A stretch of 64,000 nucleotides of DNA. Origin: Mycobacterium pseudokansasii (GTDB taxonomy: Bacteria; Actinomycetota; Actinomycetes; Mycobacteriales; Mycobacteriaceae). This document shows, piece after piece, positions 1-64,000 of the stretch. The notes under the pieces were generated by a model, which saw only the letters and a list, made by a program, of their open reading frames with translations, was not told the origin of the DNA and searched no databases. The stretch lies in contig NZ_UPHU01000001.1 of the NCBI RefSeq assembly GCF_900566075.1, positions 1,054,001 to 1,118,000 of the forward strand. Direction: 5' to 3'. The position numbers and the translations under genes are program-made. Numbering within the stretch: the stretch's first letter is position 1; every line of letters starts with the position of its first letter.

Positions 1-10
1 CCCTGAAGCC

Positions 11-901
11 GTGTTAACCGAACTGGTTGAGCTGCCGGGCGGGTCGTTCCGGATGGGGTCGACGAGCTTCTACCCCGAAGAAGCGCCGATTCATACCGTC
101 ACCGTGTCCGCGTTCGCGATCGAGCGCCACCCGGTCACCAATGCGCAGTTTGCCGAATTCGTCGCTGCCACAGGGTATGTCACCGTCGCCGAACAACCGA
201 TGGACCCTGCGTTCTATCCGGGGGCTAACCCCGACGACCTGGTTCCCGGTGCGATGGTGTTCCGTCCGACCGCAGGTCCGGTCGACCTGCGCGACTGGCG
301 GCAGTGGTGGGATTGGGCGCCGGGTGCGACCTGGCGCCAGCCCTTTGGCCCGGATAGCGACATCGCCGACAAGCCCGACCACCCGGTCGTGCAGGTGGCC
401 TATCCCGACGCGGCCGCCTACGCGCGGTGGGCGGGACGGCGGCTGCCGAGCGAGGCCGAGTGGGAGTACGCGGCGCGCGGGGGAACCACGACGACGTATG
501 CCTGGGGCGACGAGGCCACGCCCGGCGGGCAGCTGATGGCCAACACCTGGCAGGGGCAGTTTCCCTACCGCAACGACGGCGCGCTGGGCTGGGTGGGCAC
601 CTCGCCGGTAGGCGCCTTCCCGCCCAACGGCTTCGGTCTGGTCGACATGATCGGCAACGTGTGGGAATGGACCGCAACCGAGTTCGCCGCGCACCACCGC
701 CTCGATCAGGCTCCGAAGGCGTGTTGCGCTCCGGCCGGTCCTGCCGACCCCACCATCAGCCAGACCCTCAAAGGCGGCTCGCATCTGTGCGCGCCGGAGT
801 ATTGCCATCGGTATCGGCCGGCGGCCCGCTCGCCGCAATCACAGGACACCGCGACCACCCACATCGGATTCCGGTGTGTGGCCGAACGCGGATCGGGCTA
901 A
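11..901 (+). CDS. Formylglycine-generating enzyme (sulfatase-modifying factor)
   Basis: 296-residue protein that would oxidise the CxPxR-motif cysteine of type I sulfatases to formylglycine in the cytoplasm. The whole chain fits the FGE-sulfatase domain: LPGGSFRMGS near the N-terminus, RLPSEAEWEYAARGG in the middle, GNVWEWT, and the C-terminal GGSHLCAPEYCHRYRPAARS segment. That segment carries the two active-site cysteines (about C260 and C265). Length and sequence match M. tuberculosis Rv0712. Translation starts at a GTG; the window begins only 10 bases upstream, so its sulfatase partner (atsA lies upstream in M. tuberculosis) cannot be seen. The identification is secure; the substrate sulfatase is an inference. 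Confidence 0.95.
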   Translation: MLTELVELPGGSFRMGSTSFYPEEAPIHTVTVSAFAIERHPVTNAQFAEFVAATGYVTVAEQPMDPAFYPGANPDDLVPGAMVFRPTAGPVDLRDWRQWWDWAPGATWRQPFGPDSDIADKPDHPVVQVAYPDAAAYARWAGRRLPSEAEWEYAARGGTTTTYAWGDEATPGGQLMANTWQGQFPYRNDGALGWVGTSPVGAFPPNGFGLVDMIGNVWEWTATEFAAHHRLDQAPKACCAPAGPADPTISQTLKGGSHLCAPEYCHRYRPAARSPQSQDTATTHIGFRCVAERGSG

Positions 902-997
902 GGAAATTCGCGGGTCTTCGGCCCGGCGCGTTGCCGCCTGATCGCCGGTGCGGCTTATTAGCATCTGCCCCGTGTTCACCACGAAGAGCTGGGCGCT

Positions 998-1909
998 ATG
1001 ACGCATCAGGCTCCGGAGGCCCCGGCACCAGCGTCTCCGCCCCCGGGCAAGTCGCGTGGAATGCGCCTCGCGATCGGCTTGGCCGTCGTCGTCGGCGTCA
1101 TCGTCGTCTACGCCCTATCGCTATTCGGTGTGCATTTGCTGGCCACGTCGGCGCCCCCGCTTCCGGAACCGGACCTGGGCACCACCGAAGACACCGTCGT
1201 GCAGGTCCGGCTCGAGAAGCTGGAGACGGTGGCCAACCGTCTCACGGTGAATGTGCTTGTCATTCCAGAAGATTCGAAGTTCGACAAGCGCCTCGACGTG
1301 TTGACCCAAGACCTGGCCGTGCGGTTGTATCCAGAGAACGATCTCGGCGACCTGCAGTACCCGGTGGGTAAGACACCGGCGCAGGTCAGCACCGCGATCG
1401 AGGCCGAAGGCGATCCCGCCAACTGGCCGTTCGACTCCTACACCACCGGCGTCATCTCTGCCGACGTGATCGTCGGGACCGGCGAGAGCCGGGTGAAAGA
1501 ACCCGCCCGGGTCGAGGTGATCGGGTCATTGGACGGCTGGGACGTCAGCGTGCAGCGGGTCGGGGAATCCAGCCAGACCACCACTCGCCCTGACAACGTC
1601 ATCATCACCTTGCATCGGGCCAAGGGCTCGCTGATCTTCGACCTGGGCATCATTCTGGTCCTCATCAGCCTGCCGACGTTGGGGCTGTGGGTGTCCATCC
1701 CGATGGCGTTGGGCAGGAAGAAGTTCTTGCCGCCGTTCGTGTCGTGGTTTGCCGCCATGCTGTTCGCCGTGGTCCCGTTGCGCAATATCCTGCCCGGCAA
1801 CCCGCCGCCCGGCTCCTGGATCGACCAAGCCGTCACGCTATGGGTGCTGATCGCATTGATCGTGGCGATGAGCCTGTTCATCTTCGCCTACCGCCGGCAA
1901 TCGGACTGA
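998..1909 (+). CDS. DUF4436-like membrane protein, copy A
   Basis: 303-residue membrane protein equivalent to M. tuberculosis Rv0713. It has a Pro/Ala-rich cytoplasmic N-terminus, one hydrophobic segment at about residues 24-48, a soluble extracytoplasmic domain of about 150 residues, then three hydrophobic segments in the last 100 residues (around LIFDLGIILVLISLPTLG, FAAMLFAVVPLRNILPG and LWVLIALIVAMSLFIFAY). No catalytic motif is visible and the function is unknown. It is followed by a close paralogue in the same orientation. The ATG start has only a weak upstream ribosome site. Confidence 0.8.
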   Translation: MTHQAPEAPAPASPPPGKSRGMRLAIGLAVVVGVIVVYALSLFGVHLLATSAPPLPEPDLGTTEDTVVQVRLEKLETVANRLTVNVLVIPEDSKFDKRLDVLTQDLAVRLYPENDLGDLQYPVGKTPAQVSTAIEAEGDPANWPFDSYTTGVISADVIVGTGESRVKEPARVEVIGSLDGWDVSVQRVGESSQTTTRPDNVIITLHRAKGSLIFDLGIILVLISLPTLGLWVSIPMALGRKKFLPPFVSWFAAMLFAVVPLRNILPGNPPPGSWIDQAVTLWVLIALIVAMSLFIFAYRRQSD

Positions 1910-1921
1910 TCTAGAAACGTC

Positions 1922-1939
1922 ACCGGCGGGAACGCCGGT
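1922..1939 (+). terminator. Hairpin between the two DUF4436 paralogues
   Basis: Perfect 7-bp stem ACCGGCG / CGCCGGT with loop GGAA, 13 bases after the stop of copy A. There is no T-tract, so it may be an attenuating or processing structure instead of a classical terminator. Confidence 0.35.
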
Positions 1940-2005
1940 TGCTACCATCTGACTCCGTGTTCGGGGGCAGGCATATGTCAGCGGTCTCTCCGGCGGTGAC
2001 CGCAG

Positions 2006-2965
2006 ATGACCGATAACCACGCGCCGGCGGCGCCAGAGCCGGGTACACCTGCGGCGGCGTCTCCGCCGGGCGGATCAGCGGCGTCTCCGCCGGCCCGCCC
2101 CCACATGTCGCGGCGGAAACATCTGGTGCTCGACGTGTCGATCATTGTCGGTGTCGCCGTCGTCTACGTCCTGTCGCTGGTCGGCTATCACTGGCTGGCC
2201 AGCACGCCCGGACCGTTGCCCAAGCCGGATGTGGGCACCACCGAGGACACCGTGGTGTTGGTGCGCTTCGAGCAGCTGCACACCGTGGCAAATCGCCTCG
2301 ACGTGAAAGTTCTGGTAATGCCCGACGATTCGATGATCGACAAGCGTCTGGACGTGCTGACCACCGACACTTCGGTGCGCCTTTATCCGACCAACGACCT
2401 GGGTGACCTGCAGTACCCGGTAGGGAAATCGCCGGCTCAGGTCGCCACCACCATCGAGGCGCACGGTGATCCGGGTAACTGGCCATTCGACACCTACACC
2501 ACCGACACCATCCAGGCCGATGTGCTGGTCGGGGCGGGCGACACTCGCCAGTACAAGCCGGCCCGCGTCGAAGTGACCGGATCGCTGGAGGGCTGGGACA
2601 TCAGCGCCCAGCGCGTCGGGGACGCGAGTCAGACCTCGGATCGCCCGGACAACGTGATCATCACGCTGAAGCGAGCCAAGGGCCCGCTGGTTTTCGACCT
2701 GGGAATCTGTTTGGTCCTGGTCACGCTGCCGACGCTGGCCCTGTTCGTGGCCATCCAGATGGTCACCGGCCGGCGAAAATTCCTGCCACCATTCTCCACG
2801 TGGTATGCGGCGATGCTGTTCGCCGTGGTGCCGCTGCGCAATATCCTTCCCGGCTCGCCGCCGGCGGGGTCGTGGATCGACCAGGCCGTGGTGATCTGGG
2901 TGCTGATAGCGCTCGCCACGGCCATGGTGGTCTACGTCATTGCGTGGTACCGGGAATCGGAGTAG
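2006..2965 (+). CDS. DUF4436-like membrane protein, copy B
   Basis: 319 residues, the tandem paralogue of the preceding gene with the same layout: Pro/Ala-rich head, one N-terminal transmembrane segment (about residues 43-67), an extracytoplasmic domain sharing stretches such as NDLGDLQYPVGK and RPDNVIITL, and three C-terminal hydrophobic segments including FAVVPLRNILPG. M. tuberculosis has one such gene here, so this looks like a local duplication that has since diverged. ATG start at 2006; no obvious Shine-Dalgarno. Function unknown. Confidence 0.8.
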   Translation: MTDNHAPAAPEPGTPAAASPPGGSAASPPARPHMSRRKHLVLDVSIIVGVAVVYVLSLVGYHWLASTPGPLPKPDVGTTEDTVVLVRFEQLHTVANRLDVKVLVMPDDSMIDKRLDVLTTDTSVRLYPTNDLGDLQYPVGKSPAQVATTIEAHGDPGNWPFDTYTTDTIQADVLVGAGDTRQYKPARVEVTGSLEGWDISAQRVGDASQTSDRPDNVIITLKRAKGPLVFDLGICLVLVTLPTLALFVAIQMVTGRRKFLPPFSTWYAAMLFAVVPLRNILPGSPPAGSWIDQAVVIWVLIALATAMVVYVIAWYRESE

Positions 2966-3253
2966 CAGCGGGCCGGACGTGGCGACGTCGGTGCCGAGGA
3001 ATCCGGTTGGCCCGCCGTGATCAGAGCGCATCGCTGAAGACCGCGCAACGCGTCACCGCCCGAAAACCGGTCCCGAAAACCGGTCCCGAAAACCGGTATG
3101 GCCAAACCGATCTGGGTCCCGGCACGACTGCGATCTACGTGATCGATAATTATTGCCATTCCGCGTACGTCCCCACAGTTCGAAGCTAATCTGTCCGAGG
3201 CTGATCTGGGCGAGGTCTATCCAACATGAGACAGACGGAGGCGACGATTACCT
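2966..3253. promoter_or_regulatory. Leader region of the lipopeptide cluster
   Basis: 288 bases between copy B of the DUF4436 pair and the first FAAL gene. It holds the 13-bp triple repeat at 3059-3097, an AT-rich patch around 3145-3154 (GATAATTATT) that could act as a -10 region, and an imperfect 15-base duplication at 3185-3214. No convincing -35/-10 pair was found. The FAAL start is preceded by GGAGG at 3237-3241, 12 bases before the ATG, a rather long spacing. This is the upstream border of DNA not found here in M. tuberculosis. Confidence 0.4.
3059..3097. repeat. Three perfect tandem copies of a 13-bp unit
   Basis: The unit CCCGAAAACCGGT occurs three times head to tail without mismatch. 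Each copy contains the palindrome ACCGGT. It lies about 160 bases upstream of the first gene of the cluster, where it could be an iterated operator or a slippage-prone repeat. Confidence 0.9.
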
Positions 3254-4987
3254 ATGGCCGGTGAACCTTCTCTGACGGAACTGCTGCAGGAAATAGCCAA
3301 CCAGCACCCTGACCGCGACGCATACACTTTTATCGACTACGAGACCGACCCGAACGGCATTTCCGAAACCCTCACCTGGGGAGAAGTTCATCAACGAGCA
3401 CAAGTTGTTGCCGAAGAGCTCTTGATATGCGGCTCGAGCGGTGATCGGGCCGCCATCCTGGCCCCGCAGGGCCTTGAATACATTGTTGCTTTCTGGGGTG
3501 CACTCCACGCCGGATTCATAGCGGTTCCGTTGCCGTTTCCGCAGTTCGGCGTTCACGAGGAGCGGGTTTCTTCAGCGCTGCGAGATTGCGCTCCCTCGGT
3601 AATTCTCACGACCAGCGGCGCCGCTGCAGATGCCGTGAGGTACACGGGTGGTTGCAACGACGGTTCCGCCGCTTCAGCCATCGAGATCGATTCGCTGGAC
3701 ACCGAAGCGCTATGCCAATCGGAACCCAGGCGTTGCCCACCTTCCCAACCCGCGTATCTCCAATACACGTCGGGATCGACCGGTCGGCCCACCGGGGTCA
3801 TGATCTCGCATCGGAACGTGGTGGCCAATTTTCGGCAGTGGACGCGCGATTTGGCTGGCGGTCACCGTGGTGCGATAACCGCGGTCTCGTGGCTGCCGTT
3901 CTACCACGACTTGGGATTGATGATGGGACTTTGCCAGCCGATGCTGTCCGGCGGACACGCCGTGCTCATGAGTCCAGTGTCGTTCGTGCAACGGCCGGCT
4001 CGTTGGATGCAATTGGCAGCGACCAATGGGACCGTCTTAACGTCGGCGCCGAACTTTGCCTTCGAATTGGCGGCACGAAAAACCGCCGACGAGGACATGG
4101 CCGGGCTGGACCTTGGCGGCTTGCTGATTCTCTGCAGCGGTGGAGAGCGGGTACAGCCGGCAACCTTGGAGCGCTTCACGCGGCGGTTTGCGCCCTTCAA
4201 TCTGCCCGATACGGTGATACGGCCCACCTATGGGCTCGCCGAGACGGTGGTGTACGCGTCGACCCGAACACCGGCTCAGCCGCCGGACATCGTTCATTTC
4301 GACTCGGAGGAACTGTCCGCCGGGCGGGCTAAGCGGTGCCGGGATGGCGGTGCGGCGCTGGTCGGTTACGGGTTGGCGCAATCACCGCTGGTGCGGATCG
4401 TCGACCCCGAGACGCGGACCGAGTGTCCGGCGGGACGGACCGGCGAAATCTGGGTGCAGGGCGACAACGTCGCGATGGGGTACTGGCGCAATCCTGAAAA
4501 GACGGAACAAACATTCCGCGCCCGCCTGGTTAATCCGTCGACCGGCACGCCGGTCGGACCGTGGCTGCGAACCGGCGATTTAGGGGTCATTTCCGACGAC
4601 GAGTTGTTCATCATCGGCCGAATCAAGGATCTGCTGATCGTGGACGGGTCCAATCACTATCCGGACGACATCGAGGCGACCATTCACGAAATAACCAGGG
4701 GCCGGGCCGCGGCGGTGTCTGTTCCCAATGACGGGACCGAGCAGCTGGTCGCCATTGCCGAGGTCAAGCCAACCGGCATGTCCGATGAAGAGCAAAAGGA
4801 AAAGCTCCGAACGCTGAAGGGTGAAGTCACCTCGGCGATTTCGAACTCGCATGGCCTGCGCATCGCGGATCTCGTTTTTGTGACGCTTGGTTCGATTCCG
4901 ACCACGACCAGCGGCAAGGTTCGGCGTTCGGCCTGTGCCGAGCGTTATCGGCGGGATGAATTGGAGCGTGTCGAGGTCACGCCGTGA
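3254..4987 (+). CDS. Fatty acyl-AMP ligase, stand-alone
   Basis: 577-residue member of the FadD/FAAL branch of the ANL superfamily. It would activate a fatty acid as acyl-adenylate and hand it to an acyl carrier protein instead of CoA. The AMP-binding loop YTSGSTGRPTG lies at about residue 170 and the FAAL-typical WLPFYHDLGLM at about 212-225. The hinge region has RTGDLG, and the C-terminal catalytic lysine sits in TTSGKVRR (about residue 555). It overlaps the PKS gene by four bases (GTGA), indicating translational coupling. The natural acceptor is therefore the ACP at the N-terminus of that PKS, as FadD32 serves Pks13. Chain length cannot be read from the sequence. Confidence 0.93.
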   Translation: MAGEPSLTELLQEIANQHPDRDAYTFIDYETDPNGISETLTWGEVHQRAQVVAEELLICGSSGDRAAILAPQGLEYIVAFWGALHAGFIAVPLPFPQFGVHEERVSSALRDCAPSVILTTSGAAADAVRYTGGCNDGSAASAIEIDSLDTEALCQSEPRRCPPSQPAYLQYTSGSTGRPTGVMISHRNVVANFRQWTRDLAGGHRGAITAVSWLPFYHDLGLMMGLCQPMLSGGHAVLMSPVSFVQRPARWMQLAATNGTVLTSAPNFAFELAARKTADEDMAGLDLGGLLILCSGGERVQPATLERFTRRFAPFNLPDTVIRPTYGLAETVVYASTRTPAQPPDIVHFDSEELSAGRAKRCRDGGAALVGYGLAQSPLVRIVDPETRTECPAGRTGEIWVQGDNVAMGYWRNPEKTEQTFRARLVNPSTGTPVGPWLRTGDLGVISDDELFIIGRIKDLLIVDGSNHYPDDIEATIHEITRGRAAAVSVPNDGTEQLVAIAEVKPTGMSDEEQKEKLRTLKGEVTSAISNSHGLRIADLVFVTLGSIPTTTSGKVRRSACAERYRRDELERVEVTP

Positions 4988-7900
4988 CGGCGAGCCTTCC
5001 TGGCGATGTGGAACTTCGAAAGTGGCTGATCGATTACCTGGTAACCAACGTTGAGTGCAATGCGGATGGGATCGACCCAGACCTGTCGCTGAAGGACTTA
5101 GGGCTGGGCTCCCGGGATGTCATCAATATGTCGGGCGAGCTGGCCAAGCTGCTCGGTCGGCCGGTGTCGCCGGTGGACTGTTGGCAGCACCCGACGATCA
5201 ACGCTCTGGTCGCTTTTCTCACCACGACGGAGTCGGAATCTGTTGTGGACGAGGGTCATTCGATCAATCGTTGGGTCGACGAACCGATCGCGGTCATCGG
5301 CCTGGGCTGCCGGTTCCCGGGAGGGATTTCCGGGCCCGAAGCACTGTGGCAGTTTCTGTGGGAAGGTCGCTGTTCGATAGGTGAGGTTCCGGCTGATCGC
5401 TGGATGCCGTTCGATGACGGCTCGCCCGCGGTAGAACAAACCCTCGCCCGGACGACTCGGTGGGGCTCGTTCCTGAGCGACATCGACGCGTTTGATGCCG
5501 AGTTCTTCGAGATCTCCCCGAGCGAAGCCGCCAAGATGGATCCCCAGCAGCGACTGCTCCTGGAAGTGGCCTGGGAAGCCTTGGAGCACGCTGGGATTCC
5601 CGCGACGTCATTGCGGCGCTCGCAGACCGGAGTGTTCGCCGGCGCTTGTGTCAGCGAATATGGGCACCTGGCAGCCACCGATTTGCCCGGGGTTGATGCG
5701 TGGAACAACACCGGCGGTGCGTTGAGCATCATCGCCAATCGGTTGTCGTATTTCCTTGATCTGCACGGCCCGTCCGTTGCGGTGGATACCGCATGTTCGT
5801 CGTCGTTGGTGGCGATCCATCTGGCTTGTCAAAGCCTGCGGATGGGCGACTCGGACCTGGCCATTGCCGCGGGGGTCAATCTGCTGTTGTCGCCGGCGAT
5901 TTTCCACGGCTTCGATCAAGCCGGTGTCTTGTCGCCAACCGGTCGCTGTCATGCTTTTTCCGCGGATGCCGACGGCTTTGTGCGTGGCGAGGGCTGTGGC
6001 GTGGTGGTGCTCAAACGGCTCAATGACGCGCTGCGTGCCGGGGATCGGGTGCTCGCGGTGGTGCGCGGTTCGGCGGTCAATCAAGATGGCCGATCCAACG
6101 GGCTGATGGCTCCGAATCCGGCTGCTCAGATGGCGGTGCTGCGGGCCGCTTATGCCAACGCAGACGTGCCGCCGCGCGAGGTGGACTATGTGGAGGCGCA
6201 TGGGACCGGGACCTTGTTGGGTGATCCCATCGAGGCGCGTGCCCTGGGCAAGGTGTTGGGTCGCGGGCGCGCGGCCACCTCCCCGCTGTTGATCGGCTCC
6301 ATCAAGACGAATCTGGGACATTTCGAGGCGGCGGCGGGGGTCGCGGGTTTCATCAAGGCGGTGCTGGCGGTGCAGCGGGGCCGGCTGCCGGCGAGCTTGC
6401 ACTTCGAAACCCCCAACCCCCATATTGCTTTTGACCAGTTGCGGTTGAAAGTCGTTGCGGATCAGCAGGAGTGGCCGGCAGTGGGCCGACCCCGGCGGGC
6501 GGGAGTGTCGTCGTTTGGATTCGGCGGCACGAATGCACATGTGGTGTTGGAGCAAGCCCCCGAGCACGTTGGGGTGGTGCGCGAGCCGGACCCGGCCGTC
6601 GGCACGTTGGTGGTCTCGGGTAAGACGCCGCAGCGGATTGCGGCGGCGGCGGGGGTGTTGGCGGACTGGATGGCCGGTGCGGGTGCCGGGGTCGAGTTGG
6701 CGGAGGTGGCTCACACGCTCGCGCATCACCGGGTGCACCATTCCCGGTTTGCCACGGTGTGTGCCCGGGAACGGGCGCAGGCGGTGGCCGGGCTACGGGC
6801 GTTGGCAGCCGGCCGGGCGGTAACCGGGCTAGTCGGCCCGCATGAGGGGGCCTGCCGGACGGGCACGGTGTTCGTGTACTCGGGTCAGGGCTCGCAGTGG
6901 GCGGGAATGGGTCGGCAGTTGTTGGCCGACGAACCGGTTTTCGCGGCGGCGGTGGCCGAACTCGAGCCGATATTCGTCGAGCAGGTGGGGTTTTCGCTGC
7001 ATCAGGTACTGGCCGAGGCGCAGCCGGTGACCGGTGATGCGCGGGTTCAGCCGGTGATCATGGGACTGCAGCTGGCACTGACGCAGTTGTGGCGTTCTTA
7101 CGGGGTCCATCCGGATGCGGTGATCGGTCATTCGATGGGCGAGGTCACCGCGGCGGTGGTGGCCGAGGCGTTGACACCTGCCGAGGGGTTGCGGGTGATC
7201 GCGGTCCGATCGCGATTGATGGCGCGGCTGGCCGGCCAGGGCGCGGTGGCCCTGATAGAACTCGACGCCGAGGCCACGGCCGCGTTGCTCGACACCCATC
7301 CCGGGGTCAGCGCGGCGGGTTTCTTGTCGCCGCGGCAAACGGTGATCGCCGGACCCCCAACCGAGGTGGCCGCGGTGATCACCGAGGTGCAGCGGCAAGA
7401 CCGGTTTGCCCGGCGGGTCAACATGGAGGTCGCCTCGCATACCGCTTTGATGGATCCGATCCTGCCCGAGTGGCGTTCCGCGCTAGCCGATTTGGCCCCC
7501 AAGACGCCGATGATTCCGTTGCTCTCCACCGTCACAGGTACCGCCAACCCGCCGCTGGATGCCGACTATTGGGTGGCCAATCTCCGGCAACCGGTACTGC
7601 TGAGCGGGGCCATCACTGCCGCCGGGCAAGACCATGCGATCTTCATCGAAATCAGCCCGCACCCGATGCTGACGTATGCCATCACCGAAACGTTGGGATC
7701 GGAGATGCACCATCACAGCATTGGCACGCTGTGGCGTGACGGCGACGACACGCTGAGCTTCCACACCAACCTCAACGCTGCCAGCATCAGTCACCCGCCA
7801 CGCCTGCCGCATCCCTCCGGCCCGCATCCGGTGCTGCCGGCCACTCCTTGGCAGCATGAGCGGCACTGGCTTTCCGCCGGGTCGGCCACCGCCGCGGCGG

Positions 7901-10900
7901 TGGTGGGCCATCCGCTGTTGGGGGTCGGCGTTACCGATCCCACCAATGGAATTCGGGTGTGGGAACGCACGCTGACTCCCGATTACCTGTGGCTCGGCGA
8001 TCACCGTATAGATGGCAGCTGCGTCTTGCCGGGCGCGGCGTATATCGAGATGGCGTTGGCGGCGGCGACCGATGCGCATGGGACTGACCGCGATATGCCG
8101 TGGGAAGTTGTTGAGTTGTGCCTGCGCGAATTGATGCCGATCACCGAACCTACCGTCGTCGTCACGACACTGAGTGGTACCGCGTCCCGGCCGAGCGTGG
8201 AAATCCTTTCCGGAAGCCAGGATTCGGGGTGGACGCTGCATGCCAGCGCGGTGCTGGAGCGCGGCGTGCCGCGGGTCGTCGAACCGATTGACGTTGACGA
8301 CTCGTCGGTTACGGAGTTGGATGCCGACAGCCTTTATCACCGGTTGCGCAGTGCCGCTCAACAGCATGGTCCTGCTTTCCAGGGGGTGATCGGGCTCAGC
8401 GTATTCGGTTGCGGCGCGGCTCGGGCCGAGGTGCGGCTGCCATCGGTTGCCCGGCAGGGTGTGCGGCGGCTCCTGGCGCATCCGGTGATGGTCGATGTTG
8501 CGTTGCAGACACTTGGCGCGACCAAGCCGGCTACCGACCTTGGCGGTGCGCAGGGCACCGGGTCGATGGTGCTTCCGGCACGGTTTCGCGGTGTGCGGGT
8601 TTATGGAGATCTCACCGAAGGTGTTGCCGCGCTGGGGGTGCTGAGGCCGACGGCGGACCCGGATCGGTACGTAGGCCGAGTGGTGCTCACAGGCAGCCAG
8701 GGGCAGGCCTTGCTGGTGATCGATGAGATCGAGATGGCGGTGGTGCGGGCCGGGGCCGGCAACGAGGTGGCCGGTCACACGTTCACCTTGGCCTGGGAGC
8801 CGGTGGATGCGGATAAGCCGGCCGCTGCGGTGGGTGCGGTGTTGCTGGTGGGTGAACATGGTGCAGCTGACGGGTTGCTGGACGCGGTCCACGCAGGGCT
8901 TTCACGACGGGCGTCGCACTGTCAGGTGGTGCTGGCGGGGGATCGGGCCGGGCTTCAGGACGCGTTGACCGAAAGCGATGTGTGGTGGAGCGCGGTGGTG
9001 CTGGTGTGTCCACCGCGTTCGGTCGATGAGGCGTTGTCTGATTCTGCGCAGTTGGAGGTGGCGCAGTCGCGGACACTGTTGGTTGCCGACATTGTCAAGA
9101 GTTTGTCGCGGAGCGGTATTCGCGGTCGTCCGCGGTTGTGGATGGTGACCCGCGGAGCTCAGCACGTAGCTGCTGGTGAGCGGGTGACGTTGGCGCAGAC
9201 AACGCTTCGTGGCATGGCGCGGGTGTTGACGTTTGAGCATCCGGAGTTGCAGACCACCATCGTGGACGTTGATGCCGAAGCCGATATGTCGGCTGACGCG
9301 CTGGTTGATGAGTTGTGCGCCGATTGCGGCCACGATGAGGTGGCCTTGCGCAATGGGCAGCGGTACGTGAATCGCCTTGTCCGGGTACCGGTTTCGGCTA
9401 CCGGTGTCGTGGCTGCCGAGCGGCGTCCGGCGCTGGTCGATCTCGATCGTGGCGGCGCGGTGCGCTTGCAGACCGATCAGCCGGGGCGGTTGGGTGCGTT
9501 GGCGGTGCATGCGGCGCGGCGTATGCCGCTGGCAGCGGATCAGGTCGAGGTCCGGGTGGTGGCCGCTGGGCTCAACAGCAGCGACGTGCTCAAGGCGAAG
9601 GGTTTGTATCCCGCGTTGGACGACACGGTGGGCGACGGTGTGCCGGCGCTTGGCAGCGAATGCGTGGGATATGTGACCGGCCTTGGCGCTGCGGTGGATT
9701 CGGTTCAGCTGGGACAGCGGGTTATCGCGTTGGGGCCTGGTTCGCTTGCTTCGTATCTGACGACATCGGCCGATTTGGTAGTGCCGGTGCCGCAGGCGTT
9801 GTCGGATCATGAGGCGGCCGGCCTGAGTGTTGCCTACCTGACGGCGTGGCACGGATTGTGTGAGGTGGGGCGGCTTACGGCCGGGGAACGGGTGTTGATC
9901 CATTCGGCCGCCGGTGATGTCGGGTTGGCGGCGGTGTCGATCGCCAGGGTCGTCGGGGCGATCGTTTACGTGACGGCGAACTCGCCGGCCCAGCGTGAGA
10001 TGTTGACGCAGTTGGGTGTTGATTACGTCGGCGATTCGCACGGCTTGGGGTTCGCTGATGAGATAGCAGCGTCCACCGGGGGGCAAGGCGTCGACGTCAT
10101 CCTCAATTCGTCGGCCGAAGAAGCGATTCGGCGTCGTGGCATGGAGATCCTGGCTCCCGGTGGGCGATTCGTCGAACTCAGTAAACGCGACGGCTACGCC
10201 GGTGCGCAGCTGGAGCTGGCTGCGCTGGCCAGGAGTGCGTCTTTCGCAGTGGTCGATCTGGATGTGAATCTGAGATTGCGGTCGCGACGTTACCGTGAGC
10301 TGTTGCAAGAGATTCTGCAACAGGTGGTGGCCGGCGAGCTGCAGCCGCTCCCGGTCAGCGTATTCAGCCTCGACCAGGCCGTCGACGCCTTCGAGATGAT
10401 GGCTTCGGACACTCACATCGGCAAGATCGTGATCTCGATGCCGACCGCGGGAAGCATTGCAGCGCTTGCCTTCCCGCCCGCCCAACCGCTGGTCCGGGCC
10501 GATGGCGGCTACATCGTGGTGGGCGGCATGGGCGGGCTGGGCTTTGTCGTGGCGCGCTGGCTGGTCGCCGAGGGCGCGGGCCTGGTGGTGCTTAACGGGC
10601 GCTCGGCGCCCGGCGCCGAGGTTGCGGACGCGATTGCGGAAATGAACACCGGCCGACGCCGGGTGCAGGTCATCACCGGCGATATCGCCCAACCTGATAC
10701 CGCGGCGCGGTTGGTGGCCGCCGTCGAGGAAGCCGGACTGCGGCCGGCCGGTTTGTTGCACAGCGCGATGGTGTTGGCCGATGAGATCGTGTCGAACATG
10801 TCGGCGTCGGCGATGGCGCGAGTGTTCGCGCCAAAAGTGGCCGGCCACTGGTGGTTACACAAAGCCACCGCTCACCTCGACCTGGACTGGTGGTTGACCT

Positions 10901-11709
10901 TTTCGTCGGCTGCTTCGCTATTGGGCTCACCGGGACAGGGGGCCTATGCGGCAGCCAACTCGTGGGTGGATGGGCTGGTGGCCTACCGACGCTCTCAGGG
11001 TCTACCGGCGATCGGAATCAACTGGGGGCCGTGGGCGCAGGTGGGTCGTGGGCAATTCCTGGCCGATCGGGGCTTTTCGATGCTCACCCCGGAGCTGGGA
11101 TTGGCTGCCATGCAACAACTTCTGGTTGCCGACCGGGCCCGCACCGGAGTGTTCAGATTCGACGCCCGCCAGTGGTTCCAATCTTTCCCCGCCGCCAAAG
11201 AGTCCTCGCTGCTGGCCGGGCTGGCCGGCCCGCGCGACCAGGAAGCGAGCTTGGGCGACGCGCTGCGCCACGCAGACCGCCAGGAGCGTCAACGTCGGCT
11301 CGAGTCGTACCTGTGTGATCTGGCTGCCGGCAAACTCGGTGTGACACCGTCTCGCCTGGACACCCAGTCGGCCCTCGACCGCTTGGGGCTCGACTCGCTG
11401 AGCGCGTTGGCGCTGCGCAATCAGATTGACCACGATTTCGGCATCGCTGTCCCGGCCGTTCAGCTGCTGGACGGCGGCAGCATCGCAGGCCTTGCCGAGT
11501 GGCTCGCCGACCAGCTTTCCGGCGCGGCTACGGCGCAGCCCGATCCGACCGCGGCCGCCGATACCACTGCGGCGCAGCCTAACCGGACGCCGGAGGCCAC
11601 CGACACCGCCGGCGCACCGTGGATCGAGCTGCTGACCCAGGTCCCGCAGGTTTCAGATGACGACGTCGACGAACTGCTTCGTCAGGTTATTGCCGCCAAG
11701 GGAGATTGA
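4984..11709 (+). CDS. Type I PKS, ACP-KS-AT-DH-ER-KR-ACP
   Basis: 2241-residue single-module polyketide synthase. Domains: ACP1 about 8-82 (attachment Ser43 in LGLGSRD); KS about 98-525 with Cys271 (DTACSSSL), His406 and His446; AT about 629-955 with Ser717 in GHSMGE and a VASH motif resembling methylmalonyl-specific ATs; DH from about 976 with His1007 in HRIDGSCVLP; ER about 1500-1820; KR about 1841-2010 with GGMGGLG and the S-Y-N residues of SSAAS / GAYAAANSW; ACP2 with Ser2138. The ER nucleotide loop reads HSAAGDVGLAA, an Asp (1645) where Gly is usual. There is no thioesterase. A C-terminal helix (about 2213-2241, DDDVDELLRQV) looks like a docking element. The enzyme would extend the FAAL-supplied acyl chain by one unit. 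GTG start overlaps the preceding gene. Confidence 0.93.
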   Translation: MTASLPGDVELRKWLIDYLVTNVECNADGIDPDLSLKDLGLGSRDVINMSGELAKLLGRPVSPVDCWQHPTINALVAFLTTTESESVVDEGHSINRWVDEPIAVIGLGCRFPGGISGPEALWQFLWEGRCSIGEVPADRWMPFDDGSPAVEQTLARTTRWGSFLSDIDAFDAEFFEISPSEAAKMDPQQRLLLEVAWEALEHAGIPATSLRRSQTGVFAGACVSEYGHLAATDLPGVDAWNNTGGALSIIANRLSYFLDLHGPSVAVDTACSSSLVAIHLACQSLRMGDSDLAIAAGVNLLLSPAIFHGFDQAGVLSPTGRCHAFSADADGFVRGEGCGVVVLKRLNDALRAGDRVLAVVRGSAVNQDGRSNGLMAPNPAAQMAVLRAAYANADVPPREVDYVEAHGTGTLLGDPIEARALGKVLGRGRAATSPLLIGSIKTNLGHFEAAAGVAGFIKAVLAVQRGRLPASLHFETPNPHIAFDQLRLKVVADQQEWPAVGRPRRAGVSSFGFGGTNAHVVLEQAPEHVGVVREPDPAVGTLVVSGKTPQRIAAAAGVLADWMAGAGAGVELAEVAHTLAHHRVHHSRFATVCARERAQAVAGLRALAAGRAVTGLVGPHEGACRTGTVFVYSGQGSQWAGMGRQLLADEPVFAAAVAELEPIFVEQVGFSLHQVLAEAQPVTGDARVQPVIMGLQLALTQLWRSYGVHPDAVIGHSMGEVTAAVVAEALTPAEGLRVIAVRSRLMARLAGQGAVALIELDAEATAALLDTHPGVSAAGFLSPRQTVIAGPPTEVAAVITEVQRQDRFARRVNMEVASHTALMDPILPEWRSALADLAPKTPMIPLLSTVTGTANPPLDADYWVANLRQPVLLSGAITAAGQDHAIFIEISPHPMLTYAITETLGSEMHHHSIGTLWRDGDDTLSFHTNLNAASISHPPRLPHPSGPHPVLPATPWQHERHWLSAGSATAAAVVGHPLLGVGVTDPTNGIRVWERTLTPDYLWLGDHRIDGSCVLPGAAYIEMALAAATDAHGTDRDMPWEVVELCLRELMPITEPTVVVTTLSGTASRPSVEILSGSQDSGWTLHASAVLERGVPRVVEPIDVDDSSVTELDADSLYHRLRSAAQQHGPAFQGVIGLSVFGCGAARAEVRLPSVARQGVRRLLAHPVMVDVALQTLGATKPATDLGGAQGTGSMVLPARFRGVRVYGDLTEGVAALGVLRPTADPDRYVGRVVLTGSQGQALLVIDEIEMAVVRAGAGNEVAGHTFTLAWEPVDADKPAAAVGAVLLVGEHGAADGLLDAVHAGLSRRASHCQVVLAGDRAGLQDALTESDVWWSAVVLVCPPRSVDEALSDSAQLEVAQSRTLLVADIVKSLSRSGIRGRPRLWMVTRGAQHVAAGERVTLAQTTLRGMARVLTFEHPELQTTIVDVDAEADMSADALVDELCADCGHDEVALRNGQRYVNRLVRVPVSATGVVAAERRPALVDLDRGGAVRLQTDQPGRLGALAVHAARRMPLAADQVEVRVVAAGLNSSDVLKAKGLYPALDDTVGDGVPALGSECVGYVTGLGAAVDSVQLGQRVIALGPGSLASYLTTSADLVVPVPQALSDHEAAGLSVAYLTAWHGLCEVGRLTAGERVLIHSAAGDVGLAAVSIARVVGAIVYVTANSPAQREMLTQLGVDYVGDSHGLGFADEIAASTGGQGVDVILNSSAEEAIRRRGMEILAPGGRFVELSKRDGYAGAQLELAALARSASFAVVDLDVNLRLRSRRYRELLQEILQQVVAGELQPLPVSVFSLDQAVDAFEMMASDTHIGKIVISMPTAGSIAALAFPPAQPLVRADGGYIVVGGMGGLGFVVARWLVAEGAGLVVLNGRSAPGAEVADAIAEMNTGRRRVQVITGDIAQPDTAARLVAAVEEAGLRPAGLLHSAMVLADEIVSNMSASAMARVFAPKVAGHWWLHKATAHLDLDWWLTFSSAASLLGSPGQGAYAAANSWVDGLVAYRRSQGLPAIGINWGPWAQVGRGQFLADRGFSMLTPELGLAAMQQLLVADRARTGVFRFDARQWFQSFPAAKESSLLAGLAGPRDQEASLGDALRHADRQERQRRLESYLCDLAAGKLGVTPSRLDTQSALDRLGLDSLSALALRNQIDHDFGIAVPAVQLLDGGSIAGLAEWLADQLSGAATAQPDPTAAADTTAAQPNRTPEATDTAGAPWIELLTQVPQVSDDDVDELLRQVIAAKGD

Positions 11710-11711
11710 GG

Positions 11712-14700
11712 ATGACGGATAGGTCCAGCGAGAAGTCGATCGACATCACCAAGCTCTCCGCCGAGGAAAAGCGCGCGTTGTTGTCGCGGCTACTGATGGA
11801 GAAGGCGCAGGCGTCGGCGTCGGCGCATCCGTTGTCATACGGGCAGCGGTCGCTGTGGTTTCTTTACCAGCTTGCGCCCGGCAACCCCGCCTACACCCTC
11901 AGCTATGCCGGACGGATCAGCGGCGAGGTGGATGTGGCGGCGCTGGAACGCGCCGCACAGGCACTTGTCGAACGGCATGCGATCCTGCGCACCACGTTCG
12001 TCGTGCGCGACGGGCAGCCGGTTCAACTCGTCCATCCACACTGGCCGGTGCGCATTGTCCGACAAGATGTGGATGCTGGCGAGGTTGACGAGTGGATACG
12101 TCAGGAATCCCATCGTGCGTTCGACCTGAAAACCGGGCCGGTTTTCCGCCTGACGTTGCTCCGGCAATCACCACACGAGCACGTCCTGGTGCTCGCAGTG
12201 CATCACATCGCCGCCGACTTCTGGTCTGTCGACGTCATTCTCGACGATCTCTGCAAACTCTATGCCGCACAGCACGGCGCCGACGCGCCGGCGGTTAGCC
12301 CAGAGCGTTATGTCGGTTACGCGGATCGGCAGACGCAGATGCTGTCGAGTACCGAGGGGGATCGCCTTTGGCACTATTGGCGCGCACAGCTGGCCGGCGA
12401 CTTGCCGAAACTGGGCCTACCCACCGACCGGCCGCGACCCGCGGCTCCGTCGTTGCGCAGTGCCCTGCGACGATTCAGCGTTGACGGCCGGCTGGCCTCC
12501 GATCTCAGGGAGGTGGCCCGGGGCGCCGGCGCGACACCATACATGACGTTTCTGGCCGCATTCGCCACGCTGTTGCATCGGTACACCGGCCAGGACGACC
12601 TGCTGATCGGCTCACCATTCGCCTGCCGCGATCGGGTCGGGATGGAGGGTCTGGTCGGCTACGTGGCCAACACGGTCGTTCTGCGCGCCGAGTTGCATGG
12701 TGACCCGACGTTCTCGTCGTTGCTGGGACGGGTCAAGCAGACGGTTCTGGGCGCGCTCGCGCACCAGGATTACCCCTTTGCCTTGCTTGTGGAACGGCTA
12801 CGTCCGTCCCGGGACCTGAGCTCTACGCCGATCGTCCAGGTCTCGTTCGCGTGGGAACAGTCCCGCCGATTCCAGCGCGCAGCCGGCGGGGACCTGGGTC
12901 CCGAAGCACTTGAACTCGAGACCCTGCACGTCGGCCAGGGCGGTGCGGCCTTTGACTTGATGATCCAGGTGGCCGATGCGGGCGGGGAGTTCACCTGCGA
13001 TCTGCATTACAACAGCGATCTTTTCGATGACGCGACGATAGAGCGGATGGTCGGGCACTTCACGACGCTGCTCGACGGCATCGTCACCGATCCCGCCGGT
13101 CGCCTGTCGGAGCTGCCGCTGCTGACCGAGCTGGAGCGCCGCCAACAGGCGGCATGGAACGACACCCGGGTCTGCTACGACGCCCCCGATTGCCTGCACG
13201 AGATGGTTGCGCAAACCGCCCGGCGCAGCCCGCACACCGTCGCCGTGTCGTTCGCCGATCAGGAGATGACGTACGGGCAGCTCGACGACCAAGCGAATGC
13301 CCTGGCCCATCGGCTGCGCGGCTTGGGAGTGGGGCCCGACAGCATCGTTCCGGTGCTGTTGGACCGCTCAGCAGACCTGGTGGTGGCTTTGCTGGGAGTG
13401 CTCAAGGCCGGCGGCGCGTTCATGCCGCTGGACCCGGCGCAACCGGCCAACCGCATCGCGGCGATGATTGGCAACGTGCCGGACGCGCTGGTATGCGTCA
13501 CGCACCGCCGACATCTGCAAAGCCTGCCCGGATTCACCGGTCATCGCCTCTGCCTCGACCTGCCCATGACGCCGGCAGACGGCGTCGCGGCGGCCGCCGG
13601 TACCCACGGCTGCGGTCGGGCGGCAAGCCTTGCCTACGTCGTCCACACGTCCGGCTCGACCGGCACGCCAAAGGGTGCGCTCAACACCCACGGCGGGATC
13701 CGGAATCGGCTGTTGTGGATGCAGGCCACCTACCAACTCACTCCTGCGGACCGGGTCCTGCACAAGACTCCGATAAGTTTCGACCCCTCGATCTGGGAGA
13801 TCTTCTGGCCGTTGATCGTCGGCGCACGGCTTGTCATCGCCGAACCCGAGGTTCATAAGGACCCGGCTGCGCTGGTTCGCACCATCGTCGAACAGGCTGT
13901 CACCACAGTGCATTTCGTGCCGTCAATGCTGCGCTCCTTCCTGGCTCAGCCCGGGGCAACCGAGTGCGTCAGGTTGCGCCGGGTGTTCTGCAGCGGCGAA
14001 GTGCTGCCGGGTGACCTTCAGGACCGCTTCCTGGACACCTTGGACGCCGAGCTTTACAACCTCTACGGTCCCACCGAGGCAGCGATCGACGTCACCCATT
14101 ACCACTGCAAACGTGGTGAGTCCCGCTCGCCGGTCCCGATTGGGCGACCGATCGCCAACATTCGCATTCATCTCTTGGACGCTCATCAGCACCCGGTGCC
14201 GGTCGGCGTGCCGGGCGAGCTGTGCATCGGTGGGGTAGGGGTGGCGCGCGGCTACCTCAATCAGCCCGACGCAACAGCAGCCAGCTTCCTCACCGATCCG
14301 TTCGCGGAGGTTCCCGGAGGGCTGCTGTATCGGACCGGCGACCGGGCGCGGTACCTGCCGGACGGCAACATCGAGTACATGGGCCGCCTCGATAACCAGG
14401 TGAAGATCAGCGGCGTCCGGATCGAGCCGGGTGAGGTGGAGGCCGCACTGCTAAAGCACCCCGGCGTCAGCGACAGCGCGGTCGTGGCCGACACCGACAG
14501 CCGCGGCAACCCGCGGCTGGTCGCCCATATTGTGGCGACCCAGGATGCCGTGCCGAGTGTTGCCGAGCTGCGCCGCTTTCTCCTCGATCAGCTTCCCGCG
14601 GCGATGGTGCCGGCGGTCTTCTCGATGGTCGAATCCCTGCCACATACGTCGAGCGGAAAGGTCGACCGCCGCGCGCTGAAGGCGGCACGTCAAGCGGCGC

Positions 14701-17063
14701 CGGTAACGGGGCCGGAGTTCGTCGCCGCGCGGACGCCTGCTGAGAAGATCCTCACCGCGATCTGGTGTGAGGTGCTCGATCTGGAAACGGTTGGCGTGCA
14801 TGATGATTTCTTCTCCCTTGGCGGCTCCTCGAGCCACAGCCTGGAAGTCGCGGCGAAAGCGAATGCAGCCAACCTACCGTTGCGGCCGGAGTCGTTGTTC
14901 GTCTTCGGCACCATCGCCGAGCTGGCCGGCGAGTACGGCGGCAAGGCCACGCAGGACGTGCCAGAACCCGACGTGGCTAGAGCATCCGAGACATCCGAGC
15001 CCGGCAGCCAGGTCGTCGCAGCCGACTCTGCTCCGCCGGTGCCCGCTACCAGCCCGCAGACGCGTAACACGGTGATGGAAAGCATCGGTGTGTATCTGCC
15101 GGCGGGAGTGATGTCGACCGAGAGCGTCCTGGCAGGCTGCGTCAACGAGATCGGTATTCCGTTGGAACGTCTGACCGGAATCCGCAGCAGGCGGGTGGTC
15201 GGACCGGGCGAGTTCTCGATCGACCTGGCCCGAAATGCGATGGCCGACTGTCTGGCCCGGTCGAAGTATGCGCCTGACGAGATTGATCTGGTCATCTGCT
15301 GCAACATTTCCCGCTACGACGGACCCGGGCACAAGGTCGTGTTCGAGCCCAGCACCGCGGCGCGGCTTCGAGACCAATGCGGCCTTACCAATGCGATTGC
15401 CTTCGACGTTTCCAACGCATGCGCCGGGATGTTCACCGGTGTCGCCGTGGCCGATGCATTCCTGCAGGCCGGACTGGTCGAGTGCGCCATGGTCGTCAGT
15501 GGTGAATACATCAGCCACATCACCGAGACGGCGCAGCAGCAAATCGAGGGACCAATGGATCCGCGGCTCGCGTGCTTGACCGTTGGTGACGCCGGCGCCG
15601 CGGTGATCCTCGAGCGCGGCACCAATGACCGGGTCGGCTTTCACGACATCGACATGGCCACGCTGAGCCGGTACAGCACCCTTTGCATGGCCAAGGCAAG
15701 CGATGGTCCACACGGCGGCGCGATTATGACCACCGACTCGATCAACATCACCGCCACGGTGGTCAAGCGTTTACTGCCGTACACCGCCGCCGTGATGAGT
15801 CGACGCGGCTGGCGGCCTGAACACTGCGACCACATCGTCATACATCAGACATCAAAGGCATCGCTCAACGACGCGGTCGTGGCGATGAATGGGATGTTCG
15901 GCCCGGGTAGCGCCCAACCGGCCAGCGTCGTCAACAATCTGGGTGAACGGGGAAACACCGCCAGCACCACACACTTCGTGGCCCTCGGCGATCAGATCCG
16001 GGCCAATCGGATCAACCCAGGGGACAAAGTGCTGTTCAGTATCAGCGGCACCGGACAGACGATCGGCGCCGCCCTCTACACCTTCGACGACCTGCCGGCC
16101 CGAATGCGCAGGGCGCCCGAGGGTCAACACCACCACCACGGCTTCTCGGCCCGTCGACGGCGCCCGGAGCCACCACCGGGGCCCCGGGTGCGGATCGAAG
16201 GGGTCGGCACCGCCGCCGAGCAATCCCGGCCTCGGCGTGCAGTCGAGCTCGCGACGCAAGCCGCCAGACAGTGCCTCAGCCGGCGCGTCATGGATCCGGC
16301 ACAGCTCGAACTGATCCTCTACGCCGGGGTGTACCGGGAAGACTTCATCGCCGAACCGGCCATCGCGGCGTTGGTGGCCTGCGAACTCGGTGCTAACGTC
16401 GACATCGATTCTCCCGATGCGTCAAAGACTTTCGCCTTCGACGTGCTCAATGGCGCGGTCGGCTTCCTCAACGCGTGTCAAGTGGGCGTGCAGATGATCG
16501 GCGCTGGAAAAGCCGAACACGCGATGGTCGTGGCTGCCGAGATCGAAAATAACGGCGCCGACAGCGGGCACCCGTTGTATGGCGTCAGCGAGACGGGCTC
16601 CGCGGTGATTCTGGGCAGGTCCGACGGCAATTCAGGCTTCGGCCGGTTTGTCTTCCATCACCATCCGGAGTACGCCTCCGCACTGGAAACGTACTTGCAG
16701 CAAGGGGATGGACGCAGCTGGCTGCAGATCGACCGCGATCCGGACCTGTCGGCCCGCTACCTGGACTGCATCCCGGCCGCTGTCGAGGAACTGCTCAAGC
16801 TCGAAGAGCTGGACGGCTCCCAGATCGCGGCCGTGTTCCCTCCGCACCTGTCCCCGGCGGATCGCACCGAACTCGCCGCGCGCCTGAACATTCCGGTTTC
16901 ACGATTCATTGACCTCGCGACCGAATCCGATTTGTTCTCCTCGTGTCTGCCCTACGAACTGGAACACGCCTGGAGGCATCAGCTGGTCAGTCCGGGCGAT
17001 ATCGGGCTGGTCATCAGCGTCGGCTCCGGCATCGAGGTCGGTTGTGCCACCTACCGCTTCTGA
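11712..17063 (+). CDS. NRPS (C-A-PCP) fused to two KASIII-like domains
   Basis: 1783 residues from the ATG at 11712, preferred over a TTG at 11706 because GGGAG lies 7 bases before it. The N-terminal helix (LSAEEKRALLSRLLMEKA) could receive the PKS tail. Condensation domain about 39-470 has HHIAADFW at 164-171. Adenylation domain about 495-985 has HTSGSTGTPKG and pocket residues D-P-W-H-F-S-L-I-D-K, close to serine codes. PCP has the LGGSS attachment site (Ser1040 likely). Then come a KASIII domain (about 1122-1467) with Cys1237, His1378 and Asn1415, a His/Arg-rich linker, and a second KASIII fold (about 1493-1783) in which the Cys position is Ala1582 and the Asn is lost. No TE or reductase release domain follows. 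It likely joins the PKS acyl chain to serine and releases or acylates through the KASIII pair. Confidence 0.9.
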   Translation: MTDRSSEKSIDITKLSAEEKRALLSRLLMEKAQASASAHPLSYGQRSLWFLYQLAPGNPAYTLSYAGRISGEVDVAALERAAQALVERHAILRTTFVVRDGQPVQLVHPHWPVRIVRQDVDAGEVDEWIRQESHRAFDLKTGPVFRLTLLRQSPHEHVLVLAVHHIAADFWSVDVILDDLCKLYAAQHGADAPAVSPERYVGYADRQTQMLSSTEGDRLWHYWRAQLAGDLPKLGLPTDRPRPAAPSLRSALRRFSVDGRLASDLREVARGAGATPYMTFLAAFATLLHRYTGQDDLLIGSPFACRDRVGMEGLVGYVANTVVLRAELHGDPTFSSLLGRVKQTVLGALAHQDYPFALLVERLRPSRDLSSTPIVQVSFAWEQSRRFQRAAGGDLGPEALELETLHVGQGGAAFDLMIQVADAGGEFTCDLHYNSDLFDDATIERMVGHFTTLLDGIVTDPAGRLSELPLLTELERRQQAAWNDTRVCYDAPDCLHEMVAQTARRSPHTVAVSFADQEMTYGQLDDQANALAHRLRGLGVGPDSIVPVLLDRSADLVVALLGVLKAGGAFMPLDPAQPANRIAAMIGNVPDALVCVTHRRHLQSLPGFTGHRLCLDLPMTPADGVAAAAGTHGCGRAASLAYVVHTSGSTGTPKGALNTHGGIRNRLLWMQATYQLTPADRVLHKTPISFDPSIWEIFWPLIVGARLVIAEPEVHKDPAALVRTIVEQAVTTVHFVPSMLRSFLAQPGATECVRLRRVFCSGEVLPGDLQDRFLDTLDAELYNLYGPTEAAIDVTHYHCKRGESRSPVPIGRPIANIRIHLLDAHQHPVPVGVPGELCIGGVGVARGYLNQPDATAASFLTDPFAEVPGGLLYRTGDRARYLPDGNIEYMGRLDNQVKISGVRIEPGEVEAALLKHPGVSDSAVVADTDSRGNPRLVAHIVATQDAVPSVAELRRFLLDQLPAAMVPAVFSMVESLPHTSSGKVDRRALKAARQAAPVTGPEFVAARTPAEKILTAIWCEVLDLETVGVHDDFFSLGGSSSHSLEVAAKANAANLPLRPESLFVFGTIAELAGEYGGKATQDVPEPDVARASETSEPGSQVVAADSAPPVPATSPQTRNTVMESIGVYLPAGVMSTESVLAGCVNEIGIPLERLTGIRSRRVVGPGEFSIDLARNAMADCLARSKYAPDEIDLVICCNISRYDGPGHKVVFEPSTAARLRDQCGLTNAIAFDVSNACAGMFTGVAVADAFLQAGLVECAMVVSGEYISHITETAQQQIEGPMDPRLACLTVGDAGAAVILERGTNDRVGFHDIDMATLSRYSTLCMAKASDGPHGGAIMTTDSINITATVVKRLLPYTAAVMSRRGWRPEHCDHIVIHQTSKASLNDAVVAMNGMFGPGSAQPASVVNNLGERGNTASTTHFVALGDQIRANRINPGDKVLFSISGTGQTIGAALYTFDDLPARMRRAPEGQHHHHGFSARRRRPEPPPGPRVRIEGVGTAAEQSRPRRAVELATQAARQCLSRRVMDPAQLELILYAGVYREDFIAEPAIAALVACELGANVDIDSPDASKTFAFDVLNGAVGFLNACQVGVQMIGAGKAEHAMVVAAEIENNGADSGHPLYGVSETGSAVILGRSDGNSGFGRFVFHHHPEYASALETYLQQGDGRSWLQIDRDPDLSARYLDCIPAAVEELLKLEELDGSQIAAVFPPHLSPADRTELAARLNIPVSRFIDLATESDLFSSCLPYELEHAWRHQLVSPGDIGLVISVGSGIEVGCATYRF

Positions 17064-17198
17064 TGCCGATGTTGACTGCCGTTACGGGAAGAACGGCAAC
17101 CCACGAACGATCCGCGCAGTTGCCGGCCGAACCGGCGATGTGTTTGGTCGCCACAATGTTGTTGTGTTGTGCTGCAACATGAAAGGCCGCGGTCCGTC

Positions 17199-18443
17199 AT
17201 GAAATTTGCCCTGGTCTCCTACGGAACGCGCGGAGATGTCGAGCCCTGCGCAGCGGTCGCGCTGGAGCTGTTGCGGCGGGGCCACGACGTGCGTATTGCA
17301 GTGCCGCCCAACTTGCTTGGCTTTGCCGAGTCGGTCGGGCTTACGGCGGTCCCCTACGGGCCGGACTCGCGGGAGCAACAGAAGGACGATTTCGCCAAGG
17401 ACTTCTGGAAGATGATCCGGACTCCGACCACGTTTCTGCACAAGGGCAGAGATTTCATCACCAGGGGTTGGGCCGAGATGAGCGCAACACTGACAGCTCT
17501 GGCGCGCGATGCCGATCTCATCATGTCAAGCTGGATGTACCCCGGGATCGCCGCCAATGTTGGCGAATACTATGGCATTCCGGTTGCTATGCTGAATTTC
17601 GCTCCACTGCAAGTCAATAGCCGACTCTTGCCGAGCCTTCCCGCTCCGTTGGGCCGCGGCGCGCTTTCGGCGGCCTGGTGGATGTACTGGAGGATGACGA
17701 AGGAAGCCGAGGCGGCGCAACGCCGTGAATTGGGTTTGCCAACAGCGACGCCCTCGGCGGGACGACGAAACGGCGAGCGGGGATCGCTTGAGATCCAAGC
17801 CTACGACGAGCTGCTATTTCCCGGGCTGGCAGCCGAATGGGCTGGGCGGTGGCCCTTTGTTGGTGCGCTAACGATGGAATTGGCAACGGATGTCGACAAC
17901 GAGGTCGCGTCGTGGATTGCCGCCGGCGCGCCGCCGATCTACTTCGGATTCGGCAGTAGGCCGGTCAAATCGATCGCAGACCTGATCGCCATGATCAGCG
18001 CATCCTGCGAAAAGCTGGGTGAGCGGGCGCTGATTTGCACCGGCGAGAATGATTTCACCGCGACTCCGGATCGCGACCATGTCAAAGTTGTTCGCGCGGT
18101 GAGCCACGCGGCCATTTTTCCCGCGTGCCGCGCGGTGGTCCACCACGGTGGAGCCGGCACCACGTCCGCGGGTTTGCGGGCCGGCGTCCCGACGTTGATC
18201 CTGTGGTTCACTTCCGACCAGCCGATGTTTGCGGCCGCGGTCAAGCGGCTCAACGTTGGCACTGGCCGGCGTTTCTCTAATGTCACGCAGGAATCGCTGG
18301 TCGCCGACTTGAGTGCCATCCTCACACCAGAACGCGGCGGCCGTGCGCGCGAAATCGCCGCCCGGATGAGCAAACCCGCCGACAGTATCGCCGCCACCGC
18401 CGACGCGTTGGAAGATGCGGCTCGCCTGAGGCGGTTTGGCTGA
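17199..18443 (+). CDS. GT1-type glycosyltransferase (GPL/rhamnosyltransferase-like)
   Basis: 414 residues from the ATG at 17199, which gives the canonical family start MKFALVSYGTRGDVEP. It resembles the mycobacterial glycosyltransferases of the Rv1524 / Rv1526c / glycopeptidolipid Gtf type. The C-terminal nucleotide-sugar motif HHGGAGTTSAGLRAGVPTL is intact, as is YFGFGSRPV. These enzymes transfer a sugar, often a deoxyhexose, to a lipid or peptidolipid hydroxyl. It stands 135 bases after the NRPS in the same direction, so the cluster product is probably glycosylated. Sugar and acceptor cannot be read from sequence. Confidence 0.9.
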   Translation: MKFALVSYGTRGDVEPCAAVALELLRRGHDVRIAVPPNLLGFAESVGLTAVPYGPDSREQQKDDFAKDFWKMIRTPTTFLHKGRDFITRGWAEMSATLTALARDADLIMSSWMYPGIAANVGEYYGIPVAMLNFAPLQVNSRLLPSLPAPLGRGALSAAWWMYWRMTKEAEAAQRRELGLPTATPSAGRRNGERGSLEIQAYDELLFPGLAAEWAGRWPFVGALTMELATDVDNEVASWIAAGAPPIYFGFGSRPVKSIADLIAMISASCEKLGERALICTGENDFTATPDRDHVKVVRAVSHAAIFPACRAVVHHGGAGTTSAGLRAGVPTLILWFTSDQPMFAAAVKRLNVGTGRRFSNVTQESLVADLSAILTPERGGRAREIAARMSKPADSIAATADALEDAARLRRFG

Positions 18444-18566
18444 TGGACATACCCGCTTCGCCGAGGTGGGTTTCGCAACGACGGACCCGATGGCGTCAGG
18501 GAGCCGGTCGTGGTGGGGGTGGCGCCGGCTGGCACGACGACCCAACAACCGGATTGCCATCGGAGC

Positions 18567-18572
18567 AAGGAG
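18567..18572 (+). promoter_or_regulatory. Strong ribosome binding site of the FAAL-ACP gene
   Basis: AAGGAG, 6 bases before the ATG at 18579. The 135-base gap upstream of this gene shows no clear promoter or terminator hairpin, so readthrough from the glycosyltransferase is likely. Confidence 0.6.
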
Positions 18573-18578
18573 TAGTAG

Positions 18579-20840
18579 ATGCCGACAGATAGCGTGTTCC
18601 CGGCTCCACCAACCTTGTCAGACCTTGTGCGTGGTAACGCCGAAAGCTATTCAGACAAGGTTGCATTCGACTATTGCCGGTATTCCCCCAACGGGGAAGA
18701 ACATAGCCAGCTAACCTATCGCGAACTCGACATCAAGGCGCGTGCGATCGCGTCGATCTTGCAACAACAGGGCGCTGCGGGCGAACGGGTACTGGTCCTC
18801 TGTCCCTCGGGTCTGGATTTTATCGCCGGCTTCTTCGGGTGTATCCACGCCGGGGCCGTCGCTGTACCGGTGCATCCACCGGTTCGCGACCGGGTGATTG
18901 GGCGCGTGGCGTCGATTATCGCGGATGTGCAAGCGCGCTTCGTGCTTACCACCGCGGAAGTCCAAGCGAAGGTCAAGAATGTGGTGGACGGCTTGGCCGA
19001 CGGGAGTTCCCTGCAGTGGTGTGCCGTAGACACCGTCAACCCGCAATCCGCCACGGAGTGGATCACACCGGACATCGACCCGAGCGCAATCGCTTTCGTG
19101 CAGTACACCTCGGGTTCTACGAGCACACCAAAAGGCGTGATGGTGACGCACCGAAACCTGCTGTCCAACCTGGAGACCATCCGTAGGGCCACGGGCTGGG
19201 TCGACTCGTACGTCGCGGTGTCCTGGCTGCCGCCGCATCACGACATGGGCCTTATCAGCATGATTCTCGGGACGATTTGCTTTGGGGGCAGTTGCTTCTT
19301 GATGCCGCCCGAAGCTTTCATCGAACGCCCAATGCGTTGGCTCGAAGCGCTTTCCCGTTATGGCGGCACGATCACCGCTGCACCGAATTTCGCCTACGAC
19401 CTGTGTGTCGAACGCAGCAGCGAACAGGAACGCGCCGCGCTCGACCTCTCAAAGTGGTTGTTAGCCGTGTGTGCCGCCGAGCCGGTGCGCGCCGCTACCT
19501 TGGACCGGTTCGCCGATGCCTTCGGCCCCAGCGGCTTCCAGCCGGAGGCGTTCAAACCGGCGTACGGTCTGGCGGAGGCGACACTGCTGGCATCCGGTCA
19601 GGCCGATTGGATCGTCCCGCTCGTCCGACACGTCGATCCTGTTGCGCTGCGCGAGCACCACGTGGTAGGCGTCTCGCCGGCGCACCCGGCCGCCGTCACG
19701 CTCGTAGGCTGCGGTCCCGCACTGTACGACGTGGAAGTGGTTATCGTCGATCCGGACACCCGACGGTCCTGTGCGGACGGCGAAGTCGGCGAGATCTGGC
19801 TCGCCGGCGGCGGTATCGCGCAGGGATATTGGGGCGAACCGATCGAGACGGAAGAGACATTCTCGGCGTTCCTCGCCGATACCGGGCGCGGACCGTTCCT
19901 ACGCACCGGGGACCTGGGGTTCTTCCTGGACGGCGAGCTGTTCGTCACGGGGCGGCTCAAGGACCTCGTCATCATCCGCGGCCGCAACTACTACGCCGAA
20001 GACATCGAGGCCACGGTGCAGGACAGCCATGCGGCGCTGCTGCGCGGGCGGGGTGCGGCGTTCTCGGTAATGCCGTCAGCCAATGACGCCGAACAGCTCA
20101 TCGTCGTACAGGAGGTGGATCGCGAGCGGATCCGCGAAGCCGACGTCGGCGCGGTTATCGCCGCAATTCGTGCCGCGGTCACCGAGGACCATGAGATTCA
20201 GGCGCACGCCGTCTTATTGGTGGAGCCGCTGCGGATCCCGACAACCTCGAGCGGAAAGATCCGGCGAAACGCCTGCCGGCAACGGTTCCTCGACGGCGGC
20301 CTCGAGGTTTTCGCGCAGTGGCACATGCCGCGCGATCCGCAGCCGGCCGTATCGCCTACCGAGCCGACTCCACTGCACGCCGGGCGTGCCGAGATCTCAG
20401 AGTGGTTTGTTTCCAGGCTTTCTCTCGAGCTTGGCCTATCACCGGCTGAGATCGACACATCGTTGCCGCTCGCGCACTACGGTCTTGATTCGATCCGTGC
20501 CATCCGGTTGACCGCAGCAATGGAAACCTGGCTCGGACGTGAGCTCTCGCCCACGCTGACGCAGGAGTACCCGACGATCGACCTGTTGTCCGGACATTTG
20601 GCCGAGCCTGCCGCAGCGGTGGAGACAGCCAGTGGCTCCGCGAGCCCAGCCGAACCGTTCGCCGCCGTCGGCATCGGCTGCCGGCTGGACCCCGCCGGCG
20701 GGTCGTCGGAGGTCACCGATATCGCCGGCTCAGGGTGGATGGACCTGCTTGGCCGGATGCCGAAGATTTCCGACGACCATGTCGACGAACTGCTGCGTCA
20801 GGTCATGGCCGCCAACGATCACCAGGACGAGCAGGCCTGA
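18579..20840 (+). CDS. Fatty acyl-AMP ligase fused to an acyl carrier protein
   Basis: 753 residues. The FAAL part (about 1-590) has YTSGSTSTPKG near residue 177, WLPPHHDMGL, RTGDLGF and the C-terminal lysine in TTSSGKIRR (about 555). A carrier domain follows at about 600-680 with phosphopantetheine Ser638 (YGLDSIRAI). A loader of this type activates a fatty acid and mounts it on its own ACP in cis. The last 34 residues end in ISDDHVDELLRQVMAA, almost the same as the C-terminal helix of the PKS, which suggests both dock to the same partner. This is the second acyl-activating enzyme in the cluster, so the product may carry two acyl chains, or this may be an alternative starter. Confidence 0.92.
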   Translation: MPTDSVFPAPPTLSDLVRGNAESYSDKVAFDYCRYSPNGEEHSQLTYRELDIKARAIASILQQQGAAGERVLVLCPSGLDFIAGFFGCIHAGAVAVPVHPPVRDRVIGRVASIIADVQARFVLTTAEVQAKVKNVVDGLADGSSLQWCAVDTVNPQSATEWITPDIDPSAIAFVQYTSGSTSTPKGVMVTHRNLLSNLETIRRATGWVDSYVAVSWLPPHHDMGLISMILGTICFGGSCFLMPPEAFIERPMRWLEALSRYGGTITAAPNFAYDLCVERSSEQERAALDLSKWLLAVCAAEPVRAATLDRFADAFGPSGFQPEAFKPAYGLAEATLLASGQADWIVPLVRHVDPVALREHHVVGVSPAHPAAVTLVGCGPALYDVEVVIVDPDTRRSCADGEVGEIWLAGGGIAQGYWGEPIETEETFSAFLADTGRGPFLRTGDLGFFLDGELFVTGRLKDLVIIRGRNYYAEDIEATVQDSHAALLRGRGAAFSVMPSANDAEQLIVVQEVDRERIREADVGAVIAAIRAAVTEDHEIQAHAVLLVEPLRIPTTSSGKIRRNACRQRFLDGGLEVFAQWHMPRDPQPAVSPTEPTPLHAGRAEISEWFVSRLSLELGLSPAEIDTSLPLAHYGLDSIRAIRLTAAMETWLGRELSPTLTQEYPTIDLLSGHLAEPAAAVETASGSASPAEPFAAVGIGCRLDPAGGSSEVTDIAGSGWMDLLGRMPKISDDHVDELLRQVMAANDHQDEQA

Positions 20841-20915
20841 TCCGCAGCTATCGCGGCAGCGCTGGCCACGGTTGCCGCAACTGACGACGCAAATCGGGCA
20901 AATCACATCGGAGGA

Positions 20916-22496
20916 ATGAGACAAGCACATATGCGCCGGACTGGGTCAACGTATGACGCCATCGTCGTCGGCTCCGGAGCTGCTGGCTCGTGGGCTGTCA
21001 AAGAGCTGACGGAAGGCGGCCTGAGGGTGGTCCTGCTCGAGGCCGGCCGGAACCTGGATATCGCGCGCGACTTTCCTGCCGACGCCGACTTGAAATTTAG
21101 TGGGATTGCGCCACGCGTCAAGTCGGCGATCAATGGCCAACATGTTCAGGCGCGATCGCCAGCTTTTTCCGAGACTACAAAGCGGTTCTATGTCAACGAC
21201 CGGGAGAACCCGTATACATCGGCACCAGGAAATACGTTCCTCTGGTTCAGGGGCCGACAACTCGGCGGCCGCCTTCACACGTGGTATCGACATGCACCGC
21301 GGATGTCGAATTACGAATTCAAAGCCGCAAGTGTCCGCGGAGACGGCGTCGACTGGCCATTGTCGTACGAAGATCTGGCACCGTACTACGATATCGTCGA
21401 ACGGACGCTCGGAGTCCACGGAGAATCCGCAGGAATTCCAAATTGCCCGGATGGCCAGTTCATCGGACGTGCGAAAACAACAAAGGTCGAAGAGACGTTT
21501 CTGTCCCGAGTCGAGAAGCGTCTCCCGGGGCTTCGCGTGACGTACGCAAGGAAGGTCAAGTACGACAACGAGCGGATTCCGCTTCCCGCCAGAGTCGCCC
21601 GGGCAACAGGCCGCCTCGACATACGGACGGACGCCGTCGTGAGCCGGTTGCTCATCGATGCGCGAACGGGGAAGGCGACCGGCGTCGAATACATCGAGCG
21701 ATTGACGGGGAATCCGCAGCTGGTTTACGGGAAAGTCGTCGTCCTCTGCGCGTCGACAATCGAAAGCGTGCGGATTCTTCTGAACTCGGCTTGCGCCAGG
21801 CATCCGTCCGGTGTCGGCGGATCGTCGGGCAATCTCGGTCGCTATCTGTGCGACCACGTGGTGCATACGCTTGTTGGCACAGTGCCCAAAAGGGATGTCG
21901 AGCCCGGTACGAACGCGGATGGCTTCGATTTTGGAAACGTTGGACTCTACATCCCGAGCTTCTGCGAAAAGGAATCAACAAACTTTCCCGGCGGCTACGG
22001 CATCCAGATGTCGATCGGCCGCGGGCGACCGTGGTGGGCCATGACCGCGTTCGGCGAAATGCAGCCTCGATACCAAAATCATGTGTCGCTCGACCCGACC
22101 GTCACAGACGCGTGGGGGATTCCAGTGGCTCATATCTCGTGTAGCTATTCTCGGCCTGAGTTCAATATGATTGCCCATATGAGGCAGCGGCTCCCAGAAA
22201 TTGCGGTCGCCGGCGGCCTCAAGGTCGACAAGATCTTCAATCGCCTGCTTCGTTCTAGTTTTCTCTGCCGGCCTGGAGTGGCCATTCACGAGACCGGCGG
22301 CGCGCGCATGGGCGACAAACCCGAAAACTCGGTGTTGAATTCGTACTGTCAGTGCTGGGACGCGGACAACGTGTTCGTGACCGACGGCGCATGCTTTGTC
22401 CACCCCGGATTCCAGAATCCCACGCTCACGATCATGGCTCTCACGGTTCGAGCGTGTCGATTCATCGTTGGTGACTATGCGAAGTATGTGAACTGA
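20916..22496 (+). CDS. GMC-family FAD-dependent oxidoreductase
   Basis: 526 residues. The N-terminal FAD-binding fold is YDAIVVGSGAAGSWAVKEL with acidic LLEAG at the end of the second strand. The GMC C-terminal domain ends in HETGGARMG and HPGFQNPTLTIMALTVR, which carries the catalytic His and Asn. Such enzymes oxidise alcohols or sugars. The start is uncertain: GGAGG at 20910-20914 is 1 base from ATG 20916 and 16 bases from ATG 20931, and the FAD motif would suit either. The gene looks less GC-rich than the PKS and NRPS genes before it, hinting at separate acquisition. The next gene begins directly after its stop codon. Confidence 0.88.
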   Translation: MRQAHMRRTGSTYDAIVVGSGAAGSWAVKELTEGGLRVVLLEAGRNLDIARDFPADADLKFSGIAPRVKSAINGQHVQARSPAFSETTKRFYVNDRENPYTSAPGNTFLWFRGRQLGGRLHTWYRHAPRMSNYEFKAASVRGDGVDWPLSYEDLAPYYDIVERTLGVHGESAGIPNCPDGQFIGRAKTTKVEETFLSRVEKRLPGLRVTYARKVKYDNERIPLPARVARATGRLDIRTDAVVSRLLIDARTGKATGVEYIERLTGNPQLVYGKVVVLCASTIESVRILLNSACARHPSGVGGSSGNLGRYLCDHVVHTLVGTVPKRDVEPGTNADGFDFGNVGLYIPSFCEKESTNFPGGYGIQMSIGRGRPWWAMTAFGEMQPRYQNHVSLDPTVTDAWGIPVAHISCSYSRPEFNMIAHMRQRLPEIAVAGGLKVDKIFNRLLRSSFLCRPGVAIHETGGARMGDKPENSVLNSYCQCWDADNVFVTDGACFVHPGFQNPTLTIMALTVRACRFIVGDYAKYVN

Positions 22497-23483
22497 ATGG
22501 AGTACGGAAAGGTTGCCGGGATCGATAAACCCGTCTCGCGAATCGTCTTCGGCACCGATCGCCTGCGGAGCACGCTATTGCAGTCGCTACCCAATCGAGG
22601 CCGTGAGCAACAGGTGTTCTCGCTTTTAGATCGGACCTTCGAACTCGGGTGCAACTCCTTCGACACGGCACGCTTATATTGGGACAGCGAACGGACGCTG
22701 GGGGTATGGATTCGGGAACGCCGGAATCGCGACGACGTGGTGGTCATCAGCAAGGGATGTCATCCCACGCTGTTGTCAAAACGCCCGCGGCTGTCTGCGT
22801 CAGACGTCACCCGCGACCTGCACGCATCCCTCAAAGCGCTCGGCACCGATTTCATTGATCTGTATCTGCTCCACTACGACCACCCCGGTGCGCAAATCGA
22901 ACCGCTCATGGAACGGCTCAACCGTCACATTGACGAAGGCAAAATCACCGCTATAGGTGCGTCGAACTGGTCGCACGAGCGAATTGCTGACGCCAATGCG
23001 CTCGCCATCAGCCAGCGGCTGAAACCGTTCACCGCGTCGAGCGCTCAATTCAGCCTTGCCGACTGGACACGACCTCTGTGGCCTGGAGCGGTCACCCTCG
23101 GGGGGGACGGCCAGCATGCCGCACGGGAATGGTATTCGATGCACGGGCTATCAGTGTTCGCGTGGTCCAGCCTTGGCCGCGGATTCTTTTCAGATCACTT
23201 CGACCCGAAGCATCCGGCCGCCAATCGCGTGAGCCGGCGGTGTACCGCCCACTTCGGCGCCGATGAGAACATCAAAAAGCTGGAGCGCACAAGGATATTC
23301 GCGCGCGAGCATCGGGTCACCGTCGCACAGGTCGCGCTTGCCTACGTGCTGCGCCACCCGCTTGAGGTGTTTGCCGTGGTCGGCTGCACGACGTTTGAGA
23401 AATTCGCCGAGAACGCGGCGGCATTGTCCCTGAAGCTGGACGAAGAGACGCTCCACTGGCTCGCGACAGGAATGAGTGAATAG
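22497..23483 (+). CDS. Aldo/keto reductase
   Basis: 328-residue NAD(P)H-dependent aldo-keto reductase. The catalytic tetrad is visible: Asp in SFDTARLYWDSE with its following Tyr, Lys in VVISKGCH, and His in LLHYDHP. The (beta/alpha)8 C-terminal region has VTVAQVALAYVLRHP. Its ATG directly abuts the TGA of the GMC oxidoreductase gene, so the two are surely co-translated and may act in sequence, for instance oxidation then stereochemically inverted reduction of a hydroxyl in a sugar or lipid. Base composition resembles the GMC gene. It is the last gene of the cluster. Confidence 0.9.
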   Translation: MEYGKVAGIDKPVSRIVFGTDRLRSTLLQSLPNRGREQQVFSLLDRTFELGCNSFDTARLYWDSERTLGVWIRERRNRDDVVVISKGCHPTLLSKRPRLSASDVTRDLHASLKALGTDFIDLYLLHYDHPGAQIEPLMERLNRHIDEGKITAIGASNWSHERIADANALAISQRLKPFTASSAQFSLADWTRPLWPGAVTLGGDGQHAAREWYSMHGLSVFAWSSLGRGFFSDHFDPKHPAANRVSRRCTAHFGADENIKKLERTRIFAREHRVTVAQVALAYVLRHPLEVFAVVGCTTFEKFAENAAALSLKLDEETLHWLATGMSE

Positions 23484-23916
23484 CCGACTTTGCCCAGGCA
23501 ATTTTCAACTCGGCCGGCGATTTCGGTGAGGTCGTCTGGATCTTGGGTCTGGCTTTCGTGTGGACGGCGTTCGGATACTGGTGCGTGCGAGATCACCCGT
23601 CGTGGATCCGCCAATGGCCGCCGGACGGTGCGTCTGTGACCGATGTGGCTGGTGGCGTCGCGCGGCCCTGTCAAACGCCGCCTCGTCGCCGCCAGCCTGC
23701 AACCACGTGCACGACGCACCGCGCAGATTCACAGGCAGGTCGCCGTGGCTCTAGCCTCGATGAACACGCCCCTGTGGTCCAGAGCTGGTCATGCCTGCGC
23801 GGCATAGCTTGCCGGCGAAAGCCACACCGCGGCTCACCTGCCCGCAGTCCCAGCACAACCCAGATGCGATCGAAGTCGGTCACCCGGCAGCCCGCCCTGC
23901 TAAGCGGCCCTCGAAT
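23484..23916. other. Non-coding gap with no recognisable gene
   Basis: About 430 bases between the aldo-keto reductase and the rplN promoter. Both strands have short open stretches (for example minus strand 23883 to 23671 and 23719 to 23342). None shows a family motif, none has a convincing ribosome site, and one overlaps the end of the reductase gene. The minus-strand stretches could be pieces of one frameshifted relic, but I cannot name it. This is the downstream border of the inserted cluster. Confidence 0.4.
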
Positions 23917-23945
23917 TTGGCTCTGAGCTGGCCGTCCCCTAGACT
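23917..23945 (+). promoter_or_regulatory. Candidate sigma-A promoter of the rplN operon
   Basis: TTGGCT (23917-23922), 17-base spacer, TAGACT (23940-23945). A 7-bp hairpin CCCCTAG-ACT-CTAGGGG at 23936-23952 overlaps the -10. Transcription would start near 23952 and leave a leader of about 134 bases before the rplN GTG. A separate promoter explains how a 20-kb cluster can sit between the upstream genes and rplN without silencing essential ribosomal genes. Confidence 0.55.
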
Positions 23946-24085
23946 CTAGGGGTTGCCTTGGGCAGACCTCGGCCGGTGCGCGCAGGCGTTATCGGCCCCG
24001 CGTGCCCGTCGGTGACGAAAGACCGCGCATGTCAGGGTGTTCGGTTAACCCTGCCGTGCACACGTCAACCAGGTCAGGAGATCTA

Positions 24086-24454
24086 GTGATTCAGCAGGAA
24101 TCGCGGCTCAAGGTCGCCGACAACACCGGCGCCAAGGAGATCTTGTGCATCCGCGTGCTCGGCGGATCGTCGCGACGCTATGCCGGCATCGGTGACGTCA
24201 TCGTCGCCACGGTCAAGGACGCGATTCCCGGCGGCAACGTCAAGCGCGGAGACGTCGTCAAGGCCGTCGTGGTGCGCACCGCCAAGGAACGCCGGCGTCC
24301 CGACGGCAGCTACATCAAGTTCGACGAGAACGCCGCGGTGATCATCAAGCCCGACAACGACCCGCGCGGAACCCGCATCTTCGGGCCGGTCGGGCGGGAA
24401 CTGCGGGAGAAGCGATTCATGAAGATCATCTCGCTGGCCCCGGAGGTGTTGTAG
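24086..24454 (+). CDS. rplN: 50S ribosomal protein L14
   Basis: 122 residues from the GTG at 24086 ([17 protein letters not shown]), 5 bases after AGGAG. An upstream in-frame extension is open but does not belong to the family. L14 binds 23S rRNA and forms an inter-subunit bridge. The ending [20 protein letters not shown] is canonical. First gene of the spc-type run; the next gene starts immediately after its stop. Confidence 0.98.
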
Positions 24455-24772
24455 ATGAAGGTCCACAAGGGCGACACCGTGCTGGTGATTGCCGGTAAAG
24501 ACAAAGGAGCAAAGGGCAAGGTTTTGCAGGCGTACCCGGACCGTAACCGGGTCCTGGTCGAGGGAGTCAACCGGATCAAGAAGCACACCGCGGTTTCCAC
24601 CAACCAGCGTGGCGCCAGGTCGGGCGGGATCGTCACCCAGGAGGCCCCGATCCACGTCTCCAACGTGATGGTCGTCGACTCCGACGGCAATCCCACCCGA
24701 ATCGGCTACCGGGTCGACGAGGAGACCGGCAAACGGGTCCGTATTTCGAAGCGCAACGGCAAGGACATCTGA
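24455..24772 (+). CDS. rplX: 50S ribosomal protein L24
   Basis: 105 residues with the N-terminal KOW motif ([21 protein letters not shown]). L24 is an assembly-initiating protein of the large subunit. The ATG directly follows the rplN stop, and its own TGA overlaps the rplE ATG by one base, so translation is coupled. Full length for actinobacteria. Confidence 0.98.
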
Positions 24773-25335
24773 TGACCACTGCAGAGAAGACCCTGCCGCG
24801 TCTAAAAGAGCGCTACCGCAACGAGATCCGCGACACGCTGCAAAAGGAGTTCGGCTACCGCAACGTCATGCAGATCCCGACCGTGACCAAGGTCGTGGTC
24901 AACATGGGCGTCGGTGAGGCCGCTCGGGACGCCAAGTTGATCAATGGCGCGGTCAACGACCTGGCACTGATCACCGGGCAGCGCCCGGAAATCCGCCGGG
25001 CACGTAAGTCCATAGCGCAGTTCAAATTGCGTGAGGGCATGCCGGTCGGCGTACGCGTCACGCTGCGCGGAGACCGGATGTGGGAGTTCCTCGACCGGCT
25101 CACGTCGATCGCATTGCCGCGTATCCGCGACTTCCGCGGGTTGTCGCCCAAGCAATTCGACGGAGTGGGCAACTACACCTTCGGACTGGCCGAGCAGTCG
25201 GTGTTCCACGAGATCGACGTGGACAAGATCGACCGGGTGCGCGGCATGGACATCAACGTCGTCACCTCGGCGACAACCGACGAGGAAGGACGAGTGCTGT
25301 TGCGGGCCCTCGGCTTTCCCTTCAAGGAGAACTGA
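24772..25335 (+). CDS. rplE: 50S ribosomal protein L5
   Basis: 187 residues, full length. Contacts 5S rRNA and the P-site tRNA. Recognised by [40 protein letters not shown] and the end [10 protein letters not shown]. Start overlaps the rplX stop by one base; rpsN1 follows after 4 bases. Confidence 0.98.
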
Positions 25336-25339
25336 GCAG

Positions 25340-25525
25340 ATGGCGAAGAAGGCACTCGTCAACAAGGCCGCACGCAAGCCCAAGTTCGCGGTGCGCGGCT
25401 ACACCCGATGCAGCAAGTGCGGCCGCCCGCGCGCGGTGTTCCGCAAGTTCGGGTTATGCAGGATTTGCCTGCGCGAGATGGCGCATGCGGGTGAGTTACC
25501 CGGTGTGCAAAAGAGCAGCTGGTAA
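25340..25525 (+). CDS. rpsN1: 30S ribosomal protein S14, zinc-binding type
   Basis: 61 residues. This is the short C+ form of S14: two CxxC pairs (C24/C27 and C40/C43) form a zinc ribbon. Mycobacteria usually also carry a zinc-independent S14 elsewhere, induced under zinc limitation. The ATG at 25340 lies 4 bases after the rplE stop. Confidence 0.97.
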
Positions 25526-25551
25526 CCGCGAGGAAGGGTACAGACGCTGTC

Positions 25552-25950
25552 ATGACCATGACTGACCCGATCGCAGACTTCTTGACCCGTCTGCGCAATG
25601 CCAATTCGGCGTACCACGACGAGGTGCGGTTGCCGCACTCCAAGATCAAGGCCAACATCGCCCAGATACTGAAGAACGAGGGCTACATCAGCGACTTCCG
25701 CACCGAGGATGCTCGGGTCGGCAAATCGCTGATCGTGCAGCTCAAGTACGGGCCCAGCCGGGAGCGCAGCATCGCCGGTTTGCGCCGGGTGTCCAAGCCG
25801 GGGTTGCGGGTCTACGCGAAATCCACCAATCTGCCGCGGGTACTCGGCGGCCTGGGTGTGGCGATCATTTCGACCTCCTCGGGCTTGCTCACCGACCGTC
25901 AGGCAGCCAGACAGGGCGTGGGCGGCGAAGTCCTCGCATATGTCTGGTGA
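25552..25950 (+). CDS. rpsH: 30S ribosomal protein S8
   Basis: 132 residues. Begins [18 protein letters not shown] and ends [11 protein letters not shown], both diagnostic. S8 binds 16S rRNA and, in many bacteria, represses the spc operon by binding its own mRNA. A 26-base gap separates it from rpsN1. Confidence 0.98.
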
Positions 25951-25973
25951 GAGTGTGGTGAGAGGAAGCAACC

Positions 25974-26513
25974 ATGTCGCGTATTGGTAAGCAACCGATT
26001 CCGGTACCGCCCGGAGTCGACATCACGATCGACGGCCAGAACATCTCCGTCAAGGGGCCCAAGGGCGCCCTGGACATGACGGTCGCCGAGCCAATCACGG
26101 TGTCCCGCAACGATGACGGCGCCATCGTCGTCACGCGTCCCAACGATGAGCGGCGCAACCGCTCCCTGCACGGGCTGTCGCGCACCCTGGTCTCCAACCT
26201 CGTCACCGGCGTGACGCAGGGATACACCACCAAAATGGAGATCTACGGTGTCGGTTACCGCGTCCAGCTCAAGGGCGCCAATCTCGAGTTCGCGCTCGGA
26301 TACAGCCACCCGGTGGTGATCGAAGCGCCCGAAGGCATCACGTTCGCGGTCCAGGCGCCGACGAAGTTCACGGTGTCCGGGATCGACAAGCAGAAGGTCG
26401 GCCAGATTTCGGCGAATATCCGCCGGCTGCGTCGTCCCGACCCGTACAAGGGCAAGGGCGTGCGCTACGAAGGCGAGCAGATCCGCCGCAAGGTCGGAAA
26501 GACAGGTAAGTAG
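25974..26513 (+). CDS. rplF: 50S ribosomal protein L6
   Basis: 179 residues, normal length. Two tandem L6 folds; begins [15 protein letters not shown] and ends with the conserved [19 protein letters not shown] region followed by RKVGKTGK. Located at the base of the factor-binding stalk. GGAAG upstream serves as ribosome site. Confidence 0.98.
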
Positions 26514-26515
26514 TC

Positions 26516-26923
26516 ATGGCGCAATCACAGGCTGAAACCGCTGCGCGAAAGCCGGTGGGGCAGAGCGTATCCGCAACCCGGCGAGTCTCCCGGCTGCGCA
26601 GGCACGCACGGCTGCGCAAGAAGATCGCCGGCACCCCGCAGCGTCCCCGGCTGGTGGTACACCGGTCCGCGCGGCACATTCACGTGCAACTGGTCAACGA
26701 CCTCAACGGCACCACCGTCGCCGCGGCATCCTCGATCGAAGCCGATGTGCGTGGTCTGGACGGGGACAAGAAAGCCCGCAGCGTCCGGGTCGGCCAGCTG
26801 ATCGCGGAACGGGCCAAGGCGGCCGGCATCGACACCGTGGTATTCGACCGCGGCGGCTACAGCTACGGCGGGCGGATCGCGGCGCTGGCAGATGCCGCAC
26901 GCGAGAACGGATTGAACTTCTGA
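26516..26923 (+). CDS. rplR: 50S ribosomal protein L18
   Basis: 135 residues with a basic N-terminal tail, [17 protein letters not shown] and the ending [20 protein letters not shown]. Binds 5S rRNA together with L5. Starts 2 bases after the rplF stop. The N-terminus is slightly extended compared with non-mycobacterial L18. Confidence 0.98.
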
Positions 26924-26942
26924 TGAACGGGAGGACCGCATA

Positions 26943-27596
26943 ATGGCGGAACAGTCGGCTGGCGGGCAAGGCGCCCCGGACAGCCGCGACTCGCGCGACG
27001 GCCGGGGCCGGCGCGACAGCGGCCGCGGCGGCCGCGACGGCGACAAGAGCAATTACTTGGAGCGTGTCGTGGCCATCAACCGGGTTTCCAAGGTGGTCAA
27101 GGGTGGTCGGCGATTCAGCTTCACCGCGCTGGTCATCGTGGGCGACGGCAACGGGATGGTCGGTGTCGGCTACGGCAAGGCCAAGGAGGTTCCGGCCGCG
27201 ATCGCCAAGGGCGTCGAGGAGGCTCGTAAGGGCTTTTTCCGGGTGCCTTTGATCCGCGGCACCATCACGCACCCGGTGCAGGGCGAAGCGGCCGCCGGCG
27301 TGGTGTTGTTGCGCCCGGCCAGCCCCGGTACCGGTGTGATCGCCGGTGGTGCGGCCCGCGCGGTGCTGGAATGCGCTGGCGTGCACGACATTCTGGCCAA
27401 ATCGTTGGGCAGCGACAACGCGATCAACGTGGTGCACGCCACCGTTGCTGCGCTGAAGATGCTGCAGCGTCCCGAGGAGGTGGCCGCCCGTCGCGGTCTG
27501 CCGATCGAGGACGTCGCTCCGGCCGGCATGCTGAAGGCGCGCCGCGAAAGTGACGCGCTCGCCGCCGCGGCGGTGCGGGAGGCGGCACAGCCATGA
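26943..27596 (+). CDS. rpsE: 30S ribosomal protein S5
   Basis: 217 residues. A low-complexity Gly/Asp/Arg-rich N-terminal tail of about 35 residues, typical of mycobacterial S5, precedes the S5 double-stranded RNA-binding fold ([20 protein letters not shown]). Important for decoding fidelity. Its stop overlaps the rpmD start (ATGA). Confidence 0.97.
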
Positions 27597-27802
27597 GCCA
27601 ACTCAAGATCACCCAGGTGCGTAGCACCATCGGGGCCCGCTGGAAGCAGCGCGAGAGCCTGCGCACTCTGGGCTTGCGGCGGATTCGCCACTCGGTGGTT
27701 CGCGAGGACAACCCTCAGACCCGCGGCCTGATCGCGGTGGTGCGGCACCTCGTCGAGGTGGAGTCCACAAACGTGGAGGCGACCGGAGGTAAGACCAAGT
27801 GA
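27593..27802 (+). CDS. rpmD: 50S ribosomal protein L30
   Basis: 69 residues. [25 protein letters not shown] is the L30 signature. Overlaps both neighbours by four bases, so it is translated with rpsE and rplO. Confidence 0.97.
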
Positions 27803-28239
27803 CCATCAAGCTGCACGACCTGCGGCCGGCGCCCGGATCGAAGACCGCACGCACCCGCGTCGGTCGCGGTGGGGGCTCCAAGGGCAAGTCAGCGGGGCGT
27901 GGCACCAAGGGCACCAAGGCCCGCAAGCAGGTGCCGGTGACCTTTGAGGGCGGGCAGATGCCCATCCACATGCGACTGCCCAAGCTCAAGGGATTCCGTA
28001 ACCGGTTCCGCACCGAATACGAGATCGTCAACGTCGGCGACATCAATCGGCTGTTCCCACAGGGCGGCACCGTCGGCGTCGAGGACCTGGTGGCCAAGGG
28101 AGCGGTTCGCAAGAACGCTCTGGTCAAGGTGCTCGGTGACGGCAAGCTGACCGTCAAGGTCGACCTCACCGCGCACAAGTTCAGCGGCAGCGCACGCGAG
28201 AAGATCACCGCGGCCGGCGGCTCAGCCACCGAGCTCTAA
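27799..28239 (+). CDS. rplO: 50S ribosomal protein L15
   Basis: 146 residues from a GTG start overlapping the rpmD stop. Gly/Lys-rich N-terminal extension ([30 protein letters not shown]) and a globular C-terminal domain ending in [14 protein letters not shown]. Last ribosomal gene of the run; the next gene is convergent and ends 15 bases downstream. Confidence 0.98.
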
Positions 28240-28254
28240 TACCGCTCGCGCAAG

Positions 28255-29181
28255 CTAACCCAGCCGCGGAATCACCTCGGCGGCAAGGCGTTCCATCTGC
28301 TCGCGGTTCTGCACGACGTCGGCGCCCACCGGATTGAGCAGCAGCATCTCGGCCCCGGCGTCGATCACTTCGCTCAGGCCCCGAACAACGTCGTCGGGGG
28401 TGCCCGCCACCGCCACCGAATCGATGCCGGACATCCTGCCGTAGATGCCGCGTAACCCGTCGAGCACGAGCTCGCGGCCCCGGTCGCCGTCGTCGTCCAC
28501 CATCAGATAAACCCGTTTGCCGATGGTGAAGGTTGCCGGATCCTTGTGTTGTTCGGCGAGCTCACGACGCACCGCGGTGACTGCTTGGGCAAAGTCGGCC
28601 GTTGTCGACGAACCCGCCCCCAGGAACGCGTCACCGCGGCGCACCGCTCTGGCCAGCGCCGTGGGCGCCCGGCCGCCGAACCAGATCGGCGGGTGTGGCC
28701 GCTGCACCGGTTTGGGCGCGATGGGCAGGTCGTCGACGTCGCGGAACCGGCCGTGGAATGTCACGCGCGGTTCGTCGGACCACGCCGCTTTCATCAAGGC
28801 CAGGCCCTCGGTGAAATATCGGACGTGGGTGGCTTTGTCGACGCCGAACGCCGCGAATCTGCGGGAACCACCGCCGGCCGCAACACCGAGATCGAGACGG
28901 CCGTGGCTGAGCCGGTCGACGGCGGTCACCGCCGAGGCCAGCTGCAACGGATCATGCAGCGAGGTCACCAGCACGGCGACCCCCAGCCGTAGCCGCTCGG
29001 TGCAGGCAGCCGAATATGCCAGCAGCTCCAACGGTGCCAGCAACGGTGACTCGCCGACGGCCTGTTCGAGCACCCAGCCGCCTTCGAAGCCCAACTCCTC
29101 GGCGCGACCCAGATACGAGCGCAGCCCGGCGGTGTCGAAGGTGTCGTAGTCCAGTTGGGGGATCGCGATGCTAAACCGCAC
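28255..29181 (-). CDS. Luciferase-like (LLM class) F420- or FMN-dependent oxidoreductase
   Basis: 308 residues from a GTG start at 29181. TIM-barrel family of bacterial luciferase: N-terminal MRFSIAIPQLDYDTFD, RLRLGVAVLVTSLHDPLQLA, and the SHGRLDLGVAAGGGSRRFAAFGVD cofactor region. In mycobacteria most such proteins use F420. The substrate is unknown. It stands opposite to the ribosomal genes, between rplO and sppA, which are neighbours in M. tuberculosis, so it is an insertion relative to that genome. Confidence 0.85.
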   Translation of the reverse strand: MRFSIAIPQLDYDTFDTAGLRSYLGRAEELGFEGGWVLEQAVGESPLLAPLELLAYSAACTERLRLGVAVLVTSLHDPLQLASAVTAVDRLSHGRLDLGVAAGGGSRRFAAFGVDKATHVRYFTEGLALMKAAWSDEPRVTFHGRFRDVDDLPIAPKPVQRPHPPIWFGGRAPTALARAVRRGDAFLGAGSSTTADFAQAVTAVRRELAEQHKDPATFTIGKRVYLMVDDDGDRGRELVLDGLRGIYGRMSGIDSVAVAGTPDDVVRGLSEVIDAGAEMLLLNPVGADVVQNREQMERLAAEVIPRLG

Positions 29182-29231
29182 ACCCTCACCGTACGGTGGC
29201 TGCCCGCCGGCTATCGGTAGGCTGGGTAAAC

Positions 29232-31022
29232 ATGTTCGCCTTCCTGTCTTTTCTGCCCGGCGTCGACGACGTGCGCGCCCTTGCTGACCGGGTGGACACC
29301 GCGCGCCACCACGGCGTGCCCAACGGTTGCGTGCTCGAATTCAATCTGCGCAACATGCCGGTGGAGACGACGGGTTTCGACCCGCTGACAATCCTGTCCG
29401 GAGGCGGCCGGCCAATGGCTCTGCGCGACGCCGTCGCCGCGATCCATCGGGCCGCCGAGGACCCACGGGTCGCCGGAATGATTGCGCGCGTCCAGCTTCC
29501 GCCGTCGCCCGCCGGTGCCGTTCAGGAGCTTCGGGAGGCGATCGCGGCCTTCAGCGCCGTCAAGCCGTCGGTGGCGTGGGCGGAAACCTATCCGGGCACG
29601 CTGTCCTACTACCTGGCTTCGGCATTCCGCGAGATCTGGCTGCAGCCCTCGGGAAGCGTCGGGCTGATCGGCTTCGCCAGCAACGCGATGTTTCTGCGCG
29701 ACGCGCTGGACAAGGCCGGCATCGAAGCCGAGATCTTCACGCGCGGCGAATACAAGTCGGCGGCCAACCTTCTCACCGAAGACGGCTACACCGACGCCCA
29801 TCGCGAGGCTGTCACTCGGATGTTGGAAAGCCTGCAGGGCCAGGTGTGGCGGGCGGTCGCCGAATCGCGCGGCATCGACGTCGACGTGCTCAACGAGCTG
29901 GCCGACCGGGCTCCGCTGTTGCGTGACGAGGCCGTGGCCGCCGGCCTGATCGACCGGATCGGGTTCCGCGACGAGGCCTACGCTCATATGGCGGAACTGG
30001 TTGGTATCGAAGGTGTTTCGTCGGACTCTGTCGACACCGACGAGAAGCCGGCGCGAATGTACCTGGCGCGCTATGCGGGCACTGCACGGTCGCGACTGGC
30101 GCCACCGGTACCGTCGATACCCGGCCGCCGTTCCAAGCCGACGATCGCGGTGGTCACCGTGGAAGGTCCGATCGTCAGCGGACGCGGTGGCCCGCAGGGT
30201 CTTCCGTTCGGCCCGTCCAGCGCCGGTGGCGACACCATCGCGGCGGCGCTACGGGAGGTGGCCGCCGACGACTCGATTTCGGCGATCGTGCTGCGGGTGG
30301 ACAGTCCGGGGGGATCCGTCACCGCGTCGGAGACGATCTGGCGTGAGGTGAAGCGGGCCCGTCGCCGGGGCAAGCCCGTCGTCGCATCGATGGGTGCGGT
30401 CGCTGCCTCCGGCGGCTACTACGTGTCGATGGCGGCAGACGCGATCGTCGCCAATCCCGGCACCGTCACCGGTTCCATCGGAGTGATCACCGGCAAGCTG
30501 GTGGTTCGCGATCTGAAGGACCGGCTGGGAGTCGGGTCGGAAACCTTGCGCACCAACGCCAACGCCGACGCCTGGTCGATAGACGAGCCGTTCACGCCGG
30601 AGCAGCGGGCCCGCCGGGAGGCGGAGGCCGATCTGTTCTACGGCGACTTCGTGGCCCGCGTCGCCGAGGGCCGCAACCTCAGCACCGAAGCCGTGGATGT
30701 GGTGGCCCGAGGCCGGGTCTGGACCGGTGCCGATGCGCTCGAGCGTGGCCTGGTCGACGAACTCGGCGGCTTCCGCACGGCGGTACGGCGCGCGAAAATC
30801 CTGGCGGGCCTGGACGAGGACACCGAGGTCCGCCTGGTCAGCTATCCGGGCTCGTCGCTGTTGGACCTGCTGCTTCCGCGCATGTCGTCGCGACCGGCGG
30901 CGGCTTCGGTGCCGGATGCCGTCGGGACGCTGCTGATTCGCTCGATCACCGGTGTCGTCGAGCGTATCGAGCAGACGCTCAGCGGCGCCAGCGCGTTGTG
31001 GCTGGGGGAGTCGCGCTTCTAG
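29232..31022 (+). CDS. sppA: Signal peptide peptidase SppA (protease IV)
   Basis: 596 residues from the ATG at 29232 ([21 protein letters not shown]); an in-frame ATG-less extension upstream is not conserved. Membrane-associated serine protease that degrades cleaved signal peptides. It has the tandem S49 architecture: the N-terminal half provides Lys175 (RGEYKSA) and the C-terminal half Ser393 ([14 protein letters not shown]), the Lys/Ser dyad of the long form. Equivalent to Rv0724. Its stop overlaps the convergent methyltransferase gene. Confidence 0.95.
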
Positions 31023-31933
31023 GCGGCTAAGACGGCACTGATGAAGATGATCTCGCCGAGCGGATCGTCGTCGTCCGGATCGGGCACCGGAATGCCGGCG
31101 CGCCGGAACAGTTCAGCTCGGGTCACACCCTCGACGTCCCAGCCCCTGGCGCTCAGGTAGTCGACGACATGGTTGCGTTCGCCGGGATACACCAGCGACG
31201 CCATGTCGATGTCGAAGCCGTGCTCCCGGAACGCCGCCGATTGCTCCCGTATCCGGTCGGCGTCGAAATCCACTATGCCCGGCACGAATTCGGTGGCTAT
31301 GGTGCTGCCCGGGACGCTGAGCGCAGCGATGTTGTCGAACAGCCGGTCCTGGGCATCCGGTGGTAAGTAGATCAGCAGGCCTTCGGCCAACCACGCTGTC
31401 GGTGCGGCCGCATCCAGGCCCGCGGCCCGCAGTGCCGTCGGCCAATCGCCGCGCAGATCGATCGGGATCACCCGCCGAGAAGCGGTCGGCTCGGCGCCCA
31501 GCCGGGCCAACGTCGTTGTCTTGAACTCGGCCACCCGGGGCTGGTCAAGTTCATAGACCACGGTCCCGGCCGGCCATGGCAACCGGTAGGCGCGCGCGTC
31601 CAGGCCGGATGCCAGGATCACCGCCTGCCGGATTCCGCCGCCGGTGGCGTTGATGAAGTAGTCGTCGAAGTACTTGGTGCGCACCGCCATTCCGTCGACC
31701 ATTGCCTGTGCCCGGGTCGGTGACACATCTTGGATGGCCGCCATATCGAGGTCGCCGTCCATCATTTTGATGAAGAAGTCGACGCCGACGGCACGCACCA
31801 GCGGTTCGGCGAAGGGATCGTTGATCAACCCGCGGGGATCCTTGGTCGCCATTGCGCGCCCCGCGGCGACCATGGTCGCGGTGACACCGACGCTGGAGGC
31901 CAGATCCCAGCTGTCGTCGTGAGTGCGTGCCAT
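31019..31933 (-). CDS. LCMT-like SAM-dependent methyltransferase (UPF0677)
   Basis: 304 residues. Family start [30 protein letters not shown] loop [30 protein letters not shown] and the [20 protein letters not shown] segment are all present. The family is greatly expanded in mycobacteria (Rv0725c, Rv0726c and Rv0731c lie in this part of M. tuberculosis). Substrates are unknown. Ends head-to-head with sppA, overlapping by four bases. One further intact copy and one broken copy occur downstream. Confidence 0.93.
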
Positions 31934-32035
31934 GTCCGTCCTATCCGGGTCTAGTTGGGTTCCGGTGACGTAGCTTATGTCGCCGATACCCGCCGGCTGT
32001 CACCGTCGGTCGGGTAAGTTGTGGCTCGATGCATA

Positions 32036-32746
32036 TCATTCGGTTTGCTGCCCGGTGGTCGGGGTACGGATGGCCCGATAGTAGGTGAGCCGCCCGAAGA
32101 CACGATGCCGTTGAGTATCGACCTCGGCGCAGTCGAACCCGGCCGCCGTCAGCAGCCGCGGAATCGCATCGCCGAGATTGCCGGCGCCGCGGTGGCCGCG
32201 CACGATGAGCCGCGCGGCCAAGCCGTCGTGATCGGTCAGGTCACCCCCCATGTCGACCAGGTGTAGCCGGCCGCCGGGCCGCAAGACCCGGAATGCCTCT
32301 GCCGCGGCAGCGGTTTTCGCCGCATCGTCCAGGTGGTGCAGCATCATCGACGACAGCACCCGGTCGAATTCGCCGTCGGGATAGGGCAGCTGCTGGGCGT
32401 AACAACGTTCGAAACGAATATCGGTCAGCTGTAACGACTTTCGCTGCGCTCGACGTAATGCCAGCGGATCAGGATCACAGCCGACCAGCTGCGCCGCGGG
32501 GTGGGCATGTTTTACCCGGATCACCAGATTCCCGGTGCCACAACCGATTTCCAGGACGCGCTGGCTGTCGCCGATATCGGCCTGCGCGATGAGCTTCTCG
32601 TAGACCCGGGTGAATCCCAAGAGCCGTGCCAACAGATCGTAGAGCGGCAGCAGCGCATCATGGCCCGCGGCCGGGAAGTAGTCATGCCGCTTTCCGAGGG
32701 CGGTGACGACGCGATGCAGATGATGGTGGGCCACGAAAACCAGCAT
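32036..32746 (-). CDS. Class I SAM-dependent methyltransferase
   Basis: 236 residues when started at the ATG at 32746 (MLVFVAHHHLHRVV); longer in-frame readings overlap the divergent SDR gene and look spurious. Rossmann-type methyltransferase with motif I VLEIGCGTGNLVIRV, acidic post-I GCDPDPLAL, and motif LMLHHL-like SSMMLHHLDD followed by EAFRVLRPGGRLHLVDMGG. Similar to UbiE/ubiquinone-type small-molecule methyltransferases. Divergent from the SDR gene with 42 bases between, which should contain both promoters. Confidence 0.85.
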   Translation of the reverse strand: MLVFVAHHHLHRVVTALGKRHDYFPAAGHDALLPLYDLLARLLGFTRVYEKLIAQADIGDSQRVLEIGCGTGNLVIRVKHAHPAAQLVGCDPDPLALRRAQRKSLQLTDIRFERCYAQQLPYPDGEFDRVLSSMMLHHLDDAAKTAAAAEAFRVLRPGGRLHLVDMGGDLTDHDGLAARLIVRGHRGAGNLGDAIPRLLTAAGFDCAEVDTQRHRVFGRLTYYRAIRTPTTGQQTE

Positions 32747-32788
32747 AAAGCGCTGGCTTTGGGCAGCCCCGCACGGCAACCTAGAACT

Positions 32789-33574
32789 ATGTCGTACGCG
32801 ATGGCCGGCAAGCGGGTGTTGATCACGGGCGCATCCTCGGGAGTCGGAGCGGCCCTGGCCAGGCGGCTGGCGGCCCAGCAGGCGGTGGTCGGGCTGATCG
32901 CCCGACGGCGGGACCGGCTGGGTGAGGTGCTGGCCGACTGCCGCAGGACCTCGCCGGAGTCGGCGATGTGGGCCGCCGACCTGGGCGACACCCCCGCGGC
33001 CGCACGGCTGGCATTGCAAGCCTGGCACGCCCTAGGGGGCATCGACGTGCTGGTGAACAACGCGGCAATACCCAGACGCCGGGCGGTGACCGCGCTGAAG
33101 CCGGCTGACGTGGAGGAGGTGATGCGGGTCAACTTCTTCGCCCCGATGCGGATGACGCTGGCACTGCTGCCACGGATGCTGGCTCGCCGGTCCGGCGTCA
33201 TTGTCAACGTGTCGAGCGTCGGCGGACGCCTCGGCATCATCCACGAAGCTGCCTATTGCGCAAGCAAATTCGCGCTATGCGGCTGGAGCGAGGCGATGGC
33301 GGTCGACCTGGCGGGCACCGGAGTGTCGGTGAAGCTGATCCAGCCGGGTCCGGTGGACACCGAGATCTGGGACCGGCCGGACAACGACGAACCTCTTTAT
33401 CGGGGGCCCAAGGTTGGCGCCGACCTGGTGGCCGAGGGCATCGTCGCGGCCATCGGCAGCGACCGGTTCGAACACTATCTGCCCGAGTTGATGGCCCTCA
33501 AAGACGTCGTCGACGCCAAGAACGCCGACCTGGACGCGTTTATCGCCGGCGCGGCGGCCATGACCTGGCAATGA
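32789..33574 (+). CDS. Short-chain dehydrogenase/reductase
   Basis: 261 residues from the ATG at 32789. Classical SDR: cofactor motif TGASSGVG, NNAA, catalytic Ser in NVSSVGG, and YCASK. PGPVDTEIW follows the active site as in other SDRs. Substrate unknown. The stop overlaps the ATG of the alcohol dehydrogenase gene (ATGA), so the two enzymes probably act in one route. Confidence 0.9.
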   Translation: MSYAMAGKRVLITGASSGVGAALARRLAAQQAVVGLIARRRDRLGEVLADCRRTSPESAMWAADLGDTPAAARLALQAWHALGGIDVLVNNAAIPRRRAVTALKPADVEEVMRVNFFAPMRMTLALLPRMLARRSGVIVNVSSVGGRLGIIHEAAYCASKFALCGWSEAMAVDLAGTGVSVKLIQPGPVDTEIWDRPDNDEPLYRGPKVGADLVAEGIVAAIGSDRFEHYLPELMALKDVVDAKNADLDAFIAGAAAMTWQ

Positions 33575-34821
33575 GGGCATTGGTTTACGGCGTGCCACCC
33601 GAGCCGTTCGAGGTCCCCGACGGCGCCAACGCCCTCACCCAGAATCTGTCGCACAGCCCGACGGGCCTGCGGCAGCTGCCCGACCCGCGGTTGCTGCGCC
33701 CGGACTGGGTGATCACCCGACCGCGGCTGACGGGCATCTGCGGGTCTGATTCCAAGCAGATCCTGCTGGACTTCGGCGAGCATGACGCCGACAACGCCAT
33801 GGCCGCATTCTGCTCCTTCCCGCAGGTCATGGGCCACGAGGTGGTTGCCGACGTGGTCGAGCTGGGGCCGGAGGCCCGCGGGATTGCGGTGGGACAGCGG
33901 GTGGTGCTCAATCCGTGGCTGTCGTGCGGGCCACGTGGCATCGAACCGCCATGTCCGGCCTGCGAAGCCGGCGACTACAGCCTGTGCTGGAGCTTCGCCG
34001 ACGGCGACATCAAACCCGGAATCCACACCGGGGTGTCGGCCGACGTGACCGGTGGATATGCCGAGCTGATGCCCGCCCACCACAGCATGCTGTTCGCCGT
34101 TCCCGACTCCGTTCCCGACGAGGCGGCCGTGTTCGCCGACCCGTTCTCGGTGTCGCTGCATGCGATCACCCGCCATCCGCCGCCGCACTCGGGCCGGGTG
34201 CTGGTGTACGGGGCCGGCTCGCTCGGATTGTGTGCACTGGCGATCCTGCGGGCGCTGTATCCGGACGTGGCGGTGGCCGTCGTCGCCCGGTTCCCGGCGC
34301 AAGCCGAGCTTGCCCGGCGGTTCGGCGCCGCCAAAGTCGTTGCGCACGAACCACGTCTGGCCATCATCGAGGAACTGGTGGCCTGGGGTGGTGGCCGGCT
34401 GCGTCAGCCGTTGCTGGGCCTGCCGATGGCCCACCCCGGCCCGGTCGACGTTGTCTACGACACCGTCGGCAAGCCGGAAACGTTCGAGGTGGGGGTGCGA
34501 GTGCTGACCTCGCGCGGGACGCTGGTCAAGGCCGGTGTCCACACACCCGGCCGTTGGGAGTGGAGTCCGCTCTACTTCAAAGAGATCAGCTGGGTCGGGT
34601 CCAACGCCTTCGGTATCGAGGAGGTCGACGGTGTCCGCCGGCACGCCATCGCCCACTACCTCGAGTTGGTGCAAGCCGGCCGGGTGGACCTGCGGCCCCT
34701 GCTGACCCACACCTTCGGGCTGGAGCAATGGCGCGATGCCTTCCTGGCGATCGCCGATCAGGGTGTGACCGGGGCCGTCAAGGTGGCCATCGATCAGCGG
34801 TACGGCGCGCGGCGATTGTGA
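33571..34821 (+). CDS. Zinc-dependent alcohol dehydrogenase-like protein
   Basis: 416 residues. Medium-chain dehydrogenase: LTGICGSDSKQ supplies a catalytic-zinc Cys, GHEVVADVVELG the GHE motif, and VLVYGAGSLGLCALAI the nucleotide-binding loop. The structural zinc lobe is reduced: PPCPACEAGDYSLC has three Cys nearby. It is translationally coupled to the upstream SDR. The likely substrate is a secondary alcohol or polyol but is not readable. Confidence 0.88.
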   Translation: MRALVYGVPPEPFEVPDGANALTQNLSHSPTGLRQLPDPRLLRPDWVITRPRLTGICGSDSKQILLDFGEHDADNAMAAFCSFPQVMGHEVVADVVELGPEARGIAVGQRVVLNPWLSCGPRGIEPPCPACEAGDYSLCWSFADGDIKPGIHTGVSADVTGGYAELMPAHHSMLFAVPDSVPDEAAVFADPFSVSLHAITRHPPPHSGRVLVYGAGSLGLCALAILRALYPDVAVAVVARFPAQAELARRFGAAKVVAHEPRLAIIEELVAWGGGRLRQPLLGLPMAHPGPVDVVYDTVGKPETFEVGVRVLTSRGTLVKAGVHTPGRWEWSPLYFKEISWVGSNAFGIEEVDGVRRHAIAHYLELVQAGRVDLRPLLTHTFGLEQWRDAFLAIADQGVTGAVKVAIDQRYGARRL

Positions 34822-34875
34822 ATCTCACGACGCCTCCGCGGCATGTCGCGTCGCACGGTTCGCACGCGCGGCGGG

Positions 34876-35550
34876 CTACAACGGATTGGCGCGCAGGTAG
34901 CTGTAGACGCCGGCGAAATTGCGGTTCACTTCCTCGGGGATAGCGACCGGTCCACCGAGAGCGCGTGCACCCCAGACGATTTGGGCGGTCCGCTCGACGA
35001 GCGCGGTGACATGCAAAACCTTGTCCGGCCGGGGCCCGACGGCCACCAGGCCGTGGTTGGCGATCAGCGCTGCGGCGCGGTCCTGCAAAGCCCGCACCGC
35101 GTTACGCCCGACCTCGGGAGTACCGGACGAGGCGTACTCGGTGCAGCGAACGTCCCCGCCGCAGTAAACCGCGAACTCGTCGATACAGGCCGGAATCGGC
35201 TGATGGGCGATGGCGAACATGGTCGCCCACACCGGATGGCTGTGGATGACGCTGCCGATGTCGTCGAACGCCTGGTAACACGCCAGATGCAGCTTCATCT
35301 CCGTCGACGGTGAGCGCCCCGGCTTGGCGTGCAGCACAGCGCCTTCCGGGTCGACGAGTACCAGGTCGTCGAGGATCATGTCGCCGTAGTCGACCGAGGA
35401 CGGCGTGATGACGATGTTGCCGTCGCAGCGCCGAGCGGAAATATTGCCCGCCGTACCTTCGACCAGGCCGCGGCGCAGCATGTCCTTGGCCGCCGCCAGC
35501 ACCGCGGCCTCCGGATTGTCCACGGATTTCACGGATGTCACCGATGTCAT
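34876..35550 (-). CDS. fucA: Class II aldolase/adducin family protein (Rv0727c-like)
   Basis: 224 residues. Fold of L-fuculose-phosphate aldolase: GTAGNISARR substrate loop, SVDYGDM, zinc-ligand HSHPV, and LIANHGLVAVG. Equivalent to the gene called fucA in M. tuberculosis. It lies upstream-coupled to serA2 (four-base overlap) and next to xylB, so a sugar-acid or pentose route is more likely than fucose itself. The name follows convention only. Confidence 0.85.
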   Translation of the reverse strand: MTSVTSVKSVDNPEAAVLAAAKDMLRRGLVEGTAGNISARRCDGNIVITPSSVDYGDMILDDLVLVDPEGAVLHAKPGRSPSTEMKLHLACYQAFDDIGSVIHSHPVWATMFAIAHQPIPACIDEFAVYCGGDVRCTEYASSGTPEVGRNAVRALQDRAAALIANHGLVAVGPRPDKVLHVTALVERTAQIVWGARALGGPVAIPEEVNRNFAGVYSYLRANPL

Positions 35551-36545
35551 GAGCCGAGCACCTCCGGGTTGACGATATGGGCGGGCCGGTTGCCCGACAG
35601 CAGCGCCTCCAGGTCGTCGGCCACCAGCTGGGCCTGCCGGACCTCAGTGTTCCACGTTGCCCCGCCGATGTGCGGCGTGAGCACCACGTTGGGCAGGCCC
35701 GTCAGCGGATGATCGGCAGGCAGCCATTCGCCGGCGAAGTGGTCCAGCCCGGCTGCGGCCACCTTGCCGCTGCGCAGGGCGTCCACCAGCGCATCGGTGT
35801 CGTGCAGTTGCGCCCGGGCGGTGTTGAGGAAGACGACGCCGTCGCGCATCGCCGCGAACTGATCGGCGCCGATCATGCCCTCAGTCTCGTCGGTGACCGG
35901 CGCGTGCAGGGAGATGACGTCGGATTCGGCGAACAGCTCGTCGAGGCCGTGGCGGGCTTGGTCGTTGTACGGGTCGTGGGCGATGACCCGCAAACCCAGC
36001 CCGGCGAGTCGCCAGCGCAGGGCGCGGCCCACCGCGCCCAGACCCACCAGTCCCGCGGTGAGCCCGGCGATTTCCCAGCCGCGGAACCGCTGATAGGGAA
36101 TCGTGCCGTCGCGAAACATGTTGCCGGAGCGCATATCTGCGTCCGCGGTGAGCACATGTCGGGTGGCGGCCAGCAACAGCGCCACCGTCATCTCGGCAAC
36201 CGCGTCGGCGTTGCGGGCCGGGGTGTTCAGCACCGGGATGCCGGCCGCGGTGGCGCCCCGGATGTCGACGTTGTTGGGATCCCCACGGGTGGCCGCTACG
36301 GCAATCAGGGTCCGCGACCGCTGCTCGAACACCGGCCCGCTGACCGAATCCGATTCCACCACAACGATATCGGCGGCCTCGACGGTGATCCGTTGGGCTA
36401 GCTGCTCGGCGTTGTAGATGCGCAGTGGGGTCTGGTCTATCCAGGGGTCGTATACGACATCGGCCAGGTGCTGCAGTTTGGCCAGGCCTGGTCCCCGCAG
36501 CGGGGCCGTCACCAGGGCGCGCGGTCGAGACGTCACGTATGCCAA
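35547..36545 (-). CDS. serA2: D-2-hydroxyacid dehydrogenase, phosphoglycerate dehydrogenase-like
   Basis: 332 residues. NAD-binding motif GLVGLGAVGRALRWRLAGLG, catalytic Arg in NTARAQLHDTDAL, Glu/His pair ending in TPHIGGAT. It lacks the ACT and ASB domains of the biosynthetic SerA, so it is a generic D-2-hydroxyacid dehydrogenase. Equivalent to Rv0728c. Its stop overlaps the start of the aldolase gene downstream, and xylB starts divergently about 20 bases from its own start. Confidence 0.9.
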   Translation of the reverse strand: MAYVTSRPRALVTAPLRGPGLAKLQHLADVVYDPWIDQTPLRIYNAEQLAQRITVEAADIVVVESDSVSGPVFEQRSRTLIAVAATRGDPNNVDIRGATAAGIPVLNTPARNADAVAEMTVALLLAATRHVLTADADMRSGNMFRDGTIPYQRFRGWEIAGLTAGLVGLGAVGRALRWRLAGLGLRVIAHDPYNDQARHGLDELFAESDVISLHAPVTDETEGMIGADQFAAMRDGVVFLNTARAQLHDTDALVDALRSGKVAAAGLDHFAGEWLPADHPLTGLPNVVLTPHIGGATWNTEVRQAQLVADDLEALLSGNRPAHIVNPEVLGS

Positions 36546-36566
36546 TGCTGGCGTACCGTGGCGCCC

Positions 36567-37904
36567 GTGTCACGTGAAGCCGTCACAATGGGCATCGACA
36601 TCGGCAGCACAGCGGTCAAAGCGGTGGTCGCCGACGAGAACGGCAACGTCACAGCACGGGTGCGGATCCCGCATCAGCTGCGGGTGCCGGCGCCCGACCG
36701 GCTCGAGCACGATGCCGACGAGGCATGGCGGCGGGGGCCGTTGGCGGCCCTGGACCAGCTGGCCCCTGCCGCTGCGAAAGCGGTGGCCGTTTCGGCGATG
36801 GCGCCCTCCCTGACCGCCGTCGACTCCGACGGCCGGCCCGTCACCCCGGGACTGCTCTACGGCGACAGCAGGGGCCGGGTACCCGGTGCCGCCCAACAGC
36901 CGCTGCCGTCGGTGGGTGAAGCGGCCGAATTCCTGCGCTGGACGGCGGCCGAAGCGCCAGACGCGACCGGCTACTGGCCGGCGCCGGCGGTGGCCAATTA
37001 CGCGTTGGCGGGTGAGCCGGTGATCGACTTCGCCACGGCCGTCACGGGTTTGCCGTTGTTCGACGGGTCCGGCTGGAACCCGGCGGCGTGCGCCGACTGC
37101 GGGGCCAGTGTCGCGCAGCTGCCTCGGGTCGAAACGTTCGGTACGGCGATCGGTCAGGTGCACGGCACCGACGCGGTGCTGGGTACCGGCGCCATCGACG
37201 CCCTGTGTGAGCAGATCGTGGCGGGCGCCGACCACGACGGCGATGTGCTGGTGCTGTGTGGCACGACGCTGATCGTGTGGACGACCATCGCCGAGCCCCG
37301 GCAGGTGCCGGGCTTGTGGACCATTCCGCACACGGCCGCCGGCAAAAGCCAGATCGGCGGGGCCAGCAACGCCGGTGGCTTGTTCCTCGGCTGGGTAGAT
37401 CGCGTTGTGGCACAGGGCGATCCGGCTGCTGCCGATCCACAGCGGGTACCGGTCTGGCTACCTTACATTCGTGGCGAACGGACGCCGTTCCATGATCCCG
37501 ACCGCCGAGGCCTGCTCGACGGCCTGGACCTCACCCAGGACCCCGCGTCGGTTCGGCGGGCGGCCTTCGAAGCATCGGGCTTCGTGGTTCGCCAACTGAT
37601 CGAGTTGAGCGGGGCGCCGGCCTTGCGTCTCGTCGCATCCGGTGGCGGCACCCGCGTCCAGCCCTGGCTGCAGGCCATCGCCGAGGCGACCGGCCGGCCG
37701 GTGCAGGTGTCCCGCGTGGCCGAGGGAGCCGCCCTGGGCGCGGCTTTCCTCGGGCGCATGGCGGCCGGTCTGGAGTCGTCGATCACCGACGCCGCCCGCT
37801 GGGCCACGATCGAGCGGGTCGTGGAACCCCGTCCGGAGTGGATCGGCCCGACCAAGGAGCGCTATCGGCGGTTCCTGGAGCTCAGTGGATCAAAGTTGGC
37901 CTAG
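36567..37904 (+). CDS. xylB: FGGY-family carbohydrate kinase (xylulokinase-like)
   Basis: 445 residues from the GTG at 36567 (V/MSREAVTMGIDIGSTAVKAVV), matching M. tuberculosis XylB (Rv0729) in length. N-terminal phosphate-binding GIDIGSTAVK, a hinge with GGASNAGG, and the C-terminal ADENOSINE-type motif ALRLVASGGGTRVQPWLQAIA. Phosphorylates a pentulose or related sugar. Divergent from serA2/fucA, suggesting a shared regulatory gap of only 21 bases. Confidence 0.9.
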   Translation: MSREAVTMGIDIGSTAVKAVVADENGNVTARVRIPHQLRVPAPDRLEHDADEAWRRGPLAALDQLAPAAAKAVAVSAMAPSLTAVDSDGRPVTPGLLYGDSRGRVPGAAQQPLPSVGEAAEFLRWTAAEAPDATGYWPAPAVANYALAGEPVIDFATAVTGLPLFDGSGWNPAACADCGASVAQLPRVETFGTAIGQVHGTDAVLGTGAIDALCEQIVAGADHDGDVLVLCGTTLIVWTTIAEPRQVPGLWTIPHTAAGKSQIGGASNAGGLFLGWVDRVVAQGDPAAADPQRVPVWLPYIRGERTPFHDPDRRGLLDGLDLTQDPASVRRAAFEASGFVVRQLIELSGAPALRLVASGGGTRVQPWLQAIAEATGRPVQVSRVAEGAALGAAFLGRMAAGLESSITDAARWATIERVVEPRPEWIGPTKERYRRFLELSGSKLA

Positions 37905-37945
37905 CGGGTGGCGCGATACCGGGTGTGTCGTTCTACGCTTATGCA

Positions 37946-38611
37946 ATGACAGACCACGACCAGACCGCCGTCCGCCGCGAGATCGCAGATGCCTTGCTCG
38001 CCGCACTTGAACGTCGGCACGAGGTCGCCGACGCCATTGTCGACGCCGAGAACAAAGCGGCTGCGGTCGAGGCGATCGTGACGCTGCTGGGCACCTCGCA
38101 TGTGGCCGCCGAAGCGGTGATGAGCATGTCCTTCGACCAGCTCACCCAGGATGCGCGCACGCAGATCCTGGCCGAACTCGAAGACTTGAACCAACAGCTG
38201 ACTTTCGCCGCGAAAGACCGTCCGGCCAGCTTCGGCGAGAGCCTGGAGCTGCGGCCCTTCTCCGCCGACGAGGACCGTGACATCTTCGCCGCACGCACCG
38301 AGGAAATGGGTGCGGCCGGCGACGGGTCCGGCGGACCCGCCGGCAACCTCGATGACGAGATCAGGGCGGCGATCAGCCGAGTCGACGACGAGGAGGCGGC
38401 CTGGTTTGTCGCCATCGATTCCGGGGAGAAGGTCGGCATGGTGTTCGGCGAGCTTCTCCACGGCGAGGTGAACGTCCGGATCTGGATACGCCCCGAGCAC
38501 CGTAAGAAGGGTTACGGCACGGCGGCACTGCGCAAGTCGCGCTCGGAGATGGCGTGGGCGTTCCCGGCCGTTCCCATGGTCGTCCGCGCGCCGGCGGCCC
38601 ATCCGGCTTAG
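37946..38611 (+). CDS. GNAT-family acetyltransferase (Rv0730-like)
   Basis: 221 residues from the ATG at 37946. About 85 residues of helical N-terminal domain (resembling the segment after the tower of gyrase-like proteins: AIVDAENKAAAVEAI) precede a GNAT domain with the acetyl-CoA loop RPEHRKKGYGTAAL. Equivalent to Rv0730. Substrate unknown. The C-terminal ends VPMVVRAPAAHPA, as in the M. tuberculosis protein. Confidence 0.85.
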   Translation: MTDHDQTAVRREIADALLAALERRHEVADAIVDAENKAAAVEAIVTLLGTSHVAAEAVMSMSFDQLTQDARTQILAELEDLNQQLTFAAKDRPASFGESLELRPFSADEDRDIFAARTEEMGAAGDGSGGPAGNLDDEIRAAISRVDDEEAAWFVAIDSGEKVGMVFGELLHGEVNVRIWIRPEHRKKGYGTAALRKSRSEMAWAFPAVPMVVRAPAAHPA

Positions 38612-38614
38612 GGG

Positions 38615-39523
38615 TTAGAGCGTTGCGGTGACGGCAACGATATCGCCGAGCTGCGACATGTCGTCATCGGGTAGCACGCGACCGTAATCGGTGAACAACT
38701 CCCGGCGCGGCCGGGTGCCCACCTGCCAGCCCCGGCCGGTCAGGTACTCCACGACGTTGCTGCGCTCGCCGTCGTAGAACAGCCCCGACAGGTCGATATC
38801 GCAGCCTAACGTGGCCCACCGCTGGTTGAACTCCTGGGCACGCTGCGCCATCGTCGAACCGGTGTCGGGATGGTACTCGGTGGCCAGCCTGCTTCCGGGC
38901 GCGCTCAGTTCGGTGATGTTGTCGAACAGGCGGTCCTGCGCATCGGGCGGAAGATACATCAGCAAGCCCTCCGCGCCCCAGGCCGTCGGTTTACTGTCGT
39001 CGAATCCCTTGTGGCGCAGAGCATTCGGCCAGTCGTCGCGTAGGTCGATGCTGACCGTTCGGCGCCGTGCCGCGGGGACGGCGCCCAGCTCCGACATGGT
39101 GCTGCTCTTGAACTCGACAACCGCGGGCTGATCTACTTCGTAGACCACGCTGTCGCCCGGCCAGGACAACCGGTAGGCCCGGGCGTCAAGGCCGGCGGCC
39201 AAAATGACGTATTGGCGAAGCCCCTCGCGGGCGGCATCGCGGAAGTATTCGTCGAAGAACCGGGTGCGCACCGCGATCGACTCCGTGATGACCTGCAATT
39301 CGCGGTCGGCTTCGTCGTCGCGGGGAATGTCACCGTCGACCAGGCGAGCGAAGAAGTCGAGGCCGACCGCGCGCACCAGCGGTGCGGCGAACGGGTCGTC
39401 GACGATCGGGTCGGCCGACGTGGACGCCAGCGCGCGGGCGGCGGCGACCATCGTCGCCGTGGCGCCCACACTGGATGCCAAATCCCAGCTGTCGCCGGGG
39501 GATCGGGATGAGTCGATTGCCAT
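38615..39523 (-). CDS. LCMT-like SAM-dependent methyltransferase (UPF0677), second copy
   Basis: 302 residues from the ATG at 39523 ([26 protein letters not shown]); the frame stays open upstream but family similarity starts here. SAM loop [30 protein letters not shown] and [20 protein letters not shown] are intact. Paralogue of the protein at 31.0-31.9 kb and of the remnant at 41.3-41.6 kb. Convergent with the GNAT gene, 3 bases apart. Confidence 0.93.
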
Positions 39524-39534
39524 GTGTTTGAGTT

Positions 39535-39900
39535 TCAGACCGCGTCGATGTGAAGGACTTCCCCTACAGTGTGCCCCTGGCTCTGAGAGTCCAGTGCGGC
39601 GCGGTCCCACCGGCCGTCGGAGAAGACCAGCGCCTCGTCGAACCAGATGCTGCATCCGTCGAGGATCATGTCGAGGTGTAGCGGCGCGGTCCAGCCGACC
39701 GTTGTTCTCGGCTGGGTCGGGGTACTCAGCCCGAGGTGCAAACCCGGGTGGCGCTCATTGATGTGCGACAGGAAACCGACCCATTCGGTAATGCCTTCGT
39801 TCGTGCCGAAGCACCGAAGCCGACTTCACCTACCCTGTCGGCGTTTTCGACTTCAAAGAAATTGCTCAGAACACCCGACACCACCGGATCAGAACACCCG
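39535..39900 (-). pseudogene. Remnant of a metallopeptidase-like C-terminus (frameshifted)
   Basis: The minus strand carries the end of a protein in two frames: ENADRVGEVGFG in one, then [19 protein letters not shown] and [17 protein letters not shown] in another, with the break near 39805 beside a short duplication (GCTTCGG). The pattern ENADR-GE-G-GTN ... HLDMILDG resembles the C-terminal metal-site region of leucyl aminopeptidase (M29) / aminopeptidase T-like proteins. Everything upstream of about 39900 is lost where insertion-sequence DNA begins. The family assignment is tentative; the broken state is clear. Confidence 0.45.
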
Positions 39901-39929
39901 GCTTTTTGCACGACCGAGTCCGTAATTTC

Positions 39930-41191
39930 CAGGGACCCAGAACGTGGGGGCGCGGGCGTTCGAGGCGGTCAAGCAGTGACACTTCGGCAAAAGAGGCAAG
40001 CCGCGGTTCAAGTCGACCAGGCGGGGGTTGCATTCGCTGGCGGCCAAAGATGGCAATGGTGCGTTGCGACCCAAGACCGATGAGGCCGGTCGACTGGTGG
40101 GCCTGCAATGGGGTGCGGGTTTCGTGGTTGGGATCGCTTCGCCTGCGCGCACGGGCCGGCGCGGCAAGGAACAACAGGCCGAGCTGGCCGAAATCAAGGC
40201 ACTGATCGTGGCCGGGAAAGTGTTGTCCACCCGGATCGTTCGCACGGTAATCGCCGGGCGCGACACCTACCGCATGCAACTGGTCTGCGATGGGCAACCG
40301 ACCCGCCGGCATCCGGTCGGCGACGGGCGGGTCTCGTTCGACCTCGGGCCTAGCGAGATCGCGGTCAGCGTCCAACGAAGCGATCGAACTTGGATGGGAT
40401 GGATTGAGCCGCTGGCCGATCGAATCCGGTTGAACACGGTGCGGTTACGCCGCCGCCAGCGGCGCCTGGATCGCCAGCACCGCGCCGGGTCGCCGGGCTG
40501 CTTCCGCGCCGACGGCACCCACAAGACCGGCGGTTGCGATTGGCGGCAGCGTTCCCGCACGGCCAAGCGGACCACTACGGATGTGGCTGAGGAGCATCGC
40601 CGGCTGGCGCAGCACCGTAAGACGTTGCACGGTGGGTTGGCGAATAGGTTGTTGGCGCACGGCGCTGATGTGGCGTGCGAGAAGCTGGATTACGTTTCGT
40701 GGCAGAAGAACTTCCCGCGCAGTGTGCGCGACCGGGCACCGGGGTTGCTCGTGGAGAGGATGCGCCGCAAGGCTGAAAGCGCCGGCGGTAATCGTCTCTA
40801 CGAGTTCAACACCACAACCACAACCCTGTCGCAATCCTGTCTATGCGGGAACCGCAAGAAAAAGCCGCTCTCCCAACGGGGCCACCGTTGTGAATGCGGA
40901 ATCAAAGAAGACCGGGACCTATTGTCGGCATACCTGGGACTGCATGTCCGCACGGGGGCTGATGGTCTCGACCGGCTGGACCTGCAAGCAGCCAACGATG
41001 GTTGGCCGCTTCACCGTCACGACGTTGATGGGCGTCGAGGTCTGGCCGTAGCAGTATCCAAGCGGCGAGGCCGCAGGCATCCGCCTTCGCGGAGGTCGGT
41101 GGCGCGTATCAAGGCCCGCAGGGCCTTGAAGCGACAGAGCCGCTCGGCGCGAACCTCCACTACCGACCAGCCCACGGCGATAGCCGCATGA
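39930..41191 (+). pseudogene. Decayed tnpB (IS200/IS605-type OrfB)
   Basis: RNA-guided nuclease family TnpB, missing its 5' end and interrupted by a TGA at 39977-39979 in AFEAVKQ*HFGKRGKPRFKS, where relatives have Trp. Downstream it is open to 41191 (387 residues from a TTG at 40028). RuvC pieces are present: DLGPSEIAV, EKLDYVSWQ, and a zinc ribbon CLCG...CECGIKEDRD carrying the last acidic residue. Without the N-terminal portion it is unlikely to be a functional nuclease, though the RuvC core could be made from a late start. No tnpA is present. Confidence 0.75.
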
Positions 41192-41225
41192 GCGCCTATC
41201 GAGACAGCCGGTCGGCACGAGGAAT

Positions 41226-41256
41226 CCCCGCAATTTCATTGCGGGGAGGACGTCAA
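41226..41256 (+). mobile_element. Right end of the IS605-type element with terminal hairpin
   Basis: Perfect 9-bp stem CCCCGCAAT / ATTGCGGGG with loop TTC (41226-41246), followed by AGGACGTCAA. This is the usual right-end structure of IS200/IS605 tnpB elements, and in active elements it forms the 3' end of the omega RNA, with the guide read from flanking DNA. The flank here is the broken methyltransferase gene. Confidence 0.65.
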
Positions 41257-41573
41257 GGCTTGGCGGATACCGGCCCGGGTTGCGTCGGTGAAGAAGTCGT
41301 CGAAGAACCTCGTTCGGATCGCCATGGCGTTGCGAAGTGCCGGATGCCGTTGGCCGTGTCGTCATCGGGGTCAGCGGTATTCAGCTCGCCACTGGCGACG
41401 CGGCTGAAGAAGTCGACGCCCACCGCTGTGACCAGCGGCTCGGCGAAGTGGTCGCTGGCAATGGCTCCGGCGCCGTCCCGGCAGGCCGCCGCGACCATGG
41501 TGGCCGTCAAACCCACGCTGGAAGCCAGGTCCCAGGTGTCGCCCTCGAAGCTCGCGCTACCCAATTGCGTCAT
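41257..41573 (-). pseudogene. 5' remnant of a third LCMT-like methyltransferase gene
   Basis: The minus-strand ATG at 41573 opens [30 protein letters not shown], the family N-terminus, and continues to about [13 protein letters not shown] frameshift near 41345 moves the reading to the next frame ([27 protein letters not shown]). The sequence then stops exactly at the insertion-sequence right end. About two thirds of the gene is lost. Equivalent position to Rv0731c. Confidence 0.85.
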
Positions 41574-41797
41574 TCGTTTGCCCTCCGTCGGCCACCCATT
41601 GATACTTAGCAAGTGTAACGAACTACCAAGACTGTGCCCCTCACCCGGCGCCGCCACGGCCACCCTGGCAAGTCCCGCCCAGATCAGCTGTTAATCTCGT
41701 AACGGTTTGACGCGCTGTAGATAATGCGGCCCTTACGTCCTGGCCTGCGAGTGTTGGGCGCGTAATGCAGGATGACCCCGCCGCGCAGGAGGAAGTA
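41574..41797 (+). promoter_or_regulatory. secY leader region
   Basis: 224 bases divergent from the methyltransferase remnant. Contains TTGACG (41707-41712) and TAGATAAT (41718-41725), but they are too close to form one promoter. The strong ribosome site AGGAGG (41787-41792) lies 5 bases before the secY GTG. Confidence 0.35.
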
Positions 41798-43123
41798 GTG
41801 CTTTCGGCTTTCATCTCATCGCTGCGTACAGTCGACCTGAGACGGAAGATCCTGTTCACGCTGGGCATTGTGGTGCTCTACCGGGTCGGCGCCTCGCTGC
41901 CGTCTCCGGGCGTCGACTTCCCGCACGTCCAGCAGTGCATCAAACAGGCCAGCAGCGGCGAAGCCGGCCAGATCTATTCACTGATCAACCTGTTCTCCGG
42001 CGGTGCGCTGCTCAAGCTCACGGTGTTTGCGGTCGGAGTGATGCCCTACATCACGGCCAGCATCATCGTGCAGCTGCTGACCGTCGTCATTCCCAGATTT
42101 GAGGAACTGCGTAAGGAAGGCCAGTCCGGTCAGGCCAAGATGACGCAGTACACCCGTTATCTGGCGATCGCGCTGGCCATTCTGCAGGCCACCAGCATCG
42201 TGGCGCTGGCAGCCAACGACCAGCTGCTGCAAGGCTGCCGCGAGAAAATCATCGCCGACGACAGCATTTTCACCCTGGTCGTCATCGTGCTGGTGATGAC
42301 CAGTGGCGCGGCGCTGGTGATGTGGATGGGCGAGTTGATCACCGAACGCGGCATCGGCAACGGCATGTCGTTGCTGATCTTCGTCGGCATTGCCGCCCGC
42401 ATTTATCCCGAAGGACACGACATCCTGGAAAGCCGCGGCGGCGCGGTCTTCGCCGCGGTCTGCGTGGCCACGCTGATCATCATCGTCGGCGTGGTTTTCG
42501 TCGAGCAGGGCCAGCGCCGCATCCCGGTGCAATACGCCAAACGGATGGTGGGCCGGCGGATGTACGGCGGAACGTCGACGTATCTGCCGCTCAAGGTCAA
42601 CCAGGCCGGCGTCATCCCGGTGATCTTCGCTTCGTCGCTGATCTACATTCCGCACTTGATCACCCAGCTGGTCCGCAGTGGCACCGGGGGTCTAGGCCGC
42701 GGCTGGTGGGACAAGTTCGTCGCCACCTACCTGTCCGACCCCAGCAACCTGGGCTATATCGCCATCTACTTCGGCCTGATCATCTTCTTCACCTATTTCT
42801 ATGTGTCGATCACGTTCAATCCCGACGAGCGTGCCGATGAGATGAAAAAGTTCGGCGGCTTCATTCCCGGCATTCGTCCGGGCCGCCCGACCGCTGATTA
42901 CCTGCGTTATGTGCTGAGCCGGATTACCCTGCCGGGTTCGATCTACCTCGGCGTGATCGCGGTGTTGCCGAATCTGTTCCTCCAGATCGGCGCCAGTGGC
43001 GGAGTTCAGAACCTACCCTTCGGGGGTACCGCGGTCCTGATCATGATCGGTGTCGGTTTGGATACGGTCAAACAGATCGAGAGTCAGCTCATGCAGCGCA
43101 ACTACGAAGGGTTCCTCAAGTGA
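41798..43123 (+). CDS. secY: Protein translocase subunit SecY
   Basis: 441 residues from the GTG at 41798, chosen because AGGAGG lies 5 bases upstream and the length equals M. tuberculosis SecY; the frame remains open further upstream. Ten-helix channel of the SecYEG translocon. Signatures include [36 protein letters not shown] and the [16 protein letters not shown] loop that contacts SecA. Stop overlaps the adk start. Confidence 0.97.
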
Positions 43124-43665
43124 GAGTCGTTTTGCTGGGACCGCCCGGGGCGGGCAAGGGGACGCAAGCCCAAAAGCTGGCCGAGAAGTTGGGGATCCCG
43201 CAGATCTCCACCGGCGAGCTGTTCCGGCGAAACATCGAAGACGGCACCAAGCTGGGCGTCGAGGCCAAGCGGTACCTGAGCGCCGGTGACCTGGTGCCGT
43301 CCGATCTGACCAACCAACTCGTCGACGATCGATTGAACAACCCCGACGCGGCCAACGGTTTCATCCTGGACGGATACCCACGCTCGGTGGAACAGGCCCA
43401 GGCGCTGCACGAGATGCTCGAACGCCGGGGGACTGACATCGATGCCGTGCTGGAGTTCCGGGTGTCGGAGGAGGTGTTGCTGGAGCGGCTCAAAGGCCGT
43501 GGCCGCGCCGACGACACCGACGACGTGATCCTCAACCGGATGAAGGTTTACCGCGACGAGACCGCCCCGCTGCTCGAGTACTACAGCAGCCAATTGAAGA
43601 CCGTCGACGCGGTTGGCACCATGGACGAAGTGTTCGCTCGCGCGTTGCAGGCCCTGGGGAAGTAG
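43120..43665 (+). CDS. adk: Adenylate kinase
   Basis: 181 residues, the short-LID form usual in actinobacteria. P-loop [13 protein letters not shown]-binding [11 protein letters not shown], and FILDGYPRS. Interconverts ATP + AMP and 2 ADP. GTG start overlaps the secY stop (GTGA), as in the usual secY-adk-map operon. Confidence 0.97.
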
Positions 43666-43667
43666 TC

Positions 43668-44468
43668 ATGCGTGCCCTGGCACGGTTGCGGGGCCGCAAA
43701 GTCGTGCCACAACGCAGTGCCGGCGAGCTTGACGCGATGGCCGCCGCGGGCTCCGTCGTGGCTGCGGCCCTGCGAGCCGTCCGCGCGGCGGCGGTCGCCG
43801 GGGTGTCCAGCCGGACCCTCGACGACATCGCCGAGACGGTGATCCGCGAGGCCGGCGCTACCCCGTCGTTCCTGGGCTATCACGGCTACCCGGCGTCGAT
43901 CTGCGTCTCGGTCAATGACCGCGTGGTCCACGGCATTCCGTCCGCCGCCGAAATCCTGGCCGCCGGCGACCTGGTTTCGGTCGACTGCGGCGCGGTCCTG
44001 GACGGCTGGCACGGCGACGCGGCAATAACCTTCGGGGTCGGACCGCTCAGTCCGGCCGACGAAGCCCTGTCGGAAGCGACCCGGGAATCACTGGAGGCCG
44101 GCATCAAGGCGATGGTGGCCGGTAATCGGCTGACCGACGTCTCGCACGCCATCGAGCGGGGCACCCGTAGCGCCGAGACCCGCTACGGTCGCTCGTTCGG
44201 AATCGTCGACGGGTACGGCGGCCACGGGATCGGCCGGCAGATGCACCTGGATCCGTTCTTGCCCAACGAGGGCGCTCCCGGGCGCGGGCCGATGCTGGTC
44301 GCGGGCTCGGTGCTGGCCATCGAACCGATGCTGACCCTTGGCACCGGCAGGACCGTGGTGCTCGACGACAACTGGACAGTCACTACTGCCGACGGATCGC
44401 GTGCGGCACACTGGGAGCACACAGTTGCGGTAACCGAGGACGGGCCCCGAATCCTGACCTTTGGTTAG
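43668..44468 (+). CDS. map: Methionine aminopeptidase, type I
   Basis: 266 residues (mapA / Rv0734 equivalent). Removes the initiator methionine. The five metal ligands are visible: two Asp in [14 protein letters not shown], His in [12 protein letters not shown], Glu in AIEPMLT and Glu in HWEHTVAV. It lacks the SH3-binding N-terminal extension of the other mycobacterial enzyme. Starts 2 bases after the adk stop. Confidence 0.95.
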
Positions 44469-44520
44469 ACGGCTGAACCAAACACCTACTCGACTCGTGT
44501 CAGAAGCGGGAGGTGATCGA

Positions 44521-45066
44521 GTGGGTCGGGTGGCCGGTGGTCGGGCGGCATCCGGGGCTACCGAGGCCGCGCTGATGAAGGCGCTCTACGACGAGCATGC
44601 CGCGGTGTTGTGGCGTTATGCGTTGCGGTTGACCGGCGACGCCAGCCAGGCCGAGGACGTCGTCCAGGAGACGTTGTTGCGGGCATGGCAGCACCCGGAA
44701 GTGATAGGTGATACCGAGCGGTCGGCGCGCGCGTGGTTGTTCACCGTCGCGCGCAACATGATCATCGACGACCGGCGTAGTGCACGGTCACGCAATGTCG
44801 TCGGCTCCACCGACGAATCGGGCGCGCCCGAGCAGTCCGTGCCCGACGAGGTGAACGCGGCGCTGGACCGGTTGCTGATCGCCGAGGCGATGGCTCACCT
44901 CTCCGATGAGCACCGGGCCGTGATCGAGCGGTCCTACTATCGTGGATGGACCACCGCGCAGATTGCCGGCGACCTCGGAATCGCCGAAGGCACCGTCAAG
45001 TCGCGACTTCACTACGCGGTGCGGGCACTGCGGCTCGGTCTGCAGGAACTTGGGGTGACGCGATGA
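44521..45066 (+). CDS. sigL: ECF RNA polymerase sigma factor SigL
   Basis: 181 residues from the GTG at 44521, supported by GGGAGG 7 bases upstream; a TTG at 44461 overlapping map would add 20 non-conserved residues. Region 2 is MKALYDEHAAVLWRYALRLTGDASQAEDVVQETLLRAW, and region 4 is GWTTAQIAGDLGIAEGTVKSRLHYAVRAL. Nearly identical to M. tuberculosis SigL (Rv0735). Held by the membrane anti-sigma factor encoded next. Confidence 0.95.
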   Translation: MGRVAGGRAASGATEAALMKALYDEHAAVLWRYALRLTGDASQAEDVVQETLLRAWQHPEVIGDTERSARAWLFTVARNMIIDDRRSARSRNVVGSTDESGAPEQSVPDEVNAALDRLLIAEAMAHLSDEHRAVIERSYYRGWTTAQIAGDLGIAEGTVKSRLHYAVRALRLGLQELGVTR

Positions 45067-45152
45067 CGGCAGGCCTGATTCGAGGGACTGTTCACGGCCC
45101 ATCCGGGCGGCCGTCCGTTCCGAATACTTGGGGGTGACAGGAGATGGATGAC

Positions 45153-45917
45153 ATGGTCACGTCGCTTAGGGGGCTTGGCCCGCCCGGTGACAACGAGGGG
45201 TATAGCCTGACGACCGGTCACAACCACCCCTATGGGATGTGGGACGCCGCTTACGTATTGGGGTCTTTGTCGGCGACCGACCGCCGCGAATACGAAGCGC
45301 ATATGAGCGGGTGTCCCGCCTGCCGCCAGGCCGTCGCCGAACTCTCCGGTGTGCCCGCATTGCTTTCGCAGCTCGACCGCGACGAGGTGGCGGCGATGAA
45401 CGAATGCGGCCCCGCCGCGGGAGATCCGCCGGCTGCGCCGCGGCTCTCGCCGCAGTTGTTGCCGTCGTTGCTGGCAACGGTGCGCTGGCGCCGTCGCCGC
45501 GCCAGGCTGACGACGTGGGTGGCGTCGGCCGCCGCCGCCGTGGTGTTGGGAATCGCTGTGCTGTTTGGTGTCCAGGGCAATTCCGGATCACCGCAGCCGC
45601 CGGTCGTGTCGGCGCAGCCGATGGCACAGGTCGGGACCAAACTCCTGGCTTCGACGGTGTCGGTTCGCCCCGAGCACTGGGGGACGTTCATCAACCTGCG
45701 GTGTGTTTGCCTGGCTCCGCCGGATGCGCCCCACGACACGCTGGCGCTGGTCGTGGTGGGTCGTGACGGCAGCCAAACCCGGCTGGCGACGTGGGTGGCC
45801 GAACCCGGTCACACTGCCACACCGGCCGGCAGCATCTCGACTCCAATCGATCGAATCGCCGCCGTGCAAGTGGTTTCCGCCGATACCGGCGAGGTGCTGC
45901 TGCAGCGTTCGCTCTGA
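45153..45917 (+). CDS. rslA: Anti-sigma factor RslA (ZAS family, membrane-anchored)
   Basis: 254 residues from the ATG at 45153, with AGGAG 9 bases upstream; an in-frame ATG at 45144 sits too close to the ribosome site. The N-terminal cytoplasmic zinc-binding anti-sigma domain contains H50, C54 and C57 in HMSGCPACR. A single transmembrane helix lies near the middle (WVASAAAAVVLGIAVLFGV). The extracytoplasmic C-terminal domain has the LRCVC pair and ends VLLQRSL. Redox release of SigL is documented for the M. tuberculosis protein. Confidence 0.93.
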   Translation: MVTSLRGLGPPGDNEGYSLTTGHNHPYGMWDAAYVLGSLSATDRREYEAHMSGCPACRQAVAELSGVPALLSQLDRDEVAAMNECGPAAGDPPAAPRLSPQLLPSLLATVRWRRRRARLTTWVASAAAAVVLGIAVLFGVQGNSGSPQPPVVSAQPMAQVGTKLLASTVSVRPEHWGTFINLRCVCLAPPDAPHDTLALVVVGRDGSQTRLATWVAEPGHTATPAGSISTPIDRIAAVQVVSADTGEVLLQRSL

Positions 45918-45968
45918 ATTCTCGCGGCCCGCGGTGAACTGAACTTCGCCGCGGGTCGTGTTACCGAC

Positions 45969-47693
45969 ATGCCCAGGAAGCACCGGGTGGTCGACCACAT
46001 CGTGGACCACCTCGCGGCAATCGGAGTAGACCACGTCTTCGGTGTGGACGGAGCCAACATCGAAGATCTCTACGACGCCGCGCATTTCCACCCGTCGCTG
46101 TGCGCCGTCCTGGCCAAGCACGAATTCTCCGCCGCCGCAATGGCCGACGGCTACAGCCGCAGCGGAGCCGGGATGGGATCTGGGTTAGGCGTTGTGGCAA
46201 CGACTTCCGGCGGCGGCGCCCTCAATCTCGTCGCGGGATTGGGGGAGGCGCTGGCAAGCCGGGTTCCGGTGCTTGCCCTGGTCGGCCAATCCGCCACCGC
46301 CCTGGATGGCCGGGGCGCCTTTCAGGACACCAGCGGGTGCAACGGATCGCTGGATGCCGAAGCGGTGTTCTCCGCGGTGTCGCTATCGTGTCAGCGGGTG
46401 CTCGCGCCGGCCGAGATTGTCTCGGCCCTGCCGCGTGCCATCGCCGCGGCGCGCGCCGGCGGTCCGGCTGTGTTGTTGCTGCCCAAGGACATTCAGCAGG
46501 GATACGTGGCGATTGAGGACGACCAGAGCCGTCAGCCGGCGCAGGTGCGGCCCATCGGCAACCCGTATCCCATCGCGCGGACACTGCGCCGCGCGAACGG
46601 CCCGGTCACGATCATCGTCGGCGAGCAGGTCGCGCGCGACAACTGCCGGCCGGAGCTCGAACAACTGCGAGCGGTGTTGCGCGCCCGAGTGGCGACCGTA
46701 CCGGAGGCTATGGATGTCGCCGGGACACCGGGCCTTGGATCGTCGTCGGTGCTGGGGGTGACCGGAGTCATGGGCCACCCGAGCGTGGCCGAAGCGGTGG
46801 CCGGCAGCGCGGTGTGCCTCGTCGTCGGCACCCGATTGCCCGTGACCGCCCGCGCCGGCCTGGAAGACGCACTTGCCGCGGTGCGAACGGTGTCGATCGG
46901 TTCGGCGCCGCCCTATCTTCCGTGTACCCATCTGCACACCGACGACCTGCGCGGCTCGCTACGGATCCTCACCGAGGCGCTCTCGGGATCCGGGCGGCCT
47001 ACCGGGCTGCGTGTGCCGGACGTGGTGCGGCGCGCCGAGCTGCTGCCGCCGTCCTGGACGGGGGCGGGTGTGCGATACCGCGATGCCATGGCGGTGCTCA
47101 ACGATGAGCTGCCCGACGGCACCGACATCGTGGTCGACGCCGGCAACACCGGCGCGGCCGCGATCCACTACCTGCCGGCCCGCCGGGGCGGCAGGTTCGC
47201 TGTCGCGCTCGGCATGGGCGGCATGGGCTACAGTTTCGGGGCCGGCATCGGAATGGCTTTGGGACGCGCCAACACCGGACGTCCCCCCGGACGCACCGTG
47301 GTGATCGCCGGGGACGGGGCGTTTTTCATGCACGGCATGGAGGTGCACACCGCCGTTCAGTACCGGCTTCCGGTGACGTTCGTCTTGTTCAACAACAATG
47401 CCCACGCCATGTGTGTGACCCGCGAGCAGTTGTTCTACGGAGATCTATACAGTTACAACCGATTTCGCCGCAGCCGCCTGGGCTCGGGCCTGGCGGCGAT
47501 GTTTCCGGGCCTGACGTCTGTCGACGTCACCGATGTCGAGCATTTCGCGACGGCGGTGCGCACCACCGTGGACGCTGACGGGCCGGCGGTGATCAGCGTC
47601 GAATGCGCCGCCGACGAAATTCCGCCGTTTGCACCGTTTCTCATTGGAACCACCGCGAAGGAGAACCGTACCCATGTCGCTGCCAGCGCTTGA
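45969..47693 (+). CDS. ThDP-dependent enzyme, acetolactate synthase/decarboxylase-like
   Basis: 574 residues. Three-domain ThDP enzyme: catalytic Glu52 in LAKHEFSAAAMADGYSR, middle domain, and C-terminal cofactor-binding motif from GDGAFFMHGMEVHTA to FNNNAH. The middle domain has GVTGVMGHPSVAEAVAGSAVCLVVGTRLP, weakly suited to FAD. Members form or cleave C-C bonds next to a carbonyl (acetolactate synthase, benzaldehyde lyase, phosphonopyruvate decarboxylase). No regulatory subunit is nearby, arguing against branched-chain amino acid synthesis. It overlaps the start of the SRPBCC gene and heads a four-gene operon absent from this place in M. tuberculosis. Confidence 0.85.
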   Translation: MPRKHRVVDHIVDHLAAIGVDHVFGVDGANIEDLYDAAHFHPSLCAVLAKHEFSAAAMADGYSRSGAGMGSGLGVVATTSGGGALNLVAGLGEALASRVPVLALVGQSATALDGRGAFQDTSGCNGSLDAEAVFSAVSLSCQRVLAPAEIVSALPRAIAAARAGGPAVLLLPKDIQQGYVAIEDDQSRQPAQVRPIGNPYPIARTLRRANGPVTIIVGEQVARDNCRPELEQLRAVLRARVATVPEAMDVAGTPGLGSSSVLGVTGVMGHPSVAEAVAGSAVCLVVGTRLPVTARAGLEDALAAVRTVSIGSAPPYLPCTHLHTDDLRGSLRILTEALSGSGRPTGLRVPDVVRRAELLPPSWTGAGVRYRDAMAVLNDELPDGTDIVVDAGNTGAAAIHYLPARRGGRFAVALGMGGMGYSFGAGIGMALGRANTGRPPGRTVVIAGDGAFFMHGMEVHTAVQYRLPVTFVLFNNNAHAMCVTREQLFYGDLYSYNRFRRSRLGSGLAAMFPGLTSVDVTDVEHFATAVRTTVDADGPAVISVECAADEIPPFAPFLIGTTAKENRTHVAASA

Positions 47694-48339
47694 CGATATC
47701 TTCACCCATACCGGCACCGTGGCACCCATCGACGGGCTGATCCGTATCGAAACCAGCCCGCGGGAGAAGGCCACCCCAATCATCATGGAGATGATGCGGT
47801 CGGTGTATCCGCATGAGCAGGTTTTCGGGGAGTACTGTACCGTCAACGATTTCATCGATTGTCCCCCTGACGAGCTGTTCGCCTATATGGCCGACACCCG
47901 CAGCCTCGAGGAGTGGACGTACAGCCTGCGCGGCTTCACACCTACCGACGAGCCGGGCCTGTGGCTGGCCTACGATCGGCTCGGTTCGCAGACCAAGATC
48001 TACACCCGCACCATCGCCAACGAGCAGGCCCGGGCGGTGGATTACCACTGCGCCTGGGATCAGGGCAAACATCTGTGGATGGTCTACCTGATGCGCGTCG
48101 TCGACGCGCAGGTGGTGCTGGACCGGCCGGGTTCGGTTGTGCTGTGGACGAATTGCCATCACCCGTTCTACGACCACAACCCCTACCCGGAGACCGCTCC
48201 GGCCGACCGATCGGTCTGGGTGGGGGATTTCTGGGACATGTTCGGTCCCGGCCATCTGCTGGAACTGAAGAACCTCAAAGCTATCGCGGAATACCGGCAC
48301 CGCAACGGCTTATCCGTCGTCCCCGTCTGGATGAGGTGA
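47674..48339 (+). CDS. SRPBCC/START-like protein
   Basis: 221 residues from the ATG at 47674, with AAGGAG 10 bases upstream; overlaps the ThDP gene end by 20 bases. The segment NDFIDCPPDELFAYMADTRSLEEWTYSLRGF is typical of polyketide cyclase / lipid-binding SRPBCC folds (hydrophobic cavity). Rich in Trp, Tyr and His, with WTNCHHPFYDHNPYPE near the C-terminus that could bind metal. It may hold or cyclise an intermediate of the operon. Function inferred from fold-like signals only. Confidence 0.65.
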   Translation: MSLPALDDIFTHTGTVAPIDGLIRIETSPREKATPIIMEMMRSVYPHEQVFGEYCTVNDFIDCPPDELFAYMADTRSLEEWTYSLRGFTPTDEPGLWLAYDRLGSQTKIYTRTIANEQARAVDYHCAWDQGKHLWMVYLMRVVDAQVVLDRPGSVVLWTNCHHPFYDHNPYPETAPADRSVWVGDFWDMFGPGHLLELKNLKAIAEYRHRNGLSVVPVWMR

Positions 48340-48344
48340 AACCC

Positions 48345-49364
48345 ATGGTGAGCCAATCCGTCAGTCTCATTGACGTTTCCAGCTATCTGCCCGGCGAGCC
48401 GATCGGCGCGGATTACTATGCGCAATTCGCCGAATCCGATGACCTGCGTGACAGCCTGATGTTTCGTGCGCCGGCGTTCCGCCATCACGTCGCGCCGGAC
48501 GAGACCGCCGTCGACATGGTGGAGCGTGCGACACGAGGGTTGATCGAACGCCACGGCGAGGAGGTGATCGAGACCGTCGACGTGCTGATCACGCATACTC
48601 AGGCGCCGGATGTGCCGTTCTACGGCGCCGGTGGCGGGATCGCTCACCGTCTGGGCATGCGGCCCTCGTGGGTACTGGACTTGCACAACGGTGGGTGCGC
48701 GGCATTTGTGCTGGCGCTCAACCTGGCTCGCCAACTGCTGACCTCCGGCGCCGGGCGCACGGCGCTGATCGCCATTGCGCAGAATTCGGCGGGCCAGGTG
48801 TTCGATCAACCCGGCGTCCGCCGCAAGGCACAGGCGGCGGTGCCCGGTGACGGGGCCGCGGTGGGCTTGGTCACGCTGTCCGACCGGTCGCCGATTGTGG
48901 GCATCGAGTGCCGCACCTACGGCGAATACGCCGGCGAGATGACGCTTGCCCCCGATCCGCCGCGCAAGTGGTGGCAGCCCGGAACCGGCGAGCTCTGTAT
49001 CGGATTCACCGAGAGCAAGATAACCAAGGTGCTGGCCCGCGGCAACCGGCAGGTCCCGGAAGTGGCGCTGGCGGTCTGCGATCGGATTGGCCTGCCCGCC
49101 AATGATATTGACCTACTAGTCACCAACCAGCCGAACCGGGTGTTTCTGCGCAACTGGCGAGAAGCACTCGAATTGCCTGCCGAACGGCACTTCGACACCT
49201 TCGACGCGTGCGGAAACCTGTTCGGCGCGGGGATTCCGGTCAACCTGGATCGGGCGATCACGACCGGGCGGGTGGCTACCAGCGCCGTGGTCGTGATGGC
49301 CGGGTTCGCCCACGCCGGCGATTTCGCCGGGGCGGCGGCGATGCGCTGGGGCGGGCGGCCCTGA
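48345..49364 (+). CDS. KASIII (FabH)-like condensing enzyme with altered triad
   Basis: 339 residues from the ATG at 48345, 5 bases after the preceding stop. Thiolase fold: DLHNGGCAAFVLALNLA holds the nucleophile Cys118; the second half has ESKITKVLARG and DACGNLFGAGIP with the terminal Asn. At the catalytic His position (usual HQAN) the sequence reads TNQPN, so His is replaced by Asn. Decarboxylative condensation as in FabH is therefore doubtful; acyl transfer or an unusual condensation is more likely. TGATG overlap couples it to the aminotransferase. Confidence 0.85.
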   Translation: MVSQSVSLIDVSSYLPGEPIGADYYAQFAESDDLRDSLMFRAPAFRHHVAPDETAVDMVERATRGLIERHGEEVIETVDVLITHTQAPDVPFYGAGGGIAHRLGMRPSWVLDLHNGGCAAFVLALNLARQLLTSGAGRTALIAIAQNSAGQVFDQPGVRRKAQAAVPGDGAAVGLVTLSDRSPIVGIECRTYGEYAGEMTLAPDPPRKWWQPGTGELCIGFTESKITKVLARGNRQVPEVALAVCDRIGLPANDIDLLVTNQPNRVFLRNWREALELPAERHFDTFDACGNLFGAGIPVNLDRAITTGRVATSAVVVMAGFAHAGDFAGAAAMRWGGRP

Positions 49365-50371
49365 TGCTCACCGTCGCGACCCCGAATGCGATCGACCCGT
49401 GTGCGTTGTCGCTCAACGAGAATCCGTTCCCGCCGCTGCCCGCGGTGCGCTCGGCGCTGATTCGCTCGATCGACGCGGTGAACAGGTATCCGGAGTTTCT
49501 GCCGCAGCGCCTGCGCGAATTGATTGCCGCCCACATCGGCATGCCCGTCGAACAGGTGGTACTCGGTGCCGGTGCGACCGGCGTGGTGATGCAGGCCCTC
49601 CGCGCGGTGACCGTGCCCGGCGAGGTGATAGCGATGGCCGCGCCGACCTTCGACGGATATCCGATCGTCGCGCAGCTGGCGGGATTGACGGTGGTGACCG
49701 TCCCGCTCGACGAATACGGCCATCACGATCTGGGGGCGCTGGCCGACGCCGCCGCCCACTCCCGAGTGGTGGCGCTGTGCCGGCCCCACAATCCCACCGG
49801 CACGCTGGAGCAGGCGCCGGCGGTGGTGAGATTCCTGAGCCGGGTGCCGCCGGACACCGTGGTGCTGCTCGACGAGGCGTACGTCGAATTCGCTGCGCCG
49901 AAGTATCGAATCGACGCTTCGGCGTTGCTTTCTCGGTTCCCCAATGTGCTGGTGGTGCGGACCTTTTCCAAGGCCTACGGGCTGGCCGGGCTGCGGATCG
50001 GTTACGGCCTGGCGGCGGCGGAACTGGCCGCAGCGATGTGGGCCCAGCAGCTTCCGTTCGGCATGGCCGGCACCGGCTTACTCGCGGTCGCCGCTTCTTA
50101 TGAGGCCGAAGACCAGTTGGCGCACCGGATTCGGCTGATCACAGCCGAACGGCGCTATCTTCGGCGGCAATTGAGCGCGATGGGGATATTCACCACCGAC
50201 GCGCACGCCAACTTCATGTACCTGCCGTCGAGGGGTCGGCGCTGGGATGAAGTTTTCACCCGGGCCGGGCTGCAGGTCCGGCTGTACCCGGACGGCGGTG
50301 CGCGGATAACCGTGGGCAGCCGCGCGTCAACTCTGGCGGTGTTGTCCGCGGTCGGAAAATCTGCGGCGTGA
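49364..50371 (+). CDS. PLP-dependent aminotransferase, HisC-like
   Basis: 335 residues, fold type I aminotransferase of the histidinol-phosphate family. LSLNENPFPPLPAV at the start, CRPHNPTGTLE, DEAYVEF, and the Schiff-base lysine K203 in FSKAYGLAGLRIGYG. Mycobacteria have their true hisC in the his operon, so this copy probably transaminates a keto intermediate made by the ThDP and KASIII enzymes in the same operon. Start codon overlaps the KASIII stop. Confidence 0.88.
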   Translation: MLTVATPNAIDPCALSLNENPFPPLPAVRSALIRSIDAVNRYPEFLPQRLRELIAAHIGMPVEQVVLGAGATGVVMQALRAVTVPGEVIAMAAPTFDGYPIVAQLAGLTVVTVPLDEYGHHDLGALADAAAHSRVVALCRPHNPTGTLEQAPAVVRFLSRVPPDTVVLLDEAYVEFAAPKYRIDASALLSRFPNVLVVRTFSKAYGLAGLRIGYGLAAAELAAAMWAQQLPFGMAGTGLLAVAASYEAEDQLAHRIRLITAERRYLRRQLSAMGIFTTDAHANFMYLPSRGRRWDEVFTRAGLQVRLYPDGGARITVGSRASTLAVLSAVGKSAA

Positions 50372-50418
50372 ATGTCGTGTGTTGACCCGATGGCCCCGCC
50401 AGTGCGGTAAGAAAGGGC

Positions 50419-50931
50419 GTGGCTGCATCACGACCGGAGAAACCTGACCCGATCGCTGTGGCCCGGGCCAACTGGGAGAAGGCCGGGTGGGGTGACGTGG
50501 TGCCGGGCATGGTCGCGGTGACGTCGGTGATGCGTGCACACCAGATTCTGCTGGCCCGCGTCGAAACGGCGCTGCGCCCCTACGATCTCAGTTTCTCGCG
50601 GTTCGAGTTGCTGCGGCTATTGGCGTTCAGCCGCACCGGAGCGTTGCCGATCACCAAGGCCTCCGACCGCCTTCAGGTTCATGTCACCAGCGTCACGCAC
50701 GCGATCCGCCGGCTGGAAGCCGACGGGCTGGTACAACGGGTGCCGCACCCCACCGACGGGCGGACCACGCTGGTGCAGATCACCGAGTTGGGGCGCGCCA
50801 CCGTCGAGGACGCCACCCTGACTCTCAACGAGCAGGTGTTCGCCGACATCGGAATGGACGCTGACGAATCGGCGGCGCTGGTGTCCTCCATCGAAACGTT
50901 GCGGCGCAACGCCGGAGATTTCACCGAGTGA
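50419..50931 (+). CDS. MarR-family transcriptional regulator (Rv0737-like)
   Basis: 170 residues from a GTG. Winged helix: LSFSRFELLRLLAFSRTGALPITKASDRLQVHVTSVTHAIRRLEADGLVQR followed by the wing HPTDGRTTLVQIT. Equivalent to Rv0737. It starts 47 bases after the aminotransferase and overlaps the next gene by four bases. It could respond to an acid or phenolic ligand; a role in controlling the upstream four-gene cluster is possible but unproved. Confidence 0.9.
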   Translation: MAASRPEKPDPIAVARANWEKAGWGDVVPGMVAVTSVMRAHQILLARVETALRPYDLSFSRFELLRLLAFSRTGALPITKASDRLQVHVTSVTHAIRRLEADGLVQRVPHPTDGRTTLVQITELGRATVEDATLTLNEQVFADIGMDADESAALVSSIETLRRNAGDFTE

Positions 50932-50951
50932 ACCGAGAGAAAGGCACGTCA

Positions 50952-51500
50952 GTGGACCCACTAGTTGCTCACCAGCGAGCGCAGGATGCGTTCGCCGGCG
51001 TCCTCGCCAACGTCAGCCCCGAACAGCACGGCGCTCCGACACCCTGCTCGGAGTGGACCGTGCGGGACCTGATCGAGCATGTCATCAGCGGCAACGAGCA
51101 CGTCGGGCAATGGGCGCAACACCCGGTTGAGCCGCCCGCACGGCCCGACGACATGCTGGCCGCTCACCGGACCGCGGCCGCCGCCGCCCAGGAGGTCTTC
51201 GCCGCGTCCGACGGGATGTCCACCGCCTTCAAGCTGCCGTTCGGGGAGCTGCCCGGCCAGGTCTTCGTCGGGATCCGCACCAGCGATGTGCTGACCCACG
51301 CGTGGGATCTGGCGGCCGCCACCGGTCAACCCACCGATCTTGACCCCGAATTGGCGACCGAACAGCTCGCCGCCGTGCGCGCGTTCGTGGGGCCGCAGTT
51401 CCGCGGGCCGGGAAAGCCTTTCGCCGAGGAGCAGCCGTGCTCACCGGAGCGTGCGCCCGCAGATCGGCTGGCCGCGTTCCTGGGCCGAAAGGTCCGGTGA
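50952..51500 (+). CDS. Mycothiol-dependent DinB/maleylpyruvate isomerase-like protein (TIGR03086 type)
   Basis: 182 residues from the GTG at 50952 (MDPLVAHQRAQDAF), the same length as Rv0738; AAAGG lies 8 bases upstream. An in-frame GTG at 50928 overlapping the marR stop is less likely. Contains TPCSEWTVRDLIEHVI and LTHAWDLAAATGQ, the metal-binding His residues of the DinB-like superfamily. Probably a mycothiol-S-transferase-like enzyme; substrate unknown. Confidence 0.82.
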   Translation: MDPLVAHQRAQDAFAGVLANVSPEQHGAPTPCSEWTVRDLIEHVISGNEHVGQWAQHPVEPPARPDDMLAAHRTAAAAAQEVFAASDGMSTAFKLPFGELPGQVFVGIRTSDVLTHAWDLAAATGQPTDLDPELATEQLAAVRAFVGPQFRGPGKPFAEEQPCSPERAPADRLAAFLGRKVR

Positions 51501-51501
51501 G

Positions 51502-52389
51502 CTAGCCGGTTCGCAGCATTTCGATCACCGCACTGAAGTCCAAGGCGCCGTGGTCGACGTCGGACGCGATGAACTCGGCATAGATCTCGGCGGCGTGCCG
51601 GCCCAGCGGCGCGGGGGATCCGGTGGCGGTCACCGCGTCCATCGCCAGGCCCAGGTCCTTGTTCATCAACGCCGTCGCGAAGCCCGGCTTGAAGTCGTTG
51701 TTGGCCGGCGATGTGGGAACCGGGCCCGGCACCGGGCAGTTGGTGTGCACCGCCCAGCAGTTGCCGGTCGCGCCGGTGATGACGTCGAACAGCGACTGGG
51801 CCGACAGCCCGAGCTTCTCGGCCAGCACGAACGCCTCGCCGATCGCGATCTGCTGCACAGCCAGGACCATGTTGTTGCACAACTTGGCGGCCTGGCCCGC
51901 GCCGGCCGCACCGCAGTGAATGATCTTGCCCGCCATGGGTTCCAGCACCGGGCGGGCCCGCTCCAAAACGTCCGCGTCGCCGCCGACCATGAACGCCAGC
52001 GTCCCGGCCGCGGCACCCTTGACACCGCCGGAAACCGGCGCGTCGAGTTGGGCCAGGCCGTGCGATGCGGCCAGCGCATGCACCTCGCGGGCATCGCTGA
52101 CCGAGATCGTTGAGCTGTCGATGAAAAGTGCACCCGGTCGCGCGGCGGGCAGCACCTCGGCGTAGCAGCGCTTGACCACGTCACCGGTGGGAAGCATGGT
52201 GATCACCACGTCGGCCTCGGAAACCGCGCTGGCTGCGCTGTCGACCACCGCGCAGCCGCTTGATGCCGCCGCTGTCGCCGCTGCGGGCGCCGGGTCGTAC
52301 CCGCGCACAATGTGGCCGGCGGCAACCAGATTCGCAGACATGGGCGCCCCCATGTTGCCCAGTCCCAAGAACGCGATCGTCTCTGTCAC
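51502..52389 (-). CDS. mmsB: 3-hydroxyisobutyrate dehydrogenase
   Basis: 295 residues from a GTG at 52389. Beta-hydroxyacid dehydrogenase with NAD motif FLGLGNMGAPMSANLVAAGH, substrate motif LDAPVSGGVKGA, and catalytic Lys in GQAAKLCNNM. Oxidises 3-hydroxyisobutyrate to methylmalonate semialdehyde in valine breakdown. Third gene of mmsA-fadE9-mmsB, 19 bases after fadE9; equals Rv0751c. It nearly abuts the convergent DinB-like gene, where M. tuberculosis has twelve more genes. Confidence 0.93.
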   Translation of the reverse strand: MTETIAFLGLGNMGAPMSANLVAAGHIVRGYDPAPAAATAAASSGCAVVDSAASAVSEADVVITMLPTGDVVKRCYAEVLPAARPGALFIDSSTISVSDAREVHALAASHGLAQLDAPVSGGVKGAAAGTLAFMVGGDADVLERARPVLEPMAGKIIHCGAAGAGQAAKLCNNMVLAVQQIAIGEAFVLAEKLGLSAQSLFDVITGATGNCWAVHTNCPVPGPVPTSPANNDFKPGFATALMNKDLGLAMDAVTATGSPAPLGRHAAEIYAEFIASDVDHGALDFSAVIEMLRTG

Positions 52390-52408
52390 GTGTGTCACGT
52401 GGTGGAGC

Positions 52409-53569
52409 CTAAACGGTGGTGCGGAACCGCGCGGCTTCGGCCCGGCCGATGACCACCCGCATGATTTCGTTGGTTCCTTCCAGAATGCGATGCACCCGCA
52501 GGTCGCGGACGATCTTCTCCAGACCGTACTCGCGCAGGTAGCCGTACCCGCCGTGCAGTTGCAGCGCCTTGTCGGCGACTTCGAAGCAGGTGTCGGTGAC
52601 ATAGCGCTTGGCCATGGCGCACAGCTCGACCTTGTCGGCGGCGTCGTCGTCGAGCGCACTCGCGGCCCGCCACAACAGCATTCGCGACGTTTCCAGCCCG
52701 GTGGCCATGTCGGCCAGGGTGAACCGGACGGTGGGTTCGTCGAGCAGGCTGGCCCCGAACGCGTGTCGCTCCCGAACATAGGCGCCGGCCTTGTCGAAGG
52801 CTGCCTGCGCGCCGCCCAGTGAACACGCCGCGATGTTGAGCCGGCCGCCGTTGAGACCGTTCATCGCAATGCCGAAGCCGGCCCCCTCGCCGTCGGCGCC
52901 GCCCAGCATGGCGTCGGCGGGCACCCGGACCCCGTCCAGGATCACCTGGGCGGTCGGTTGGGCATGCCAGCCCATCTTCTCTTCCAGGGCGCCGAAACTC
53001 AGTCCAGCAGTTCCCTTTCCGATCACGAAGGCAGATATGCCGCGCGGGCTGTCCGCACCCGTGCGGGCCATCACCACGTACACATCCGAGGCTCCCGCGC
53101 CGGAAATGAACTGCTTGACGCCGTCGAGCACATAGTCGGAACCGTGCTTGACCGCTCGGGTGCTCAGCGCACTGGCGTCCGATCCGGCCCCGGGCTCGGT
53201 CAGGCAGTAACTGGCGATGACGTCCATGGCGGCCAGCCGTGGCACCCAGTCCTTGCGCTGCTCGGCGGTGCCGAAGCTGTCGATCATCCAGGCGCACATG
53301 TTGTGGATGGACAGGAAGGCGGCGGTGACCGGGTCGGCGATGGCCAACTGCTCGAAGATGCGCACCCCGTCGAGCCGGCGCAGCCCGCTGCCGCCCACGT
53401 CGTCACGGCAGTAGATGGCGGCCATCCCGAGTTCGGCGGCCTCACGCAGCACGTCCACCGGGAAGTGGTTGCTGGTGTCCCATTCCAGAGCGTATGGGGC
53501 CAACCGCTTTTCGGCGAAGGCAGCCGCCGTCTCGGTGATCACCCGCTCGTCGTCGTTGAGGGTAAACAT
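52409..53569 (-). CDS. fadE9: Acyl-CoA dehydrogenase (probable isobutyryl-CoA dehydrogenase)
   Basis: 386 residues. Acyl-CoA dehydrogenase with YCLTEPGAGSDASAL (FAD-contact), DKALQLHGGYGYLREY and the catalytic Glu in RILEGTNEIMRVVIGR region. Its place between mmsA and mmsB points to isobutyryl-CoA oxidation in valine catabolism. Equivalent to Rv0752c. Confidence 0.92.
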   Translation of the reverse strand: MFTLNDDERVITETAAAFAEKRLAPYALEWDTSNHFPVDVLREAAELGMAAIYCRDDVGGSGLRRLDGVRIFEQLAIADPVTAAFLSIHNMCAWMIDSFGTAEQRKDWVPRLAAMDVIASYCLTEPGAGSDASALSTRAVKHGSDYVLDGVKQFISGAGASDVYVVMARTGADSPRGISAFVIGKGTAGLSFGALEEKMGWHAQPTAQVILDGVRVPADAMLGGADGEGAGFGIAMNGLNGGRLNIAACSLGGAQAAFDKAGAYVRERHAFGASLLDEPTVRFTLADMATGLETSRMLLWRAASALDDDAADKVELCAMAKRYVTDTCFEVADKALQLHGGYGYLREYGLEKIVRDLRVHRILEGTNEIMRVVIGRAEAARFRTTV

Positions 53570-53582
53570 CGGCGCCTACCGC

Positions 53583-55103
53583 CTACTGCATCGTCGGGAT
53601 GACGAACTCGGCGCCATCCTTGATGCCGGACGGCCAGCGCGAGGTGACGGTTTTGACCTTGGTGTAGAACTGGATCGACGTCGGGCCGTGCTGGTTGAGA
53701 TCGCCGAACCCGGAGCGTTTCCAGCCGCCGAAGGTGTGATAGGCCACCGGTACCGGGATGGGAACGTTGACGCCGACCATGCCCACCTGAACCCGCGAGA
53801 CGAAATCGCGTGCGGTATCACCGTCGCGGGTGAAGATCGCAACGCCGTTGCCGTACTCGTGCTCCGAGGGCAGGCGCAGGGCTTCCTCGTAGTTGTGGGC
53901 GCGGACCATGCACAGCACCGGCCCGAAGATCTCGTCGGTGTAGATCGACATGTCCGGGGTGACGTGGTCGAACAGCGTCGGCCCGATGAAGAAGCCGCCT
54001 TCCAGGTTGGCGTCACCGAAAGTCAGGTCGTCGCTGGCCCGTTCGCGGCCGTCGATGACGATCTCGGCGCCGGCCTGGACGCCCTGGTTGATGTAGTCGC
54101 GCACCCGGGTCAGCGCGGCCTCGGTGACCAGCGGGCCGTAGTCGGCCTTGGGGTCCAGGCTGTGGCCGACCCGCAGGTTGTTGATCCGCTCGATCAGCCT
54201 GGCGCGCAACCGTTCCGCGGTCTGCTCACCGACCGGGACCGCGACACTGATCGCCATGCAGCGTTCGCCGGCGCTGCCGTAGCCGGCGCCGATCAGCGCG
54301 TCGACCGCCTGGTCGAGATCCGCGTCGGGCATCACGATCATGTGGTTTTTGGCGCCCCCGAAGCATTGCGAGCGCTTGCCGGTGGCGGCGGCGCCGGCGT
54401 AGATGTACTGGGCGATGTCGGAGCTGCCGACGAAGCCGACTGCCTTGATGTCAGGGTGGTTGAGGATGGCGTCGACGGCTTCCTTGTCGCCGTGCACGAC
54501 CTGGAATACCCCGGGGGGCAGGCCGGCTTCGGCGAACAGTTCGGCCAGCCGTACCGGGACCGACGGGTCGCGCTCACTCGGCTTGAGCAGGAACGCGTTT
54601 CCGCAGGCAAGGGCGGGGCCGGCCTTCCACAGCGGGATCATCGCCGGGAAGTTGAACGGGGTGATGCCCGCGACCACGCCGAGTGGCTGTCGCAGCGAGT
54701 AGACGTCGATGCCCGGTCCGGCGCCCTCGGTGTACTCACCCTTGAGCAGATGCGGGATCCCGAGGCAGAACTCGATCACCTCGATGCCGCGCTGAATGTC
54801 GCCTGCGGCGTCGGCCAGCGTCTTGCCGTGCTCGAGTGAGAGTAGTTCGGCCAGTTCGTCGTTGTTGTCGTTGACCAACTCGATGAACCGCATCAGCACT
54901 CGAGCGCGGCGTTGCGGATTCCATGCGGCCCAGCCTTTTTGGGCCTCGACAGCGGATGCCACCGCGGCGTCGACGTCGGCTGGCGAGGCCATCGGCACTG
55001 TTGCCTGGACCTGACCGGTGTTGGGGTCGAAGACGTCGGCGGTACGGGTGGACCGGCCGGCGGTGCGCTGGCCGTCGATGAAATGCGGAATATGTGTGGT
55101 CAT
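53583..55103 (-). CDS. mmsA: Methylmalonate semialdehyde dehydrogenase (acylating)
   Basis: 506 residues from the ATG at 55103 (MTTHIPHFIDGQRTAG), matching Rv0753c; a longer frame reaches 55145. CoA-dependent aldehyde dehydrogenase that forms propionyl-CoA. Catalytic Cys in GSAGERCMAISVAV, NAD site ITPFNFPAMIPLWK, and GFVGSSDIAQYIY. First gene of the valine operon. Its product propionyl-CoA feeds methylmalonyl-CoA, a possible extender for the PKS cluster. Confidence 0.95.
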   Translation of the reverse strand: MTTHIPHFIDGQRTAGRSTRTADVFDPNTGQVQATVPMASPADVDAAVASAVEAQKGWAAWNPQRRARVLMRFIELVNDNNDELAELLSLEHGKTLADAAGDIQRGIEVIEFCLGIPHLLKGEYTEGAGPGIDVYSLRQPLGVVAGITPFNFPAMIPLWKAGPALACGNAFLLKPSERDPSVPVRLAELFAEAGLPPGVFQVVHGDKEAVDAILNHPDIKAVGFVGSSDIAQYIYAGAAATGKRSQCFGGAKNHMIVMPDADLDQAVDALIGAGYGSAGERCMAISVAVPVGEQTAERLRARLIERINNLRVGHSLDPKADYGPLVTEAALTRVRDYINQGVQAGAEIVIDGRERASDDLTFGDANLEGGFFIGPTLFDHVTPDMSIYTDEIFGPVLCMVRAHNYEEALRLPSEHEYGNGVAIFTRDGDTARDFVSRVQVGMVGVNVPIPVPVAYHTFGGWKRSGFGDLNQHGPTSIQFYTKVKTVTSRWPSGIKDGAEFVIPTMQ

Positions 55104-55405
55104 GGCTGTCCAGGTTGGTTGGGGCGGAAACGTTGATACTTGCATATCCTAGTAACTGTGGTCGGGGGTGCGCAAACGAGGGTTCGCGGGAGTGGGCACG
55201 TGGCGCTTCCACCGAATCACCCTGGTCTTGCGACAGCGTGTCCACGCCCTGTTCGGCCATCTGCCGGCATATGCGTCGTGCCCAACCGCGGGTGAACCGA
55301 ACTGGATGCGGCTTCGTCACTCGGGATGAGGGCTTTACACCGGTTGAACGGACGCACGCTGATGACTCTTGGACGCCGCCGACGAAGTCAGGCGAGGGGG
55401 GTTCG
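55104..55405. other. Divergent promoter gap of mmsA and the flavin monooxygenase
   Basis: 302 bases. No recognisable protein on either strand and no clear -35/-10 pair; both flanking genes must be driven from here. A G-rich run (GAGGGGGG, about 55394-55401) precedes the monooxygenase GTG. Confidence 0.4.
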
Positions 55406-56596
55406 GTGAAGCTTCGCATCGTTGTCGTCGGGGCCGGTGTCGGCGGTCTCTCCATCGCGCGGGGGCTATTGTGCGACGGGCATGACGTGACCGTGTTCGA
55501 ACGGCGGCCGGATGCGCAGCCAGGTGGCGGCGCCGTCACCATCTGGTCCAACGGCGCTACGGTGTTGGGACAGCTGGGCGTCGACATGGACGGCGCCGGC
55601 CAATTGCTTTCCGCCGTAAGGATACTGACGTCCACGGGTCGCCCGCTGGCCACCTTGGACGTGAGCGCGATGGTGCGCCGGCTGGGCGCGCCGGTTCGGA
55701 TGGTCCCACGCCGAGTCCTGGTGGAGCGGCTGCTGAAGGGCTTTCCGGCCGAACGGATCTGCTACAACTCCTGCGTAGTGGGCGTGACCGGTGGGCACGA
55801 CGGCGTGCGCGCCGCATTCCATGACGGCAGCTCGGCCGAAGCGGATCTGCTGATCGGCGCCGACGGACTGCACTCGACGGTGAGAGACATCGTCGGCGCG
55901 CAGCATGCGCAGCCGACCGGTTGGTGTAGCTGGCAGGGGCTGGTCAGCTTGCCAGATCTCGCCGACAAGCACGTCGCGCAGGTCATCATCGGCGACCGCG
56001 GAAACACCGGCCTGTGGCCTGCCGGCGGCTGCGATGTGCAGTGGTGGTTCGACCTGCCGTGGTCGTACGACTTCGTCAGGCCGCGACGTCCGACCGAGAT
56101 GATCCGGGCCACATTCGCCGGATGGTCCGGCTCGGTCGATCGAGTATTGGCCGCGCTGACCGATGACGACCTTGTCCATTCGCCCTACCCGCATTTTCGC
56201 CATCCCATCCCGCCTCCGGGCCGTGGCGCGGTGACATTGCTCGGCGACGCCGCGCATACGATGCCGCCCACTCTCGCGCAGGGGGCTAATCAGGCGCTGC
56301 TCGACACGATGGTGTTGCGCAAAGCGCTGTGGGACCTCGACCGCGGCGATGTGTCCGCCGCGCTGCGCTGGTACGAAAAGACCAGACGCCGCAAGCTGAT
56401 GGCGGTGTCGCGGGTGGCGTCGCTACCGGTGTCGCATCGTGAATCCGTGCTCAGGCCGGCGGCAATGATCTCCGACAGTCTCCACACCTGGGCGTTGACA
56501 ACGTTTTTGAGTAGGACGAGCCACCATCGGATGTCCATGCAGATCACCAAGGAACTCGGCGCCGTCGCGGCCGCCGCGTCGTGTGCGGTGCGATGA
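55406..56596 (+). CDS. FAD-dependent monooxygenase (PHBH-like)
   Basis: 396 residues from the GTG at 55406. FAD fold VVVGAGVGGLSIARGL with acidic VFERR, the DG motif LLIGADGLHSTVR, and GDAAHTMPPTLAQGANQALLD, the second FAD motif of class A flavoprotein hydroxylases. It would hydroxylate an aromatic or polyketide-like substrate. The TGA overlaps the start of the DUF4389 gene. Confidence 0.9.
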   Translation: MKLRIVVVGAGVGGLSIARGLLCDGHDVTVFERRPDAQPGGGAVTIWSNGATVLGQLGVDMDGAGQLLSAVRILTSTGRPLATLDVSAMVRRLGAPVRMVPRRVLVERLLKGFPAERICYNSCVVGVTGGHDGVRAAFHDGSSAEADLLIGADGLHSTVRDIVGAQHAQPTGWCSWQGLVSLPDLADKHVAQVIIGDRGNTGLWPAGGCDVQWWFDLPWSYDFVRPRRPTEMIRATFAGWSGSVDRVLAALTDDDLVHSPYPHFRHPIPPPGRGAVTLLGDAAHTMPPTLAQGANQALLDTMVLRKALWDLDRGDVSAALRWYEKTRRRKLMAVSRVASLPVSHRESVLRPAAMISDSLHTWALTTFLSRTSHHRMSMQITKELGAVAAAASCAVR

Positions 56597-57186
56597 ACGC
56601 GGCCGACCCGGTACGGGTACGAGGTGCGATCGATGCGCCCTCGCGCTGGCTGTGGCTGTTCAAATGGTGCGTACTGGCCGTCCCCCACTACCCGGTCTTG
56701 ATAGTGCTGTATGCGGTCTATCCGGTGCTGACGGTCGTGGCCGGCGTCGCGATCCTCTTCACCGGACGGTATCCGCGCCCCATCTTCGACTTCAACGTCG
56801 GGGTGCTGCGCTGGTCCTGGCGGGTCATGAACTACCGGTTTCCGATGAACAGCACCGACAAATACCCACCCTTCACGCTTGCGTCTCGGCCCGCGTACCC
56901 GGGGGATCTCGAGGTGGATTATCCGCAGCGGCTGGGGAAGTGGCGTGTGCTGGTGAAGTGGTGGCTGTTGGGGCTTCCGCAGATACTGCTGTGCTGGGCG
57001 ATGGAGCCGCTGCTGCAGGTGCTGTGCGTGGTCTCGGCGGTGTGGTTGTTGTGCACCGGGGTAATTCATCGGGGCATGTTCGACCTGCTGATGGGCATCG
57101 TCCGGTGGCGATACCGGGTTGCGGTGTACGTTTCGTTGATGCGAGACGAGTATCCGCCGTTCCGACTGGACCAAGGTGGTAGCTGA
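56593..57186 (+). CDS. DUF4389 membrane protein
   Basis: 197 residues from the ATG at 56593 (four-base overlap with the monooxygenase). Two internally repeated halves, each with a hydrophobic hairpin followed by a conserved FDF/FDLL-G-RW-YRV segment (IFDFNVGVLRWSWRVMNYRF and MFDLLMGIVRWRYRVAVYVS), then YPPF. This is the DUF4389 pattern. Likely four membrane helices. Function unknown; encoded between two enzymes it may tether them to the membrane. Confidence 0.8.
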   Translation: MNAADPVRVRGAIDAPSRWLWLFKWCVLAVPHYPVLIVLYAVYPVLTVVAGVAILFTGRYPRPIFDFNVGVLRWSWRVMNYRFPMNSTDKYPPFTLASRPAYPGDLEVDYPQRLGKWRVLVKWWLLGLPQILLCWAMEPLLQVLCVVSAVWLLCTGVIHRGMFDLLMGIVRWRYRVAVYVSLMRDEYPPFRLDQGGS

Positions 57187-57200
57187 CGCACGGTAATTCG

Positions 57201-57809
57201 TTGTTTCCGTACGTGTATCGGTTCGGGATGCCGCTCTTCGACCGGACGTTTTACAACCGGTATCGACGAGAGGCGATGAGCCACGCGGTCGGCCGATTGC
57301 TGATGGTCGGTGTCGGTCCCGGAACCGATTTGCGGTTTATTCCGCCCGCGGTGACGTCGGTCGCCGCCGTGGAGCCGGTGGCGGCGTTTCGGCGGATGGC
57401 TGCCGCGCTAGCGCGCCGCCACCACATCGCGGTTGACGTCGTCGACGGGGTTGGCGAGTCGATTCCCTTCCCGGACAACAGTTTCGACTCGGTACACATC
57501 GGCCTGGTGCTGTGCTCAGTCGACGACGTGGCCGCCACGCTCGCCGAAATCCGGCGGGTGCTGGTACCGGCGGGCAGGTTGGTGGTGCTCGAGCACGTCC
57601 GCGGTGACGGCACGATGGGCCGGTTTCAGGACCTGATCGCAATGCCCTGGTCTCGGTTGGCGTGCGGCTGCGAGCCGAACCGCCGAACGATCGACGCCAT
57701 TGCCGCGGCCGGATTCGACACCAGCGGACTGCGCAGCATTCCCCGGACCCTGGTGCCGCCGCCCTGCACACCTCATCTGCAAGGATTCGCCACCCTGGCC
57801 GACGAATAA
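57201..57809 (+). CDS. Class I SAM-dependent methyltransferase (PmtA/UbiE-like)
   Basis: 202 residues from a TTG at 57201; the frame is open only back to 57183, where no better start exists, and ATG 57231 is an alternative. Motif I reads [14 protein letters not shown], followed by [30 protein letters not shown] and [20 protein letters not shown]. The C-terminus ([18 protein letters not shown]) matches small phospholipid or quinone methyltransferases. It forms an operon with the flavin monooxygenase and DUF4389 protein. Confidence 0.85.
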
Positions 57810-57835
57810 TGCCGCACATTTATTTTGTCGGCATC

Positions 57836-57863
57836 TTGAACATTTCGCTTGCCGGGGTATAAA
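57836..57863 (+). promoter_or_regulatory. Candidate sigma-A promoter of the PPE gene
   Basis: TTGAAC (57836-57841), 16-base spacer, TATAAA (57858-57863). Predicted start near 57871, about 63 bases before the ATG. Confidence 0.6.
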
Positions 57864-57933
57864 ATCAAGGTCTAATTTCTTGGCGTGGGGGCAGCCGCCG
57901 AAATACGTGTCGACAAAAAGGGGGTCGGTGATC

Positions 57934-58797
57934 ATGAATTTCTCGCTGTTACCGCCGGAGGTCAATTCGGCACGGCTGTTTTCTGGTGCCGGTTCGGCCC
58001 CAATGGTCGCGGCCGCCGCGGCCTGGAATGGATTGGCAGACGAACTGGCCGGTGCGGCGGCGTCATTTTCGTCGGTGACGGCGGGGCTGTTGGGCCAGGC
58101 GTGGCAGGGTCCGGCGTCCGCGGCGATGGCGGCCGCGGCGGCCCCCTATACGGAGATGCTGAGCGCGGCGGCGGGTCGGGCGACGGGGGCGGCCGTGCAG
58201 GCGCAGGCGGTGGTCGACGCGTTCGAGGCCGCGCGGACGGCGACGATTCATCCGCTGGCTGTGGCGGCCAACCGGAACGGGTTGGCGCAGTTGATATTGT
58301 CGAATTTCTTTGGGCAGAACGCGCCGTCGATCGCGGCCGTCGAGGCCGAGTACGAGGAGATGTGGGCGCAGGATGTGTCCGCGATGGCGGGCTATCATGC
58401 CGGCGCAGCGGCGGCAGCAGCGCAGCTGGAGCCATGGCTGCAATCGCTGCACGATCTGGCAAGCCGGCTCGCCGCGACCCTGGGTCTCAGCCCGGTCACC
58501 AATCCCGTGGCCGGCGACCCCGATTTGATGAGTCAAACCACCAATTTCGGCTTGTTCACCAGCACGGCTCTTGCTGACCCTGACGACAATGATTTCGTCG
58601 GACTCGTTATTTCGAGTCCACTCTTCACCAATACATTGACTTCCGGGTTTGAGCCCACATTAGGTCTGGGCGCCCCCGGGCAGACGATAAACACCTTTCA
58701 AAGCCCGGTCTTGCCTTTCTTGAACAGTTCGCTCGCCCTTCCTGTCACGGATCCTTTGGCGCCTTTGTTTACGGCACTTCTTCCCCTTGGTTTCTGA
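57934..58797 (+). CDS. PPE family protein
   Basis: 287 residues from the ATG at 57934 (a GTG at 57928 is in frame). The N-terminal 180 residues are a standard PPE domain: [23 protein letters not shown], a WQGPAS turn, then helices with [19 protein letters not shown]. The C-terminal 100 residues are short and of no known subtype (no SVP, PPW or MPTR repeats) and end LLPLGF. PPE proteins are normally exported by ESX secretion paired with a PE partner, but no PE gene is adjacent. Confidence 0.93.
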
Positions 58798-61317
58798 CTA
58801 TTCGAGTCCGACTGCTTCGATGATGTTCAGCCGCGAGGCGCGCACTGCGGGTGGCAACGAGCCAAGCAGGCTGACCGCCACCGCGCCGATCGTCAACACG
58901 GGTGCCATGGGGCCCGGCCGGAAGCCAACCCCGAAATTCATGACGTCTGCGCTGACGAGGCTGTACAGCCACTGGTCGGTCAGTCCGAACGCAAGCCCCG
59001 CGACCCCACCGACAACACCGATGCCCGCCGCCTCGGCCAACACCATCTGCGCCGTGAAGCGCCGACTGCAGCCCATTGCCCGCAGCACCCCGATCTCCCG
59101 GCGCCGTTCCAGCACCGACAGTGTCAAAGTGTTGAGCAGCGCCACCGCGGCCACGAAGACCACGATGATCCAGACGGCGTCGGCGATGAACATACTCTGA
59201 TGCAGTGGGGCTTCGGCGCCCGCCAGCGCCGCGCGACCGTCGTAAACGTAGCCGGGTGGCGGCACCACGCGTCGCACAGTGTCCGACAAGCGATGTCGAT
59301 CAACGCCCGGGGCCGCGGTGATCTGGAGCGTGGTCGCCGCCGGCCGGTCGAACCAGGACCGCATCTGATCGAGGCTCATCCCCACCGTGCCGATGACGGT
59401 GGAGAAGTACGGTACCAGCGCCAACACGGTTGGCCGTTGCCGTCCGTGCGGGGTGTCCAACGGCAGCTCATCTCCGACCCGCACCCGCAGAGCCGCACCC
59501 AGATTCCGGGTGAGCACCACACCCCGCCCGGCCAGCACCTCGTCGCGCACCCGAAAATCCAGCGCGCGGTAGAGCGAATCGGCGGTTCCGGGGGAAAACC
59601 CGTCGAGCAGCACCCGGGTACCGCCCACCACGGCAAACGCAGCCGCTCCCTCGGTAACACGGGCGACGCCGGGCACCGCGGCGACCTGTTCGGAAAGGCC
59701 TTGCGGCAGTGGGCCGGTAGGGTATCTGTCCGGTGGATCTGCGCTCACCCACACGTCGACGTCGGCCACCGGAGCGAAGATTTCCCGCGCGGACGAGATC
59801 ATGTCGGAGTTGGCGCCGGTGATCACCGTCGTGGTGACAACCGCGATCAACACGGTCATGACGGTCGCCCACACGCGCCGCGGCGCTCGTTGGATGGTCG
59901 CCGCCGCGAGCGCGCCCACCGGTCCGAACCTTCGTGCCGTCGCGGCGACGGCCCCGACTACGGGCGCGGTGAGCGCAAACCCCAGCGCGATCTCGGCGCC
60001 GAACAGGGCAAGCATCGGGGCCAAGGCGTACCTGCCGCGGTGGTCGACCACGACCACGGTGGACGCCGCGAACATCGCCACGGCTGCAGAGCCGCTCGCG
60101 ACCCGCAGCCAGCGCGGCACGACATCTGCCGACGAAACCCCGACCGGCGCCAAAGCCTCGATCGGCGAGACCCGGTACACCTGCCGGGCAGCCATCGCAG
60201 ACGCGGCCACGCTGATGAGCATCGTCGTCGCCAGCGCGACCGGTAGCGCGTAGCCGGGCAGCCAGTACTCGACGCGGGCCTCCAGTCCCTGGGTCATTGC
60301 CGGTGGAAGCCGGCCAATCGCCATGCGGCCCAAGACTATTCCGCTGCACGCTCCGATAGCTCCGCCGATCAGCCCGAGAAACGCGGCCTCGGCGAGTAGG
60401 TCGCCGACTATGGTGACGCGGCGGCCGCCGATCGCACGCAACAGCGAGATCACCGGCCGCCGCTGGGTAATCGCCATGGTCATCGTGGTGTAGATCAGGA
60501 ATGCGCCGACCAGCAAGGCAACCCCTGCGCCCATCAGGGCCATGTAGTTCATCAGCTTCACACCGTCGCCGGCCCGGGTCGCCCGCATGCTCGGGTAGGC
60601 CACAACCGCGCGGCCGTTCACCGCGGCGACGACACCGGCGCGCACCGCGGCCAGATCGGCACCCGGTTGGGTCGTGATCAGTATCGAGTCCAGCCGGCCT
60701 TGGCGCCCGGTAACGCGCTGCGCCAAGGCAACTGGCGCCAGGACATAATGGCCGCCGTTGAGCTCGGCGAGTCGCCGGCTTCCGAGCACCTCGACGACGG
60801 TGACCGAGCCCGAGCCCAGCCGGAACGTGTCGCCTTTCGCGTAGCCGGTACCGGGCCCGACCTGAACTCCGCCGGGCGTCGTCGACGGCACGTCCAACGG
60901 TTGTGCCCCAAAACTTTTGAAGGCATCTTTCAGGACACCGCTGAGCTCGGCGCAGCGTGCGTCGGCTCCGAAAAGCAGTACCGGACCCGACACCGTGGAC
61001 GCCGACATCCGGATCATCGGCGCCGCGGTGCCGACACCGGGGACCGCCGCGACGTCGGCGGCGATCGTGTCGGGAAAACCGGCGTCGGTAATGCCCGACA
61101 CCTCGAGCGCGGCAAGGCCGGCGACCCCGTCGGCCAACCGGTTGACCGATCCGGTGATTGAACCGAAGATTCCGAATACCGCGACCAGATACATCGCCGC
61201 CACTGCTATGACGGCGATGACGGCGCTGGTGCGCCGGCGATGCACGGCAAGCTCGCGCAGGCTGAACAGTCGTAGCCGGCTCGCCGCAGCCGGTATTGCC
61301 GAGCCCGGTTTCACCAT
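58798..61317 (-). CDS. MacB/FtsX-type ABC transporter permease
   Basis: 839 residues, resembling Rv0987. Ten-helix layout in two halves, each an FtsX domain: an N-terminal helix ([19 protein letters not shown]), an extracytoplasmic domain, three helices, then a second large extracytoplasmic domain and three C-terminal helices with [17 protein letters not shown], the ERRxEIGxLRAxG motif. Works with the ATPase encoded upstream, whose stop overlaps this start. Such pairs export lipids, peptides or lipoproteins or transmit envelope signals. Stop is next to the PPE stop. Confidence 0.88.
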
Positions 61318-62096
61318 GGCACCACCGCTGCGTCGCAGCAGACTCTGCCGTCCTGCAGGGTGATCACCCGATCTGTCGTCGCCGCGGCCTCCGAATTGTG
61401 GGTCACCATCACCACCAGCCGACCTCGGCCCGGTTCGTGCGCCACCTCGGCCAGCAGCGCCAAAATCGAAGCGCCCGTGGTGGAGTCGAGGTTCCCGGTC
61501 GGCTCGTCGGCAAGAATCAGCGGCGGGTCCATCATCAACGCCCGCGCCACCGCAACCCGCTGCATCTGGCCCCCGGACAGTTCCGACGGCCGGTGCTCGG
61601 CGCGGTTACCCAGCCCCACCCGGTCCAACAGGTGAACCGCTTCGGCTCTGGCCCTACCCAGTCGGACACCGTCGAGCAGCTTGGGCACCGCCACGTTCTC
61701 CCACGCCGACAACGTCGGCAACAGGTTGAAGAACTGAAACACAAACCCCACACAACGATGCCGGAATTGCGACTGCTGCTCATCGCGGAGGCAGCCGATC
61801 TCCTCGCCGTCGAAGATGATCGACCCGGAGTCTGGGGAGTCCAACGCGCCCAGCACATGCAACAACGTGCTCTTTCCCGCACCCGACGGCCCGACGACCG
61901 ACACGAACCGCCCGCCTGCCAAGTCCAGGCTGATGTGGTCAAGTGCGCGCACGGTTTGACCGCCGGCCCGGTACCGGCGGGCTACGTCCCGGAGTTCGAT
62001 GGTCAGTTCGCGGATGGGCGATCCGGTGGCGTCGACTGTTCCGGCCACCGTGGTCCGCGAGCTCGAACCATCCTGTGCGTGACGGCCGTTACCCAT
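61311..62096 (-). CDS. ABC transporter ATP-binding protein (LolD/MacB-type)
   Basis: 261 residues from the ATG at 62096. Walker [11 protein letters not shown]-loop, signature LSGGQMQR, Walker [14 protein letters not shown]-loop [10 protein letters not shown]. Similar to Rv0986. The N-terminal 25 residues before the nucleotide-binding fold are Ser/Thr-rich and poorly conserved, so the start could be later. Coupled to the permease gene. Confidence 0.92.
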
Positions 62097-62231
62097 ATGG
62101 GTTACGACGAGACCGGCCCACGATCGGTTCGACACGGGCTTCGTCTGGCGTCCGGCGATCCGGTGCCGCGGTTGGCGGGGCATTGTCTCCTGGCTGTAAC
62201 CCCGGCTGATATTGGTCGGTGAAGGAGGGAC

Positions 62232-62732
62232 GTGACGGCACAGTATGAGCCCGTCAACCCGCGGCCGCTGCGCGCGGTGCCCGACGACGGCTACCCCCAC
62301 TGGGAAGCCGTGTACCAGGACAACGTGGGCCGGGATGCCGAGGACCTCACCGCCGAGGTCTTCCTCGCCGCGCTGCGACCGCTGCGCCTCACCGCGAGCG
62401 TGGCGGAGGTGCGCGCGTACCTGCGTGCCACCGCGCGCACGGTATTGGCCGCGCACTGGCGAGAGACGCTGGGCCGCGAGATAACCTCGATCGAGGACAT
62501 CGAACAACCGCCCGATAGCGAGGAAGCGATCAGCACCGCCCCGCAGCGTGTCGCCCACGTGCTCGACGGCCTGCCTGACCGCTATCGCCAAATCCTGGAA
62601 TTGCGTTTTCTGCAGGGGAATTCGATCAAACAGTCGGCCGCGGAACTCGGGATAAGCGTCGCCAACGCCAAAGTGCTGCAGCATCGCGCCCTGCGATTGG
62701 CGGCACAGGTCAACGAAGAGGGCCGGCGATGA
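62232..62732 (+). CDS. ECF-type sigma factor with shortened region 2
   Basis: 166 residues from a GTG. Region 4 is complete (LDGLPDRYRQILELRFLQGNSIKQSAAELGISVANAKVLQHRAL). Region 2 has WEAVYQDNV joined directly to GRDAEDLTAEVFLAAL, where related sigma factors have roughly 20 more residues forming region 2.1/2.2. A small in-frame deletion is likely, so the protein may bind core polymerase poorly. The four-base overlap with the Rieske gene marks a sigma/partner pair. Confidence 0.82.
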   Translation: MTAQYEPVNPRPLRAVPDDGYPHWEAVYQDNVGRDAEDLTAEVFLAALRPLRLTASVAEVRAYLRATARTVLAAHWRETLGREITSIEDIEQPPDSEEAISTAPQRVAHVLDGLPDRYRQILELRFLQGNSIKQSAAELGISVANAKVLQHRALRLAAQVNEEGRR

Positions 62733-63436
62733 CCGCGCGCAACGTACGCCGCTACATCGACGAGCTCCTCCAGGGCCGCCGGCCCAAGCCATTCCGGCCC
62801 GACGAGTTCGAAGCGGCGCAGATCCGCACGGCAATCGAGTTGCGCGGGTCGCGGCCTGGAGCTGAGGTAACCGACGCTCCGCGCGAGGACTTCCTTGCCG
62901 ACCTGCACCAACGCCTTACGGAGCAGATGGCAGGCGCCGCAACGGATTCGGCACCGCAGCACAGCGCCACGCGCCGTCACGTCATCGTCGGCACCTCGGC
63001 CGCTGCCGCCGCCGCGGTGGCCGCGGTTGCCATCGATCGAGCCGTAATCGGCGATCGGGCAGGCGGACCCGCGGCCGTCGCCGGACGGTTCACCCCCAAC
63101 GACGGAAGCTGGCAGCGAGTCGCGGCCAGTGCCGAGGGTCCTGACGACCGCATGCGCCCGTTCGATCTCGGCTCGATCAGTGGGTTCGTCCGCCGCGTCG
63201 ACGGCAAACCCCAAGCCGTATCCGGAGTGTGCACCCATCAGGGATGCCGGCTGTGGTTCGACGCACCCGATGATCGGCTGCGCTGCCCGTGTCACTCGAC
63301 ATCGTTCGCGCCGACCGGGCAAGTGCTCACCCATCAATTGCCGATCGCACCAAAGCCGGTGTCCGCAGTGATGGTTCGCGAAGCCGACGGTTTCATCGAG
63401 GTCTTCGCGCCGGTGCGCCACGACCAATCCGGCTGA
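62729..63436 (+). CDS. Rieske [2Fe-2S] protein, probable membrane-bound sigma partner
   Basis: 235 residues. A cytoplasmic N-terminal stretch of about 75 residues (YIDELLQGRRPKPFRPDEFE), a twin-arginine-like [21 protein letters not shown] hydrophobic helix at about 86-108, then a Rieske domain. Cluster ligands are C168 and H170 (CTHQGC) and C186 and H189 (CPCH); C173 and C188 can form the usual disulfide. Coupled to an ECF sigma gene, the N-terminus could act as anti-sigma and the iron-sulfur domain as a redox sensor outside the membrane. The sensor role is inference; the Rieske site is clear. Confidence 0.88.
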   Translation: MTARNVRRYIDELLQGRRPKPFRPDEFEAAQIRTAIELRGSRPGAEVTDAPREDFLADLHQRLTEQMAGAATDSAPQHSATRRHVIVGTSAAAAAAVAAVAIDRAVIGDRAGGPAAVAGRFTPNDGSWQRVAASAEGPDDRMRPFDLGSISGFVRRVDGKPQAVSGVCTHQGCRLWFDAPDDRLRCPCHSTSFAPTGQVLTHQLPIAPKPVSAVMVREADGFIEVFAPVRHDQSG

Positions 63437-63510
63437 CCGGCGTAACCCGCCGCCGTATCCATTGGTGACCATCGACGGGCTCGGCCCAACCACTCGATCA
63501 CGGAGGTGCC

Positions 63511-63741
63511 ATGTCGCCGGTGCTACTCAGATATCACGTCACCGCAGTGGCTTTGAGCGTGGCGCTGGCCGGGTGCGCGGGTTCGCGGCCCGTTAGCCAA
63601 CCGGCGCCGACGTTCGGCTACCGCGCGGACGCGACCCCGGGGTTGTCGGCGATGTCGGCACCGCCGGCTACACAACGGATTTCGTCATCCACACCGGCGA
63701 CCTCACCCACCTGTCCACTCTCGACCAGTTCGATCAGGTGA
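63511..63741 (+). pseudogene. Lipoprotein 5' end joined to foreign sequence
   Basis: ATG at 63511 opens a lipoprotein signal peptide with lipobox (VALSVALAGCAGS, Cys about 22), then PAPTFGYRADATPG. After about 63640 the frame becomes nonsensical Ser/Thr/Pro sequence and stops at 63741, while another frame encodes a phosphoesterase from the same point. The lipoprotein is thus truncated. Confidence 0.6.
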
Positions 63742-64000
63742 AGCAGATGGTGAGCGGCCTGAAGACATCACATGTCTTTACCGTCCCCGGCGAGCACGAC
63801 TCGGTCGACGATGCCGGGCAAAATTACCGCAGCGTCTTCGGCGCGGGAACCCGCGGCGGTGGCTGGTACAGCTTCGACGTCGCGGGTGTCCATGTGATCG
63901 CCCTGGTGAATACGCTGAATATGAACAAGCTCGGGCATCTGGGGGTCGAGCAACTGGAGTTCATCGAAAGAGATGTCGCGCGGCTGTCCAGTGATACCCC
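63641..64000 (+). pseudogene. Calcineurin-like metallophosphoesterase, 5'-truncated, runs off the window
   Basis: An open frame without a start runs to the window end: VVGDVGTAGYTTDFVIHTGDLTHLS, then VFTVPGEHDSVDD and HVIALVNTLN. HTGDLTH and PGEHD are metal-binding motifs of the phosphoesterase fold. The first motif (usually SDxHxG) is missing because the sequence begins inside the lipoprotein gene, out of its frame. Probably produced by a deletion joining two genes. The 3' part lies beyond the window. Confidence 0.65.

Follow-up and report, generated by a model that had tools for sequence, protein, structure and literature searches.

Gene organization of the cluster

Seven open reading frames without internal stops were found on one strand at 3254-23483 of the window (the whole 64,000-nucleotide stretch of Mycobacterium pseudokansasii DNA that was analysed), as the initial annotation had described. 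They are preceded on the 5′ side by an FGE-sulfatase gene (11-901) and two DUF4436 genes (998-1909 and 2006-2965), and followed on the 3′ side by rplN (from about 24086), rplX (24455) and rplE (24772-25335). The genes and their features are as follows.

3254-4987, + strand: FAAL1, fatty acyl-AMP ligase, presumed loader of the PKS (Pfam PF00501 and PF23024)
4984-11709, + strand: PKS, ACP-KS-AT-DH-ER-KR-ACP, fully reducing (Pfam)
11620-11706, + strand: tail at the PKS C-terminus (WIELLTQVPQVSDDDVDELLRQV...), presumed to serve in docking (sequence comparison)
11706-17063, + strand: NRPS, C-A-T fused to a tandem KASIII, KAS1-KAS2 (ORF listing, Pfam)
11739-11810, + strand: N-terminal helix of the NRPS (IDITKLSAEEKRALLSRLL...), putative docking role (alignment)
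11826-13145, + strand: condensation domain of the NRPS, HHxxxD intact (Pfam, motif inspection)
13209-14660, + strand: adenylation domain of the NRPS, code DPWHFSLIDK, taken as serine-type (Pfam, alignment)
14751-14927, + strand: thiolation (carrier) domain of the NRPS (Pfam)
15072-16091, + strand: KAS1, triad-bearing KASIII with C1239, H1380, N1417 and E1214 in NRPS numbering (alignment)
16176-17060, + strand: KAS2, Cys-less KASIII partner, E1550 kept and G1583 at the Cys position (alignment)
17169-18443, + strand: GT1-type glycosyltransferase (Pfam)
18579-20840, + strand: FAAL2-ACP, second fatty-acid loading protein (Pfam)
20652-20693, + strand: KS N-terminus-like remnant (EPFAAVGIGCRLDP) in FAAL2, taken to be a scar left by a missing PKS module (alignment to the M. 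attenuatum homologue of 1688 aa)
20736-20819, + strand: tail of FAAL2-ACP, with the motif of the PKS tail (sequence comparison)
20916-22496, + strand: GMC oxidoreductase (Pfam)
22497-23483, + strand: aldo-keto reductase (AKR), abutting the GMC gene (Pfam)

The closest PDB relatives of FAAL1 were FadD23 and FadD28; the solved structures nearest to the glycosyltransferase were GtfB, GtfD and GtfA, and those nearest to the GMC protein were glucose/fructose dehydrogenases and pyranose oxidase. Motif inspection revealed that the KS, DH, ER and KR motifs of the PKS are all intact, and its AT motif, VASH, is one that we take to be of the methylmalonyl type. The start listed for the NRPS is TTG, with an alternative ATG at 11712. 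When the seven proteins were searched with Pfam, no TE or MmpL domain was obtained, which bears out the earlier description of a cluster lacking both, and no condensation-type domain was found other than the C domain of the NRPS.

Residues and relationships of the KASIII pair

The two KASIII folds that the initial annotation had placed on the NRPS were indeed present; what it had missed were their condensing residues of the OleA/LstAB type. In an alignment of 51 NRPS-KAS proteins (50 loci with ORFs longer than 1200 aa, out of 74 in the NRPS-KAS cluster, plus the window's own, truncated and stand-alone forms being left out), the Cys, His, Asn and Glu of KAS1, the Glu of KAS2 and the carrier Ser of the thiolation domain were kept in 51/51, and the Cys position of KAS2 was Gly in 50 and Ser in one. 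A separate residue alignment of 20 members included stand-alone forms. Glu-Pro is kept by both KAS1 and KAS2, and the column, that of OleA Glu117, was the same in all 12 reference OleA proteins, all of which have a neighbour matching the OleB-type hydrolase from a Bacteroidota locus (L108) and 11 of which have one matching its OleC; the FabH of the window genome has Thr-Pro there. According to PMC7064751, Glu117-Pro occurs in all but two of the OleA proteins aligned in that work, and the base at the site of one subunit is a Glu contributed by its partner, which is regarded there as a mechanism of OleA homologues alone. LstAB is described in PMC12141560 as a KASIII heterodimer which needs C128, H271 and N305 of LstA and E60 of LstB, and the KAS pair resembles it in having one triad-bearing half and another half with the required Glu.

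In the trees, which include split LstAB-like pairs in place of LstA and LstB themselves, KAS1 joined the active subunit of the split KASIII pairs (0.998), KAS2 joined their Cys-less subunit (0.989), and KAS1, KAS2 and OleA fell together (0.879; FastTree, with one FabH as the outgroup). The first tree comprised 63 sequences, from 24 of 27 hand-picked members, 11/12 OleA references (one was too short) and four others, and the second comprised 11 members. One split pair (L201) shares an operon with an OleC-type ligase, and OleB/OleC/OleD-type genes precede the KAS pair at two Bacteroidota loci (L108 and L075); against the NCBIfam models, L108 gave 634 bits for OleC (cut-off 850) and 417 bits for OleD (cut-off 580), both below the cut-offs. 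The OleA-type model NF006720 (cut-off 285 bits) gave 126 bits with KAS1 and 61 with KAS2; since L201, too, fell below it with the active subunit of its split pair (136 bits), this model may be specific to homodimeric OleA.

The AlphaFold model of the KAS pair had a pLDDT of 90 and a pTM of 0.93, and in the fold comparison OleA, FabH and PqsD tied, with no discrimination among them; L117, a weak member (31%) with stops within its interval, was omitted from the structure alignment. A plain FabH was set aside by the Glu-Pro, the Cys-less partner and the tree, though FabHs top the sequence lists. Judged by the residues, the NRPS ends in an OleA/LstAB-type heterodimer with its halves fused, and because of these residues the pair is expected to join two chains by a C-C bond, beyond releasing an acyl-serine.

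Two acyl lines

The tail motif was common to the PKS, FAAL2-ACP and the PKSs of relatives, and the N-terminal helix of the NRPS was similar across many family members. Because this tail closes the FAAL1-PKS line as well as the FAAL2-ACP line, two acyl chains in the product are probable, where the initial annotation had allowed for one or two. That annotation had overlooked the fusion-remnant character of FAAL2-ACP, which looks like the leftover of a FAAL-PKS fusion that has lost the PKS module present in M. attenuatum.

Distribution and amino acid choice

When the NRPS-KASIII protein was sought in mycobacterial genomes, as had been proposed earlier, the KASIII pair was found in 32/297 genomes of the genus, window genome included, and it also occurred in non-mycobacteria. 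Judged by record title, nearly half of the named loci (39/79) fall outside mycobacteria and Nocardia, and relatives of the pair were found in Bacteroidota, Planctomycetota, Chloroflexi, Lentisphaerae, Acidobacteriota and Nocardia. The NRPS-KASIII protein is restricted neither to the rplN site nor to mycobacteria.

The positions of the adenylation code, and the assignment of DPWHFSLIDK to serine, are our presumption; this code and the glycosyltransferase gene agree with the acyl-amino-acid lipid with serine and sugar that had been predicted. Other clades carry DILQLGMIWK codes, which to us look Gly-like, and keep the same KASIII residues. An SDR gene lies directly 3′ in 25 of 35 serine-code loci, as against one of 14 other loci with enough sequence. 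The reading of such a mycobacterial SDR as an OleD was not supported, the L052 example giving 98.7 bits to OleD (cut-off 580) and 279 to HpnA (cut-off 367.65). The best matches to the L052-type SDR in the window genome had at most 36% identity, and none was within the cluster.

Proposed pathway and product

We propose, at a probability of about 0.6, that head-to-head C-C coupling in this operon yields a glycolipid with two chains and a serine head. FAAL1 would charge the N-terminal ACP of the PKS with a fatty acid, which the observed domains of that protein would extend with the predicted extender unit and fully reduce. The C-terminal tail of the PKS would dock on the NRPS, and the C domain would transfer the chain to serine, the presumed substrate, held by the A-T module. 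FAAL2-ACP, in which tail and scar were observed, would contribute the second fatty acyl chain in unextended form and may dock by the same tail. The N-acyl-serine would be placed on C1239 of KAS1, and E1550 of KAS2, predicted to reach the KAS1 site, would take a proton from the second acyl-ACP at its alpha carbon. This acyl-ACP would then attack in a Claisen condensation without decarboxylation, like that of OleA and LstAB. Such coupling would also free the chain and so would explain the missing TE.

The product of this reaction would be a 2-alkyl-3-oxo-4-acylamino-5-hydroxy acid, which could decarboxylate to a 3-ketoceramide-like N-acyl-aminoketone; alternatively, the beta-keto/beta-hydroxy acid might be retained (alpha-alkyl-statine-like). 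The ketone may be reduced by a reductase, perhaps the AKR of the cluster; an SDR adjoins most serine-code mycobacterial relatives. The glycosyltransferase would attach a sugar, which the GMC protein, perhaps with the AKR, might oxidise or epimerise, to give a ceramide-like or alpha-alkyl-statine-like glycolipid. It is a tentative idea that these are PLP-independent, NRPS-templated sphingoid-type glycolipids made via 3-ketoceramide, and that the KAS pair, used with other amino acids, might make a large and so far overlooked family of amino-acid lipids with two chains, spread over mycobacteria, Nocardia and no fewer than five further phyla.

Alternative readings of the KAS pair

A different outcome would be a beta-lactone or a tetramate/tetronate/pyrone-like ring, closed spontaneously or by an OleC-like ligase encoded elsewhere, so that the product would be a lipstatin-like inhibitor and not a membrane-type lipid. 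The OleC-type ligase beside the split pair at L201 and the OleB/C/D-type genes adjoining the pair at L075 and L108 point that way, as do CorB and MxnB, which build a pyrone out of two polyketide chains (PMC12304814). However, by Pfam none of the seven cluster genes encodes a homologue of OleC or OleD, and the L108 OleC query had no match in the window genome at E 1e-80; we consider ring formation unlikely.

It is quite improbable that the pair acts as a CerJ-like acyltransferase, esterifying serine or another hydroxyl to give an N,O-diacyl-serine glycolipid with no new C-C bond. One of the weak PDB matches of the pair is to CerJ, serine offers a hydroxyl, and the NRPS-KAS protein seems to be served by two acyl lines, but the presence of Glu-Pro in each half and the loss of Cys from one of them are traits of OleA/LstAB, and the same KASIII residues are kept in the clades whose codes look Gly-like. 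FabH-like chemistry, in which an N-acyl-serine thioester would be condensed with malonyl-ACP by decarboxylation to a statine-like one-chain product, accords with FabH as the top sequence match and with the NRPS and PKS statine pathway reported for pepstatin (PMC12081711). It would leave FAAL2-ACP without a role and needs no Cys-less partner, and the window-genome FabH lacks a Glu at the Glu-Pro column, so that we regard it as very unlikely.

Comparison with known systems

The reading that we prefer, C-C coupling by an OleA/LstAB-type pair, departs from LstAB as published in that KAS1 and KAS2 form one polypeptide with a C-A-T module, the presumed substrates are a carrier-bound acyl-amino acid and an acyl-ACP in place of two acyl-CoAs, and the cluster is without OleC/OleD; in common, the pair groups with split pairs, one of which is beside an OleC-type ligase. 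With OleA it shares Cys-His-Asn and Glu-Pro, as well as the OleB/C/D-type neighbours in two Bacteroidota relatives, whereas OleA is a homodimer (PMC7064751) and has no NRPS. OleC and OleD, which accompany the condensing enzyme in the Ole beta-lactone/olefin pathway, were absent from the seven cluster genes by Pfam and present at L108 and L075. In PqsBC one subunit is inactive. This two-subunit KASIII condensing enzyme resembles the KAS pair in its active and inactive arrangement, but its solved entries match the pair less well than OleA. In the chain fusions of CorB/MxnB and malleicyprol the chains are polyketides and the products a pyrone or butenolide, unlike the lipid proposed here, and no NRPS-fused KASIII pair is described in the portions of those reports available.

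The bacterial ceramide pathway (Spt, bCerS, CerR) likewise joins serine and two acyl chains, and the oxidised ceramide which accumulates upon cerR deletion (PMC11087976) is analogous to the proposed ketone. There, however, Spt and a free acyltransferase act, whereas here the two steps would be left to the NRPS and KASIII, and no PLP-dependent alpha-oxoamine synthase domain of the sphingolipid pathway was found in the seven proteins. Mycobacterial glycopeptidolipids similarly combine NRPS, PKS acyl chain and glycosyltransferase, but their core is a tripeptide-amino alcohol (PMC3537567), and where their loci have a multi-module NRPS and an MmpL transporter, the cluster has a single C-A-T amino-acid module and no MmpL in its seven proteins.

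In the accessible portions of the open-access literature, no report of the cluster, of an NRPS-KASIII fusion or of the product of a fused KASIII pair was found. Polyketide or nonribosomal synthetases were unmentioned in the searched text of papers on the M. kansasii complex, OleA, KAS and FabH in that of a FAAL review, and KAS, FAAL and FabH in that of a paper on the M. abscessus lipooctapeptide. KASIII enzymes joining two chains are already known (LstAB, CorB/MxnB); their fusion to an NRPS was not met with in this literature. If the mechanism holds, an NRPS line would be ended by a fused OleA/LstAB-type enzyme through C-C joining to a second acyl chain, peptide synthetases would be linked to olefin/beta-lactone chemistry, a second biological route to ceramide-like lipids would be possible, and a glycolipid not yet known would be predicted for the M. 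kansasii complex. Several phyla have cultured members that carry relatives of the KAS pair, which puts the central claim within reach of an assay on a single purified protein.

Location beside rplN

The cluster sits between the DUF4436 genes and rplN; in M. tuberculosis, Rv0713 and rplN are, we take it, adjacent. The rplN region was matched in 57/61 genomes, and 30 loci were compared, the window's own included. Neither the AKR gene nor any other cluster gene was seen in the 1.5 kb upstream of rplN (less in L125 and L128) in any of the 29 other loci, which speaks against the possibility, raised in the initial annotation, that the genes are ancestral at this place. In that stretch DUF4436 was found in 5/29, the FGE gene without DUF4436 in 10/29 and neither of them in 14/29. 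Among the 79 KASIII-pair loci, rplN was in the flank (up to 10 kb) only at that of M. persicum (L039); within the genomes compared, the cluster is seen at the rplN site only in the window genome and M. persicum. GC3 was 0.68-0.79 in the seven cluster genes versus 0.82-0.85 in four flanking genes, and this lower value, like the survey, agrees with the derived location proposed earlier and fits a gain of the cluster by acquisition.

Fused KASIII pair and its catalytic residues

The centre of interest in the seven-gene cluster was a fused pair of KASIII domains, putatively of the head-to-head condensing type, together with the breadth of its occurrence. A Pfam search of the NRPS protein returned C-A-T and KASIII domains; the first KASIII half (KAS1) carries the condensing triad Cys1239, His1380 and Asn1417, and the second (KAS2) has Gly at the Cys position. 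For a residue table, 51 NRPS-KAS proteins (those of 50 loci chosen as ORFs >1200 aa, and our own) were aligned. The Cys, His, Asn and Glu of KAS1, the Glu of KAS2 and the Ser of the T domain were found in 51/51, and the Cys of KAS2 was replaced by Gly in 50 and by Ser in one.

The OleA references were 12 actinobacterial proteins that score above the NF006720 cut-off, obtained from 12 of 198 genomes. We take this model to stand for OleA, which is supported because matches to the OleB-type hydrolase (12/12) and OleC (11/12) of a Bacteroidota locus (L108) adjoin the references. The tandem KASIII did not reach the NF006720 cut-off in profile score. The Glu-Pro of both KAS1 and KAS2 lies in a column that also has Glu-Pro in 12/12 references, and the FabH of the same genome has Thr-Pro. 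This Glu is described in passages of PMC7064751 as the OleA base, supplied by the other subunit, and the mechanism is said there to occur in OleA homologues only; part of PMC12141560 presents LstAB as a heterodimer in which C128, H271 and N305 of LstA and E60 of LstB matter. The fused pair carries the corresponding residues in a single chain. Fusion of two chains by KASIII enzymes is already known from LstAB and, according to passages of PMC12304814, from CorB/MxnB.

Distribution of the pair and place of the cluster

A search of mycobacterial genomes, as the initial annotation had proposed, located the pair in 32 of the 297 from the genus, own included (E 1e-100). Pattern matching in a named collection gave 143 stretches; a relative is encoded in 106, and 80 were kept, giving 79 loci. 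As labelled, 38 of these are mycobacterial, two are from Nocardia and 39 are from Bacteroidota, Planctomycetota, Lentisphaerae, Chloroflexi/Ktedonobacteria, Acidobacteriota and others, many of them MAG contigs. Twelve Bacteroidota loci encode the pair as a protein of its own, next to a divergent FAAL/luciferase-like operon that has a P450 behind it, and 10 of these 12 also have a phosphopantetheinyl transferase. The nearest named source of the KASIII part was M. persicum (95% protein identity), on which basis the host is assigned to the M. kansasii complex.

The genome is 6.43 Mb in two contigs, and the cluster does lie inside the ribosomal protein region as first described: seven intact, operon-like genes on the plus strand (FAAL1, PKS, NRPS-KASIII, GT, FAAL2-ACP, GMC and AKR) are flanked by DUF4436 genes on one side and the rplN operon on the other, with FAAL1, PKS and NRPS-KASIII overlapping by 4 bases (starts as listed). 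The DUF4436 genes are two in tandem (window 998-2965); M. tuberculosis presumably has a single one at the corresponding place.

The initial annotation had named ancestral presence at this place in all relatives as a point against its reading. rplN was matched in 57 of 61 genomes and 30 loci were fetched, 29 of them from other genomes; neither AKR nor any other cluster gene was seen in these 29 within 1.5 kb upstream of rplN (less in two loci, L125 and L128), which speaks against such ancestry. The upstream stretch held DUF4436 in five, an FGE gene without DUF4436 in 10 and neither in 14. Among the 79 KASIII-pair loci, only the one from M. persicum (L039) carried rplN in the flank examined (at most 10 kb), and the DUF4436 gene that flanks the cluster in this species (L156) is 98% identical to the window gene. 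The M. attenuatum cluster is ordered GMC-AKR-FAAL1-PKS-NRPS/KAS-GT-FAAL2/PKS, and rplN was absent from the stretches examined around it. GC3 was 0.68-0.79 in the seven cluster genes versus 0.82-0.85 in four flanking genes. Gain of the cluster at the rplN place in the lineage of M. persicum and the present genome is the simplest reading.

A-domain code and associated genes

The A-domain code, read at what we take to be the Stachelhaus positions, was DPWHFSLIDK, presumably serine-type. Such a code occurred in 35 of 50 loci, 30 of them mycobacterial; we regard the remaining codes as Gly-like, Asn-like, Gln-like or without assigned type, and the KASIII residues are thus not tied to serine alone. 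In raw counts that ignore kinship, an extended SDR on the same strand started no more than 200 bp downstream in 25/35 serine-code loci, and an SDR was present in 1/14 non-serine loci with enough sequence (14 of 15); an ABC/FtsX exporter lay within 0.7 kb in 7/14 non-serine versus 0/35 serine-code loci. Within 2.5 kb on either strand, the SDR was found in 28/35 serine-code loci, all 28 mycobacterial, and in 0/5 outside mycobacteria. An AKR takes its place in the window operon, M. persicum and M. attenuatum. All seven mycobacterial loci with non-serine codes in the table (L042, L049, L051, L066, L068, L069 and L109) have the exporter within 0.7 kb and no SDR.

Two acyl lines and the proposed product

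The C-terminal tails of the PKS and FAAL2-ACP are nearly identical. A long ORF was called just upstream of NRPS-KAS in 36 of the 38 mycobacterial named loci, with the tail motif DDxVDxLL/M strict in 21 and looser in nine; the other six matched neither pattern, yet a similar tail, SDxxV[DE], was visible. A 1688-aa M. attenuatum protein is matched by residues 1-708 of FAAL2 (753 aa) at 80%, and the C-terminal end of that protein by FAAL2 residues 600-751 at 39%. Between the two matches FAAL2 retains EPFAAVGIGCRLDP, which resembles the beginning of a KS; the M. attenuatum counterpart has EPIAVIGIGCRFPG. A KS-AT-ACP module thus seems to have dropped out with the tail kept, and the M. persicum FAAL2 is likewise short (755 aa). 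Given the common tail, the PKS and FAAL2 lines probably share one NRPS-KAS protein as their docking partner, which argues for two chains. The other mycobacterial clusters examined have one FAAL-PKS line only, so their second chain, if any, would come from another source.

We propose, with a probability of roughly 0.6, that an N-acyl-serine is joined head-to-head to a second acyl chain by a Claisen-type reaction and then reduced and glycosylated. The sequences themselves show the genes and domains, the catalytic residues, the kinship of the pair with OleA and with split KASIII pairs, the common tails and the KS scar; serine as substrate, docking, the Claisen step, the choice of nucleophile and everything after it are deduced from these. 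The glycosylated acyl-amino acid lipid first suggested was in the right direction, and that first reading did not cover the OleA/LstAB-type residues of the KASIII pair or the breadth of its occurrence. The AT motif of the PKS is VASH, which suggests methylmalonyl; since an alpha-methyl chain is the poorer nucleophile, the unextended FAAL2 chain would be a likelier attacker than the PKS chain. If the beta-keto acid decarboxylates, an N-acyl-3-ketoceramide analogue would result. In Caulobacter, as a portion of PMC11087976 describes, cerR deletion leads to accumulation of oxidised ceramide, a precedent for a 3-ketoceramide-like reductase substrate. As an alternative to ketone reduction, GMC and AKR may both edit the sugar, since the closest relatives of the GMC protein are sugar dehydrogenases and pyranose oxidase and the AKR gene directly abuts the GMC gene. 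For the head-to-head product, an NRPS route to sphingoid-like lipids would be the boldest reading still allowed.

Other KASIII loci

A small separate group was seen at window 45969-50371, after a zf-HC2 gene that we take to be rslA-like:
45969-47693, TPP enzyme
47913-49364, another KASIII, active-site motif NGGC
49208-50371, PLP aminotransferase

Split KASIII pairs near a universal-stress gene were met in the same genome (L155, C1:3963838-3965734) and at L190, each with one triad-bearing and one Cys-less half, both with Glu-Pro. On a Rhodococcus plasmid the split pair is accompanied by genes for universal-stress, trehalose-phosphatase, wax-ester synthase, DUF1876 and hydrogenase proteins, a setting that resembles a dormancy-type locus. 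In a genome of the same family (L201), a split pair has an OleC-type ligase beside it and an MMPL-type transporter further along, and the locus may serve a beta-lactone lipid.
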